From Halichondria panicea (taxonomy: Eukaryota > Porifera > Demospongiae > Suberitida > Halichondriidae): a stretch of DNA of 64,000 bases. The stretch covers positions 7,333,122 to 7,397,121 of the forward strand of contig NC_087377.1 in assembly GCF_963675165.1 (NCBI RefSeq). Reading direction: 5' to 3'. The position numbers and the translations under genes were made by a program. Of the stretch, positions 1 to 64,000 are shown piece by piece. Position 1 is the stretch's first letter; each line of letters opens with the position of its first letter. The notes beneath the pieces were generated by a model that was not told where the DNA came from, ran no database searches, and worked only from the letters and a program-made list of their open reading frames with translations.

Positions 1-1
1 C

Positions 2-1981
2 CTCGGGTTGCTGAACTACTACGGAAAGTTCATCAAGAATCTCTCTAGCATCCTTTACCCAATCAACCAACTTCTGCAAGCGAGTCATAAGTGGGAATGG
101 ACACAGGAATGTCAGGAAGCTTTTACAGAAGCAAAGAAACAACTTACATCATCTGATGTGCTCACCCACTATGACCCGGACCTACCAATCAACATGGCTG
201 CGGACGCGTCAGCCTACGGCATTGGAGCCGTTATTTCTCATGTACTACCAGACGGGGCTGAGAGACCAATCTGTTTTGCTTCACGCACGCTAACGACAAG
301 CGAACAAAACTATGCTCAACTCGAGAAAGAAGCACTGGCATTGGTATTTGGTACCAAGAAGTTTCACCAGTATTTGTATGGCAGGAAATTCACGTTAATC
401 ACTGATCACAAACCTCTGACAGCTATATTTGGCCCAAAGAAAGGAATACCGTCCCTAGCAGCTGCTCGTCTCCAACGTTGGGCAATTTTTCTCTCAGGTT
501 ATGATTACAATATCCAATTCAAGCCCACTCAAGCACACAGCAATGCTGATGCATTATCACGTCTCCCCTTGCCAGTACAAGATTCGTACGAAACGGCTGA
601 CATTAATGCTATTCACACTTTCAATGTGGCTCAAATCGAAGCTCTTCCTGTAACATCTCAGCAGGTGCAGACGGCTACCCGACATGACCCAACCTTAAGC
701 AAGGTGTTAAAGTATGTCAAATCAGGATGGCCACAGAAAGTGACACCGGATCTACAACCATATTTCAACCGCCGTCTTGAAATTGGCATCGAAAGTGGTT
801 GCTTGATATGGGGAATTCGCACAATCATTCCACAGAACCTGCATGCAAAGACCCTTCGTGCTCTCCATGAGAACCACCCTGGAATGTCCCGAATGAAGGC
901 TATTGCCCGCAGTTACGTATGGTGGAGTGGACTCGATAAAGACATCGAAAACCAAGCAAAAGCGTGCCTATCGTGCCAGGAACAAGCCTCTAAACCTGCA
1001 GTAGCACCACTCCATCCTTGGGTTTGGCCAAACAGCCCATGGAAAAGGATCCATATTGACTACGCTGGTCCATTCTTGAACAAAATGTTTCTAGTGGTTG
1101 TAGACGCCCATTCCAAGTGGCCAGAAGTGATTCAGATGTCTTCCACTACGTCTCAAAACACGATCGAGGCACTGCAAGCACTATTTGCTCGGTATGGACT
1201 ACCAGAACAGATTGTTTCCGACAATGGTGCACAATTCACATCCCAAGAATTTAGCGATTTTGTTCAAGCCAATGGCATAAGACACATACGAAGTGCTCCA
1301 TACCATCCCTCCACGAACGGCCAAGCTGAACGATTTGTACAAACGTTCAAAAGAGCCATGAAAGCTGGAAAGAGAGAAGGACTGAGTTTGAAAACAAGAT
1401 TGGCTCAGTTTTTACTGTCATACCGCTCAACTCCACATGCTACCACTAACGTCTCACCGAGTGAACTGTTCCTTCAAAGAAAAGTACGTACACGATTCGA
1501 TCTCCTCAAACCAAACACAGAGGGAAACGTATCTGACAAGCAGATGAAACAGAAACAGCAACATGACAAACATGCTAAACCAAGGACGTTCTCTGTTGGT
1601 CAACAAGTAATGCTCAAAGATTTCCGAACAAACGGTACATGGCTTCCAGGAAGCATTGTACAACAGACAGGACCAGTATCTTACAAAGTGGAAATTGGTG
1701 ATGGCAGGATACTACGTCGACATATCGACCACATACGTGATAGAACTCATTCTCTTTCCACCACCGAGTCGTCACAAGACGATATAACAAATCCAAACGA
1801 TTTCGACGATACGGCAGCTCACAAGGATTTGCAAGATTTTGAAGTTTCCCCTGATCAGTCAACTGATCCGTCTCCGACCCCACCTGATGAGTCACCCTCG
1901 ACTGGTGCATTAACAGCTCGACAATATCCGCAAAGAAATCGCAACAGGCCTGATCGATATGGTGGGTACACTAACATTTAA
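2..1981 (+). CDS. Ty3/gypsy-type retrotransposon pol, 3' part (RT thumb, RNase H, integrase)
   Basis: The reading frame is open from the first bases, so the start lies upstream of the window. It begins in the RT connection region (LLNYYGKF). RNase H follows, with D of ADAS near residue 66, E of EKEALA near 106, D of TDHKPL near 134 and a final D in NADALSR; residues are counted from base 8. A His-His-Cys-Cys zinc motif (HENHPG ... CLSCQE) precedes the integrase core, where HIDYAG, VSDNGAQF and the E of GQAERF give the DDE triad. A C-terminal GPY/F-like stretch (TGPVSYKVEI) ends the enzyme. No internal stop or frameshift is seen, so this part could be recently active. Gag, protease and the RT palm are outside the window. 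A purine-rich tract and a probable LTR follow directly. Confidence 0.93.
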   Translation, partial: LGLLNYYGKFIKNLSSILYPINQLLQASHKWEWTQECQEAFTEAKKQLTSSDVLTHYDPDLPINMAADASAYGIGAVISHVLPDGAERPICFASRTLTTSEQNYAQLEKEALALVFGTKKFHQYLYGRKFTLITDHKPLTAIFGPKKGIPSLAAARLQRWAIFLSGYDYNIQFKPTQAHSNADALSRLPLPVQDSYETADINAIHTFNVAQIEALPVTSQQVQTATRHDPTLSKVLKYVKSGWPQKVTPDLQPYFNRRLEIGIESGCLIWGIRTIIPQNLHAKTLRALHENHPGMSRMKAIARSYVWWSGLDKDIENQAKACLSCQEQASKPAVAPLHPWVWPNSPWKRIHIDYAGPFLNKMFLVVVDAHSKWPEVIQMSSTTSQNTIEALQALFARYGLPEQIVSDNGAQFTSQEFSDFVQANGIRHIRSAPYHPSTNGQAERFVQTFKRAMKAGKREGLSLKTRLAQFLLSYRSTPHATTNVSPSELFLQRKVRTRFDLLKPNTEGNVSDKQMKQKQQHDKHAKPRTFSVGQQVMLKDFRTNGTWLPGSIVQQTGPVSYKVEIGDGRILRRHIDHIRDRTHSLSTTESSQDDITNPNDFDDTAAHKDLQDFEVSPDQSTDPSPTPPDESPSTGALTARQYPQRNRNRPDRYGGYTNI

Positions 1982-1993
1982 CAGGGGAGGAAA
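1981..1993 (+). promoter_or_regulatory. Polypurine tract of the gypsy-type element
   Basis: The stretch acaggggaggaaa lies immediately after the pol stop and before a TG dinucleotide that starts the probable LTR. This is the usual position of the plus-strand primer in LTR retrotransposons. Support is position and composition only. Confidence 0.6.
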
Positions 1994-2237
1994 TGTGGTA
2001 TCCTTACGACATGGAACTAACATTAAGATAAAGACTTGTGATTCCGTAAATACTGTACTGTAAACCTGTGATTCCGTAAATACTGTGTTGTGTTAGTTCT
2101 AGTGGTTTCATGTTCTTATTTAGTCATTTCTGTACTATTGTTCTAGAAGGTTCTTTCTAGTATTGTTTTTGTATAAATAGCCTGTGTATTTTGTATGTAT
2201 CAGAGTTCTGATTTAATGAATTATTGAAGTTATCTCA
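1994..2237 (+). repeat. Probable 3' LTR of the gypsy-type element
   Basis: This stretch begins TGTGGTATCC after the polypurine tract and could end at TCTCA near 2237, giving TG...CA ends. It holds a TATA-like tataaata at 2172 and an internal direct repeat of gtgattccgtaaatactgt (about 2037 and 2070). The right edge is placed where transposase-like coding sequence resumes. The 5' LTR is outside the window, so the LTR pair cannot be compared. Confidence 0.6.
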
Positions 2238-2483
2238 AAGGGTATCTTCCCAGAAACCTTCAAGCTATTGAATATCATTTTGTCAATACCAGTTGGCACA
2301 GCAACAGTGGAGAGATCTTTTAGTCAGATGAAAATGATCAAGATGCGGTTGAGGAACCGGTTGTCTGATATGAATTTGTGTCGATTAATGTTGATAGCTG
2401 TGGAGGGGCCAGAACAGAGTAGTGTGCCATTTGAAGAGATACTAGATGTTTTTAAAGAAAAAAACAGACGTATTGAACTTTAG
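2238..2483 (+). pseudogene. hAT transposase C-terminal dimerisation region, fragment
   Basis: In one frame, reading begins G-I-F-P-E-T-F-K-L-L at about 2241 and continues through SIPVGTATVERSFSQMK and RLRNRLSD to a stop at 2483. The order I-P-x-x-x-A-x-x-E-R-S-F-S followed by R-x-R-L is the hallmark of the hAT C-terminal dimerisation domain. Only this C-terminal end is present. The rest of the transposase is cut off by the LTR element immediately upstream, which appears to have inserted into it. A hAT-like terminus lies about 120 bases downstream. Confidence 0.8.
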
Positions 2484-2537
2484 TTATTTCTGTCCATTTT
2501 GCATATAATTATACATTTTCTCTGGTTAACTGGATGA

Positions 2538-2613
2538 AAAAAAGGGGGGGGGAATTTGAGCTAGGGGGGGGATATCCCCCCTTTCCCCCCCTGTATGACA
2601 CCCTGGTCTACTC
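2538..2613 (+). mobile_element. Right end of a hAT element and probable 8-bp target duplication
   Basis: A G-rich/C-rich foldback (gggggatatccccc) is followed by ctgtatgacaccctg ending at 2605. The reverse complement, CAGGGTGTCATACAG, has the CAG start typical of hAT terminal inverted repeats. The next 8 bases (gtctactc, 2606-2613) would be one copy of the target duplication. The same terminus with the same G/C foldback occurs near 47,478-47,642. Confidence 0.65.
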
Positions 2614-3176
2614 GGGAGTCGCCTTTCTTTTTGCTTTACGGTAGAGACCCCACGTTGCCAGTGCTAGAAGCTCTCTCGCGCGAGCGCTCACCTTATGTGG
2701 TAGATCTAGACGATTATAAAACAGAATTGGTAGCAGGACTGTCCAGTGCATGGCAAACAGCCCAGGAGTGCATTACAGACAAACAGAAACACCAGAAAAG
2801 TATGTATGACAGGTCAGCCAAAGAACCTAACCTCGAAGTTGGTCAACGCGTCATGGTTCACATGCCAAGCGAAGTTCAAGGCAAAACTTGGAAATTTGCA
2901 AGACCATTCCATGGACCGTTTCGTGTCTTGAGTTTGACACCGACGAATGCAGAAGTTCGACTTGTCGACGAACCCAAGTCTCAATCAATCTTTGTTTCCC
3001 TGAACCGTGTTCGAAAATGTTATGAAGAACTTCCTGATCAGTCGTGGCGAGGATCTACTCCACGCAAGTACGCCCAGGTTGCTAGTGACCAGCAACACCG
3101 CACTATACCTCAAGTTGTACCCGATTCCTATACTGGACCGATGACGAGATCTCGAACAGCTTCGGCTGGTAACTAA
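2606..3176 (+). pseudogene. Second gypsy-type element: integrase C-terminal fragment
   Basis: Right after the hAT terminus the frame reads STRESPFFLLYGRDPTLP, the segment that follows the catalytic Glu in Ty3/gypsy integrases. It continues through KHQKSMYDR, VGQRVMVHMP, a GPF-type motif (FHGPFRVLSL) and a C-terminal tail to a stop at 3176. The catalytic core is missing because the hAT element is inserted just upstream. Its sequence differs clearly from the element at 1-1981, so this is a distinct, older family. Confidence 0.8.
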
Positions 3177-3275
3177 ACTGTATAACTGTGTTTGTTTTTG
3201 TTTTTGTTTTTTTTTGTTTGGTAATTAGTTACATGCGGCTTCACTGTGCCAATCTCGAGGACGAGATTTTCTCTC

Positions 3276-3463
3276 AGGAGGGGGAATTGTGATGATAGCC
3301 TATTCTAGTTATGTTATTCATTGTAATCTTATTCATTTAATTTATGTATTATGTAAGTGTCATGTGATGGACACATGATGGTGATAAGAACACACATGTT
3401 AATGTCAATATTTACTGTGAAAGTAATCTAGTTGAAATAGCAGGCCAGATAGCCTGTGTTACA
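3276..3463 (+). repeat. Polypurine tract and possible LTR of the second gypsy-type element
   Basis: The purine run aggaggggga precedes TGTGATGATAGCC at 3288. The stretch could end at GTGTTACA near 3463, giving TG...CA ends. No second copy is in the window, so the borders are provisional. Confidence 0.4.
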
Positions 3464-3622
3464 TTAGAATAATTTGCTTAATTCCGGTATTGTAAGGGGT
3501 GTGGTCATTTAAACTCTATCCTCGAATTAAAAACTGTAAAATGAGAAATTGAGCACTATATACCGACCGTATTATAGTATGAGCTTAAATTAATTATTGT
3601 TGTTGGGTTCCCATTTCCTCAG
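3464..3622. other. Short AT-rich gap before RU1
   Basis: Non-coding, AT-rich sequence that ends in a pyrimidine-rich splice acceptor (tttcctcag, up to 3622) shared with RU6. The 5' exons expected for a receptor copy are absent here. The transposon nest at 1-3463 occupies the place where they would be. Confidence 0.5.
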
Positions 3623-4534
3623 AATCTTCCACTCCGCCAACTTCTCCACCTAATTCTGAGAGCATCACTGTCACTAAACTATCAAATGGAAGTGCTGAAG
3701 TGACCTGCACTACCACTGGCCAGAGTTGTCTGGCGTTGTTTCAATCTAAAACCTCTCTTGATCCGATGGTGATGATTGGTTTTATTGAACCACCTAATGA
3801 CAGAACCACTGTCACTCTTAATGCCACTTCCGATGTTTATGTGGTAGTGTACACTTGGAACAGTGATTCTGGTGAGACCACCTTTGATGGGAAGGTATCC
3901 TTCATTAGTCAATTGGAGCTACGAACTAGTAAGCCAAGAGTTAGTTTCAGTTTCAGAATTGTATGCGCTCGTTCTTGCTCTTGCAGGTCCTCCCCCTACA
4001 CAATCACCTCCTGATACTATATACTGGATCTCCAGTTCCATCGCCCATGATAGTACTAATAGCAGGTGAATGGTGCATGGCAATTTATGGCTGGCTGCAT
4101 GTGTACATTGTATTTTGTCTCTTATAAAGGTATCATAACCGTGGTCGTGGTACTGCTTCCCCTGGTAGTCACCATAGCTATTGTTGTGTAGCCGTGGTTA
4201 TTGTGAAGAGAAAACAAAGAGGTGATATCAATTAGTTAAATTTTTTTCATGTCACTTCTTCTCAACACAGTTGAGGTTCCAGAGTCAGATGGAAGAGTGG
4301 ATTGGTCATCAACATTTGCAGGAATTGAGCAGCCCAACGAAGCTTATGCTCCAGTACTGACGAGGAACATTGCTTATGAGCAGATAAAGAAACCAAGGGG
4401 ACAAAGGATCGATGACTCACAAACCCCGGCAACAAGAGAGGGACAGTATGAAAGCATTGAGCCAGTTCATGAATAACGAGGATGTGTTGCCTCAGGGAAA
4501 AGCAAGTTGTGCAAATTATGTTAACGTTAACTGA
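3623..4534 (+). pseudogene. RU1: 3' half of a receptor copy (F, G, H and tail exons), broken
   Basis: Exons by homology with RU2, RU3 and RU6: F 3623-3928, G 3987-4065, H 4130-4221, I 4271-4534. F is open and matches RU6 closely (SNGSAEVTC, VVVYTWNSDSGET). G is 79 bases, not a multiple of three, so the frame is lost. The transmembrane exon has a short insertion near 4181 that brings in TAG. The tail exon is open through YAPV, YEQI and YESI, but one extra A (catgaataacgag near 4470) gives a stop just before the last tyrosine motif. No signal, Ig or FN3 exon lies upstream. At least three independent lesions make this a pseudogene. Confidence 0.85.
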
Positions 4535-5506
4535 CAGATTTCCACATTTATTTTTATCGCACACATTTGTATACCGTATAGCGGGAAATTTTCGTCGGTG
4601 CACATTTTCACTATTTGCATGGCTATACAGAGCCCTCAGCAGAAATTTTCATGGGTTTTAGTATTCGCGTTTCAATGCCAGCTAGGAAACTACACCCACC
4701 AACAGCTTTGCATGTGAAATACCATATTGTTAGTGGCCCTGTAATTAGAAGTAACTGTAACTGTGTATGATCGAATGTGCTTGGTTTGATCTACATGTAT
4801 TGTGCATTGTACGTACTTCACCAGAATGGACAACTGAAACACACACACAATAATATTTACACCTTAAGGGTGCCCGCACATAGTAACAAATTGACATAAT
4901 TTAACCACAAAAATGCAACGTTTAGATCCTGAGACTTGCACACGCAGTATTTAATTTCAATGCGTGCGCTAGTATAGTAGTAACCACAAGTAACAACATA
5001 GTGGTTTTGTGAGAATGTCTTCAATTAAATTAACTACAAGCTGCAAAAGAAAATCAGGTAGCTACACAAACTAATAAATCAATAACAAAATAACACAATC
5101 CAATAAATACAGAGCCAGATTTGTAGCAAAGGAGTGCCTTCAGTAGTAGATGGGAGAAACGTAAGTGTGCCAATAGACCCCAGTCTCAGTACAATCAGCA
5201 CAAGTGTCCGAGTTCCTCAACTAGCATTAGTCACACAGCAGGTTGGATTGTCTTTTAATGTTAATACACACTGTCTTCATTTGTGTCGAGTGGAGACGTT
5301 TCTCTTCAGTGCTTTAGACGTGTACTATCCACGATTCGAGCTGTTCATGGCACTATCCAGTGTTGTCCTTTCTCCTCAATGGCCACCTGCATGTTGATAC
5401 GTCCGGTTGAGTGGCTGGTTGGGTCTTCCACCATGTTCCAGCACACAATGGCATCGCATCCTTCAGAAGCTGGAGATCCTTGCCACCAAGTTAGCAGAAT
5501 GGTCCT

Positions 5507-6148
5507 GTGGTCAGGTACGAAAAAAATATTGTGAACAGGGGCGATGACAAAAATAGGTTGGTTCCTATGGATGGATTCTACCTGACCCGGTGCCACTACA
5601 TAATTATTCACTGTACATGCACATGTATTGTCCAGATGAAGGGGACAGTCACCTTTCTGGCAAAAAACTTGGGATGGAGGACCTATACTTACAAACACGC
5701 TAGGAACTCGTCTGGAAGGTTGGCAATCTGTGCTATTATTTATTTTATGTATCACACTCACAGAAGCTCATTTCCAGATGTCCTGGCGATGGAGGCAGTT
5801 ACGACACACCATTCACTGATCAGCTGCCTCCCCAACCTCCCTATTCGGTCTGCTAATAAGCAGATGGAGCTGTGTGGACCTCACAAAAGCGGAGGTTCCA
5901 CCAATCCGATGCCCGGGGAAGCCAAGCATTACTGCAGCCCAGACAAAGAGACTGGTCCAACTTGGCCTGGAGCACAGCACTCTGGTGACACTGAGGTCCA
6001 AGAGTGGTATTACACACAGGCTTTCATGGAAGCTCTGAAGGGGAAGGGAGTGAAAAGCAAGGCCCTGTGTATCAAGCTAGCAAAGCTAGTTCATAGTTTA
6101 CCTTCAAAGTCCATCAAAACAGCAGCCAACCCTGGCAGAAGTCTATGA
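5507..6148 (+). other. Unrecognised open frame, 213 codons
   Basis: A single open frame with no family resemblance that I can name. The second half is Gly/Lys/Pro-rich and ends with a basic stretch (MEALKGKGVKSKALCIKLAK). The opposite strand is also open over much of the interval (5345-5761, 138 codons, Cys-rich; 5813-6001), so real coding on either strand is uncertain. On the minus strand, cacag before about 5734 could be a splice acceptor. It differs in style from the receptor exons around it. Confidence 0.2.
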
Positions 6149-6298
6149 GCCAGCCAATTGTCAGCGCTGTCTGTAGCCCCAGCGTTGCCTATCTCTTCTC
6201 TTCAGGCTACTAACAAATGGCTCTTGATCTTCAACGCTAATTCTGCACTCTACGTACGCAATTGGGGCGTGGTCTACAGGCTTACGTCTTAATTTATA

Positions 6299-6322
6299 CT
6301 CTAGCGTACGCGTACGCTAGAG
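6299..6322. repeat. Perfect 24-bp palindrome
   Basis: The half-site CTCTAGCGTACG is followed immediately by its reverse complement with no spacer. It lies in the RU1-RU2 spacer. No terminal repeats or target duplication are evident, so its nature is unknown. Confidence 0.6.
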
Positions 6323-7636
6323 CCAGATATAAAAAGTGTTCGATCTGACTATCTACGTACAGGACTTGGTCTATATTTAGCATGCTGCTATAATTAGGTA
6401 AGGTGAACAAAGTTACGGGCTGACTTTGTCCATATACGGTCTAGATTTTTCTCTAGAGGGTGTGTCATGACAAAAAATTCTCATAAATAGATAACAAAGG
6501 GATTTTACAACAAAAGCTCTTCGTAATGTTGAAGAGCTGTGTGTAGTGCACCTGCAAACAAACAATCAAGTCCATAGCTCTACTGGTTTCCTAAGCGGAA
6601 CTTCTTTTAGCTATATGATGAAAATCAAGTGTAAAATCTGTTGTCATCATCCTTTCCTCTCCATTTTTGGAATGCACACTAGTAGAGTGTTGCTTCATAA
6701 TCCTGTGAAGGATCCATGTCTCCCCTGCAGGTAGTTTCATAGTTAGCTTTCCCTAGCAACGTGTGTGTGGGCGTACGTGGGCGTAGGTGTTCCAGCACCC
6801 TTAATGATAAAGGAATACTATTTTTGCTATCAAAGGTATACCTCCGGTAGTGAGGTCAATAAAAATGTGTACTAGACCTATTATACAGTTCGAAGAGGCT
6901 ACAAGACAGACTTTCATTTAATTCATCATGCATATACATGTACTATACACTACGTTCACGCAACCTCACTCCAGCACTTCACTACTTTAGTGCATTTGCA
7001 TAATCGTGAATAATTATGTTACTTTACTGAGTGCTGCCTTAAAACATTTTAGGGAGGTTGTCCTTTTAAGAGGTGTCCATGCTTATATTCTCATATAAAA
7101 TTGAGGCTCTAGTTACATACCCTTCGACTGCATCCCATCAAATAGTGTATAGAAGTTAATGTTTATATAGTTATGACCACATAAATCAACTGTTTGTTTT
7201 TGCCATTAGCCACTTTCAATATCAATTCCTTTTTTAGTCAGGTTTAATAAAGCTGTTGTGATGTTTTTAGTTAGACTATTCTATTTATTTATAGTTGTCC
7301 AAACTGAACATGAATGTTTATATAATGAGTGCACTTTTTTATGGTTGTGGTTGGGGTTGTCATGGTAGCGTTCCAGTAAACTTGTCGGCTTATTTTGTGT
7401 TGATCGATACATGTACAGATCTAGATACAGGATTGCATGGTAAAGATCACACTATGAATAGGACAGTTTCAGTATTAATGTCATGGTTTAAACCTAGTGT
7501 CAGTAAATAGGTGAGTAAATACATGGAAGAGATTGTGCATTGAATTTGTGTTGTAGCTGTACATAGATATGCATGGCTAAACTAAATCTTATTCTTCCAC
7601 ACAGCTTAGCACATGTAGATCTACACTCATGATCTG

Positions 7637-10600
7637 ATGGACAAGAGTTTGACATCATTCACTTTCTTTTTTGTGATAGGGTCATTCATCATAGCTGTAA
7701 AAGGTAAGTTAATTTAGCAGTAAAGTTATCAATATATTCGGCCGTCTCTAAAAATCAGACGCTTACAAAACAACTTGCTGCAACTCCAGGCTTAGAGATA
7801 CTATACTATAATTATATAATTATATATATTCTAGCTACTGAAAGAGGTTTGATCATAATCCGAAGTGTCAGCTGTTAACCTCAATTGTTTAACGCTGCCA
7901 CTTTTTGCTGACAAAGCGATTATACTGGCATCTGTATAGCACCTACACATAGAGCCTAGCCTTTCTACTTTTTTTTAATTAGCCATAGTAGTTTTTAACT
8001 AAGTGGTGTTGAACACATGGTATAATTTATAGTCAAGTTCTCAATATGGGCACCATTTGTGAAAAAACTACGATCGAGGAGATACTACCGTACGTACTCG
8101 CCTTGCCTCTTAATGCTCATAATTGTATAAAACAAAGGAAGAAGCATGCAAAAAGGCCACGGCAAAATAGACTCAGAAAAAGTGCTGAATTAACATGATT
8201 GGATTGCATCCGGTTTTTCCGTCATAATTAGACAAATCATGCTATCTCACAGCACTTTTCTTAGTCAATTTTTCCTATGCTTTTGCCTTTGATTCTGAGC
8301 ATCGTATGCATGAGGCATGGCGGGTACCCCATAGGTCTAGAAAGTCATAGTTGGGCGTGGCCCCACCCTAAACGCGAACGTAGGTGGGGCCACGCCCAAC
8401 TGAGAAAGTCATAGCAAAGCTTATAGAAATTTTCGCAACAGTCTAGTCGGCAATAGGTGTTGCAAACGTAATTGATTATTGAATGTTTGAACCACCGACT
8501 TTAAGCTGCTGCTGTGCACGAGTAAAGCTACCAGATTACTTCTAATTGTGGTAGGCACAATACCTGATCATTGTCTATTTTTGCATACAATGAAGATAGC
8601 TCTTAGTGTCTCTCCCTAAAAATGCGTGTCACTTGGCTTACTCTAGCATGATGCATTGGACACTGTACAAGTCAAATTGCATACTACACATTCCCACTTG
8701 CATATAGTCTGTAGACATACTTCACATACATAATTATGTAGTTTATTGTTAATTGTTGTATTAACCATTATTTTGGCATATCCGATTTTTGCTGTTCCAG
8801 TAATTACTGTATGCCTAGCTACTCGACTTTTATTTACGTTGTATATATAATTATACCGTATAGCAGGTATATTTCAAGGGTATAAACCTTCGCGGAATGA
8901 CCGTTATAATTTTTGCGGAATAGCATCATTTCTGTAGCATGCATGCATGCATGCGATATTAAATTCGTGGGTATAAATGTTCGCGGTACATGCTTAATCA
9001 GTGAAAACCACGAACATTTATACCCTCGAAATATACCCGTTATAGCTATACGGTGTGTCACTACTTATGGGCGAGTTTTATGCAGTAAACATCTAGCTAG
9101 CAATCCGTGCCAAACCAAATGGCCGGTATTGAGGTGGTTATACTTCAAAGAGCTGAATGTCTATACTCTACATGTTTCTTACAGCTCAGTTCACAGTACA
9201 GCCATTGTCAGTGCTGGAGAGAGCCGAGGGACTGGAGGCAGTGTTCAGTTGTCAGTATCAAGCCGAGGGATTAACTGTCACTTATGACTGGGCAATAAAC
9301 AATTCCTTAGTCTCCACAGATACAGACACTGTTAGAGTACGTCGACCTTCATCTCCTGGTGGACCAACCACAATGACAATCTTGGCTACTCCGCAGCACA
9401 ACAACTCTGTTGTGTATTGTGAGGCTGGTATCAGAAATGGCTCTGATCGTACATTTGAGATTTCACTCACAGCATCTCTAGTTGTTCATGGTGAGTCAAT
9501 ATCTTGATTGTCTTGGCATAATTTGTCCTTCTTTTATTACATTAGAGACGGTCCTCACTCATCTTATTTTTGTATCAAATACCATCACCGTGATGTGGAA
9601 TGCTCTACCCCTCACGGAGTACTGTGTGGATATCACCAAGACAACTCTGGACTCCACTGAAACAGTTGTTCTTGATTCTGTGTGTGGACTGGCTAATGAG
9701 TACATCTTCACGTACTCCAACCCCATCAGTGTGTGTGACAGATTCTCCTTCACTGTGACTCCTACTGAAGGAGAGATGAGGGGAACAACCAGTGAATCAG
9801 TTACGGGGTTCTTTACGAGGGCAGAAGGTGTGTATGGTGCACTCTAACATACACACGCTGCTTGTTACACTTCTACATTGTGCAGGTAGTATTGAAGAAC
9901 CACATCGTATTCGTGAAAGTGGGGAAAATAAGTCAGTAGGGTTTAAAGCCACTGTGAGTAATTTTATAGTTGGTGAGATATACACATGCATACTAACGTT
10001 CTCCAGATACCCAGTTGTACAAGATTCACTTGGTATCGTGTTGACTCTGACTACTTATTGACTCCCTCCACCAGCCTTCCAATCACAGACCCTCTTCTGT
10101 TTGATGGCTCACTCAGTTTCTCCCTCCCCACTGACAAGATGACAGAATACAGTGTCACACTGACTGATGAGAATGGAATAGACCTCGTGTTTGAGAACAT
10201 TAAAATCAGTGAGCGGCTCAGCCTATCATGCATGTGTATACTTTGAGCTAATAATTAATTATTCACTCAGGTACATTTGATGTTCAAGGAGTCCTAGTGT
10301 TTGAATGTCCTGGTGGTGGTTGTATTAGTGCGAGCATAGAGTATGTTGAAGGTACCCTCTCTCCCGGAGCTCTCGTCTGTGTGATACGTATCATTGATGG
10401 AGAGTTGGATTTTACTAACACAAAAGTAATGACAATACCTCGTAGCAGGAGTGACAATTTCACAATATTAGCTGTTCCCAGTGGAAACTACGGAGTGATT
10501 ACGTTTGATCTTGAATGCAATTCTCTGCCGAGAATGCCCATCTCAATTGCAGCTGACAGCAGGAATATATCTATTACGGTGTCCTCCGAAGATGGAGGTA

Positions 10601-11515
10601 TTTTTGTACATGCGCATGCATAGTTTCACTTGTCCTATTCATTTTGTAGGACAACCTCCCAGTAGTGAGGGCGTTTCTGCCACAAAGCTGCCAAACGGAG
10701 ATGCACAAGTGACTTGTGCTGACTCTGATGTCGTTTGTCTTGTTTTGTTTCAGTCTACCATCAGTATCGACAGAGTTTTAGTTGCTCTCATTGACTCATT
10801 TGCGAGTTCAACGAGCTTCTCTGTCAGTGACACTTTTGCTAATGGCCATGTTATAGTCTACTCTTGGAATAGCTCACAGTCTATCTTCGACGGGAAGGTA
10901 TCACTCACTAGACAACTCAATCCACCAATAAGTGAGTGCATTTGGTAGCTCATTTTCAACAGTTTACTGTGTTGTGTATATACAGGTGCACCTTCTACTT
11001 TGTCTCCTACCGATCCCACACCTGTTACTGGGTCCCAATTTCCATTGGCCACTGGAGTAATAGCTGGTAAGCGAATAGTATTAAATGTTTAGCTAAAATT
11101 ACACCTATATAATTATAATAGGGATAACTGTGGTGGTGATTCTGCTATTGCTTGTAGTCATTGTTGTTGGAGCAAGCATCATTGTAATTTGTATAAAAAA
11201 AAGAAAAAATATGCAGAATAAAGGTAAATAAGTCATGCACGTTGCTAGATACAAATACATTGACCTTGATGCGCAGTAACTATTCAAGCTCCCGAGTCAG
11301 GTGGACAAGTGGATTGGTGCTCAACGTTTCCAGGAATTGAGCAGCCCAACGAAGCTTATGCTCCAGTATTCAAGAGGAACATTGCTTATGAGCAAACAAA
11401 GAAACCACGGGGACAGAGAATCGATGACTCACAAGCCCCGGCAACAACAGAAGGAGAGTATGAGAGCATTGAGCCAGTTCATGAGTATGAGGATGTGCTC
11501 CCGAAAACTAGTTAA
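7637..11515 (+). CDS. RU2: intact Ig/FN3 transmembrane receptor with phosphotyrosine-type tail (651 aa)
   Basis: Ten exons with GT..AG junctions: S 7637-7703, A 9185-9490, B 9546-9827, C 9886-9953, D 10007-10208, E 10271-10597, F 10650-10931, G 10986-11066, H 11122-11223, I 11277-11515. They total 1956 bases with no stop. S gives a short signal peptide (MDKSLTSFTFFFVIGSFIIA). A is Ig-like, with C of FSCQYQ, W of YDWAIN and C of VVYCEA. B is FN3-like (ITVMWNALPL ... FSFTVTP). C to F are beta-rich modules with sequons and paired cysteines; I cannot name their fold. G is a Thr/Ser/Pro stalk. H is a membrane helix (VVVILLLLVVIVVGASIIVI) followed by KKRK. I carries YAPV, YEQT, YESI and YEDV. Type I plasma-membrane receptor is inferred. 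The ligand is unknown. Confidence 0.88.
8339..8414. mobile_element. Tiny foldback insertion with 12-bp flanking direct repeats
   Basis: The arms agttgggcgtggccccacc (8349-8367) and its reverse complement (8383-8401) enclose a 15-base loop. The 12-mer agaaagtcatag occurs at 8339-8350 and again at 8403-8414. Arms and flanks fit a very short foldback element with a target duplication, or a replication-slippage product. Confidence 0.6.
8853..9053. mobile_element. M1-type foldback MITE in RU2 intron 1
   Basis: The left end taccgtatagcaggtatatt is mirrored at the right end by aatatacccgttatagctatacggtg. The whole interval can fold into a long stem. It is a diverged relative of the M1 elements listed elsewhere. 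Confidence 0.7.
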
Positions 11516-11642
11516 TTTTATATCGCAACATTTTTGACTTTACAAAACTAGATTTAGATGGGCATGGCCCGTCCTCCATTATTAAATTGCTTTATTCATT
11601 ATTTTTGTGGTCGCAATCTTTTGTAGACAATTGCAAACCAGG

Positions 11643-11880
11643 TACCGTATAGCGGGGAATTTTTGCCAGGGAAAGTTTTTTTGCTATTTGGCTGCAGAGC
11701 CCTCAGTAGAAATCTCAGTAGAAATGTTCATGGGATCTAATATTTGCGGTTCATTGCCAGGAGACCACACCCACCAATAAGCTTTGCATGTGAAATACCG
11801 GTGTGTGGGAGTTTATCTTATTAATTTTCTGCCCTCAAAAAACGAAAACCTTCCACCTCACGAAAATTTCTCGCATATGC
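11643..11880. mobile_element. M1 MITE downstream of the RU2 tail exon
   Basis: Starts taccgtatagcggggaattt about 130 bases after the RU2 stop and ends in cacgaaaatttctcgc. Copies at the same relative position follow RU1 (4572), RU3 (19269-19487) and RU8 (52454-52692), so this insertion predates the duplications and probably lies in the 3' untranslated region. Confidence 0.7.
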
Positions 11881-11914
11881 ATGGATAACTAGATAATACA
11901 CTAATGAATAATTA

Positions 11915-12114
11915 TACTGTATAGCGGGTAATTTTCGGGGGAGAAAATATTCGTGGTTCAGCAATATTGAGACATTTCGTGGGTAATATTTTCGTGGTTG
12001 GAGCTTGCACTGCAGGTAAGGTCGCTTCATTTGTGGGTAAAATATGCGTGGTCAGATCTCCAACCACGAAAACCACGAATATTTTGCCCCACGAAAATTA
12101 CACGCTATACAGTA
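11915..12114. mobile_element. M1 MITE with an empty site in the paralogous spacer
   Basis: The left end actgtatagcgggtaatttt is mirrored on the right by aaaattacacgctatacagt. The paralogous segment at 52,719-52,743 reads straight through the insertion point (ctaatgaatatagttcgaac) without the element. This shows an insertion here after the segmental duplication, or a clean loss there. Confidence 0.75.
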
Positions 12115-12571
12115 GTTCGAACAAATTCGTAGATCGAGGCTAGAAGACATATTCAAGTGTATGAGCTTTGATTCACCATGAAATAATAGAAGCATGTACT
12201 TACTATTAATACACAATACTCCAGCACTTTTAAAGCCTCTCGCCATGTTTTTGCTTTCACTCTGGCATTTGCTCAGCAGCTGTCATTTGTTGTGAAGTAA
12301 CTTTTAAGTGCTGCCTTATAGGGAAGTGGGAAATGTTCATGCTTATATTTAATTCTTTTCTACATGTACTTCTGTACATGTACTCAAATGGGAATACATT
12401 CACTTCGTTGACACAAGGGTATGAGTACTAAAAGCTAACATTGTTGTTATACTTGCAATGTTATTGCATTCTAAAGTGCGGTACAGGAATGACCTCAAGA
12501 GAAGAAGTGCGGCCTTGGATCAAGGCTATACATGTAGTTAATACGCTTCAACTGCATCCCATTGAACACAC

Positions 12572-12716
12572 TTCACAACAATAAAATCGCAAAACCTGCT
12601 GCACACGATCCTTGCCAGAACGCAAATAGTTAGATCGCAAAAGATCAATTTTTCTGCTGATTTGGCTCATTCGCAAAGGTTTTTTCACCAGCAAACATTT
12701 TAGTAATCGGTATAAT
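12572..12716. repeat. M6 MITE remnant
   Basis: Contains aataaaatcgcaaaacctgc and the block from tccttgccagaacgc to cgcaaaggttttttcaccag. The same blocks occur at 53192-53333, 29092-29282 and, most complete with both ends, 29529-29756. Confidence 0.6.
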
Positions 12717-15445
12717 TAATATGACCACTGCTTGTGTTTTCATTAGTTGACATGGCTATTTCTGTATCAATTCCTTTTTTAGTAACGGCAATAAAGCTGT
12801 TGTGTACGATGTTTGTTTTTAGTTTGACTATTCTATTTTATTTATAGTTGTCCAAACTGAAGATGAATGTTTATACACATTCTCCATTGAGTGCACTTTT
12901 TCCATACATGGTTGTGGTTGGGGTTGTCATAGTAGTTTCGTAAACTGGTCAGCTAGAATGCATTCCTGCATTTGATGATACTGTCAATGACGACGTGCAA
13001 TTACTGGACCGGATGTGATACGGGATTAATTGCTGCATGTGCACTCTCCAGTTGCTAATAGCATATCATAAAAATTTAATTATGATTATAGTAATAATGG
13101 ATGTGTCAGTACAGAGAATTTTTGTTATGACATGAGAGGAGAGTGGGATAACAATAAACGTTCAGTTAACGAGCCGAGCCGTCTTGTGATAGTAAGATTA
13201 TTACGTCAGAACAACCAATTTTGGATCTAGAGTGAGAGCCTCATGAGATAATTATTGGTACCATGCTACTCGTGAATGAGATTGTGATCTAGTTTTAATT
13301 TGGTGAATTTTACTGAGGATCGCCAAATTTTATCGGAAGTGGCAGAAGTAGTCAGACCCGAGGCGCCGAATTAAAAAACGCTAAATCTTTCATCGTAATA
13401 CTCGCAAAATTTTCGTGTCATGCAGGTTATTCGAGGGTATAAAAACATTCGTGATTTTCGCTGATTAAGTATGCATGTACTGTACCCACTTACACCAACG
13501 AATTTAATATTGCACACATGCATGCTTGCTGCAAAACAACTGCTATTCGCGAAAATTATCCGCGAGAATCTTTCTAACTGTCTTTCCACAAACGTTTATA
13601 CCCTTGAAGTAATTATACTCTCTCCTCTATATATACAGTATAAAGGGTCAACAATACGTCATCAAGTGGTCAAAGAAAAGGTTCAACCTGGCTTCAATGT
13701 TTGTACGCAAATATTAAATAGCGCATGTAACTATACATGTACAGATGTGAAAAATTGTCTAGAGTATAGGGTATAGAATTTGGTGTGATACAGATCATCT
13801 TTTAGGAAACTATATACATGGACCTAGTCATAGACCTATGTAATACCTTGACTTTCAAGTTCAGCAAAAGTTCAGGACAGTTTCAATATTGTTGAGTACT
13901 CAAAGCTGAGAGGGTATCCAGAGTCTGGAAGCAGGATGAAGTCTTCGAGATCAATGCCACACATTCTCGAAGAGGTGAAACCTGTACAGAACAAGCAAAA
14001 CAAGGGTTGTAAAAAGTCACACAGTTTCAAAATCACTGACCCAATGCACAGTTGAGTTTAACTCACCATAATTGCCGAACATACATAAAGCATGAATGAT
14101 TTTTTATAATGCTTCTTATGCAATTGTGTGATTTATTGATCAGAAACCTAGCTGACATAATATCAATTAATGCATGCAATAATAGACCACACATGCATGC
14201 AATTATAGTCAACCAAAGCAGGAAGAAGAAAAATAACAACAATCAGGAACAGGATATGAGCCAGACATGCAGTCACTGTAAATAATAGATTTGTCCTCTG
14301 ATGTCTCACACTATAAACAGCAACCCTGTTCCTGATCACAATATCCTGTGTTTACATCGGATGAATTATTATTATAGTTGCATAATTAAATGTCTCTATA
14401 ATTAAGTGCACTAGCTAGTAGACACCCATATACAGTGCAACCATTCATACAGTGCACTTTTATGTTCTTAGACTATAACATGACAGGGTTCATGACAACT
14501 TTATATACAGAAATATGAACACTATAGACACTGCTCTGACAAAACTACGCATGATATTTGATTTCAGTATACGTGAATTAAAGAACATGCATATACGAGC
14601 CTGGCCTGAGGCCTGAGGGACCTTGCAGACCAATTATAATAGGCTAACTGCAGTGCCAGCAATAATTATCGTGCACTGTGCTGCACAATAATTATACACG
14701 ACTGTATAGCTCAAGGCTGTTTATCTATTTTAGCGAGACACCTCGATCAGTGTGTTTTCATAACTATGACCAGGAGTGCATGACAATTCTCCTACTATCA
14801 CTGCAACAAACAGATCTTCCCTAGAATAATTATATTGCTACACACCTTATGCAGATATCACTATCCAAATTGTACACTGCACCTGCCGTGATAAGAGTCC
14901 AGCCTGCAGACACTTTGCCCGTATATAGTGAATGGTAGTAAGTTGTTACATGGACAAACACATTGCATGAACAATCCAAGACCAGAGAGGCACAAAAAGT
15001 AGCAATGCAATGTGAGCTAAGAGATAAATAAAAAGATGGCATATGCATCAAAACAATGCATGTGCATACAATTAAAGACGACTGCCTTGGAATCACAAAC
15101 ACGCCTTTTTACAAGAGCCAGAATATTAATTACGTATAGCAAATAGGTTGTTCAGTCTGAGTTTCATGCCCGGATGGTGGCGCTGTAATGATTTAATCGA
15201 CAAAATTATATATCACCTCAAGTCAGTTCCATCCGTGAGAAATGAGGAGAGACAGGTCTGGGATAGGGTACCCCACCACGCCGGGGTAGATCTAGATCGG
15301 CATGCACACAATCTTGAATTGTATCCAAAGATAATACTAGACAGTGCACCTGGGATATGATGGAGGGTAATACTTAATACATTAAGGGTAAAGAGGTGGC
15401 CTTGTTCCTTTAATTTCCTCTGAAGCTTTTAATGTTCTGCAAGAC

Positions 15446-15525
15446 TACAATTGGTAAAGATCACACTAGATCTAGAGCCTATTAGTAGTCACTAGACATC
15501 TAGATCTAGTGTGATCTTTACCAAT
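15446..15525. repeat. Short inverted repeat (foldback)
   Basis: The arms attggtaaagatcacactag and its reverse complement flank a small loop in the 5' flank of RU3. The same structure is conserved at about 55,225-55,299 upstream of RU9. An older copy of one arm occurs near 7436. Confidence 0.65.
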
Positions 15526-15633
15526 CCTATAACTCTTGTAGATTCTACATGTAGTCTACATGTAGAACTAAGATCTATCAGGTATTATTAAAACTAGACT
15601 AGTATTAAATCTTCCACATAACTTCATGCTCTG

Positions 15634-18600
15634 ATGGACAAGGGTTTGACATCTTTCACTTTTCTTTTTATGGCAGGGTCATTCATCATAGCTGTAAAAG
15701 GTAAGGCTATTATGTTACATTGGCAGTACACTTATAAATTTCAGAATACTGCTGCATACAAAATAATGTTGCCACAAGAATACTATTCTGCATGTAGATC
15801 GTATACCGAGTTTCGAATGCCTAATTAGTCAATTGGGAACGACATTGTATAAGCCTGGATACTATTGGAAATTGCACGTGCAGCATGCTATAATTGTATG
15901 CTCCTTGCGAATCAGATCACTCTTTCCTTTGCAACCGCTATATACTAATTATATGCAGCCAGAGATTGTGACTCATAATTATAGTCCAGCATGTGATGCT
16001 CCTCTGCATGCATCAGTACCACCACTATTGGCACACTTTTGGATCCATTTACAGTTGGTTACTGCTAGGGTATACCCCAGCTTATAGTTTTTGTCAGTTT
16101 GTGTGTGCGAGCCTATACTGAATTATTATCTCCCCAGAATCTCGACCCCGGAATATAATTATGACTACCGTATAGCGGGTAATTTTCGTGGGGTAATATT
16201 CGTTATTTTCGTGGGCAGGCTGACCTCCACGAAATTTTATCGTAGGCGTGGCTTATCTGAACGTAGGAATGCCGTGCAGCCACGAGACTAAACGAAATTT
16301 TTACTCACGAAAACTACCGTTTCTCGAGTTGAACGAATTTTTTACCCCACGAAACTTACCCGCTATACGGTATGTACATTAATTGTGTGCTGTCAAATTA
16401 TACTAGTGTGCATTGTACTTTTGAATAAACTGCTGAAACACGTCATGACTGTTACTAATTTAGACAGTGATATCTACTAAACAAGATTGACCTAGCTGAC
16501 TTATAATAATGATTATAGTCTTGATTAAGTACAGTAACTCTGCGTGCTAATATTTTCTCACAGCTCAGTTCACAGTACAGCCATTGTCAATGGAGAGAGC
16601 CGAGGGACTGGAGGCAGTGTTCAGTTGTCAGTATCAAGTGGAGGGATTCTTTGTTACTTATGATTGGGCAATAAACAATACGATAGTCTCAACAGATACA
16701 GAAACTATTAGAGTACGTCCACCTTTATCCCCTGGTGGTCCAACCACACTGATAGTCTTGGCCACTCCGCAGCACAACAACTCTGTTGTTCTGTGCCGTG
16801 CTACAATTAGTAATGGTATTGTTTTTGTAAGGTCTGAATTATCGATCACAGCAACTCTAACTGTTCATGGTGAGTTAGTAACTATATAATGATGTGTATA
16901 AGATTTTGTAGGCATTTCCCTGTAGGAACGGTAATCACTAATGTTTTGACTGCTCCAAATACCATCACTGTGATGTGGAATGCTCTACCTCTCACTGAGT
17001 ATTGTGTGGACATCACCAGGACAACTCTGGACTCGACTGAAACAGTGGTTCTTGATTCTCTGTGTGGACTGGCTAATGAGTACACCTTCACGTACTCCAA
17101 CCCCATCAGTGTGTGTGACAGATTCTCCTTCACTGTGACTCCTACTGAAGGAGAGATGAGGGGAACAACCAGTGAACCAGTTACTGGGTTCTTTACGAGG
17201 GCAGAAGGTGTGTTGTATTGTTACATACACACTTCATACACAATGTATACATAATATTGCAGGCAGTGGAGAACGACGTCGTATTCGTGAAAATGGAGGG
17301 AATAAGTTAGTTGAGTTTGAGGCCACTGTGAGTCATTGTATATATAGTATAAAAGATGCACATGTAACAAAGCTAACGTTCTCCAGATACCAAGTTGCAC
17401 AAGGTTCACTCGGTATAGTGTGAACTCTGACCTATTGACTCCCTCAATCAGTCGTTCAATCACGGACCCTTTGTTTGATGGCTCACTCAGTTTCTCCCTC
17501 CCCACTGACAAGATGATAGAATACAGTGTCACACTGACTGATGAGAATGGAATAGACCTCGTGTTTGGGAACATTTCAATCAGTGAGTTCAATGAGGCGT
17601 GTTCAGATGTTTATTACGACTCCCTTCTTAGGTACATTTGACGTTCAAGACCTGCTAGTGTCTGAATGTCCTGGTGGCGGTGGTATTTGTGTGAGCATTG
17701 AGTATGTTGAAGGTACTATCTCTCCCGGAGCTCTCGTCTGTGCAGTTCATATCATTGATGAAATCCTTGATTTTGCTAACGTGAAACTGGTCACCATCCC
17801 TCGGAATTCTATCGAGAATTTCACCATTCCTGTTCGTAGCGGAGAATACAAAGTGATTGCTTTTGATCTGGAGAATACCAAGTTACCAAGAATGCCCATC
17901 TCTATGGTAGCACTGAGTCTGGACATTATAGTGAATTCGACTGGGGAAGGTATGTGCTCTGTGTGTAAATATGCTTTTCTAGTGACTATAGAAAATTTAT
18001 AGGAACCAGTCCACCACCCAGTGAAGTCGTTAGTGCAACCAACTTATCAAATGGAGATCTTGAGGTGACTTTCTCTGACTCTGCTCGGAATTGTCTAGTT
18101 CTGTTTCAACCCATTTTGGACAGAGTACTACGTGTAGTTGATTTTATCAACACATCTGAAAGCTCTACTGTCGTTGTTGTTCGGAAGGACACCTTTGGTG
18201 ATGGCTATGTGGTGGTGTATTCTTGGAATAGTTCACAGTCCATCTTTGAAGGAGAAGTATCGCTCATTATACAACTGGATCCACCCACCTGTAAGTGCCT
18301 CTGTGGATCAGAGCTAACATCATTCATTGATTTTTCTTTTTTCTATTGCAGCTGCTCCCACTACACCTCCAACGTCTGATCCACAAACAGACCCACCTCC
18401 TCCTGATATGGAGTCCCTGCCAACATCAGTTATCGCTGGTAGGTTTCTAGTGCTGTAAAAGTGTATCATAATGATTCTCTCCATTCACTGTCACAGCAGC
18501 AGCCATAGCTGGTAAGTCAATGTACCTACAGAGCACTGACTAAGTCTATTTGTGTTGAGTTTGACCTTCATAAAGTTGTCATAACTTATGAAGCCATGAT

Positions 18601-19231
18601 TGACCACATAACTTCCGGGGTCGAACTCAACGCTTTTTATATGAGAATATAAGCATGGACACCTCTTAAAAAGGACAACCTCCATATACAATGTTTTAAA
18701 GGCAGCACTCGTACAATAACACATTATTCATCGCAATAGACTTTAGTTTGTAAAATAGCATATTATGACGCAGTTTGTGAATATCTACAGTTTACTTTGA
18801 ATAGGATTCGTACACTCTAATAGTATGGATGCACATTTTTAGGTTTGGTGACTCTGCTATTGCTTGTGGTCACCGCTGTTGGAACTGTCGTAGTGATTTT
18901 AAGAAAACGGAGACAAAATGAAGGTACCTAAATTATTCGTTAACTTGTCTTGAACAATTGACATGCAGTTGAGGTTCCAGAGTCAGATGGAAGAGTGGAT
19001 TGGTCATCAACATTTGCAGGAATTGAGCAGCCTAACGAAGCTTATGCTCCAGTACTGACGAGGAACATTGCCTATGAGCAGACAAAGAAACCACGGAGAC
19101 AGAGGATCGATGACTCACAAGCCCCGGCAACAACAGAGGGACAGTATGAAAGCATTGAGCCAGTTCATGAGTACGAGGATGTGTTGCCTCAGGGAAAAGC
19201 AAGTCGTGCAAATTATGTTAACGTTAACTGA
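15634..19231 (+). CDS. RU3: intact Ig/FN3 transmembrane receptor with five-tyrosine tail (655 aa)
   Basis: Exons: S 15634-15700, A 16564-16869, B 16926-17207, C 17263-17327, D 17387-17582, E 17632-17949, F 18003-18290, G 18352-18438, microexon 18497-18511, H 18843-18923, I 18969-19231. They total 1968 bases, all in frame. The signal peptide is MDKGLTSFTFLFMAGSFIIA. The Ig exon has FSCQYQ, YDWAIN and VVLCRA. E and F keep CPGGGG, CVSIEYVEG and VVVYSWNSSQS. The stalk is DPQTDPPPPD. The helix is LVTLLLLVVTAVGTVVVI, followed by RKRRQ. The tail has YAPV, YEQT, YESI and YEDV and is longer than in RU2, ending SRANYVNVN. YVNV fits the pYxN ligand class of Grb2-type SH2 domains. A 15-base phase-1 microexon (AAAIA) lies between stalk and helix; omitting it would leave the frame intact. 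Confidence 0.88.
15701..16563. other. First intron of RU3
   Basis: Contains a clean M1 MITE at 16166-16372. Much of the rest matches the RU9 first intron (55,631-56,560) and parts match 19,680-19,900. No coding exon is seen. Confidence 0.65.
16166..16372. mobile_element. M1 MITE, near-perfect terminal inverted repeats
   Basis: Begins taccgtatagcgggtaattt and ends with the near-exact inverse (aacttacccgctatacggta). Internal sequence is also palindromic. Paralogous introns at 19,801 and 56,410 lack it at the matching position. Confidence 0.8.
18531..18725 (-). repeat. Spacer-type repeat inside the RU3 stalk-helix intron
   Basis: Read on the minus strand this matches spacer sequence at about 7021-7100 and 60,890-60,960 (a block containing gaggttgtcctttt and ggtgtccatgcttatat). 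It lies between the microexon and the helix exon and lengthens that intron to about 330 bases. Confidence 0.5.
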
Positions 19232-20626
19232 CAAATTTACCCACTTATTTTTATCCCACACATTTCTATACCGTATAGCGGGAAATTTTTGCGGTGCACA
19301 TTTTCACTATTTGGCTACAGAGCCCTCAGCATAAATGTTCATGTGTTCTAGTATTTTGCGTTTCAATGCCAGGAAACCACACCCACCAATAGCTTTGCAT
19401 GTGAAATACCGATGCGTGGGAGTTTATTATCCCATTTTCGCGTCTTCTTTTTGCCCTCACCTCACGAAAATTTCCCGCTGTACGGTATGCGATTGTACAA
19501 TGTACCATTCTATCAATTTTTACAAAACTTACATTTACATATGTATTCTTAGTGTGGATTGTGTTATTATATGTAATATTTACCAGCCCCTCTGATTATA
19601 GATGAGTGCATTGCTAATTTACTTCTACATAGCTTGGCACACCTATTCTTTGATAGGTAATTACACTAGTTTCCTCTGCATGAGTACCACTATTGGCACA
19701 CCGTTACTGCCATGCTAGGGTACCGGCTTACAGTTTTAATTTGTCAGTATGTGTGTGTGAGCCTATACTGAATTATTATCTCCCCAGAATCTCGACCCCG
19801 GAAAATGCACCCATGTAAATCTGTACATAATAAATTGTGTGCTGTCAAATTACTGTACCTTTAAATTACCCTTACATTATATCTGAATGAACTGCTGAAA
19901 CACAATTTACATGTTGCTTAATTTAGACATAGGGATACAGTCATTTTAGTAAAACTTGCAATATTCTGATACCTTTCTGCAACCACAGTTGTAACCACAT
20001 TGATGAGTATGAATACCATTAAGCATGGAAAGTTCAAACATCTAACAGCAGCCAAGCACTAGTTTTTCTGCACTGCATGTACACTGTACACCATAATGAC
20101 TTCACACAGCCTCAGAGAACAGCTCAAACATGCTAATGAAGAGGATGTTCGTATAAGTGTCCAGGGTTCTCATAATTCGAATAACACTATAATTATATAC
20201 ATGTACATATACCCATGTAACTTATTTTCAGCATGCTGTAATGCATGCATGTTGCTTCCCTTCTCCACTAGCCTACAACACGGACACTGCCACGTACCAT
20301 AATTATAGGGAAACTCGCAAAATAAGTATAATTAGTATAAAATAACCATTCTCAACGAGTTTTATTGGCATATGGAGCTGTTTTCTGAGGCTGTGCTGAA
20401 GTCATTCAACGTATGCTTGCTGTTACATAACTGATATTTGACTTGGTCTTGCTGCTTACATGGTTTAATTATATTCATAATCATGTCCTTTCTGTGGTTA
20501 CTACTGTGGTTGCAGCCAAATTACACAAAATATTGTTTTACTAAAATGACTGTATCTAGATAGGCTCGTACTCTTGATTAAGTACAGTAACCCATAACGA
20601 CGACTGGTGCTAATATTTTCTCACAG
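19232..20626. other. RU3-RU4 spacer
   Basis: Holds an M1 MITE (19269-19487) about 40 bases after the RU3 stop and a stretch (about 19,680-19,900) that matches the first introns of RU3 and RU9. The signal exon expected before RU4 was not found. No other coding sequence is supported. Confidence 0.55.
19269..19487. mobile_element. M1 MITE downstream of the RU3 tail exon
   Basis: Left end taccgtatagcgggaaattt, right end aaatttcccgctgtacggta. It occupies the same place relative to the tail exon as the copies after RU1, RU2 and RU8. Confidence 0.75.
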
Positions 20627-21706
20627 CTCAGTTCACAGTACAGCCAGTGTCAGTAGAGAGAACCGAGTGACTGGAGGCAGTATTCAGGTGTCTGTATCAA
20701 GGGGAGGGATTGACTGTCACTTATGATTGGGCAATGAACAATTCCTTAGTTGGAGCAGATACTGAAACTGTTAGAGCTCGTCGACCTTCATCTCTCACAG
20801 CACAACAACTCTGTTGTTCAGTGCCGTGCTACAATTAGTAATGGCTTTGATACTGTAAGGCCAGAAGTATCGATCACAAAAACTCTAACTGTTCGTGGTT
20901 AGTCAATAATTATATTGATTGTCTTGGTATAATTTGTTTCTTTTATTACATTAGAGACGGTCCTCACTCATCTTATTGTTGCACCGAATACCATTACCGT
21001 GATGTGGAATGCTCAACCTCTCACTGAGTACTGTGTGGACATCAACACCGGTGTGGGAACTGTCGTTGTGATTTTAAGAAAACAGAGACAAAATGGAGGT
21101 ACCTAAATCATTTGTCAACTTTTCATAAACAATTGGCATGCAGTTAAGGTTCCAGAGTCAGATGGAAGAGTGGATTGATGTAACAGACTAGCCTCTCTAG
21201 CCTGTTAGTGAGGGAACTATCCGTGGATCTTTAAACAGTGTTTCAATTGATATGACTTTTTAAGCAACAACAGTACAGATAATTCTAGTCCTACTTTTAT
21301 ACACCAAATAAAAGAAACTTCTGGAATTGTCTTTCCAAGTATACTAAATTCTAGAATCATCCTGCACTACAACCACAAACCACTAAATTACTGAACTTTA
21401 AACCATAGTAAATTCTAGAAGTATCCAACAGCTAGTTCTTGATAATTAATAAGTCCGTTACAATAATATTGATCATCAACATTTGCAGGAATTGAGCAGC
21501 CCAACGAAGCTTATGCTCCAGTACTCAAGCTCAAGAAGAACATTGCCTATGAGCAAACAAAGAAACCACGGGGACAGACGATCGATGGCTCACAAGTCCC
21601 GGTAACAACGGAGGGAGAGTATGCGATCATTGAGCCAGTTCATGTGTACGAGGATGTGTTGTCTGAGGGAAAAGCAAGTCGTGCAAATTATGTTAACATT
21701 AACTGA
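20627..21706 (+). pseudogene. RU4: deleted receptor copy with B-H exon fusion and interrupted tail
   Basis: The Ig exon (20627-20897) has gagtga in place of gaggga, a nonsense change, and lacks the part corresponding to the PGGPTTL to TPQHN segment. The FN3 exon starts normally at 20955, but after EYCVDIN it jumps straight into the helix exon (GTVVVILRKQRQ) and ends at the H donor near 21098. Exons C to G are therefore deleted. The tail exon (21144-21706) is split by a roughly 285-base insertion. Beyond it the tail frame is intact, including YAPV, YEQT, YAII and YEDV. The signal exon was not found. This is a dead copy. Confidence 0.85.
21179..21461. mobile_element. Insertion in the RU4 tail exon (solo LTR-like or MITE)
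   Basis: The insert starts TGTAACAGACT and ends AGTCCGTTACA, so the ends are short inverted repeats of the TG...CA type. The tail sequence attga lies just before it and recurs a few bases after it, fitting an imperfect target duplication. No coding sequence is seen. Solo LTR is the favoured reading. Confidence 0.55.
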
Positions 21707-21978
21707 AACTTTCCCACACAGTTGTTTGACGGTATACAATGTATCTACCCATCTTTGTACAAAACTGAAAATGAAAGTTATAATTGTACACAGGAGTGCA
21801 TCATAACATGATTCTACTGTCTTACTATTGTGATCTTTAATTAAAATTTAATACTAAATCTAGAATGTGATTCATTTTTCTACTACATAGCTAGCTTGGC
21901 ACACCTATGCTTTGATGGATGATTACACTAGTTTGACATTTCTTCTATTTGTGGGGACGTTCACCATAGCTGTAAAAG

Positions 21979-22923
21979 GTACGTAAGTAGCTATGCATGG
22001 TCTAGGCATAATTATTTTGCTATTCCTGGTCCAGAAATGCATGGTGATACTCTTGCTATTTTATAGGCTATTGCTTTGTTTGTTACCACAATTATCCAGA
22101 GATTGGCTGCATGTATAATGTGTTTGACCGTATTATCTAATGGCTTACATTTGTGGTTAGTGTAGATACTGTATATAGCGGGAAATTTTCGTAGGTGCAC
22201 AATTTTGCATTTTTTGAGGGCAGAGCAGTTACGCAAAAATTAAAACTGGGATAAATTCCCACGCACTGGTATTTCACATGCAAAGTTCTTGGTGGGTGCA
22301 TGTGGTTTCCTGGCATTGAAATGATAATTATTAGAACCCACGAAAATTTCTGCTGAGGGCTCTGTAGCCAAATAGCAAAAAGGGTGCTAATATTTTCCCG
22401 AAAATTTCCCCGCTATAATTATATATACGGTACTGAATGGGGGCTCATATAGTTGTATTTCTCCACCCACACCACACCACACCACACACCTCACACACAC
22501 ACACACACCCACATGTTACACTCACCGCCACTATATAACGGTAATACCGGTACCGTTTTTCTTCTGATTACAGTAAGAAAGTGCTCCAATTGAGCGGCAA
22601 GTAAAGTCTAATGGCGCGCTATTAGAAATAACAATAATAATAGCCTAAAATCAATCAACGCTATAATTGATCCATTGCTACTATCATGCACTTTACGTTA
22701 ATTCTTCCTAATGCTATAAGCGCCTGTTCTATTGGTGATTAGAAGAAAACGATAGTTGTGCAAATTAATTACTGAATGGACGATAAAACATACACAATTA
22801 ATGTAGAAGAGTATACTATTAATTTGTTGTTCCTATCAAAGGTATATAGTGATGTATATATACATAATTATATTCAATTGGCCTTCCTGTCTTCCTAGTA
22901 CCATACATTTATCATGTACACAG
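21979..22923. other. First intron of RU5
   Basis: Contains an M1 MITE (about 22167-22432), a CA-rich microsatellite (about 22,462-22,512) and AT-rich sequence that partly matches the RU8 first intron (49,380-49,930). No exon is seen. Confidence 0.6.
22167..22432. mobile_element. M1 MITE in RU5 intron 1
   Basis: Left end tactgtatatagcgggaaat; the right end ends in aaatttccccgctataattatatatacggta. The tiny AT insertion ataattat inside the right arm interrupts an otherwise good inverted repeat. The matching position in the RU8 intron carries a similar element (49103-49348). Confidence 0.65.
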
Positions 22924-24296
22924 CCCAACAGTTTACAATTGAGCCTGAGTCAGTGGTACAAGCCGAGGGATTATTGGCATAGTTTGAGTGCCTGTCTCCT
23001 GGAGCACTAACTCATCCTTGGTTTGTGAATGGCATTGAGTCTACAAACCCTGACTTCTCATCTGAAATCAAAGTAGCTGGAGGCACTTCAGGTCTTCCCT
23101 CAGTGTTAACTATCCCAGCTAGCTTACAGTTCAACAGCAGTGTCGTTCAGTGTGCAGCCGTTTCAGTGACTGGTGGAGTCTTATCAAGGAATGCAACGTT
23201 GAAAGTTGGTGAGTAGTATAATTACTTGCAGAGTATACATCTTGACACAGTTGCTTTCAATGAGGTTTTTTCTCTCAGAGTGTGTATCTATTGAAGTGCT
23301 GAATGATGAAACCATTACCGTCTCTGTGACCAATAACTTCACAATAAATATCCTCTCCTATCATGTGGACATCTTTCTCACTACTCTGGGCACCAATGAG
23401 ATGGTTACACTCCCTCCTCTAAATGGGATTCAAAATCAAACACAGTTTAATTACGGGCAACCTGATAACCACACTGTCTGTGATATATTCACCTTCACTG
23501 TGACTCCAATTAGCGAGTCAGGAATGGAAGGAAGATCCAGTGAACCAGTAATTTACTTCTTTACAGCAATTAGAGGTTCTGTGAATGTTTTATTGAACGT
23601 TTATGCTTGACAATTACCACAGATAATAACAATGTCACTTCCCTCATCAGTCAGGGAGGAAATGTGTTGATGAAAATAGTACATCTCAGTGGTATGGTAA
23701 GAGACGTATTGACTGTAGTAAGATACATTTATTCAGCACACCTCTATATAGGTACCCAACTGTACCAACTTCACCTCCTACCAAGTGACCTCTGACATAT
23801 TGGCACCCATCAATAAGACCATCGAAGACCCCCACATGATAAGTTTCTCTCTTCCCACTGACCAGATAATCAACATCTCTGTGACGCTTACTTCGATCAC
23901 GGGTGTACGTCTCATATTCAAGGACATGCTAATCAGTAAGTCGTGTTATTCAGTAGTAAGTATTACATGCTGATTTTAACACAGGAACAACTGATGTTCA
24001 AAATTTGATTGTGGACGTTTGCCCTAAAGAAAACTGTGCAAGTATTGAGTATGTTGAAGGTACCCTCTCTCCCGGAGCTCTTCTCTGTGTGATACGTACC
24101 ATTGATGGAGAGTTGGATTTTCCAAGCACAAGACTAGTGCCAATTCGACGGAATATGAGTGACAATTTTACCATCCCGGTGACTGTTAGTGGAAATTACA
24201 GTGTGGTTGCATTTGACCTTGAGAACAACAATTTGAGTGTACCAAGAATCCCCATTTCTATAGCGGCCAACGATGAAACTATATTTTTGCTCAATA

Positions 24297-25039
24297 GTAA
24301 GTCGGCTATTATATGTCAGTGTTGTACATATACTTTTTTGTGTGCTGTGCCATATCCTCCCAAAAAATTGTACTCGCAGATAATTGGCATTAAAACCGCT
24401 TGCGAGTAATTGAAAAATTTAATTTCACAACTTGAGCAAGAATTTAATTTAATTAATTTTTAAGCTAAATAGTGAAATCGCAAACAAATCAGGCTACCTG
24501 TGAAAATATGTCACCTTAAGGTAATTATAAGTAGACAAAAGCAACCTCTCACGAGCGGACCTTCTGGATTCCGGACAGCGGACAATCTTTGTGCAAAACT
24601 TCCTCTTATAACGGACAAACAGAAAATTACACATGTATATTTTATGTCCATATTATGGTATTATGTTATTGCTATAAATCGTACTGCCATACTGCAAAGC
24701 ATGAAAGAATTATGCTTTATATCTTTGATTTTAGCAAGTTTCTTACTTATCGTACTTTTTGAACTAGAATTAGGGTCTAATTATAATTATACATGAATAC
24801 TATCTTGATATGGCAATTTGAATGAACCTTCAAAAAGAGACTAGGACAAACACTCTGCCTCCAAAGTGTCCTTTATTCGGAGGTTCCATATAGTGCTTTC
24901 GCAGGTTGACCTCGAACCTCAAAAATTCTGTCATTTGAATTTCTATCGTCATATAATTATAACAACGCAATTTGTGAACATAATTATTTTTGCTAGATAG
25001 TACTGTGTTAATAAAGTTGTTGGGTTCCCTTTTCCTCAA
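24297..25039. other. Long E-F intron of RU5
   Basis: About 740 bases, against roughly 50 in RU2 and RU3. AT-rich, with no recognised exon. The 3' end reads ttttcctcaaaatc, lacking the AG present in RU1 and RU6. Confidence 0.6.
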
Positions 25040-25925
25040 AATCTTCCACTGAACCAAATTTTCCACCTAATTCTAAGGACATCACTGTCACTAAACTATC
25101 GAATGGGAGTGCTGAAGTAACCTGCACTATCACTGGCCAGAGTTGTCTAGCATTGTTTCAATCTACAAACTCTCCAACCTCTCTTGATCCGATGGTGATG
25201 ATTGGTTTTATTGAACCACCTAATGACAGAACCACTGTCACTCTTGATGCCACTTCCGATATTTATGTGGTAGTGTACACTTGGAACAGTGATTCTAGTG
25301 AGACCATCTTTGATGGGAAGGTATCCTTCATCAGTAAGCCAAGAGTTAGTTTCAGTTTCAAAATTGTATGCGTTCTGTTCTTCCTCTTGCAGGTCCTCTC
25401 CCTACACGAGTACCTGACAGTACAGAGTTTGGATCTCTGCCCATACTAATAGCAGGTGAATGATGCAATTCACAGTTGTCTGTGTATATTTTTGTCTTTT
25501 AAAAGGTATCATCACTGTGGCCGTGGTACTGCTTCTCCTGGTAGTCATTGTAACTATAGTAGCCGTAGTTATTGTGAAGAGAAAACGAAGCCGTTTTACA
25601 GAATCAAATGGGAGAGTGGATTGGTCATCAACATTTGCAGGAATTGAGCAGCCCAACGAAGCTTATGCTCCAGTACTCAAGAGGAACATTGCCTATGAGC
25701 AAACAAAGAAACCATGGGGACAGAGGATCGATGACTCACAAGCCCCGGCAATAACAGAGGGAGAGTATGCTAGCATTGAGCCAGTTCATGTGTACGAAGA
25801 TGTGTTGCCTCAGGGAAAAGCAAGTTGTATTAACATTAACTTATAGTTTTGTACCAGATTTTACCCCTTATAACTATTAATTAACTTATAATTTTGTCCC
25901 ACACAGTTGTGTAATTGTACAATGT

Positions 25926-26114
25926 CAAGGGGATATGAAGAGAAGAGGGCATGCAAATCACTATTATAGTCTAACGTGCGAGCAAGAACTGGATTCAATC
26001 TATCTGCACATGTACTTTACACAAAATCAAATAGATATTACTGTACTTTTCCAGTAAATTCCACCGCCCACAACAGTTTTTGCTCGCAAGCCCTCTTCTC
26101 TTCATACGCCCTTG
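25926..26114. mobile_element. M2 MITE in the RU5 3' flank, 5-bp target duplication
   Basis: Ends tcaaggggatatgaagag and ctcttcatacgcccttga are inverted repeats. The bases caatg precede and follow the element, fitting a 5-bp target duplication. Other copies lie at 28794-29026 and 60191-60416. Confidence 0.7.
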
Positions 26115-27522
26115 ACAATGTACGATTCTATCAATTTTGTACGCCAAACTATTTCTTTTTCTATTTGTCCGCCACTGGCTAAGACAGTATATATAGTTAG
26201 ATGATCACTGGACTGGACTACACTGCATGGACTCACCTTTGACCTTATGTAAATAAGAAAATGATTATGTACTTGGAGATGGAAGCATTAGATGGTATTT
26301 AGCAAAGTAGTGCTGAAAAATCTACCTTTAGTTAGTACATCAGTCATGCATACGGTCTGTTTGAATATTAATGGTTGCACAAAAATTAATGGGTCATTCG
26401 TACAAGAATTTGCACCAACAAAAATTACCCGCTATATAATTATACTGTATAATAATTATAATTATAATAGACCACTCTTAAAATCTAAGACTTATTTTTA
26501 GACTTGAACTTTTGGCATCGATCGTTTTTAACAACAATCATGGTTGATCATTACCCACTATTCGCATGCAGCAAAATTCATCACAATAATTATAATCAAT
26601 GTGTGTATAAAAGCTAGCTATTAGTAGTTTTATGTTATGTAGCTTTGGTACCTCCACCGAGGCATCAGCACCCGCGGTGCTTTCATTATTATAATTATGG
26701 AATGGCATGAAAATGGCATACATAAATGAATATTGTTCGTTGTTAACATTATTGTCTCAAACGCTTAAATTATAGTCAAACACTTAATACTACCGAAGAC
26801 AACTTATGGAGCACCTCGCCACCTGCATGCATGAATACAGCAAACAATGTATTATAATTCTGTACACTTAATACTTTGACATTCATTATAATTCTGTACA
26901 CTTACTGCTTGACATTCATTATACCTCGGTGTGCATGTAACTTCCAGTATATCATACAGTCATGCAATGGTAAATTTAGCACACATGTTGTATAAATTAT
27001 AGTTAGAAACATATAGTACTAATTGACTTCAAGTAGTATAATTTATACACGTATATACCGTATACCGTGTTGTTTTCAAGAGTCCTCCACAAACATTGCT
27101 AACAGCGGATGCAACGTGCATTGACATAAGGTATAGCGTGAAATTTATGTTTTATATATAGGTAATTCTATTGAAAGTTAAGTGCCTTGAAAATTTCGTG
27201 CATAAGAAGAGAAGAGTATCAAACTACTGATTCTTGCCCAAGGTTGGCTTGCTTATGCTTCGCAGCAGCTTCTTTGTATGAAGCGTTTACCATTAGTAAT
27301 GCATGCATAATGGTTATCCAAATGCGTTGAGCAAAGTGCAGTTCTTTGCTGCCTCCAAGTTCATCACCTGACTGGACTTCTGCAATCTGATTGGTCAAGA
27401 CGGAATTCCGTCTTGGCACATAAAACGATGACAAGAGTGCTCAGACGGTGTTCCAAAGGAACGGCGGCTGATTCATGAGACTAACCTGTACCATGGATAT
27501 CTGCGTGTGTACTGTTATTGTA

Positions 27523-28026
27523 CCATAGATAGAGTAGAAGGGGATTGGTAACGGAAGTGGTTCACGTGATGTTTTACAATGAAGTCTATGTAGAGTTCAG
27601 AAACAATCCGTGTTTCAACTGAGTCTATGCATGCGTCTCAAAGACCCCTCTAGCACTTAAACAAATGCCCCCTGATGGTGAGTATCATTTGGAAACGAAG
27701 AAAATACAATCTTGATTGTCATGAAGTAGCTAGTCTAACACAGAGCGATTTTTCATGCTTGTGTCAGTTTAGCTACTACGATATAGCTAAGGTTGTGTCA
27801 CTAAGTAGTGTGCTGTGTCCCAAATGGCCACAAGTATTTAATGAAGTTGATGTTTAGAAGCAAAACTGCTCGTGGACTTTTTACAGACAGCAAAAACAAT
27901 TCTCATGAATTATTATTCATGTTTAGACCCCACGTTGGAAATAAGCCTCGATTAAAACCGCGGGGAAACACGGATGGTACTTCGAGGGTACCTCGTTTCC
28001 AATCCCTCTCTACTCAATCTATGATT
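27523..28026. mobile_element. M4 foldback element
   Basis: The left end (ccatagatagagtagaaggg, then gattgg) is mirrored on the right by ccaatccctctctactcaatctatg, about 500 bases apart. A relative with closely similar ends lies at about 44,872-45,680. No transposase is seen. Confidence 0.6.
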
Positions 28027-28793
28027 GTACTACCTCGTGCAGTTGTACATGTATGTATTCCCTCGAGGAATACATAGAACTGCCCTCGGCAGTACAAATC
28101 CAATACACCCTTGATATCCATGGTACAACTATTACATGTATAGCCTGTTATTGAGACAATAATTATATCTGTATGTGTTTTGCCAATCATAATTTCCTAG
28201 AGTAATAAGTTCAATATGAAAGCACCGCGGGTGCTGATACCTCAGTGGAGGTGCCAAAGCTACATAACATAAAGCTACTAATAGCAGGGCATAACACGTA
28301 CATGTGTAAGTTATTGAGATATCTAGCCTCTCATGATGAAATGGAAAGTAGTCCAACTAGTTACGAAAACTACCAACAAAGATTTTGAAGTTACACTACA
28401 TATGTACACACATGCAACTGTCAACAGACTCCACTTGGGGAATTAGCTGACACGTATACAGTGACACATATAAATGTATGTACTTCAAACAAACTACTAT
28501 AAAGTAAGCACTATCCCTAAAATTTACTCCCACAGTGACATAATTATAGTAGTGCACATAATTTTATACTACTTGACACCTTTGCCAAAATGTCTGCATG
28601 AAGAATTGAACAGGTTATAGAGGTTATCATTCAGGGGCTCCACTGTATACTGTCCCACAAATAAGTTTGTTTCAGAGTATTCACACTATATAGTAGCTAA
28701 CAGATAACACAAGTTTACAACGTACCTATCACCCCTGAGTAGTATTTGTACCATTGTGAATTCATGGTAATTACTGCTCAGTCATAATTATAC

Positions 28794-29026
28794 CAAGGGC
28801 GTATGAAGAGAAGAGGGCATGCAACTCACAATGTATACTGTGTATGCGTCATATTATTGATGAGTCAGCAGGATATACTATATTTAGTCATGATTTAGCC
28901 AACCGTCCACTAGGGAATAAAGGCTAGCCAGAGTATAAAGTGCACATGCAATACATTCTTTAGACATAAACCTCCGCCCATTTGATAGATTGTAGTTGCA
29001 TGCCCTCTTCTCTTCATACGCCCTTG
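28794..29026. mobile_element. M2 MITE
   Basis: Left end caagggcgtatgaagagaag, right end the exact inverse type (cttctcttcatacgcccttg). It resembles 60191-60416 in opposite orientation. Confidence 0.75.
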
Positions 29027-29281
29027 ATTATATCTAAAGACACACAAATTATATAGCCAGCCGGTAAAATAGTTCAAGTGATACATGTATGTACCGTATA
29101 CTGTTACTATAGAATGTTTTTTGAGCATCAAACATGAAAAACTTTGCAAGGGTTTATCAATAAAATCGCACACCTAAAATTAGTATGGTAAATTAATACA
29201 CATAATCCTTGCCAGAGCACAATAGGGTCAATTTTTCCTGATTTGGCTCATTTGTAAAGGTTATTCACCAGCAAACTAGAG

Positions 29282-30062
29282 CACTAAAGTGCAAACCCTC
29301 GGCTGGTGACATGATTACAAAGAAACCAGAAGTTAAGAACTAGGTAGTTACTGAGCTGTCTAGCCCAGCAACTCAGAACTAAACCAGAGCGAGACATGCT
29401 GAAACATTTGAGAACAGAGTTTTATGGTACATAGATATATGCACCGTGGACTAGGATCACAGTAAAGAAGCCTGGAGTCTCAGAGAAGTATGGCTCCTGG
29501 AGTAGGATTCCAGAGTCTCAGTCAGCTACCGTATTACTAGAATGTTTTGCGAGAATCAAACATTTGCGAATTTTGCGAGGGTTGATCAATATTGTCGCAA
29601 CAATAAAATCCGCAAAACCTATTTTATTACTAGTAAATACACACGATCCTTGCCAGAACGCAATAGTTAGATCGCAAAGGGTCAAATTTTCTGCTGATTT
29701 GGCTCATTCGCAAAGGTTTTTCACCTGCAAAATATTCTAGTAATATGGTATTACAGAGACAACATCCAGTCACAATTCTAGCTTTCTATTGTAGTGAACC
29801 TTTTCCATTGTTCCTGGTACGGGATCACTTCATCTGCAAGTAATAAAGGCCATAGTGTAGCTAGCTCAACGTGCAAGTTCAAGCTTTTATTCGACAATGA
29901 AGCTTTAACATCAAAATCTGCCACTATTAAAAACTAATAACTTGTTATGTGAAGGCTATCCACGCTGTAAACGCAGCGCTATGATATCCAGGTGAGTAGA
30001 TTCAGAATACACAAACAAACCAACAGACTACTATACCTGTGGCCGCCCACGCGCGCCTCGGG
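29282..30062 (-). repeat. R3 interspersed repeat, inverted, with nested M6 MITE
   Basis: On the minus strand it contains the R3 landmarks: a GC hairpin (ggcgcgcgtgggcggccac), ctcacctggatatcatagcg, ttcacataacaagttattag and cagatgaagtgatcccgtac. An M6 element with ends ctaccgtattactagaatgt and aatattctagtaatatggta sits inside (29529-29756). Confidence 0.65.
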
Positions 30063-30316
30063 TAAATATTCTAGTAATACGTTCAGTAGTGCGAAATTGA
30101 TGGGCTTAATTTCTCCACGAAAATTAGGTCCATGAAATGCTTAGAGCTAACATAAGACGCAACTTCATTAAATGACGTTGCGTCTTATTTTAGCTATTTG
30201 GTCAAATTTTGACCAAATAGCGCAAAATTTCGCGCTATTGTTAAAACCATGGCACCACTTTTGTTGTAGAGCTGCTTTTCAACCATTTAAGCTACTATGT
30301 GGTGAACGTAATCGAA

Positions 30317-33300
30317 TCATGAGATCAATACATTCCATACATTACCTAATTCATGAATGTAGCTGGAATGCAACACCTTGTTGCCTCGTTTGCCTTTCTT
30401 CACTCGATACAGAATAACAATAACGATGACAATTATCGCAATGACCAGAATCAGAGTAACAACAATGACTGCAGAGAGAGAGGTCACGACTATTAATGCT
30501 AGCATGTAAAATAGGCAATGGAACGCAATCATATACCACACGTACTTGCTTACCTATTATTATTACTATGGGCGGTGGAGGTTGAGGTGAAGACAATGAT
30601 GGAGATTCCGTACTGTCAGGAGGTGATTGTGTACGGGGAGGACCTGCAACATTAAGAATAGAGCACATTATAATTCTGAAACGGAAACTAACTCTTGGCT
30701 TACTGGTTCGTAGCTCCAATTGATCAATGAAGGATACCTTCCCATCAAAGATGGTCTCACCAGAATCACTGTTCCAAGTGTACACTACCACATAAACATC
30801 AGAAGTGGCATCAAGAGAGACAACAGTTCTGTCATTAGGTGGTTCAATAAAACCAACCACCACCATCAAATCAAGAGAGGTTTTAGATTGAAACAATGCT
30901 AGACAACTCTGGCCAGAGGTAGTGCAGGTTACTTCAGCACTTCCATTTGATAGTTTAGTGACAGTGATGCCCTCAGAATTAGGTGGAGAACTTGGTTCAG
31001 TGGAAGATTCTGAGGAAATGGGAACCCAACAACAAGTAAAATAGTTCGAGCTCGATCATACGGTCAAGGTGTGTGCACACGAGATCAACTTTCATGAGAT
31101 CAACTCCCAAATTTCAGTGTAACGTACCCTATATTTAATATAACAAACACGTTCAGAGGAAATTTCAGGCCATTATACAAAGGCAGCCTTTGTGTTGAGG
31201 GATTGCTTTTGTACTAACGATCACTTTTTTCATTATTAAAATATCGTTGTTAGTTCTTGGCTGATGTGATTGAAAGTGAATGATCCAAGTTAATTTGTAC
31301 TACATGTAAGTGCATGAAATAGTCCACTAGCTCGTCAATGTCAAGCCAGGCTATTAACAAATGTCAATGGACAAAATGCCACAGATACCATAAAAATATA
31401 CGTCTCTTATTTTCGTGTAGATACACCCCTCGAAGTCTTTCCTATAGCTCTTCAACTGTTCCTGAATTCTTGATGATTGAGCCATTGAGAATGAGTGTGC
31501 ATTGTGCTAAATCTATAGGGGTTTGTTACTCAATACCTGTCAACCTTTGGCATGGGCGCATAGCTAAGAAAGTGAGGCCAACACCTTTAAAAAGTTAATT
31601 TCTGGATAACAAGATTAGAGTTGATTTGAGTTGATTTCAGGAGTTGAGTTGATCTTATGAAAAGTTGATTCTGTGAGAGTTGATCTATTGACAGTCGACC
31701 TCATGCAAAGTTGCTCTGGTAGGAATTATCTCTTTGGAGTTGATCTCATGAAAGCTGATCTCGTGTGAGGCAATCTATAAAACGCACACCACAAACGAAT
31801 GTACATGTACATGTACAAGACTGAGAGCCGACTCACCATTGCTCAAAACCGTAGTTTCATCGTCGGCCACTATAGAAATGGGCATTCTTGGTACACTCAT
31901 ATTGTTGTTCTCAAGGTCAAATGCAACCACACTGTACTTTCCACTAACAGCCACCGGGATGGTAAAATTGTCACTCATGTGCCGTCGAATTGGCACTAGC
32001 CTTGTGCTTTGAAAATCCAACTCTCCATCAATGATACGTATCACACAGAGAAGAGCTCCGGGAGAGAGGGTACTTTCAACATATTCAATACTCGCACAGT
32101 TTTCTTGAGGGCAAACGTGCACAATCAAGTTTTGAACATCAGTTGTTCCTGTGGAAATCATTGTAAATCAAATCAGCATTGTAAAGCCCCGTTTACACAA
32201 GGCCTTTAATCTTGGTTGGAATCCAGATTAAACCTATCCGCGTTTGTGTAAACAGGCTCCGGATTAGCCAACCTACCTCTAAAGCAGAGGAGGTACCACA
32301 CTTTCTTGGCTTCATGTATTGCTCAAGGTCTCTATGGCTAGCTACGTATATTGTTTCTCCAGCTGAGGTCCTCGTCAATATATTTATGAAGGGTGCAGCT
32401 AGTGCTCTCACCTCTTGTAGCAAGCATATCTCGTAACTGAATAGGGGTTCACTGGTGTTCAGCAAAGGAAACAGTTTGATCTAGGTCTAATCTATATACT
32501 ACCCTTGACTTTGAAAAGCCTCAGTCACAGAATAATGAAAGCACCGCGGGTGCTGATGCCTTGGTGGAGGTGCCAAAGCTACATAACATAAAACTACTAA
32601 TAGCTAGCTTTTATACACACATTGTTATTGCTGCATGCCAAATATAAATCTAGTGGGTAATGATCAACCATGATTGTTGTTAAAAACGATCGATGCCAAA
32701 AGTTCAAGTCTAAAATTAATGGCTGCAAGTCAGCAGAGCCTTGCAGCTCTCTGCTCACTCTTGCAGCTACCAATAGCTAGCGTTCTAGTACAGAGCTAAC
32801 TACTAAGTTGAGTAGTAACACTCGGTGAGCAAGTTTTGCTACGGACTCTTCTGAAAAGGCTGCAATGGCATTCCAAGTAAGCAAAACTAGGCATAACTCG
32901 AGAACGAAGCATTATTTTGCAAATCCACGAATTAAAATCCAAGTAAACATGACTAGAAGCCTATAGAAACTCTTACTTGCACTTGATTCATCCTTGAGCA
33001 GCTGTAGCAGTCTACATAGACACACACACAAACACACTACCGTATACCTCGCTTGCGCATGCGCACCGAGGCATAATTAACGAGTTATTATGAAGAACAC
33101 ACTAAAACTAAGATTGGAATACAATTAAAAGAGATATCACGAGATGTTGTCGTACCGCTTAGCTGTGAGTAAACACAAAGGGCTAATTCTGAGGTGTTGT
33201 TTATGTTTTTGCGCAAATGCAAGTAGTGGTCGTTTTACTATTTTACTATGCCCACTATACTCAGACAAATCAGACCCGGATTTGACCCAGATTAGGCGTC

Positions 33301-34528
33301 GTGTAAACAGGGCTTTATACTACTACCAGGAGTGCTACTGAATAACATGACTTACTGATTAGCATGTCCTTGAATATGAGGCGCACACCCGTGATCGAAG
33401 TAAGCGTCACAGAGATGTTGATTATCTGGTCAGTGGGAAGAGAGAAATTTATCATTTGGGGGTCTTCAATGGTCTTATTGATGGGTACCAATATGTCAGT
33501 GGTAACTTGGTAAGAGGTGAAGTTGGTACAGTTTGGTACCTGAGAGGTGAGCTGAATAAGTGTGTCTTACAGTCAATACGTTTCTTACCATACCACCGAG
33601 ATGTACTATTTTCTTCAACACATTACCTCCCTGACTGATGAGAGGAATGACATTACTATCTGTGGTTTTTTTGTCAAGCATAATTATATAAACACATTAA
33701 AGATAATATTCACAGTACCTGTTACTTGTGTAAAGAACCCAGTGACTGGTTCACTCTGATTTCCTTCCATTCCTGACTCAGAAGTAATCGGAGTCACAGT
33801 GAAGGTGAATGTATCACAGACAGTGTGGTTCTTAAGTTGTTGATAATTAAACTGCACTTGATTTTGAATCCCATTTAGAGGAGGAAGTGCAACCATCTCA
33901 TTGGTGACCAGAGGCACCAGGGAGATGTCCACACGATAGGCGAGGTTATTCATAGTGAAATTATTCATTACGGAGACAGTAATTTTGGTTTCACCATTCA
34001 ACACCACAAGAATTACACGCTCTGAGAAAATAAGCACAGCAACTCAAGGTATACTTTCTACAATACACCACTCACCAACTGTCAATATTGCAATCCTTGA
34101 GAACAACACTGCACCACTCAGTGAAAATGCTGCACACTGAATGACACTGTTGTTGAACTGTGAGCTAGCTGGGATGGTCAGCACTGAGGGACGACCTGAA
34201 GTACCTCCAGCTACTTTGATTTCAGATGAAAAGTCAGGGCTTACAGACGGTGTGCCGTCCACGAACCAAGGATAACCTGATGCTCCAGGAGACAGGCACT
34301 CAAACTTTGCCAATAATCCCTCGGCTTGTATCACTGACTCGGGCTCAATTGTAAACTTTTGGGCTGTATTATTATGACGTACATGGCGGCAGTTTGTCAT
34401 TGCATGTAAAATATTTATAGTGACACATGTATATGTATCATACCTTCAATAACTGTGATTGTAAGAAATAGCCCAACTACAATGCACAAGGCAGTTGTCT
34501 GACTTGCTATAGCTGCCACCAACTCCAT
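30317..34528 (-). CDS. RU6: inverted subfamily II receptor, ectodomain intact, conserved tail missing
   Basis: Minus-strand exons in order: S 34444-34528 (MELVAAIASQTTALCIVVGL), A' 34076-34363, B' 33719-34021, C' 33589-33659, D' 33356-33539, E about 31837-32148, F 30704-31009, G 30554-30643, H from about 30500 to 30346. All have GT..AG borders and no internal stop. The Ig exon has AKFECLSPG and YPWFVDG. The stalk is SPSLSSPQPPPP. The helix (ALIVVTSLSAVIVVTLILVI, then IIVIVIVILY) is followed by RVKKGKRGNK. No exon resembling the family tail lies downstream as far as RU5. Reading through the last donor gives a short tail with one tyrosine, ending at 30317. The signal peptide is unlike those of RU2, RU3 and RU5. 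Functional status is uncertain because the 3' end is unresolved. Confidence 0.72.
31070..31792. mobile_element. Foldback element with sub-terminal repeats in the RU6 E-F intron
   Basis: The ends gtgtgtgcacacgagatcaa and, inverted, ctgatctcgtgtgaggcaat to cgcacacc mirror each other. Towards the right end a loose repeat of gttgat-ct-atgaaa occurs several times (31,620-31,770). It fills the E-F intron between 31,010 and 31,836. Confidence 0.55.
32149..33355. other. RU6 D-E intron with an R2/R5 composite repeat
   Basis: This intron is about 1.2 kb. On the minus strand it contains a continuous R2 plus R5 repeat (about 33,075 down to 32,537), from tgcctcggtgcgcatgcgca to acccgcggtgctttcatta. Flanking sequence near 32,200 and 33,300 shares inverted pieces (aaagccccgtttacac / gtgtaaacagggcttt), suggesting that a larger foldback element encloses the repeat. 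No exon is seen. Confidence 0.6.
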
Positions 34529-36680
34529 CTACAAGAGCTACAATAAAAATAGTTTGACTCTAACTATGGGTTATAAAATTCATTACTAGCTTGTCGTCTG
34601 ATATCGGCTGTGGTCCTTGTAGATTCACGATCAGCTATAGCGCTAAATGTATAATAGCTAAATTAAGTCTTGCTATTCATAAAATAGTTAGCGTAGTCTA
34701 CTTTCTTAAACCTGCTAGAAATGAATTTAATATTTCCTGAGAAAGGGTTATTAGGATAAAACACGTGATGATCCAATTACTCGTCCAAAGCATGAAGCTG
34801 AAGCTATGCATAATAATTTATAAGTGAATATAATTATCACTTGGTACCTATAAAGGAGGATTCAACACACCTCATCACAACAAAAGAACTCTTCACAACC
34901 TCCAACTTGACTGAAGTCTTTAATTTATTGCCTCCATTTCCAAGAATGAGATATCGAATGAGATATCGTATAATTCATCTCTGCTGGTAAGTGAGTATAA
35001 TTATAGAGACAGACAAAATTATTAGAAACACATTGTTGTTATGCCTCGAGGCGTAGCCACACGAGGGATACGGTAAAGCTGACTGTGTGTGTGTGTGTGT
35101 GTCTGTTCCAGCTGTAACTGCTCAACGGTTGCAATGCGACGAAAACTAACAGCTTCTATAGGCTTCTAGCCACGTTCTCTTGGATTTTGATTCATGGATT
35201 AGGAAACTAAAGTTTCTTTCTCGAGTTATGGCTAGTTTGACTCACATTGAAGGCTGTTGCAGTCTCTTCAGAATCTTTCATTTACATGTAGCGCCTTACA
35301 TTACTATACCAGTGCTGTTGTGTATAGTGTGATTGACCACTCTTTAGTAGCAGCATAATTATAATTATTATGTTCTTTTGTGTGCTTCGATCAACTCCTT
35401 GTACAAAGTACGTATTATTACCCGAGGCCGTGCCGCGGCCAGCGGGTATAGTAGTCCGTTGGTTTGTTTGTTAGTGTATTTTGAGTCTACTCATCTGGAT
35501 GCCATAGCGCTGCATTTACAGCATGGATAGCCTTCACACAACAATTTATTAGTTTTAAAAGTCGCAGATTTCGATGTTAAAGCTTCGTTGTCGTATAAAA
35601 GCGAGCAAAAGCTAAGAAGCTAAGAAGCTTGAACTTGCGTTGCCTAGACATGACCTTTATTTGAGGTACATTGTAGATCTATTATTTGCAGCTGAAGTGA
35701 GCCAGCCTTTATCGGTCTCTATTAAAAGTACGTTGTTGCTTCTTTACTCCGCTGGTTTTTATAGATTTATTTATTGCACTTCAGTGCTCTAGTAATTATA
35801 GTGATGCTAGGCAAATTTGACAAGATACTACCAACTACTGGACCTACTCGATATAATTATACATCAAGTTTAAATTACCCCATATCTAACTATAGACTAC
35901 AACTATAAGTAAGCTCAACATTACCTTTGGACTGCTCTATGATATCTTTGGCCTGTATAGCTAGCTCGATACTCACAATTTTGATGGGGAGTGGACGCCG
36001 TGGCCAAAAAAAAACTTATTTGTGAAAATGGAGAATAAGGTGGTGACTTACTGACAGCAATCAGCCTGCACGGTGACTGTTCTCAACTGCAAGTCCTATT
36101 CAGTCTAGCGTTTCAGTGGAGCAGTTTATATAAATAGAGCATCAGTGATAACCATCGCCACAGGTACGTGTTGTAACTGCTGCGTCCAAGGAGGTAATTT
36201 AGTTAATCACTGTCTCCAGTCTGTAGCCTTTGAACCTGCTGCAGGAAAAATAAACATATAACCACCCAATTCTTTGAGTCGAGTGACCATAATTATTGAT
36301 CTACAGAAAATGCTGAATTTTAAAACACCCTGACAAACCTATATTTTGTACTTTATTGATAATAGTTTAGTCAGAATCCAGTTAAGACATCTTGGACCTG
36401 AGTACGTATAGATCTAAGTCAATGTCTTATGTTTAGATCTATGATCTGTAGGCTCACCTTACAAGAAATCATAATCAAGAGAAGAATCAAGAGAAGAAGA
36501 CATAGATACCGGTGTAGAAGCGATATGGGGCTCCCCCCCATTTCAGGGCCCCCGGGCCCTAAAACGCTAGCGATACATGTACATTGTAGATGCTGGTATT
36601 ATAAAGGCAATAATTATATTCAGGGGGCCAGACAGAATATCTCAGGGGGGCTACATTTAAATGTCAATCAATAGCATAAT

Positions 36681-37530
36681 TATGCCTCGAGGCGTAGCCG
36701 CACGAGGGATACGGTAAAGCTGACTGTGTGTGTGTCTGTCTGTCTGTCTGTCTGTCTGTGTGTGTGTGTGTGTATTCCAGCTATAACTGCTCAACGGTTA
36801 CAATGCGACGAAAACTAACAGCTTCTATAGGCTTCTAGCCACGTTCTCTTGGATTTTGATTCGTGGATTAGCAAACTAAAGCTTCTTTCTCGAGTTATGG
36901 CTAGTTTGACTCACATTGAAGGCTGTTGCAGTCTCTTCAGAATCTTTCATAGCATCATCTGTCCGCACAAACTTTCTATTCAACATAATTATGAGTTAGC
37001 CTTGCACTAAAGCGCTAGCTTTTTGTTAGCTACAATACTCAGAAAATATCTGTTAAAACAGCTAGCTAGCAGTAGCCATTTGTGAAATTGATCTCTTTGG
37101 ACACACCCTTTAATTATTCCTGTGGATGTAATGCGCATGCGCGCTCATTCCCCATGTGTGAGAAAATAATATCCAAGATCCAGATCCAGATCCTCCTGGC
37201 AGAATCATCTTTGTCTTGAGGGCCTGGTAAGCCACAAAACACTACCATATAACAATATAGATAACAATATGCATGTACACAGGTCTTTTCTTCTTAGATA
37301 TTATATACACTGAACTACAGATCCTGGAAGAATCAATTTTCTTCTTTCTTGAGGTCCTGGTAAGCCACATAATACAGCAATAGATGCATGTAAATAAGTC
37401 TTTTCTTCTCAGTGACTTTATATAGATAAGCTAACTTTAATATAAAATTCATTATAGATAACACTCTAATACTTTTGAGCGAAAGCAAAAACATGGCGAG
37501 AGGCATTAGCACAGCGCCAGCTTGAACACT
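36681..37530 (+). repeat. R1 interspersed repeat, long copy
   Basis: Begins with the hairpin cctcgaggcgtagccgcacg and agggatacgg, then a TG/TCTG microsatellite, then a unique body (ttctataggcttctagccac). It extends to ggcgagaggcattagcacag near 37,500. The copy at 57607-58452 matches along nearly this whole length. Shorter copies lie at 35041-35285 and 37985-38470. Confidence 0.75.
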
Positions 37531-37984
37531 AGTTTAATCTAGGTAGATAGTCCAAAACTGAACAAAAACATTGAGTGTGTGTATTATCTGTATCTGTTAT
37601 AGGCTGAGAGCTGAGGCTAAGAATTCACTACTAGACCAAGGTGAGCTACAATAGATCTAGAGATTTTAAGGTAGAGGGAAGTCACCAGAAAATGTTGCTA
37701 AAAAAAGATACCTTTACTAGTATGGTGGTCTTATCAACTGGCACCTATTACATGTGTGTGACCCTCACAATGAATGTGATTATTGATCACAATTTTGGTA
37801 CAGTGTACGTACGTAATTAAGGTTAGGGTAGTTTCACCCCTGCAAAATGTATAGAGTACCTATGAATATCATTATCGCTACCCTCTGGAAGGTACTTAGC
37901 TATAATACATAATTATAGATACCAATAAAGCTTGCTTGAAGTATTTACTGCACTTATAAATTGAGGCAAAAAATAATCTATTAT

Positions 37985-38470
37985 TATGCCTCGAGGCGTA
38001 GCCGCACGAGGGGTAAAGCTGACTGTGTGTGTGTCTGTCTGTCTGTCTGTCTGTGTGTGTGTGTATTCCAGCTATAACTGCTCAACGGTTACAATGCGAC
38101 AAAAACTAACAGCTTCTATAGGCTTCTAGCCACGTTCTCTTGGATTTTGATTCGTGGATTAGCAAACTAAAGCTTCTTTCTCGAGTTATGGCTAGTTTGA
38201 CTCACATTGAAGGCTGTTGCAGTCTCTTCAGAATCTTTCATAGCATCATCTGTTCGCACAAACTTTCTATTCAACTTATGAGTTAGCCTTGCACTTAAGC
38301 GCTAGCTTTTTGTTGGCTACAAGAGTTAGAAAGAGCTGCTAAAGAAGCTAGCTATTTTAGTAGCCATTATTGATTGAACTGCAGACACACCCCTATTCCT
38401 GGATGTAGATCTAATGCGCATGCGCGCTCAATACCACGTGTAAGAGAATCCATTTTGCAGAGAATCAGCT
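37985..38470 (+). repeat. R1 interspersed repeat, shorter copy
   Basis: Same hairpin start, microsatellite and body as the 36.7-kb copy, diverging after about 38,340. It ends near a partly conserved segment (taatgcgcatgcgcgctcaa). Confidence 0.7.
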
Positions 38471-39573
38471 TTGTTGAGGTCCAGGTAAGCCACAAACCAA
38501 CCTTTTATTTTACTGCAGTTTTGATGCCCTAAAAAGCATGAATCTCTATGTTGAGAGTTTTATCTAGAAATAGTTGCCAGTGGCCTCTGCTGTGTCATCT
38601 TTCAGCCTGTAAAATCGCTCTAAGCGTTCGTATCAGCACACAACCGAAATTCACTTAAATAGAGGGCGTTTTACATAGAATCATTGTAAAATCCATCGGA
38701 AATGGTTGTCACTGTCCGTTTATTGCCGTGCATAAGTGATGTTTGATGCTTATTTTCTCCAACAAAAATATCTCTATGTCATGCATTATTTTGTGAAGTG
38801 AAGTACAAAAGTTAGCTAGTGTCTGCTAATACCCTCCAGTGCTCTATTAATTATATGTACGTTCTGAATTGAATTTCCTGCAAGTTTGTATCAACTTAAG
38901 AAATCTGTTTTTGTTAATACCGTAAACGATGTCATTACAGCGCCATGATAATTATTATAAGCTCCAATTAATTCAGCATCAGCATAATTTTTGAGGCCCT
39001 AAAAGAAGCGCTTACCGTTGCTGAAATTTTTTTTTCTGGCGCTTATAAAAAGGCTTGTTTGAGACATCAAGACAATTATAGACTTCCTTCACACTTTGAA
39101 CAGTTGTCTGACCATAGCTACAGTCCATGAATGTTGTTCACAAGTCAGCTTTCAACGTTGCAGCTTGCTAGCTACTATAGCTAGCAAGTAAAACGGACTA
39201 GACCACACCTATTTTCTCTAAAATGTCTGTACTAGCTGTACAACATAAACGCCATCGTAATTTAGGCGCCCGCTAGGCTGAACGCACTTTTTTGTGCTCT
39301 AAAAGATGCGCCCCTCAGAAGTGGAATTATTTTTTTCTGCCACGTAATTACATTCCAAGCGCACGTCAAGCCTTTAAAAACCGATTCAGCATTATAATTA
39401 TCAAGCGATGTATACTGATAATTTTACTTCACTGACAAAGGATCGATTCAATTTAAGTGGATGCTTATCTCAAAACCAGGATATAATTATTATTATTTTA
39501 AGCTATTTTGTACACTGCATAAGTCCTGTCCTGTGGTACTTTACTTGTGTAGGTTCGTGTGCCTGGCATCACA

Positions 39574-42094
39574 ATGAAGGCCCTACGAGTGTTGTTGCCT
39601 GTCATTATCATAGTGCTCACATATCCGATTGGTTGTGGAGAAGGTTTGCACATACATTTTCATAAGGCCATCACATACATTTACATAAGGCCATCATTTC
39701 CCGCTTGGTAAAAGTGTAAAAGTATGCCTCTTTGTCTGTCATTATTCAGAGGAGGTACGACACGAGTACCTCGATTAGGCTTGGTCACATGAACAATTAC
39801 CATATCTACATGTACAAATCATGTATGATAACGCTTTCAATCTAAACAGAAGTTATGGCCACACAAAGTTAGCCTAGCTTTCAATCCATTGAACAGTGAA
39901 GTCTTGTTGCATACATGTGACATTAACTCAATTTTAGCCTAATTGAGGTACTCGTGTCGGGCCTCCTCTGGTCATTATTGCTGTAAAACATTGACACACC
40001 CCTTAATTTCTTAATTTATGTATTATGTACGTGCTCTTTTTTGGTTCAGAATTTAATATTCATTGTCCCCCCCCCCCCCTCATGTCCTTTCCATTTTAAT
40101 GAGGGTATGAATAATGAGAATAATGACCAAAGGAATGTACTTTGTCTGGCCTATTAAACATGGGGTGTTACGGTAAACAGTTTGCTCATGAATGTTTGAA
40201 GTACATACATGATAAATATATTGGTGTATCATTCTGTATGAGAAGTACAGTGTATCAATCTAATCTTCAAAACATCTTTCAGTGGAAGCTCTGAGCGATC
40301 ATCAAGTTACTATAGAAACAACACAAACTAGTAGTCATTTTAAACTTCCAAAAACACTTCTAGCTCTGTATTCTTACTCTTATACGATGCTTTTTACCAT
40401 TTTGGAGGGCAGCTCGAAGTGTTTTTTTCTTTCCAGGCCAAAAAACTCTCACAAAAATTAATATGTAGACTAAAATGGTGGTCACAGCCAAGGAAAACAG
40501 CCTCTTATGAGCTTTCAGCAAAATATCTCTTCGAGCCGCCCTGCATATAGTGAAGCTACAGTAGAACTATCTAGTAAAAGTGTCTATTGGAGCAACTACT
40601 GCGTTTCAGCTGGACTTCTAGCCTCGACCCCAGGCCGATCCGTCTCCAATTGAACTTCGTTCTATTAAAAAAAAATCGGCCTGGGACCGAGGCTACTGGA
40701 CTTCCAGCTCATTCTAGCTGCTCACGATCACTAGATCTAGCTCATGAATAATTAATGAGCAAACAGTTTACCGTAGCAGGTACTTGAACTTGTAAAGTAT
40801 TTGTTGCGTGCAGTAATATGTGCACCGGTCACTATTTATGTAGTATTGCAATGATACTCTGTTGTGTGCTTGTTCTTATTTCTCACAGCTCAGTTCATAG
40901 TACAGCCAGTGTCAGTGGAGAGAGCCGAGGGACTGGAGGCAGTGTTCAGTTGTCAGTATCAAGAGGAGGGATTGACTGTTACTTATGATTGGGCAATAAA
41001 CAATACCATACTCGAAACTGATACAGAAACTGTTAGAGCACGTCCACCTTCATCTCCTGGTGGACCAGCCACACTGACAATCTTGGCCACTCCAGAGCAC
41101 AACAACTCTGTTGTTCAGTGTGTGGCTACAATCAGAAATGGCATTGTTACTGTAAGGTCTGAAGTATCGACCACAGCTACTTTAACTGTTCGTGGTGAGT
41201 TAGTAACTTTCTATGCATGAGCATTGTTTAAGTATTGCACTATAGCAACAATTATCAGTAATGTTCTGACTGCTCCAAACACCATCACTGTGATGTGGAA
41301 TGCTCTACCCCTCACTGAGTACTGTGTGGACATCACCGAGTCAACTCTGGACTTCACTGAAACAGCTGTTTTTGATCCTGTGTGTGGACTGGTTAATCAG
41401 TACATCTTCACGTACTCCAACCCCATCAGTGTGTGTGACAGATTCTCCTTCACTGTGACTCCTACTGACGGAGAGATGAGGGGAACAACCAGTGAACCAG
41501 ATACTGGGTTCTTTACAAGGGTAGAAGGTGTGTATGGTGCACTCTGAGCAAGCTACTGTAGCTTGTTACAATTCTACATTATGCAGGTAGTATTGAAGAA
41601 CGACATCGTGTTCGTGAAAGTGGGGAGAATAAGTCAGTAGGATTTAAAGCTACTGTGAGTAATTTTATAGTCGGTTGAGATTTACACATGCATTGTATTC
41701 TTGTGTTTTTTTAGAGGACATTTTTCCCTTATTTGGTCCTTTTTCGATTCACTGTTCAGTTGTAGTATGACCGGTAATTGCAGTCCATGAAACAACTTTC
41801 ATTGTTTCCCTCTCCAGCCCTTCCACCACGATGCCCTGACACTAACACTGAGGAGCTGCACACAGAGAAGACACTAGGTGTGTGGTTAGTACTTACATGC
41901 TGCAATACCGTATAGCGGGTAATTTTCGTGGGGTAAAATGCAAATATGTCAATATGTCCTTTGGAAGCGAAGCAACTATATGTACTATACATCTGTTTAT
42001 TATTCTCAACCAATATCTCCCTCCAGCCCTTGCACCACAACAACGCCGTCCACCCCCACCACCCATCTACAAAACGTCCTTAATAACTGTGTGA
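39574..42094 (+). CDS. RU7: short, membrane-less receptor copy with proline-rich end (provisional)
   Basis: Exons: S 39574-39643 (MKALRVLLPVIIIVLTYPIG), A 40889-41194, B 41246-41527 and C 41587-41654, all open and close to RU2 and RU3. Modules D to H and the conserved tail are absent. Two further phase-1 candidate exons follow: 41818-41877 (ALPPRCPDTNTEELHTEKTL) and 42027-42094 (ALAPQQRRPPPPPIYKTSLI, then TV and stop). Joining B directly to them keeps the frame; including C does not. The product would be about 260 aa with no membrane helix. The proline run beside a tyrosine resembles SH3/SH2 ligands, which would be odd in a secreted protein, so the last two exons may be the end of a helix-containing isoform that I cannot see. 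Exon assignment after B is inference. Confidence 0.55.
39644..40888. other. First intron of RU7
   Basis: Contains a hAT-like MITE (39747-39970), a C-run near 40,064-40,079 and a small foldback (about 40,622-40,695) whose arms are gcctcgaccccaggccga and its near inverse. No exon is seen. Confidence 0.65.
39747..39970. mobile_element. hAT-like MITE with 9-base flanking repeats
   Basis: Terminal inverted repeats start CAGAGGAGGTACGACACGAG on the left, with the inverse (ctcgtgtcgggcctcctctg) on the right. The sequence gtcattatt lies at 39738-39746 and again at 39971-39979. CAG...CTG ends and an 8-9 base duplication fit the hAT superfamily. Confidence 0.8.
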
Positions 42095-42316
42095 GAACAT
42101 AATAACTTACTCGGCAGATTAGGCACATGCACCTCTTTACATTAATTACTAACACGTACATTGCACTGCTACTTGTGGCATGTAGATGATAATGCTGTTA
42201 TTGCTGCTTTAAATTTCTTCTGACTCTTCATGGGTTGTATCGAATATCGGTATAAACTGGGTGGTCTATGCATGCATGCCTGCTCTAAATCAATCAAGTT
42301 ATTATGGTATAATTAT

Positions 42317-42690
42317 TAACCGAGGCAATGCCGCGGCCAGCGGGTATAGTAGTCCGTTTGTTTGTTTGTTTGTCTGTCTGTTTGTAATTTATGAGCCTGC
42401 TCACCTGGATGCCATAGCTCTGCGTTTACAGCATGGGTAGCCTTCATACAATAGTTTTAACAGATTTCGATGTTAAAACTTTGTTGTCGTATATATATAT
42501 ATATATAGCTTGAACTTTCACGTTAGCTAGCTCTATACACACAACCTTTATTCAAGGTAAATCTACATATTTGCAGCTGAAGTGATCCTTTACCGATCTC
42601 TATTAATAGTTTGTTGCTTCTTTATTAGAACACTCCTTCGGTTTTTATAGATCTATTTATTCATGTCAACAGCCGAGGGTTAGCACTTCT
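42317..42690 (+). repeat. R3 interspersed repeat
   Basis: Starts with a GC hairpin (gccgcggccagcggg, then tatagtagtccg), followed by a TTTG/TCTG run, then ctcacctggatgccatagct and ttgcagctgaagtgatcc. Other copies are at 35420-35795, 61056-61345, 61650-62250 and, inverted, 29282-30062. Confidence 0.7.
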
Positions 42691-42770
42691 GTGCTCTATA
42701 CTTTACAATCTCTTTGAATTACTGGATGTACTATTTTTTCATGCAGTTAGATTTGCTGATTTTATTATGC

Positions 42771-43690
42771 CTCAGTGCACATGCGCAAGCAAGGTATACG
42801 GTAGTGTGTTTGTGTGTGTGTAGACTGCTACAGCTGCTCAAGGATGAATCAAGTGCAAGTAAGAGTTTCTATAGGCTTCTAGTAATGTTTACTTGGATTT
42901 TAATTCGTGGATTTGCAAATAATGCTTCGTTCTCGAGTTATGCCTAGTTTTTGCTTACTTGGAATGCCATTGCAGCCTTTTCAGAAGAGTGCGTAGCGAA
43001 ACTCGTCCATGGAGTGTTGCTACTCTACTTAGTAGTTAGCTCTGCACTAGAACACTATAGCTATTGGTAGCTGCAACAGTGAGAAGAGAGCTGCAAGGCT
43101 CTACTAATGCAGCCATTAATCTAGATGGGTGTGGCCCACCTCCAAAAGGGAGACGAGTTGCTGCATCGCGTACTAACTATGAATATCAACCGCGCCTCTA
43201 ACCACAAAGCTCAGCTTGCTGCAGAGAAGGGGAGGGGCTGGGGAAGCCAACAAATGCGTTACGTAAGGTCTATACAATCTGATTGGTGCTAATGCATTCC
43301 TGAATGCAAACTGTTTACGTAATGTAAGCAGTCTGCAATCTGATTGGTGCTGCATGTTTTTCTGCAGCAGAACGAATGCTAGATAGGGCTGCAACTCGGC
43401 TCCCTTTTGGAGGCGGGCCACGCCCATCTATCATTAATCTTAGCTTAAACTTTTGGCATCGATCGTTTTTAATAACAATCATGGTCGATCATTACCCACT
43501 CCTTGAGTTTCCCTGGATTCTGCCTGCATGCAGCAAATTAAAATTAATCAATACAAGAGATTGTTCATCAAATTCATGATATAATAATTATGTGTGTGTA
43601 AACGCTAAATTAGTAGCTTTATGTTATGTAGCTTTAATTGACACCTCCACTGAGGCATCAGCTGCACCCGCGGTGCTTTCATTACTATAG
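42771..43690 (+). repeat. R2/R5 composite repeat split by a MITE
   Basis: The first part (42771-43120) and the last part (43440-43690) correspond to a continuous repeat at 33,075-32,537 on the minus strand. The middle (about 43,128-43,433) is a foldback with arms tagatgggtgtggcccacct and gggccacgcccatcta. The sequence cattaatc lies on both sides, fitting an 8-bp duplication. The 32-kb copy provides the empty site (gccattaattttag). Confidence 0.75.
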
Positions 43691-44530
43691 GAAAAGTACC
43701 TTATAATTATAGTCTCATTATTAGGCCAAACAAACTCAATTATTAATTTCTCGTCCCCGCCCGCTCCTATAGGCCTGATACCTGATGCCACCGCTTGCAC
43801 GCTCATTATACCTGATCAGCCATAATGATCATAAAGCTACATGTACCTTTTTGCTTGTTGTGCGCATGATTCATGTAAAAGTTGATAAGGGATTATAAGT
43901 ATATACAAAAAGCAAATATCGTGACCGTCCATGACATGCATATGCCATGCATATATATACACAGACAAAATTATAACATTGAGGACTATATAGGTATAGG
44001 AACTCGCTTCACAGTATAATATTATAGACTCTCACTGTTCTGGCTCTCTGAAGTATACAGTCACCTCGATATACTGGTCGTTTTGTTTAATTGGCACAGA
44101 TTGCTAGCTTACTGCACAACACTCGTCCTGAAATGTGGGCACTCACTATTCCGGATACTGGTCAGTTCTGACTGACGCCCCAAACTAGATTTTTAACATG
44201 AAGTACTAAGTCCCACAGCACATGTATAATTATCATGTCTGCTACTTATCATGCAGGAATGCATGATCTCATCATACAAAAAAGACTGCTAAAATGATTA
44301 ATGTCAATATTGAGTGCACTTTCACGGTTGTAGTTTGTGTACCAGCATCTCGACCAGTACATATGTTCAGGTCAGCTTACAATTTTTTAGTGATACTTTT
44401 AAAGAGATAGATGAGACTATATATTTGTTGCCCAGTGAGTGGGCAGATTAAAGCAATCCAGTGCTCGATCTGTATATATATGTCATGTTACATCACTACC
44501 AAGCAACCATATATTGCACTGCACTGGTAT

Positions 44531-44770
44531 TACTGTATAGCGCGAAATTTTCGAGGCACTTATATTTCGTGGAATGGCCTCTAAAAGCATTTCGTTGCAC
44601 AATATTCACGGAATGACTGCTTTCCATGCCAGAAGCCACGCCTTTAAATCTTTGATCTAGCAGATACTTCTAATTAAAGAACAATTTTTGTGGACTTCAT
44701 TTCGTGTAGGATTGCTAACTCACAAAATCAGCGAAAGTTAAGCCCCTCGAAAATTTCGCGCTATACAGTA
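44531..44770. mobile_element. M1-type foldback MITE
   Basis: The left end tactgtatagcgcgaaattt is mirrored by aaatttcgcgctatacagta. The core differs from other M1 copies, suggesting a subfamily. Confidence 0.7.
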
Positions 44771-44871
44771 TATGCACTTGCTCTAATGTGTAAATGCAGT
44801 AAAATTTGAGAATCTGCTTTTGGGACTTATACCTCACCCTGCCACCCAATAACTCATTTGGTCCGTTTTAT

Positions 44872-45680
44872 CATGGATATAGAACAGTAAGAGGGATTGG
44901 AAACGAAAATGTTTGCGTGAAACACTCTGCGTTATAGGGTGTGGCTAAAACTACAAAGGTTATAGTCAGCATGCTCATTACCTGTCTTGCTGCCATACAA
45001 TGTGCTGTACATAGAAATGGTGAAATTGATCACTTTTAATCTAAAAAGTAAAGAGAATCTAGCTCTAAAAGGTCGACTAAGCAACGCATGCAGCCACTAT
45101 CACTAAACAGCTATACTTCGATCCCAGCCCCTTTCACTAGAGTCTTTCTCAATTGAGAGCCGCCTGGAATCGAGGCTAATGCTATATACAAGAAGGAATA
45201 GCCCTTACTATGAAGTCGTGGGAGGTCAAGGCCCGTGGTGTCTCTAAAAGTATACTAAAGCAGTTTGAAGGACTATACTGCAAACGTTTATGAACAGTAC
45301 AGCTTATCCATAGCATGAAACCATTCTATATAGCACTTAGATAATACATAATAACCAAGTCAAGCAATGTCCTTTGCTGTTTCGGCTTCACAGCAGGGAA
45401 AGAGAAAAGTTGACATGGAGTAATTCAAGCAAATCTCAACAAAAAGTGTAAAGACAACGGACTTAGAGCTTGTCAGTGGTATAAACTTACTTATCTATAG
45501 TACCTCCCAGCCCCCGAGTGATCGCTAGTGGATAGGAGAGCTAGAAACAGTTGAAATACAACCTGAGTACGCTAAAGACTACAATATTCGCGAGCGCGAA
45601 ATCATAACGCGGAGTGTTTCACCCGTTGACACAGGGCAGCCTGGTCGTTTCCAATCCCTTTCCTGTTCTATCTATGGTTT
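44872..45680. mobile_element. M4 foldback element, larger copy
   Basis: The left end catggatatagaacagtaag leads into agggattggaaacga. The right end is the approximate inverse (gtttccaatccctttcctgttctatctatgg). About 800 bases, with no recognised coding. A relative lies at 27523-28026. Confidence 0.6.
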
Positions 45681-46475
45681 TATAGGCTACTACCTAATGC
45701 ACTAGTTGTGGGAAGAAAACCTAAAAATGTACTTATCGAATTCACTAAAATTCCTCAAAACACATGTCTTTTAACAATTTATCGTGCTGGGCAATATACT
45801 AATAATTCTTTGATTCAATCCTCCTTTTCTCCAGGCATAATAACTTTGTTGCCTTTTGACCTCTGAGATGAAAGGTATATGGCATATTGCACTGTGGCCA
45901 GTTCTGTATAATTATGGCATACAGAAAGTTGACCTTTTGGTGAAGGTTCCCACCTCCCACCCAAACTGTCAAATCATTTTATATAGTGAGTCTTTATAGT
46001 GACACACTATATATGGTTCCTGTGGGAAAATTACTAGACAGCATATGCATTCCACATTATGTTACTGGGGGTGGCCATGCTGATCTGTTAAATTTGGAAT
46101 CTGTGCTTAAAGTATGCACAATTAAGGTAGGTTAACAACATGGTTTCGATGCAGTTATTGTAATTCCAACCACCAAAAACATTTTTAAATAGTAAATATT
46201 ACATGTATTGGAGTGGCAGAGGCTGAAATAAAAGTAAGGTATAATACAGGCTATAAATTATAATTATGTACACAATAGTTGCGTTCAGGCAGAGAGGTTG
46301 GAGTCCGTAATGGTAAGATCCACCGATGCATGCAGCTATGAAGGGTGACTTCGAAAATCTGTCGCCTCTCAGACACATAAGATAGAGGATCTGAGTGGTG
46401 AGAAAGATATTCTACATCTTAGCCAGCCAATGGTGGTACTGTAAGGTTGCTTCCATTTGTCCGAGAGCATGCTGG

Positions 46476-47455
46476 CTAGGCAAGCTGCAGCTGTGGTAGT
46501 GAAACAAGGGGGGTAAATGATAAGTGCTTGACTTCTCTTATACGCTGTTTGTATAGTGCCTCTTTTTTTAAATTCTCCTGATGGCGATAAGATGCAGATA
46601 GTGAGGAGCGTCTATTCGAGGGACCAAACGAGTTAAAAACCCTAACGTCAAAACTTCCCCAAAAGCCATTGGCCAACTACATCTATAGACGGGCACCATT
46701 CAGTCGGTTTGCGGTGGTTCTGTTGAATGTTTCACTTGTTATAGGTTGTAGTGCCAACTCCATGGGAGGTTTCTGCGATGCTGTGATATCTCTCAGCTCA
46801 TTGTGCCTTATTGAGGGGAATCCTCCTCTGGGGCAGGAGATGGCATGTTGCACTGAAAACGAGTGGCCACAGACACAGTTTGAGGGGATCTACGATGGGG
46901 ACCAGCCATACTGAAGAGCAATGGCATCACGGAAGGCTGTTTTATGGAGTGCAAAGTCGTGCTCTTCTAGCGTTATAACACAGTGAGCCAGTTAGCTAGC
47001 TGGAAGCGCCTTTTTCTCGGGACTCTCGTACATCATTAGCCACTTTTAGTCCTGTACGTCTTCTTCTTTCTTTCATTTTGTTCTTTGTGTTGATTTGGTG
47101 TAGGAGGACTTCGTATGGGTAGTTTTTGTTTTGCGATGCTAGTCAACAAGGGGTTTTGTCACCTATTGTGATGCTTTATATTGATCTTCTGCCAACGACG
47201 CAGGATTTCCGATGTTTAAACCTCCAAGGAGAGCAGGGAGGGCAAGATCGTTGGGTGCCTCTCTGCCTATTAGTTTTGGCAGCAAGGTGGTTCAAATAGA
47301 ATTCTCCAGTGGAAGCAGTAGTTGGTCAATGCCTGCATTTGGGGTAGTTCTTGAAAGGTAAGACCATTTACTTGCAAGGCTAGTGATAGCACTGTAGGCT
47401 GCATGTGGTTAATGGCTGTCTGCCATTTCTGACAGTTTTCAATTTCCGCTATCCA
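46476..47455 (-). pseudogene. Decayed retroelement: region C-terminal to a reverse transcriptase
   Basis: On the minus strand, pieces in shifting frames read LPALLGGLNIGNPASLAEDQ, then HDFALHKTAFRDAIALQYGW, then SVQHAISCPRGGFPSIRHNE, then a region with two stops, then GSFDVRVFNSFGPSNRRSSL and ALYKQRIREVKHLSFTPLVS. I recognise this order (LGGL, CP-GG plus RHNE-RD, FDVRVFNP) as the segment following the RT in a retroelement type common in invertebrate genomes; that is recollection, not a search. Stops and frameshifts show that it is dead. The plus-strand open frame at 46669-46914 is a shadow of it. Confidence 0.6.
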
Positions 47456-47459
47456 GTGA

Positions 47460-47940
47460 TGTGAAACAGCTTTTCAACCGGGTCATACAGGGGGGGAAGG
47501 GGGATATCCCCCCCCCCCTTTGAAGTACTAGTTGTATGACTGAGTGTCCATAGCTGGGTATTGAGTTGACCTTTTTTTAGCAAAATTGTCTGGTTACTTT
47601 TCTCATTTCCCCCTCTACTTCAAAATCCTGTATGACACCCTGTTGAGATATTATTGTTTTTAAATTAGTTGTAGTTTGAGTGTTTAACAAGTTTCGTGCC
47701 TGCATTCAGGAATCACTGCCAACATCTGAGCCTTGATTCTTACAATAAATCTAACTGGTTGATTGTTGGGCTTATGCTGATGTGAAATAGCTTTTCAACC
47801 AACCATGCACCACTTAGATTTTGAGATATTATTGTTTTAGTGTAGTTCTGTTTTAGAGTGTTTAATAAGTTCCGTGCCTGCATTCAGGATATAGGATCAC
47901 TGCCAACATCTGAGCCTTGATACTTACAATAAATCTATAC
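47460..47940 (+). repeat. Local tandem duplication, one copy interrupted by a hAT-like MITE
   Basis: A unit starting gatgtgaaa-agcttttcaacc and containing gtgcctgcattcagg and actgccaacatctgagcctt occurs twice (from about 47,458 and from about 47,780). The first copy contains an insertion at 47478-47642 with G/C foldback and hAT-like ends (gtcatacagggg ... ctgtatgacaccctg). The second copy lacks it. Confidence 0.7.
47478..47642. mobile_element. Non-autonomous hAT-like element
   Basis: The right terminus ctgtatgacaccctg is identical to the hAT end at 2591-2605, and the left end carries the inverse with the same gggggatatccccc core. It is too short to code. It could be mobilised by the transposase family whose fragment lies at 2238-2483. 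Confidence 0.7.
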
Positions 47941-47942
47941 TT

Positions 47943-48762
47943 GTAAAATTCTAGCTACTAGCCAGCAACAAATTGCAGCCACGTGAGCTGAACCGAGTGT
48001 TGTATATACCTCCTCTGCGGGCCAATAAACAGCTTGTGGCACTCATAGCCATGTAATAACTATTACATATAGTGTAAGCTTGCTTGTGCATTCAGTGTTT
48101 AGATACTGATTATATTTTGTGTGCATGCATGCACAGAGTGCTTTAACTTATTCCATGCAGGCACCCAGGCTCCACTATATATAATAATGGCTATATATAT
48201 AGTATATGCTGTAAAAGGTGTACGTGTCAATGCACTATTACTGCTTATATGCTGTATTTATACTCTCGTATGCATCCATGGCAGGTTTGTATATAACATT
48301 TTTTTATCTGTACAATGTAAGTGACGTTTGTGAACTGTATGAAAGTAAATTTTGGCACCTGACACTACAAACTAGGCTAGAAGTAGTCTGCAAGAATTTA
48401 ATTAGCTAAAGGTCAATATGGCAAGTGGTTTCAACATTATCTTATTCACAGCCACCTTAACATATTCGAGGCTAAGCTGCCGCCACTTTTTAGGTTAAGC
48501 CACCACTACCAACTAAACACCGCCACCTCTACATTTTGGCACTATATTCACCTCTCAGACACAGTTGTATGATTGTGTACAATGTATCGATTTGAAAAAT
48601 GAAAGTTATGGTGTCGTATATTATTTTGATCTTTACCAGTCCCTATACACCGTGCATAATCATTGTTCATAATAGGTGACTGCATTGTAGCTGTACTAGA
48701 GTCTATACAGTCATACTATAACTAGACTGTATTTTCCTAGATCTATATACTAGTATACTTTG
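47943..48762. other. Spacer before RU8
   Basis: AT-rich; short open frames at 48,121-48,409 show no family signal. The last part (about 48,600-48,760) resembles the sequence upstream of the RU5 signal exon. Confidence 0.4.
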
Positions 48763-48830
48763 ATGTGATTACACTAGTTTGACATTCCTTCTGCTTGCAA
48801 TTGCAGGGACATTCACTGTAGCTGTAAAAG

Positions 48831-49935
48831 GTAAGTTAGCTATGCATGGTCTCTAGGCATTATTTTGCTATTCTGCAATTAGGTCCCAACATCACCTTGT
48901 GTTTGTAATGTTACCATAATTATTCAGAGATTGTGGCTGTAATGATAGTACCGTAAAAACTCGATTTAAAGCGACACTTTTAAATAATTACGTTTTGGCA
49001 AAAGTAAAGTTTTAATGTACACAAAAAATTATATGGTGCTATATGGGCGAAATGTCCAAGTGTCGCTTATTTAGAGGGTCGCCTTAAATCGAGGATTTAC
49101 GGTACCGTATAGCGGGAAATATTCATGGGGTGCAAAAATTTCCTGTATAAGTTTACGCGAAAATAAACTGGGAGACTTGATCTCCCACGCACCGGTATTT
49201 CACATGCAAAGCTCTTGGTGGGTGCATGCATGGGTTTCCTGGATTGAAATGCAAATATTAGAACCCATGAACATTAATTTCTGCTGAGGTCTCTAGGGCC
49301 AAAATAATAGCGAAAGTTTACACCAGCAAAATTTTCCCGCTATACGACAATGGCTCACAATTTGTGGCCAGTGTATATAGATACGTTACAATACCGTCTT
49401 TCTTCTAATTACAGTACCACCCTAATTAAGAAGCGCGCCAGCCACCAATTGAGCGGCAATGGAATTATATTTTGTGGGGCTTATATAATATGTAATTATT
49501 AGAAAGAAATAAAACGGCCTAAAATCAATAATCCCTAAATTATAATTCATACATTTAACTCATTATAACCTTGTTGCACGGCTACTATCACTCTACATTC
49601 TAACGTCCAATTACACTAGCACCACTCCAATAAGTATAAGTGCCAAACTAGCTATTTGTGTGCGCGCCATGCACTGTAAACCACAATTGTGTCGCTGCAA
49701 TTAGAAGAAAAACGATAGATCTAGTTAGACCGTATAATATCAAAATAGATCTATTGTGCCTAAATGGACAACTGAAAGTAACACAGAAATTTGTTTATAA
49801 TTATCATTTTTACACTTAATAAGAAGACTATATTTACCCCTATCTAAGGTAGTAATCATGATGTACAGTATATATAGGCACTTTCTGTCTGCCTAGTACC
49901 TTATAGTCTATAGTGTATATATACTGATCACACAG
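48831..49935. other. First intron of RU8
   Basis: Contains a foldback MITE (M7, about 48948-49104; ends gtaccgtaaaaactcgattt and its near inverse ending acggtac) directly abutting an M1 MITE (49103-49348). The rest resembles the RU5 first intron. No exon is seen. Confidence 0.6.
48948..49104. mobile_element. M7 foldback MITE abutting an M1 MITE
   Basis: Left end gtaccgtaaaaactcgattt, right end aaatcgaggatttacggtac. The right end runs into the M1 start (taccgtatagcgggaaat), so the two elements share or nearly share a GGTACC-like boundary. Confidence 0.65.
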
Positions 49936-52323
49936 CCCAACAGTTTACAATTGAGCCTGAGTCAGTGGTATACAAGCCGAGGGATTATTGGCAGAGTTTA
50001 AGTGCCTGTCTCCTGGAGCACTAGCTCACCCTTGGTTCGTGGATGGCATTGAGTCTACAAGCCCTAACACTTCATCTGAAATCAGAGTAGCTGGAGGTAT
50101 TTCAGGTCGTCCCTCAGTGCTGACCATCCCAGCCAGTTTACAGTTCAACAACAGTGTCATTCCGTGTCTCGCAGCTTCAGTGAGTAGTGTAGTGTTCTCA
50201 AGGAATGCAACATTGATAGTTGGTGAGTTGTAGATAATTATTTGTAGAGAGTACACCTATAGACACGGTTGCCTTAATTTAATGAGGCCTTTTTTCAGAG
50301 CGTGTATCTATTGAAGTGGTGAATAGTGAAACCCACCTTGCTGTCTCTGTGACGAATAACTTCACTCTGAATAATGTTACCTATCGTGTGGACATCTCGC
50401 TTACTGCTCTGGGCACCAATGAGATGGTTGCACTTCCTCCTCTAAATGGGGTAACAAATCAAGCACAGTTTAATTTCGGATACCCTAACCACACTGTCTG
50501 TGATATATTCACCTTCATTGTGACTAATTAGTGAGTCAGGAATAGAAGGAAGAGATCCAGTGAACCTGCAGTCCCTGCATGGGTTTTTCCTACGAGTATA
50601 ACAGGTACTGCAGTACATTTTGTATATTGATATTTTGCACTCAGCTCTGTGTTCTTCCACGTACAGGTGATAGCATTGCCCCACTCATCAGCCGGAATGA
50701 AGATGTGTTGATGAAAATTGTGACTTTCATTGATGCGGTAACTGGAACTTCACCATTATAGTATTAATGCTCCATTTTGCAGGTGCCTAACTGCCGCAAC
50801 TTCACTCATTACCGAATAGACTCAGCTGCTTTGCCAAGTCCCATCACTGAGATCATACAATACCCGCTGACTGTGCTGAGTTTCCCTCTTCCCTCTGACA
50901 TAATAACCAATGTCACTGTCACACTTACTGCACTGGGGGGTGGAACTGATATTCCAAAACATAGCAATACGTACGCCATAATAATTATTGGAACAATAAT
51001 TATAATGGCTAATTGTGCATGTTTTATCCTTGTAGGAACAACTGATGTTCAAAATTTGACAGTGAACATTTGCCCTGAAGGAAACTGTATTAGTGTGAGC
51101 ATTGTGTATGTTGAAGGTATACCCTCTCTCCCGGAGCTCTTGTCTGTGTGATACGTATCACTGATGGAGAGTTGGATTTTGGTAGCATAAAAGTAATTAC
51201 CATACCTCATAGCAGGAGTGACAATTTCACAATATTAGCTGTTCCCAGTGGAAACTACAGAGTGATTACGAACGCAATTTTCTGCCGAGAATGCCCATCT
51301 CAATAGCAGCTAACAGCAGGGACATATCTGTTACGGTGTCCTCAGGAGATGGAGGTATTTCTGTACATGTATATATTTATTTATATACATGTATTTCTGA
51401 TTATGTGTTTATATAGTGTCACTTGTCCTATTTATTTTGTATATAGGACAACCTCCCAGTTGTGAAGGCGTTTCTGTCACAAAGTTGCCAAATGGAGATG
51501 CGCAAGTGACTTAATTGTGCTGACTCTGATGTCGTTTGTCTTGTTTTGTTTCAGTCTACCATCAACAATCTCGACAGAATTTTAGTTGCTCTCATTGACT
51601 CATTTGCAAGTTCAACGACCTTCTTTGTCAGTGACACCTTTGCTAATGGCCATGTGATAGTCTACTCTTGGAATAGCTCACAATCCATCTTCGACGGGAA
51701 GGTATCAATCATTAGGCAACTCAATCCACCAACAAGTATAAGCGTATTTGGTAGCTCATTTTCATACTGTTTACTGTGTTGTGTATACACAGGTGCACCT
51801 TCTACTTTGTCTCCTACCGATCCCACACCTGTTACTGGGTCCCAATTTCCATTGCCCGGAGTAATAGCTGGTAAAGCGAATAGTATTAAATGTGTAGCTA
51901 AAATACACCTATATAATTTATAATAGGGATAACTGTGGTGGTGATTCTGCTATTGCTTGTAGTCATTGTTGTTGGAGCAGGCATTGTAATTTGTATTATA
52001 AAAAAAAAGAAAAAAGATGCAGAATGAAGGTAAATAATGTCAATGCACGTTGCTAGATACAAATACATTGACCTTGATAAGCAGTAACTATTTAAGCTCC
52101 CGAGTCAGATGGACAAGTGGATTGGTGCTCAACGTTTCCAGGAATTGAGCAGCCCAATGAAGCTTATGCTCCAGTACTCAAAAAGAACATTGCTTATGAG
52201 CAAATAAAGAAACCACGGAGACAGAGGATTGATAACTCACAAGCCCCGGCAACAATAGAGGGAGAGTATGAGAGCATTGAGCCAGTTCATGAGTACGAGG
52301 ATGTGCTCCCGAAAACTAATTGA

Positions 52324-55300
52324 TTTTATATCTCAACAGTTTTGACTTTACAAAACTAGATTTAGATGGGCATGGCCCGTCCTCCATTATTAAGTTGCTT
52401 TATTCATTATTTTGTGGTCACAATCTTTTGTAGACAATTGCAAACCATGCAGGTACCGTATAGCGGGGAATTTTTGCCGGGGAAAGTTTTTTTGCTATTT
52501 TGGCTCCAGAGCCATCAGTAGAAATCTCAGTAGAAATGTTCATAGGATCTAATATTCGCGGTTCATTGCCAGGAGACCACACCCACCAATAAGCTTTGCA
52601 TGTGAAATATCGGTGCGTGGGAGTTTATCCTAGTTTTAATTTTCTGCCCTCGAAAAACGAAAACCTTCCACCTCACGAAAATTTCTCGCATATGCATGGA
52701 TAACTAGATAATACACTAATGAATATAGTTCGAACAAATTCGTAGATCGAGGCTAGAAGACTGTATGAGCTTTGACTTCCTATATATACTTAATTCACCA
52801 TGAGATATAATTATGCATGTACTATTAATAATTATTATACACAATACTCCAGCACTTTTAAAGCCTCTCGCCATGTTTTTGCTTTCACTCTGGCATTTGC
52901 TGAGCAGCTGTCATTTGTTGTGAAGTAACTTTTAAGTGCTGCCTTATAGGGAAGTGGGAGATGTTCATGCTTATATTTGTACATGTACTTTTGTACATGT
53001 ACTCAAATGGGAATACATTCACTTTGTTGACACAAGGGTATGAGTACTAAAAGCTAACGTTGTTGTCATACTTGCAATGTTATTGCATACTAAAGTGCAG
53101 TACAGGAATGACCTTATGAGAAGAAGTGCGGCCTTGGATCAAGGCTATACATGTAGTTAATACACTTCAACTGCATCCCATTGAATGCACTTCACAACAA
53201 TAAAATCGCAAAACCTGCTGCACACGATCCTTGCCAGAACGCAAATAGTTAGATTGCAAAAGATCAATTTTTCTGCTGATTTGGCTCATTCGCAAAGGTT
53301 TTTTCACCAGCAAACATTTTAGTAATCGGTATAATTAATATTACCACTGCTTGTCTTTTCATTAGTTGACATAATTATGGCTATTTCTTTGTATCAATTC
53401 CTTTTTTAGTAACGGCAATAAAGCTGTTGTGTACGATGTTTGTTTTTAGTTTGACTAATTTATAGTCGTCCAAACTAAAGATGAATGTTTATACACATTC
53501 TCTATTGAGTGCACTTTTTCTATACATGGTTGTGGTTGTCATAGTAGTTTCGTAAACTGGTCAGCTAGAATGCATTCTTGTATTTGATGATACTGTCAAT
53601 GACAACGTGCAATTACTGGACCGGATGTGATACGGGATTAATTGCTGTACACTCTCCAGTTGCTAATAGTACATCATACGATTATAGTAATAATGGATCA
53701 GCATACAGACAATTTTTACAATAATAATTACATTTTATGACATGGGAGGAGAGTGGGATAACGATAAACGTTCAGTTAACGAGCCGAGTCGTCTTGTGAT
53801 AATAAGATTATTACGCCAGTACAACCAATTTTGGATCTAGAGTGAGAGAGTCTAATGAGATAATTATTGGTACCATGCTACTCGTGAATGAGGTTGTGAG
53901 AAACCCAGTTTAATTTGGCAATTTTACTGACGATCGATTTTTTAAAAGTGGCACGTTAGAAAGGTTTTTTGCGGATTTAATTTTCGCGAATAGGAGCCGT
54001 TTTGCAGCAAGCATATGCGATATTAAATTCGTTGGTGTAAGTACATGCATGCTCAGCGAAATCACAAACGTTTATACCCTCGAATAACCTGCTATATATA
54101 TATACAGTATATACATGACACGAAGATTTTGTGAGTATTACGATGAAAGATTTAATTCGGCGCGCCTCAGGTGTGGCTACTCTGCCACTTTAATATTGGT
54201 GGCTACTTTTAACATTAGTAAAATTTGCCAAATTAAACTAGGTTTCTCACAATCTCATTCACGAGTAGCATGGTACCAATAATTATCTCAGGAGACTCTC
54301 ACTCTAGATCCAAAATTGGTTGTACTGACATATTGATCTTACTATCACAAGACTGCTCTGACAAAGTACTACGCATGATATTTGGTTTCAGTATACGTGA
54401 ATTAAAGAACATGCATATACGAGCCTGGAGGGACCTTGCAGACCAATTATATAATTATAATAGGCTAACTGCAGTGTCAGCAATAATTATCAGCACTGTG
54501 CTCCACAATAATTATACACGACTGTATAGCTCAACTCTTCATCTATTTTAGCCAGACACCTCAGTGTGTTTTCATAACTATGACAATTCTCCTACTATCA
54601 CTGCAACAAACAGATCTTCCCTAGAATAATTGTATTGCTACACACCTTATGCAGATATCACTATCCAAACTGTACACTGCACCTGCCGTGATAAGAGTCC
54701 GGCCTGCAGACACTTTGCCCATGTATAGTGAATGGTAGTAGCTTACCACACGGACAAACACATTGAACAAACACAGAGTCACAAAATGTAGCATTACATT
54801 GTGAGCTTAAAAAGATGGCATATGCAGCAAAACAATGCATGTGCATACAATTAAAGACGACTGCCTTGGAATCACAAACACGCCTTTTTACAAGAGCCAG
54901 AAAATTAATTACGTATAGCAAATAGGTTGTTCAGTCTGAGTTTCATGCCCGGATGGTGGGGCTGTAATGATTTAATCGACAAAATTATATATCACCTCAA
55001 GTCAGTTCCATCCGTGAGAAATGAGGAGAGACAGGTCTAGTCTGGGATAGGGTACCCCGCCGCGCCGGTGTAATCTATAGATCGGCATGCACACAATCTT
55101 GAATTGTATCCAAAGATAATACTAAACAGTGCACCTGGGATATGATGGAGGGTAATACTAAAGGGTGAAGAGGTGGCCTTGTTCCTTTAATTTCCTCTGA
55201 AGCTTCTTTGCAAGACTACGATTGGTAAAGATCACACTAGATCTAGAGCCTATTAGAGTAGACTAGACATCTAGATCTAGTGTGATCTTTACCAATCCTA

Positions 55301-55563
55301 TAACTTATTGAGGCTGCATGGCTTTAATATAAAAGTAGACTAGATAATATATCTACTGTCGTTCAGTAAAGGTGAGTGATCTGAAGGGGGGTATGGGTGT
55401 AGATTGTGTTGTAGCTGTTGCCATGCATAGATATGGCTAGATCTAGTCTAGACTGATCTATCAGGTATTAAAACTAGACCTATGTACATTGTAGATCTGT
55501 TAGAAATCATATCTATCATAAATCATATCTATGATTAAATCTTCCACATAGCTTCATGCTCTG
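52324..55563. other. RU8-RU9 spacer, paralogous to the RU2-RU3 spacer
   Basis: Aligns by eye with 11516-15633: same M1 MITE after the tail (52454-52692), same M6 remnant (53192-53333), same foldback (about 55,225-55,299). It lacks the M1 MITE present at 11915-12114 and carries small AATTAT-type insertions absent from the partner. No gene. Confidence 0.7.
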
Positions 55564-55630
55564 ATGGACAAGAGTTTGACATCTTTCACTTTTCTTTTCA
55601 TGGCAGGGTCATTCATCATAGCTGTAAAAG

Positions 55631-56572
55631 GTAAGGCTATTATGTTACATCGGCAGTACATTTTAATTTTAATAATACTGCTGCATACAAAATTTAAATG
55701 TTGCCACAATGGATAGATTGTATACCGAGTTTCGAGTGCCTAATTAGTCAATTGGGAACGACATTGTATAAACCTGGATACTATTGGGAATTGCACGTGC
55801 AGCATGCTAATATGTATGCTCCTTAATTGCGAGTCAGATCACTCTTTCGTTTGCAACCGCTATAATTATACATAATTATATATGCAGCCGGAGATTGTGA
55901 CTCATAATTATAGTCCAGCATGCTCCTCTGCATGAGTACCACCACTATTGGCACACTTTTGATCCATTTACAGTTAGTTGCTGCTAGGGTACCTCGGCTT
56001 ACCAGTGTGTGTGTGTGAGCCTATATAATAGTTGTAGGCCCGAAGGCCCAAAGCTGTAGTATCCCGAGCGTAGTGAGGGTGCTATACGTATACTAAGGGC
56101 CTGAACTGATTTAGAATAGTGAAGCTAGACTACGTTAACACAAAGAAGACTCTGAAACCAAGAGTTTCTACAAGCCTCAAGCAACGTTAAAGCTTCGCTC
56201 TGGCTAGTCTACATAAAAAAACTTGAAGGCAGTTAATTTCCGTCTCTTGAGAATCATGCATAGCAAAAACTGTAGGCATAATCAGTATAATAGACCTATA
56301 CTTAGAAGACCTCTGACAGCTATTGAGAGGTCTATAAGTAAAATAATGGACCTCTCAGTGACCAATCAGTATTACTACAAGCATTTTCTAAACTGAATTA
56401 TTATCTCTCCAGAATCTCAACCCCGAAAAATGTGACCATGTAAATCTGTACATAATAAAATTGTGTGCTGCCAAATTACTGTAATATTGATATCTAGTAA
56501 AAAAGATAGGCTCGTACTATTGATTAACTACAGTAACCCATAACGACGTCTGGTGCTAATATTTTCTCACAG
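55631..56572. other. First intron of RU9
   Basis: Matches the RU3 first intron except for an inserted R4 repeat (56036-56385) and absence of the M1 MITE. No exon is seen. Confidence 0.6.
56036..56385 (+). repeat. R4 interspersed repeat
   Basis: Starts with a hairpin-like gcccgaaggcccaaagctg and gctatacgtatac, then a body with gagtttctacaagcctc that parallels the R1 and R2 bodies (ttctataggcttctag). Inserted in the RU9 first intron relative to RU3. Confidence 0.5.
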
Positions 56573-57203
56573 CTCAGTTCACAGCACAGCCAGTGTCAGT
56601 GGAGAGAGCCGAGGGACTGGAGGCAGTGTTCAGTTGTCAGTATCAAGAGGAGGGATTGACTGTTACTTACGAGTGGTTTCTAAACAATTCAATAGTCGGA
56701 GACAGTACAGAAACTGTTAGAACACTTCGACGTACTGGTGAACCAACCACACTGATAATATTGGCCACTCCACAGCACAACAACTCTACTGTGTACTGTG
56801 AGGCTACAATCAGAAATGGCTCTAATCGTCCATTTGAGATTTCATCCACAGCATCTCTAGTTGTTCGTGGTGAGTTAATATCTTGGTTGCCTTGGCATAA
56901 TTAAATTTTGTCCTTCTTTTATTACATTAGAGACGATCCTCACTCCCTTTATTATTGCACCGAATACCATCACTGTGATATGGAATGCTCTACCTCTCAC
57001 TGAGTATTGTGTGGACATCAACACGACAGCTCTGGACTTCACTGAAACAGTTGTTATCGATTCTCTGTGTGGATTAACTAATGAGTACATCTTCATGTAC
57101 TCTGATAACAGTGTGTGTGCCAGATTCACTGTGACTCCTACTGATGGAGAGATGAGGGGAACAACCAGTGAATTATGTACTGGGTTATTTACGAGGGCAG
57201 AAG

Positions 57204-57659
57204 GTGTGTCTTTACCATAATAGTATTCACATTAGTTGTTAGCCTCCTTCACCGGCCTTCAAGCGAAAAGAAGGCCTGCTACTGACTGCTTGCGCATGCG
57301 CGAAATTATTGGATATATTTTCCCGTAAAATTCCCTATAATACTGAATAATACTGAATTTATCACGAAAATATCCTGACAAAGTATTGAAAGTCATACAC
57401 AGAGCTATTATAGCTAGCTAGCTAGAGACAGAGCTGTAGGTTTGTTGTACAGCTATTTTCTTTCTGATAGTGTCAGTAGCAGTAGTATAGTAGACTTTTC
57501 ACCAAGTTAGTATTTGATGGGCGTGGGCTGTCCATATAGGCTCTTGTCAGCTTTCACTCTGTTCAGACGATTGTCATCCACACTGTTGCTGGTTGTGAGT
57601 CTTTTGTTATGCCTCGAGGCGTAGCCGCACGAGGGATACGGTAAAGCTGACTGTGTGTG

Positions 57660-57698
<39 letters not shown>

Positions 57699-58722
57699 GT
57701 GTGTGTGTGTGTATTCCAGCTATAACTGCTCAACGGTTGTAATGTAACGAAAACTAACAGCTTCTATAGGCTTCTAGCCACGTTCTCTTGGATTTTGATT
57801 CGTGGATTAGCAAACTAAAGCTTCTTTCTCGAGTTATGGCTAGTTTGACTCACATTGAAGGCTGTTGCAGTCTCTTCAGAATCTTTCATAGCATCATCTG
57901 TCCGCACAAACTTTCTATTCAACATATGAGTTAGCCTTGCACTAAAGCGCTAGCTTTTTGTTAGCTACAATACTCAGAAAATATCTTTTAAAACAGCTAG
58001 CTAGCAGTAGCCATTTGTGAAATTGATCTCTTTGGACACACCCTTTAATTATTCCTGTGGATGTAATGCGCATGCGCGCTCATTCCCCATGTGTGAGAAA
58101 ATAATATCCCAAGATCCTCCTGGCAGAATCATCTTTGTCTTGAGGGCCTGGTATATAAGCCACAAAACACTACCATATAACAATATAGATAACAATATGC
58201 ATGTACACAGGTCTTTTCTTCTTAGATATTATATACACTGAACTACAGATCCTGGAAGAATCAATTTTCTTCTTTCTTGAGATCCTGGTAAGCCACATAA
58301 TACAACAATAGATGCATGTAAATAAGTCTTTTCTTCTCAGTGACTTTATATAGATAAGCTAACTTTAATACTAATATAACACTCTAATACTTTTAAGCGA
58401 AAGCAAAAACATGGCGAGAGGCATTAGCACAGCGCCAGCTTGAACACTAGTTAACATAGTAGGCTAAGGGTAGCTATCAGAATACTATCAGATGGGCTAG
58501 AAACCTTCAATGGAACCTTCTATCTACTTCCTTTAATCCACTTCCGTTTGTTGTGACGTCACTGTTTTACTGACCATAAACGTTGTTATCCGGATTCGCC
58601 AGATACCGGCGGAAGATTAGCGCATGCGCAAGCAGTCGATACCAGGCCCACTCTTCGAGGAAATGCGGCCTGGGATCGAGGCTAATTAGTTGTTAGTATT
58701 ACACTTCTATAATATTATGCAG
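57204..58722. other. Enlarged B-C intron of RU9 with an R1 repeat
   Basis: The R1 copy at 57607-58452 matches 36681-37530 over most of its length. A small foldback lies near 58,630-58,680 (gataccaggccc / gcctgggatcgaggc). The remainder is AT-rich without exons. Confidence 0.65.
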
Positions 58723-59969
58723 GTAGTGGAGAACAGCATCGTATTCTTGTTACTAAAAGGTAGTCAAATTTAGATCAACTGTGAGTGATTCGATTTTAGT
58801 TGTTCGCTAGGTTGTTATGTGAATGCATTTTGAGTTCTCTCTAATATTCTAGGTTCCAAGTTGCACAAGGTTCACTCGGTATCGTGTGGACTCTGACCTA
58901 TTGACTCCCTCAATCAGCCGTTCAATCACGGACCCTCTTCTGTTTGATGGCTCACTCAGTTTCTCCCTCCCCACTGACAAGATGACAGAATACAGTGTCA
59001 CACTGACTGATGAGAATGGAATAGATCTCGTGTTTGAGAATCAGTGAGTTTAATAGTACGTCTTCCTTTGCTAATTATTTGATCCCCAGGTACATTTGAC
59101 GTTCAAGACCTCCTAGTGTCTGAATGTCCTGGTGGTGGTGGTATTTGTGTGAGCATTGTGTATGTTGAAGATACCCTCTCTCCCGGAGCTCTCGTCTGTG
59201 CAGTTCGTATCATTGATGGAGTGTTTGATTTTGCTAATATGAAACTGGTTTCCATCCCTCGGCATTATATTGAGAATTTCACCATTCCTGTTTCTAGTGG
59301 AGAATACCGAGTGATTGCTTTTGATCTGGAGAGCAACCATTTACCAAACATGCCCATCTCTATGGTAGCACTCAGTCAAGACATTATGAAAATGAACACT
59401 AGTGTTGAAGGTACCTGCTCTGTGTGTTATTGCTGTGCTCTAATCTTAGTCATTTACCGTAGACATTACCAGTCCACCACCCAGAGAGGGCATTAGTGCA
59501 TCCAATTTAACGAATGGAGATGTTAGTGTGACCTGCTCCAACTCTGCCCTGAATTGTCTAGTCTTGTTCCAATCCACCACCATCTTGGACAGAGTATCTG
59601 TTGGTTTCATCACCGCATCTGAAGTATCAACTGTCCTCTCTTTAAATGACACCCTTGGTGATGGCTATGTGGTGGTGTACTCTTGGAATAGTTCACAGTC
59701 CATCTTTGAAGGGAAGGTATCACTCATTATGCAACAACTGGATCTACTCACCAGTAAGTGCCTCTGTAGATTATCAGAGCTAACATAATTCATTGCTTTT
59801 TCGTTGCAGCTGGTCCCACTATACCTCCAATGTCTGATTCACAAACAGACCCACCTCCTCCTGATATGGAGTCCCTGCTGACATCAGTTATCGCTGGTAG
59901 GTTTCTAGTGCTGTAAAAGTGTATCATAATGATTCTCTCCATTCACTGTCACAGCAGCAGCTATAGCTG

Positions 59970-62895
59970 GTAAGTCAATCTACAGAGCACTGACTAGTTT
60001 AATATATATAATAATTATTTGCTATTGTTATAATGCTAGAAAAATATAGTGATACCTTTGCTGTTTATAACGGAGATATTGGGCCACCGTTTTCAATCAC
60101 AGCGCTCCACTCCAATTGAGCACCAAGCGGAATTATTTTTTACTGGCACTTAGAGAGAAATTATAGCTTGGCCTAAAATCGAGGCTATAGCAAGGGCGTA
60201 TGAAAGAGAAGAGGGCATGCAACTACAATTTACAAATGGGCGGGGGTTTATGTCTAAATATAGTAAACAATTTATTGCACGTGCACTTTATACTTTATAG
60301 ACTATCCTAGTGGGAGGTTGGGCTAAATATAGCATATCCTGCTGACTCATCAATAATACGACGCATACACAGTATACTTTGTGAGTTGCATGCCCTCTTC
60401 TCTTCATACGCCCTTGGCTATACGTACAAATGAACAATCAGGTGGCCTTGTGGAACAGCTATATACTATCTTCTATTCCAATGCTATATATAAGCGCCAA
60501 CTATAATTATGTAAAATTATTGTTTTATCTTGTTCTATTTGCGCGTCACTGGAAAATCATCTAATTATTTGTGGCCCTGTAAGTAGAAGTAACTGTAACT
60601 GTGCATGATCAAATGTGCATGGTTTGATCTACATGTATTGTGCATTGTATGTACTTTACCAGAATGGACAACTGAAACACACACATGCACTACTTAATAA
60701 TAGAGGAGTACTATATTTGCTATCAAAGGTATACCCCTCCGGTAGTGATGTACAATAAAAATGTGTACTAGACCTATTACACAGTTCGAAGAGGCTGCAA
60801 GACAGACTTTCATCATGCGTATACATGTAACCTCACTCCAGCACTTCACTACTTTAGTAATTTGCATGACTGTGAATAATGTGTTACTTTACTGAGTGCT
60901 GCCTTAAAAGGAGGTTGTCCTTTTCAGAGGTGTCCATGCTTATATCCTCATATAAAATGATACATGTATACTCAAATGGAATGCATGCTCTTTGTTGACA
61001 CAAGGGTATGAGTACTAAAAGCTAACATTCTTGGTTAATGGACTGCATGTTTTGTTACCCGAGGCGCGCGTGGGCGGCCACGGGTATAGTAGTCTGTTTG
61101 TTTGTAACAATAATATCTACTCACCTGGATGCCATAGCACTGCGTTTACAGCATAGATAGTCTTCACACAACAATATCTTGGTTTAAATAGTGGCAGATT
61201 TTGATGTCTTTGTCGAGTAAAAGCGAGCAAAAGCTAAGAAGCTTAAATTTGCCACGTGGCCTTGAGTCAAGGTACGGGATCACTTCAGCTGAAAATATGT
61301 AGTCAAGGCTTGATTACGTATTTTCAGCTGAAGTGATCCCGTACCAGGAACAATTGAATAGGGGAGTAGAATTGTGACTGCACTGGTTGTTGACTGACTC
61401 TGGATCCTATACTCCAGCCTAGAAGGAGCCATACTTCTCTTAGTCTAAGACTCCAGGCTTCTTTGCTGTGATTCCAGTCCATAGTGCATGTCTCATGCAT
61501 GTACGTTGTTAGTTTAGTTTTATTGCTCTTGAGTTGCTGTGCTAGCGCATGCTAGTCATACATGCTACATGCATTGCATTATCACTCTTCTGGTTTCTTT
61601 ATTATCATGTCACCAGCCGAGGGTTTGCACTTTAGTGCTCTAGTTTGGTTTGTCTGTTTGTTTGTTTGTAATTTCAGGATCTGCTCACCTGGCTGCCACA
61701 GCACTGCGTTTATAGCATGGATAGCCTTCACACAATAAGTTATTAGTTTTAACAATAGTAGATTTCGATGTTAGAGCTTGGTTGTCGAATAAAAGCAAGC
61801 AAAAACTAAGAAGCTTAAACTTGCACAATGGCAGCTAGCTAGCTAGCTAACTACACGCGGCCTTTGTTCGAGGTATCCTCCGTATTTACAGCTGAAGTGA
61901 TCCCGTACCAAAAACAGTGGAAAAGGGTCACTACAATAGAAAGTTAGAATTGTGACTTGTTTGTTGCTCTGTTAGCTGACTCCAGGATCCCAGGAGTCAT
62001 ATCATACATGTACTTCTCTGAGACTCCAGGCATCTTTGCTGTGATCCTAGTCCACTGGGCATGCCTCATTACCACTAAAACTCTGTTCTCAATGCATGCC
62101 TCTAGTCTGGTTTAGTTTTATTGCTCCTGCATGAGTTGCTGTGCTAGACAGTTCAGTCATACACCACTACATGCATTGCATTATATCACTCTTCTGGTTT
62201 CTTTATAATCATGTCACTAGCCGAGGGTTTGCACTTCAGTGCTCTAGTTTCCACGTCAGCACAATGCACAGTACATCATAGGGTACAGCTAGGGATGATC
62301 TCACACAAAAGGTTGTGAACAATTGATTCGAGGCTCTAGTTACATACGCTTCAACTGCATCCCATTGAATAGTACATGTGTAGCTTATAATTATGACCAC
62401 AAATCTACTGCTTGTTTTTTCCATTAGCCACTCAAAATCTGTCATCAATTCCTTTTTTAGTCACGGTTTAATAAAGCTGTTGTGTTTGACTATTCTATTT
62501 ATTTATAGTTGTCTAAACTGAACATGAATGTTTATATAATGAGTGCACTTTTCTCATAATTATTATGATTGTGGTTGTTGTTGTCATGGTAGCGTTCTAG
62601 TAAACTGGTCAGCTTAGAATGCATTCTTGTAATGATACTTTTCCAGAGATTGATCAGACAATCTTTTTCATGGCATTTAAACGTACTGGTTAAACGGAGT
62701 TAATCAGGGAGACTCCCATACCCATCGTATAATCCTGCGCATGCGTACCGCTGGTCAGCTTAGAATGCATTCTTGTAATGATTCTTTTCCAGACTTCACA
62801 AAAGAATTTATTAACGTGGACATAATTTAGAGTTAATTACAAATTCGCTAAATTAGTACCCTTTTTCATTATCACTTGTCATATTCCTTTTGTAG
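59970..62895. other. Spacer RU9-RU10 with R3 repeats
   Basis: Contains an M2 MITE (60191-60416), blocks paralogous to 4,735-7,420, and two R3 repeats (61056-61345 and 61650-62250) that interrupt the paralogy between about 61,040 and 62,320. A head-to-head R3 junction forms an inverted repeat at about 61,271-61,345. The signal, Ig and FN3 exons of RU10 are not found here. Confidence 0.6.
60191..60416. mobile_element. M2 MITE
   Basis: Left end caagggcgtatgaaagagaa, right end cttctcttcatacgcccttg; most of the interior matches the inverted copy at 28794-29026. Confidence 0.75.
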
Positions 62896-63311
62896 GACAA
62901 CCGGCCAGTAGTGAGGGTGTTTCTGCCACAAAGCTGCCAAACGGAGATGCATAAGTGACTTGTGCTGACTCTGATGTCGTTTGTCTTGTTTTGTTTCAGT
63001 CTACCATCGCTCTCGACAGAATTCTAGTTGCTCTCATTGACTCAATTGCGAGTTCAACAACCTTCTCTGTCAGCGACACCTTTGCTAATGGCCGTGTGAT
63101 AGTTTACTCTTGGAATAGCTCACAATCCATCTTCGACGGGAAGGTATCACTCATTAGGCAACTCAATCCACCGACAAGTGGGTGTATTTGGTAGCTCATT
63201 TTCATACTGTTTACTGTGTTTTGTGTACAGGTGCACCTTCTACCTTGTCTCCTACCGACCCCCCACCTGTTACTGGGTTCCAATTTCCATTGGTCACAGG
63301 AGTAATAGCTG
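62896..63311 (+). pseudogene. RU10: orphan F and G exons of a receptor copy
   Basis: F 62896-63177 and G 63231-63311 are near-identical to RU2 and correctly bordered. In-frame TAA at 62952-62954 replaces the CAA codon of RU2. No upstream exon is recognised. The following intron is interrupted by a minus-strand LTR element, so helix and tail exons could lie beyond the window. Confidence 0.82.
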
Positions 63312-63353
63312 GTAAAGCAAAACAGTATTAAAATTAATGTTTAGTAAAAATAG

Positions 63354-63644
63354 TGTGAAAAGGTTCACTTGATAGTTGTAGATAAATGATATTGTTTCAC
63401 CAGACTGCCATGCACAATTTAACAACCAGTTTATATACTAATGCCTGCACTAATTGAATTCTATGGTTAGTCCTGATGAGTCTTGGTGGATCTTGAAGAG
63501 GCATGCTCGATCTTGAAGATGCATGATGAGTCTTGAAGAGGCATGCTCGATCTTGCCAGGTCTATGTGTGTGTGTGTTCTACTAAGAGTAACAATAATGT
63601 GCTAACATAATATAATAAACAACATCCATAATTACATTATTACA
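63354..63644 (-). repeat. LTR of a minus-strand retrotransposon
   Basis: On the minus strand it begins TGTAATAATG after a purine tract (cagaggggaacga) and ends near CTTTTCACA where RU10 intron sequence resumes. It contains tatataaact and short repeats of cctcttcaaga / gatcgagcatg. The partner LTR is outside the window. Confidence 0.6.
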
Positions 63645-63650
63645 TCGTTC

Positions 63651-64000
63651 CCCTCTGAAAAAGAAAATCCGTCCCGGATTATACCAACAATCAGCCAAAT
63701 ACCGCATGAATCGATCAGGGGGGCGTCGTAATCGGTGAGGGTAATGTCGTTGGTGGGCTATCGGCTGAGCTGTAGCATCATTGTCATCTTCAAGCAACTG
63801 CAGGTGAGTGCCAGCAGGTGTATTGCTCGGTGAAAGATAGGCTGGTCTACTTTTACGGACATGTTCAAGTCAAATGGTTGGAGGACATGGTTTAAGCCGA
63901 TCAAAGTGAATTATCGGACGTTGACGTGGGTTCTGCAATCGATAAACTGAGTCCGATAGTTGTTTGAGGATTCTGTACGGTCCCGTCCATGGTCGGTGGA
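63651..64000 (-). pseudogene. Gypsy-type integrase C-terminal end, minus strand
   Basis: Reading leftwards from the window edge: HRPWTGPYRILKQLSDSVYR, then IIHFDRLKPCPPTI and TGA near 63,868. The same frame continues through HYPHRLRRPPDRFMRYLADC towards the purine tract. The W-x-GPY motif marks the integrase C-terminal domain. TGA may be the true end of pol, or a lesion in a longer frame. The element continues past the window. Confidence 0.7.

What the first reader, a model, noticed from the sequence alone, without database searches (positions are those of the whole stretch)
3623..63311. Tandem array of an apparently uncatalogued Ig/FN3 receptor family with one shared signalling tail
Ten copies or fragments share the order signal, Ig-like, FN3-like, several beta-rich modules, stalk, helix and a near-invariant tyrosine tail. 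Two copies (RU2, RU3) are fully open across 10-11 exons. One is inverted, one is membrane-less, and the rest are in different stages of decay. Copy gain, loss, inversion and mosaicism with a constant signalling end is the pattern seen in multigene immune or allorecognition receptors. That function is inference. I do not recognise modules C to F as a named family.
Basis: partly seen in the sequence, partly recalled or inferred. Interest (0 to 1): 0.9.

Follow-up and report, generated by a model that had tools for sequence, protein, structure and literature searches.

The report
Sponge Ig receptor cluster, two tails
This stretch lies inside a large sponge gene cluster for unnamed cell-surface receptors that combine a fast-changing recognition domain with one of two different signalling tails, which makes it a good candidate for how sponges tell self from non-self, although its function is untested.

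Summary
The array is real. The window holds ten receptor copies or fragments; RU2 (651 aa) and RU3 (655 aa) are open across 10 and 11 exons. It is part of a cluster on contig C1: the tail exon matches 49 places at 6.91-7.75 Mb, 19 in a second cluster at 3.44-3.70 Mb built Ig-FN3-Ig-FN3, and 3 elsewhere. Silicatein-like exons mark the host as a demosponge. The distal module is Ig-like; D and E match no credible Pfam or PDB sequence family.

The title needs a correction: there is not one shared tail. Six of ten window copies carry it. Other receptors in the same cluster, and at least one on C8, join the same ectodomain to a second, different tyrosine- and proline-rich tail. Ig exons are not sorted by tail class, and RU3 shares a nearly identical 3' part with a neighbour but has a different Ig exon. 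The Ig exon is the least constrained part of tail-1 receptors; D, E, FN3 and tail 1 are constrained; positive selection is not shown.

Best reading: a paired-receptor-like recognition complex, probably for self/non-self. No expression, ligand or population data.

The parts
3623..4534 (+). RU1 fragment: E exon 3623-3928 and tail-1 exon 4271-4534 broken by a stop/frame change
7637..11515 (+). RU2, open 651-aa receptor: 7637-7703 signal, 9185-9490 Ig, 9546-9827 FN3-like, 9886-9953 C1, 10007-10208 C2, 10271-10597 D, 10650-10931 E, 10986-11066 stalk, 11122-11223 TM, 11277-11515 tail 1. Mosaic: Ig, FN3 and C2 of lineage A, D and E of lineage C
   Evidence: model; lineages
15634..19231 (+). RU3, open 655-aa receptor: 15634-15700 signal, 16564-16869 Ig, 16926-17207 FN3-like, 17263-17327 C1, 17387-17582 C2, 17632-17949 D, 18003-18290 E, 18352-18438 stalk, 18497-18511 mini, 18843-18923 TM, 18969-19231 tail 1
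   Evidence: 3' part nearly identical to L001
20629..21706 (+). RU4 remnant: broken Ig, start of FN3 next to part of TM, partial tail 1
   Evidence: similar remnants in L012 and L018
21927..25846 (+). RU5: signal-like 21927-21977, Ig with one in-frame stop, FN3 23279-23575, C2 23752-23935, D 23985-24314, E to 25354, TM and tail 1 to 25846 (lineage B)
   Evidence: near-duplicates L011, L013
30377..34363 (-). RU6, inverted, lineage B: Ig 34067-34363, FN3 33719-34021, C2 33356-33539, D 31822-32148, E 30704-31009, TM exon 30377-30468 of the tail-2 class (3' end inferred); no tail exon found in the window
   Evidence: a stretch 100% identical over 2976 nt at L058
40889..41654 (+). RU7: Ig 40889-41194, FN3 41246-41527, C1 match 41598-41654; nothing further found
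48773..52323 (+). RU8: signal-like 48773-48829, Ig, FN3, C2, broken D and E, TM, tail 1 at 52097-52323 (tail open)
   Evidence: near-duplicate L015, 96.1%
55564..59895 (+). RU9: signal 55564-55629, Ig 56573-56869, FN3 56931-57203, C2 from 58853, D 59090-59410, E 59463-59753, stalk match 59815-59895; no TM or tail found in the window. Ig closest to a tail-2 receptor (T2e, 96%), E closest to tail-1 receptors (L005 93%; T2c is next by path)
62901..63310 (+). RU10 fragment: E with one stop, stalk-like match

Best explanation
A paired-receptor-like recognition complex of a demosponge. Shown by sequence: type I membrane receptors (signal, Ig-like, FN3-like, C, D, E, stalk, TM) in a cluster of about 0.84 Mb, lying next to one of two different tyrosine-bearing tail exons; and mosaic copies in which Ig exons have moved relative to the membrane-proximal part and to tail class. 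Inferred: the TM-2 and tail-2 exons are spliced together; the distal Ig domain binds a variable cell-surface or microbial ligand; clustering lets tyrosine kinases phosphorylate the tail; tail 1 (N-x-A-Y twice, then YE[DE]VL) and tail 2 (YDVV, YETV, proline-rich motifs) recruit different adaptors and so give different, perhaps opposing, outputs to one specificity. The likeliest use is self/non-self or microbe discrimination.
For: Open models. 18 of 54 RU-type copy groups have all six core exons intact. Codon-model omega, set A / set B: E 0.50/0.47, D 0.56/0.57, FN3 0.57/0.65, tail 1 0.62/0.43, all below 1 (2dlnL 5.9-31.1); Ig 0.97 (not different from 1) / 0.71 (2dlnL 4.3). Second cluster: Ig1 0.83 and Ig2 1.32 not different from 1, tail 0.53 below 1 (5.7). 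Two tails on one ectodomain. Ig tree: the tail label needs 5 changes for 5 tail-2 receptors (also forced by starred branches; shuffled mean 4.7, 500 of 500 as low), so no clustering; E tree: 3 changes, 21 of 500 shuffles as low. RU3 versus L001: mid-FN3 to tail 97-100% identical, introns included, but Ig 88% and the next intron 73%. YE[DE]V in 30 of 30 and NI[AT]Y in 29 of 30 intact main-type tails; Y35 and Y68 invariant in 16 aligned tails of both clusters.
Against: No canonical ITAM, ITIM, ITSM or hemITAM (recalled patterns) in the three tail-1 sequences or the one C1 tail-2 sequence tested. Tail-2 exons give omega 1.05 (5 sequences, not different from 1), so constraint on tail 2 is not shown. 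C2 in set A and the second FN3 of the second cluster are not below 1 either (2dlnL 1.3 and 0.8). Positive selection is not shown: CDR3-like 1.76 n.s.; CDR1- and CDR2-like 0.60 and 0.75 n.s. D and E are not more alike within tail-2 receptors (0.72, 0.65) than between classes (0.75, 0.69), and on the E tree one origin of the tail-2 label is not ruled out. Only 5 tail-2 receptors were in the trees. No transcripts; many copies decayed; no expression, ligand or polymorphism data.
Confidence: 0.6

Rival explanations
1. Adhesion family: the copies give sponge cells combinatorial surface identity for sorting and tissue integrity, and the tails couple to the cytoskeleton, with no immune role.
For: Ig plus FN3 architecture is common in adhesion proteins (general knowledge); a 2025 review assigns sponge IgSF mainly to cell adhesion and recognition (passages of PMC11999971). 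NxxY repeats in tail 1 and proline-rich motifs in tail 2 would fit adaptor or cytoskeletal links.
Against: Two tail classes drawing on one pool of Ig exons and many decayed copies are more usual in recognition receptors (inference); no direct test was possible.
Confidence: 0.25
2. A largely dead gene family: a few receptors work and the rest is duplication debris.
For: 36 of 54 RU-type copy groups do not pass all six core exons; RU1, RU4, RU5, RU8 and RU10 are visibly broken; retroelement and hAT remains sit at the window edge.
Against: 18 of 54 groups pass. The 36 are an upper bound for decay: some are tail-2 class (L020, RU6), some narrowly miss a threshold (L007, L038, L039 have five good exons and no split), and L018 is counted twice. 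D, E, FN3 and tail 1 are significantly constrained.
Confidence: 0.1
3. Part of the apparent copy number is assembly artefact: alternative haplotypes placed as tandem copies.
For: The RU6 block has a twin at C1:7.68 Mb with 100% identity over 2976 nt; other matching blocks are 93.3-98.6% alike.
Against: Blocks of the same neighbourhood differ by different amounts, most copies are far more diverged (set A Ig mean identity 0.71), and they lie on one contig.
Confidence: 0.05

Closest known systems
Vertebrate paired Ig-like receptors (KIR, LILR, PIR)
   Same: Clustered genes; similar ectodomains on different signalling ends (definition from PMC3533184, abstract and passages)
   Different: Both tails here are long and tyrosine-bearing; no ITIM in the C1 tails tested; no charged residue in the hydrophobic core of the TM exons read; opposing signalling untested; no sequence kinship tested
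Botryllus fester co-receptors (FcoR)
   Same: Large family (53 loci) of type I receptors with a variable-type Ig and a tail that can hold a core Y-x-x-I/L/V, in a histocompatibility locus (PMC12065747 passages)
   Different: FcoR have a sushi domain and two C2-type Ig domains; here D and E are unnamed modules and Pfam gave no sushi match
Hydractinia Alr genes of the allorecognition complex
   Same: Clustered IgSF family of single-pass membrane proteins with many pseudogenes (PMC11067881 passages)
   Different: For Alr1 and Alr2, polymorphism and control of allorecognition are shown; here neither is tested; Alr sequences were not compared
Receptor tyrosine kinase with Ig-like domain of the sponge Geodia cydonium
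   Same: Ig-like ectodomain in a sponge membrane receptor (cited in PMC12018476, passage)
   Different: No kinase domain here: RU3 ends in an 86-aa tyrosine tail

Membership tests
Immunoglobulin superfamily | Ig core residues (B-strand Cys, C-strand Trp, F-strand Cys) and profile similarity to known Ig domains | tested here: met
   C21 33 of 34, W34 34 of 34, C77 33 of 34 intact Ig exons (L006 lacks both Cys); profile matches titin Ig at 3.3e-8; Pfam Ig_3 matched by 14 of 29 members at E<=1, best 5.2e-5; RU3's own Ig exon only E 0.031, below Pfam's cut-off
Fibronectin type III | FN3 profile match for the second module | tested here: inconclusive
   Pfam fn3 in 4 of 18 members, best E 0.054; no PDB profile match at E<=10
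Fibronectin type III or cytokine-receptor fold | Fold of modules D and E | tested here: inconclusive
   E: seven-strand model, pLDDT 83, best Z 7.7 (rmsd 2.5, 67 aligned) among mixed rows; Foldseek none at E<=0.001; D: pLDDT 59, best Z 8.2 (rmsd 4.2, 93 aligned), mixed rows; no profile-profile link of D or E to the FN3 module or to each other
Paired receptors (KIR/LILR type) | Similar ectodomains joined to different signalling ends, genes clustered | tested here: met
   Tail-1 and tail-2 classes in one cluster; Ig identity within T2 0.70, T2 to T1-A 0.69, within T1-A 0.71; the TM-2 to tail-2 join is inferred from splice sites
Paired receptors (KIR/LILR type) | Inhibitory members carry ITIM | tested here: not met
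   Pattern search on RU2, RU3, L043 and T2e tails: none; the C8 tail has three matches (pattern recalled)
Paired receptors (KIR/LILR type) | Activating members: short tail and positively charged residue in the TM | tested here: not met
   None in the TM exons read for RU2, RU3, RU6, T2a-T2e, C8; RU6 could be short-tailed, unresolved
Paired receptors (KIR/LILR type) | Opposing signals | not testable with these tools
   needs experiment
Hydractinia Alr | Clustered single-pass IgSF genes with pseudogenes | tested here: met
Hydractinia Alr | Sequence kinship with Alr proteins | not tested
   no Alr sequence was compared
Hydractinia Alr | Polymorphism that segregates with allorecognition | not testable with these tools
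   one assembly
Botryllus FcoR | Core Y-x-x-I/L/V in the tail | tested here: met
   RU3: YAPV, YESI, YEDV, YVNV
Botryllus FcoR | Sushi domain | tested here: not met
   Pfam on RU2 and RU3 at E<=10: no sushi
Receptor tyrosine kinase | Kinase domain after the TM | tested here: not met
   RU3 tail of 86 aa ends in a stop; no kinase match

The most novel reading that the evidence does not exclude
A sponge allorecognition or immune complex built on paired-receptor logic: one pool of exchangeable Ig specificities is moved by recombination between two receptor classes with different tyrosine tails, so that one ligand can be read with two outputs. It would place paired-receptor design in an early-branching animal phylum, as an ancient trait or an independent invention.
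Probability: 0.3. Interest if true: 0.92.

Novelty: new variant of a known kind. Interest (0 to 1): 0.76.

Why it matters
Sponges discriminate self from non-self with high specificity (abstract of PMC5450542, seen in the listing), but their receptors are unsettled; one review says that the candidates of sponges, cnidarians and ascidians are not conserved (PMC12065747 passages). This cluster offers a concrete, testable candidate: a large IgSF receptor complex with weakly constrained distal domains, constrained membrane-proximal modules, and two signalling classes that share Ig exons. It also adds two beta-rich modules (D, E) that Pfam does not cover.

Tried and rejected
One shared tail: dropped after the D/E and tail-2 searches. 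Positive selection in CDR-like loops: pooled pairwise windows above 1 did not hold in the likelihood test. My first null fits let kappa go only to 4, which overstated the test for C2 in set A and for the second cluster's FN1, FN2, Ig2 and tail; one search repeats them with kappa to 20, and its values are the ones given. ITAM reading of YESI...YEDV: spacer of 5 residues and YxxV, no pattern match, and YESI is missing in the second cluster. FN3 identity of D and E: mixed fold rows, no profile link. Tail-2 constraint: omega 1.05. Species: not settled; no sponge assembly among the 20 papers listed states 131.46 Mb, and the rRNA search gave no answer. The sponge host rests on Ser-type silicatein active-site exons (ASYAF/SSYAF at three places; that this marks silicatein is recalled).

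Rows dropped: exons with stops, frame changes or missing splice sites were left out of the omega sets. Set A is lineage A plus the mosaics RU2, L036 and L019; set B is all other RU-type copies, so lineages B and C and the pair on contig C2; both hold single intact exons from copies broken elsewhere. RU7 and RU9 had no tail label; T2f has no Ig exon in the fetched piece and was not in the trees. Three main-cluster tail places (C1:6915450, 7277518, 7479261) were not fetched: 40 of the 43 outside the window were. Of 10 tail-2 loci on C1 I read 6; of 4 on C8, 1.

Papers: listings and passages only, of PMC11067881, PMC12065747, PMC12909245, PMC11999971, PMC4704026, PMC12018476, PMC3533184; in PMC5450542 none of my terms was found. 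No whole paper was read. That I found no report of this family rests on those searches of an open-licence library.
Full report
What is in the window. Exon peptides of RU3 find ten copies or fragments. RU3 joins eleven exons into 655 aa, RU2 ten exons into 651 aa. In RU3 every intron is phase 1 except the one inside C, which is phase 0, so most modules can be moved without breaking the frame. The order is signal, Ig-like, FN3-like, C (two exons), D, E, stalk, TM, tail.

Where it lies. The window is C1:7333122-7397121 of a 131.46 Mb genome in 39 contigs. The RU3 tail exon has 78 matches at E<=1, which merge into 71 places: 49 at C1:6.91-7.75 Mb (26 plus, 23 minus), 19 at C1:3.44-3.70 Mb (all plus), two on C2 near 1.56 Mb and one at C1:8.72 Mb. 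A query with a second-cluster tail found no further cluster. Ser-type silicatein active-site exons at three places mark a demosponge; the species was not identified.

The second cluster. In the eight loci fetched there (L043-L050) the receptors read Ig-FN3-Ig-FN3-TM-tail, without C, D and E. Six of ten copy groups show that full order; this counts exon order, not splice sites. Their tails, nine read, keep NIAYEQ and EP.H.YEE[VI]L in all nine and lack YESI and YVNVN; the first tyrosine (NEAY) is His in four.

A second tail. Queries with modules E and D gave places on C8 at 4.48-4.53 Mb. L059 there has Ig, FN3, C2, D and E, a TM, and a long exon with five YDV/YET-type motifs and PPPLPPP. That exon matches 21 stretches: 6 on C8, which merge into 4 loci, and 15 on C1 inside the main cluster, which merge into 10 loci (merged by hand at 2 kb). 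Only L059 was read in full on C8; in L060 and L061 the E exon is followed by a different gene. Five C1 receptors (T2a-T2e) have Ig, FN3, D and E, a TM reading frame and a tail-2 exon 1.1-2.0 kb downstream of E, with no tail-1 match; C2 is frame-broken in T2d. A sixth, T2f, has lineage-B D and E (0.81 and 0.84 identity to B), with tail 2 about 4 kb downstream. Tail-2 exons start after TGTCTACAG in five of five checked, and the seven TM exons of this class share a phase-0 donor AAG|GTGTT; that this donor is used is inferred. Tail-2 exons are open in six of six C1 copies read, with GYDVV, EYETV and PPPLPP kept, but omega is 1.05, so constraint is not shown. RU6 of the window has the same type of TM exon (KKGKRGNKVLHSSYIHEL), so I place it in the second class; no tail 2 lies in the window.

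Exchange of Ig exons. Copies fall into lineages A, B and C by exon identity; RU2 and L036 have A-type FN3 and C2 but C-type D and E. RU3 and L001 are 97-100% identical from mid-FN3 to the tail, introns included, yet 87.6% in the Ig exon and 72.5% in the intron after it. On the Ig tree (25 rows, quick method) five tail-2 receptors need five changes of the tail label, as many as there are rows, and starred branches force five; all 500 shuffles are as low. FN3 needs 4, D 3 and E 3; for E 21 of 500 shuffles are as low, and one origin is not ruled out. Mean identity within T2, T2 to T1-A, within T1-A: Ig 0.70/0.69/0.71, FN3 0.82/0.80/0.80, C2 0.88/0.87/0.88, D 0.72/0.75/0.82, E 0.65/0.69/0.79; the D and E sets include T2f. 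So Ig specificity and signalling class are uncoupled in evolution, as far as five receptors show.

Constraint. IQ-TREE codon fits on single intact exons. Set A (16-21 copies): Ig 0.97, FN3 0.57, C2 0.78, D 0.56, E 0.50, tail 0.62. Set B (12-16 copies): Ig 0.71, FN3 0.65, C2 0.42, D 0.57, E 0.47, tail 0.43. Not different from 1: Ig in A (2dlnL 1.0) and C2 in A (1.3). Below 1: Ig in B (4.3) and the rest (5.9-31.1). Second cluster (6-9 copies): Ig1 0.83 (0.9), Ig2 1.32 (1.2) and FN2 0.74 (0.8) not different from 1; FN1 0.50 (7.3) and tail 0.53 (5.7) below. Pooled pairwise values give Ig as the highest in both sets. The distal Ig evolves with little net constraint; positive selection is not shown. 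These fits assume no recombination within an exon, which makes doubtful for FN3.

What the modules are. Ig: conserved Cys, Trp, Cys; profile hit to titin at 3.3e-8. FN3: weak. D and E: no credible Pfam match in 16 members each, no PDB sequence relative below E 0.2. E is modelled as a seven-strand sandwich at pLDDT 83, D poorly at 59. Their best structural rows are FN3 and cytokine-receptor domains mixed with unrelated proteins at Z about 7-8, which may mean only a common arrangement.

How it most likely works. Shown: anatomy, cluster, two tail exons, exon exchange, constraint pattern. Inferred: Ig binds a variable ligand; the tails are phosphorylated; tail 1 offers two NxAY and one YE[DE]VL site, tail 2 YDVV, YETV and proline-rich sites; the two classes give different outputs to one specificity. 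Paired receptors work this way (PMC3533184 passages), but membership is not claimed: the ITIM and charged-TM features fail for the C1 sequences tested. The C8 tail has three matches to the ITIM pattern (pattern recalled).

Copy decay and caveats. 18 of 54 RU-type copy groups are intact in six core exons (64 groups less 10 of the second cluster); signal, C1, stalk and TM were not tested for each, and tail-2 receptors cannot pass by definition. One block is 100% identical to another over 2976 nt, from recent duplication or assembly error. Exon joins lack transcripts. The genome search scored only part of its candidates in some calls (85 of 272), so counts are lower bounds.

Noticed in passing
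G000 C8:4.48-4.53 Mb (L059-L061): Third receptor locus with the same ectodomain at about 36-42% identity in D and E and, in L059, a long tail with three ITIM-pattern motifs; in L060 and L061 the next gene is another Ig-like TM protein with a tyrosine and proline tail.
   Followed up: partly
T2a and T2b, C1:7302554 and C1:7634228: A second, shorter copy of the tail-2 exon lies 1.1-1.6 kb downstream of the first, which could give a doubled or alternative tail.
   Followed up: no
window 1-3200: Retroelement remains with RNase H and integrase domains (2-1978) and a hAT transposase C-terminal fragment (2220-2480) at the edge of the array.
   Followed up: partly
window RU6 block and L058: A stretch of 2976 nt of the RU6 block is 100% identical to a copy about 320 kb away, while the third copy (L057) is 94%.
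   Followed up: partly
L006, Ig exon 517-819: This otherwise open copy lacks both core Ig cysteines (Gly and Leu in their place).
   Followed up: no
G000 C4:5.66-5.72, C6:2.57-2.62, C9:6.68-6.70, C1:17.7-18.0 Mb: Other groups of Pfam ig matches in the same genome; relation to this family not tested.
   Followed up: no
window about 8860-9060, 11650-12110, 16170-16370, 19270-19490: Short elements with CCGTATAGCGGG-like ends recur between copies; seen by eye only.
   Followed up: no
G000 C1:6.91-7.75 Mb: Tail-1 places are mostly on minus left of about 7.25 Mb and mostly on plus right of it, as if one half were inverted.
   Followed up: no
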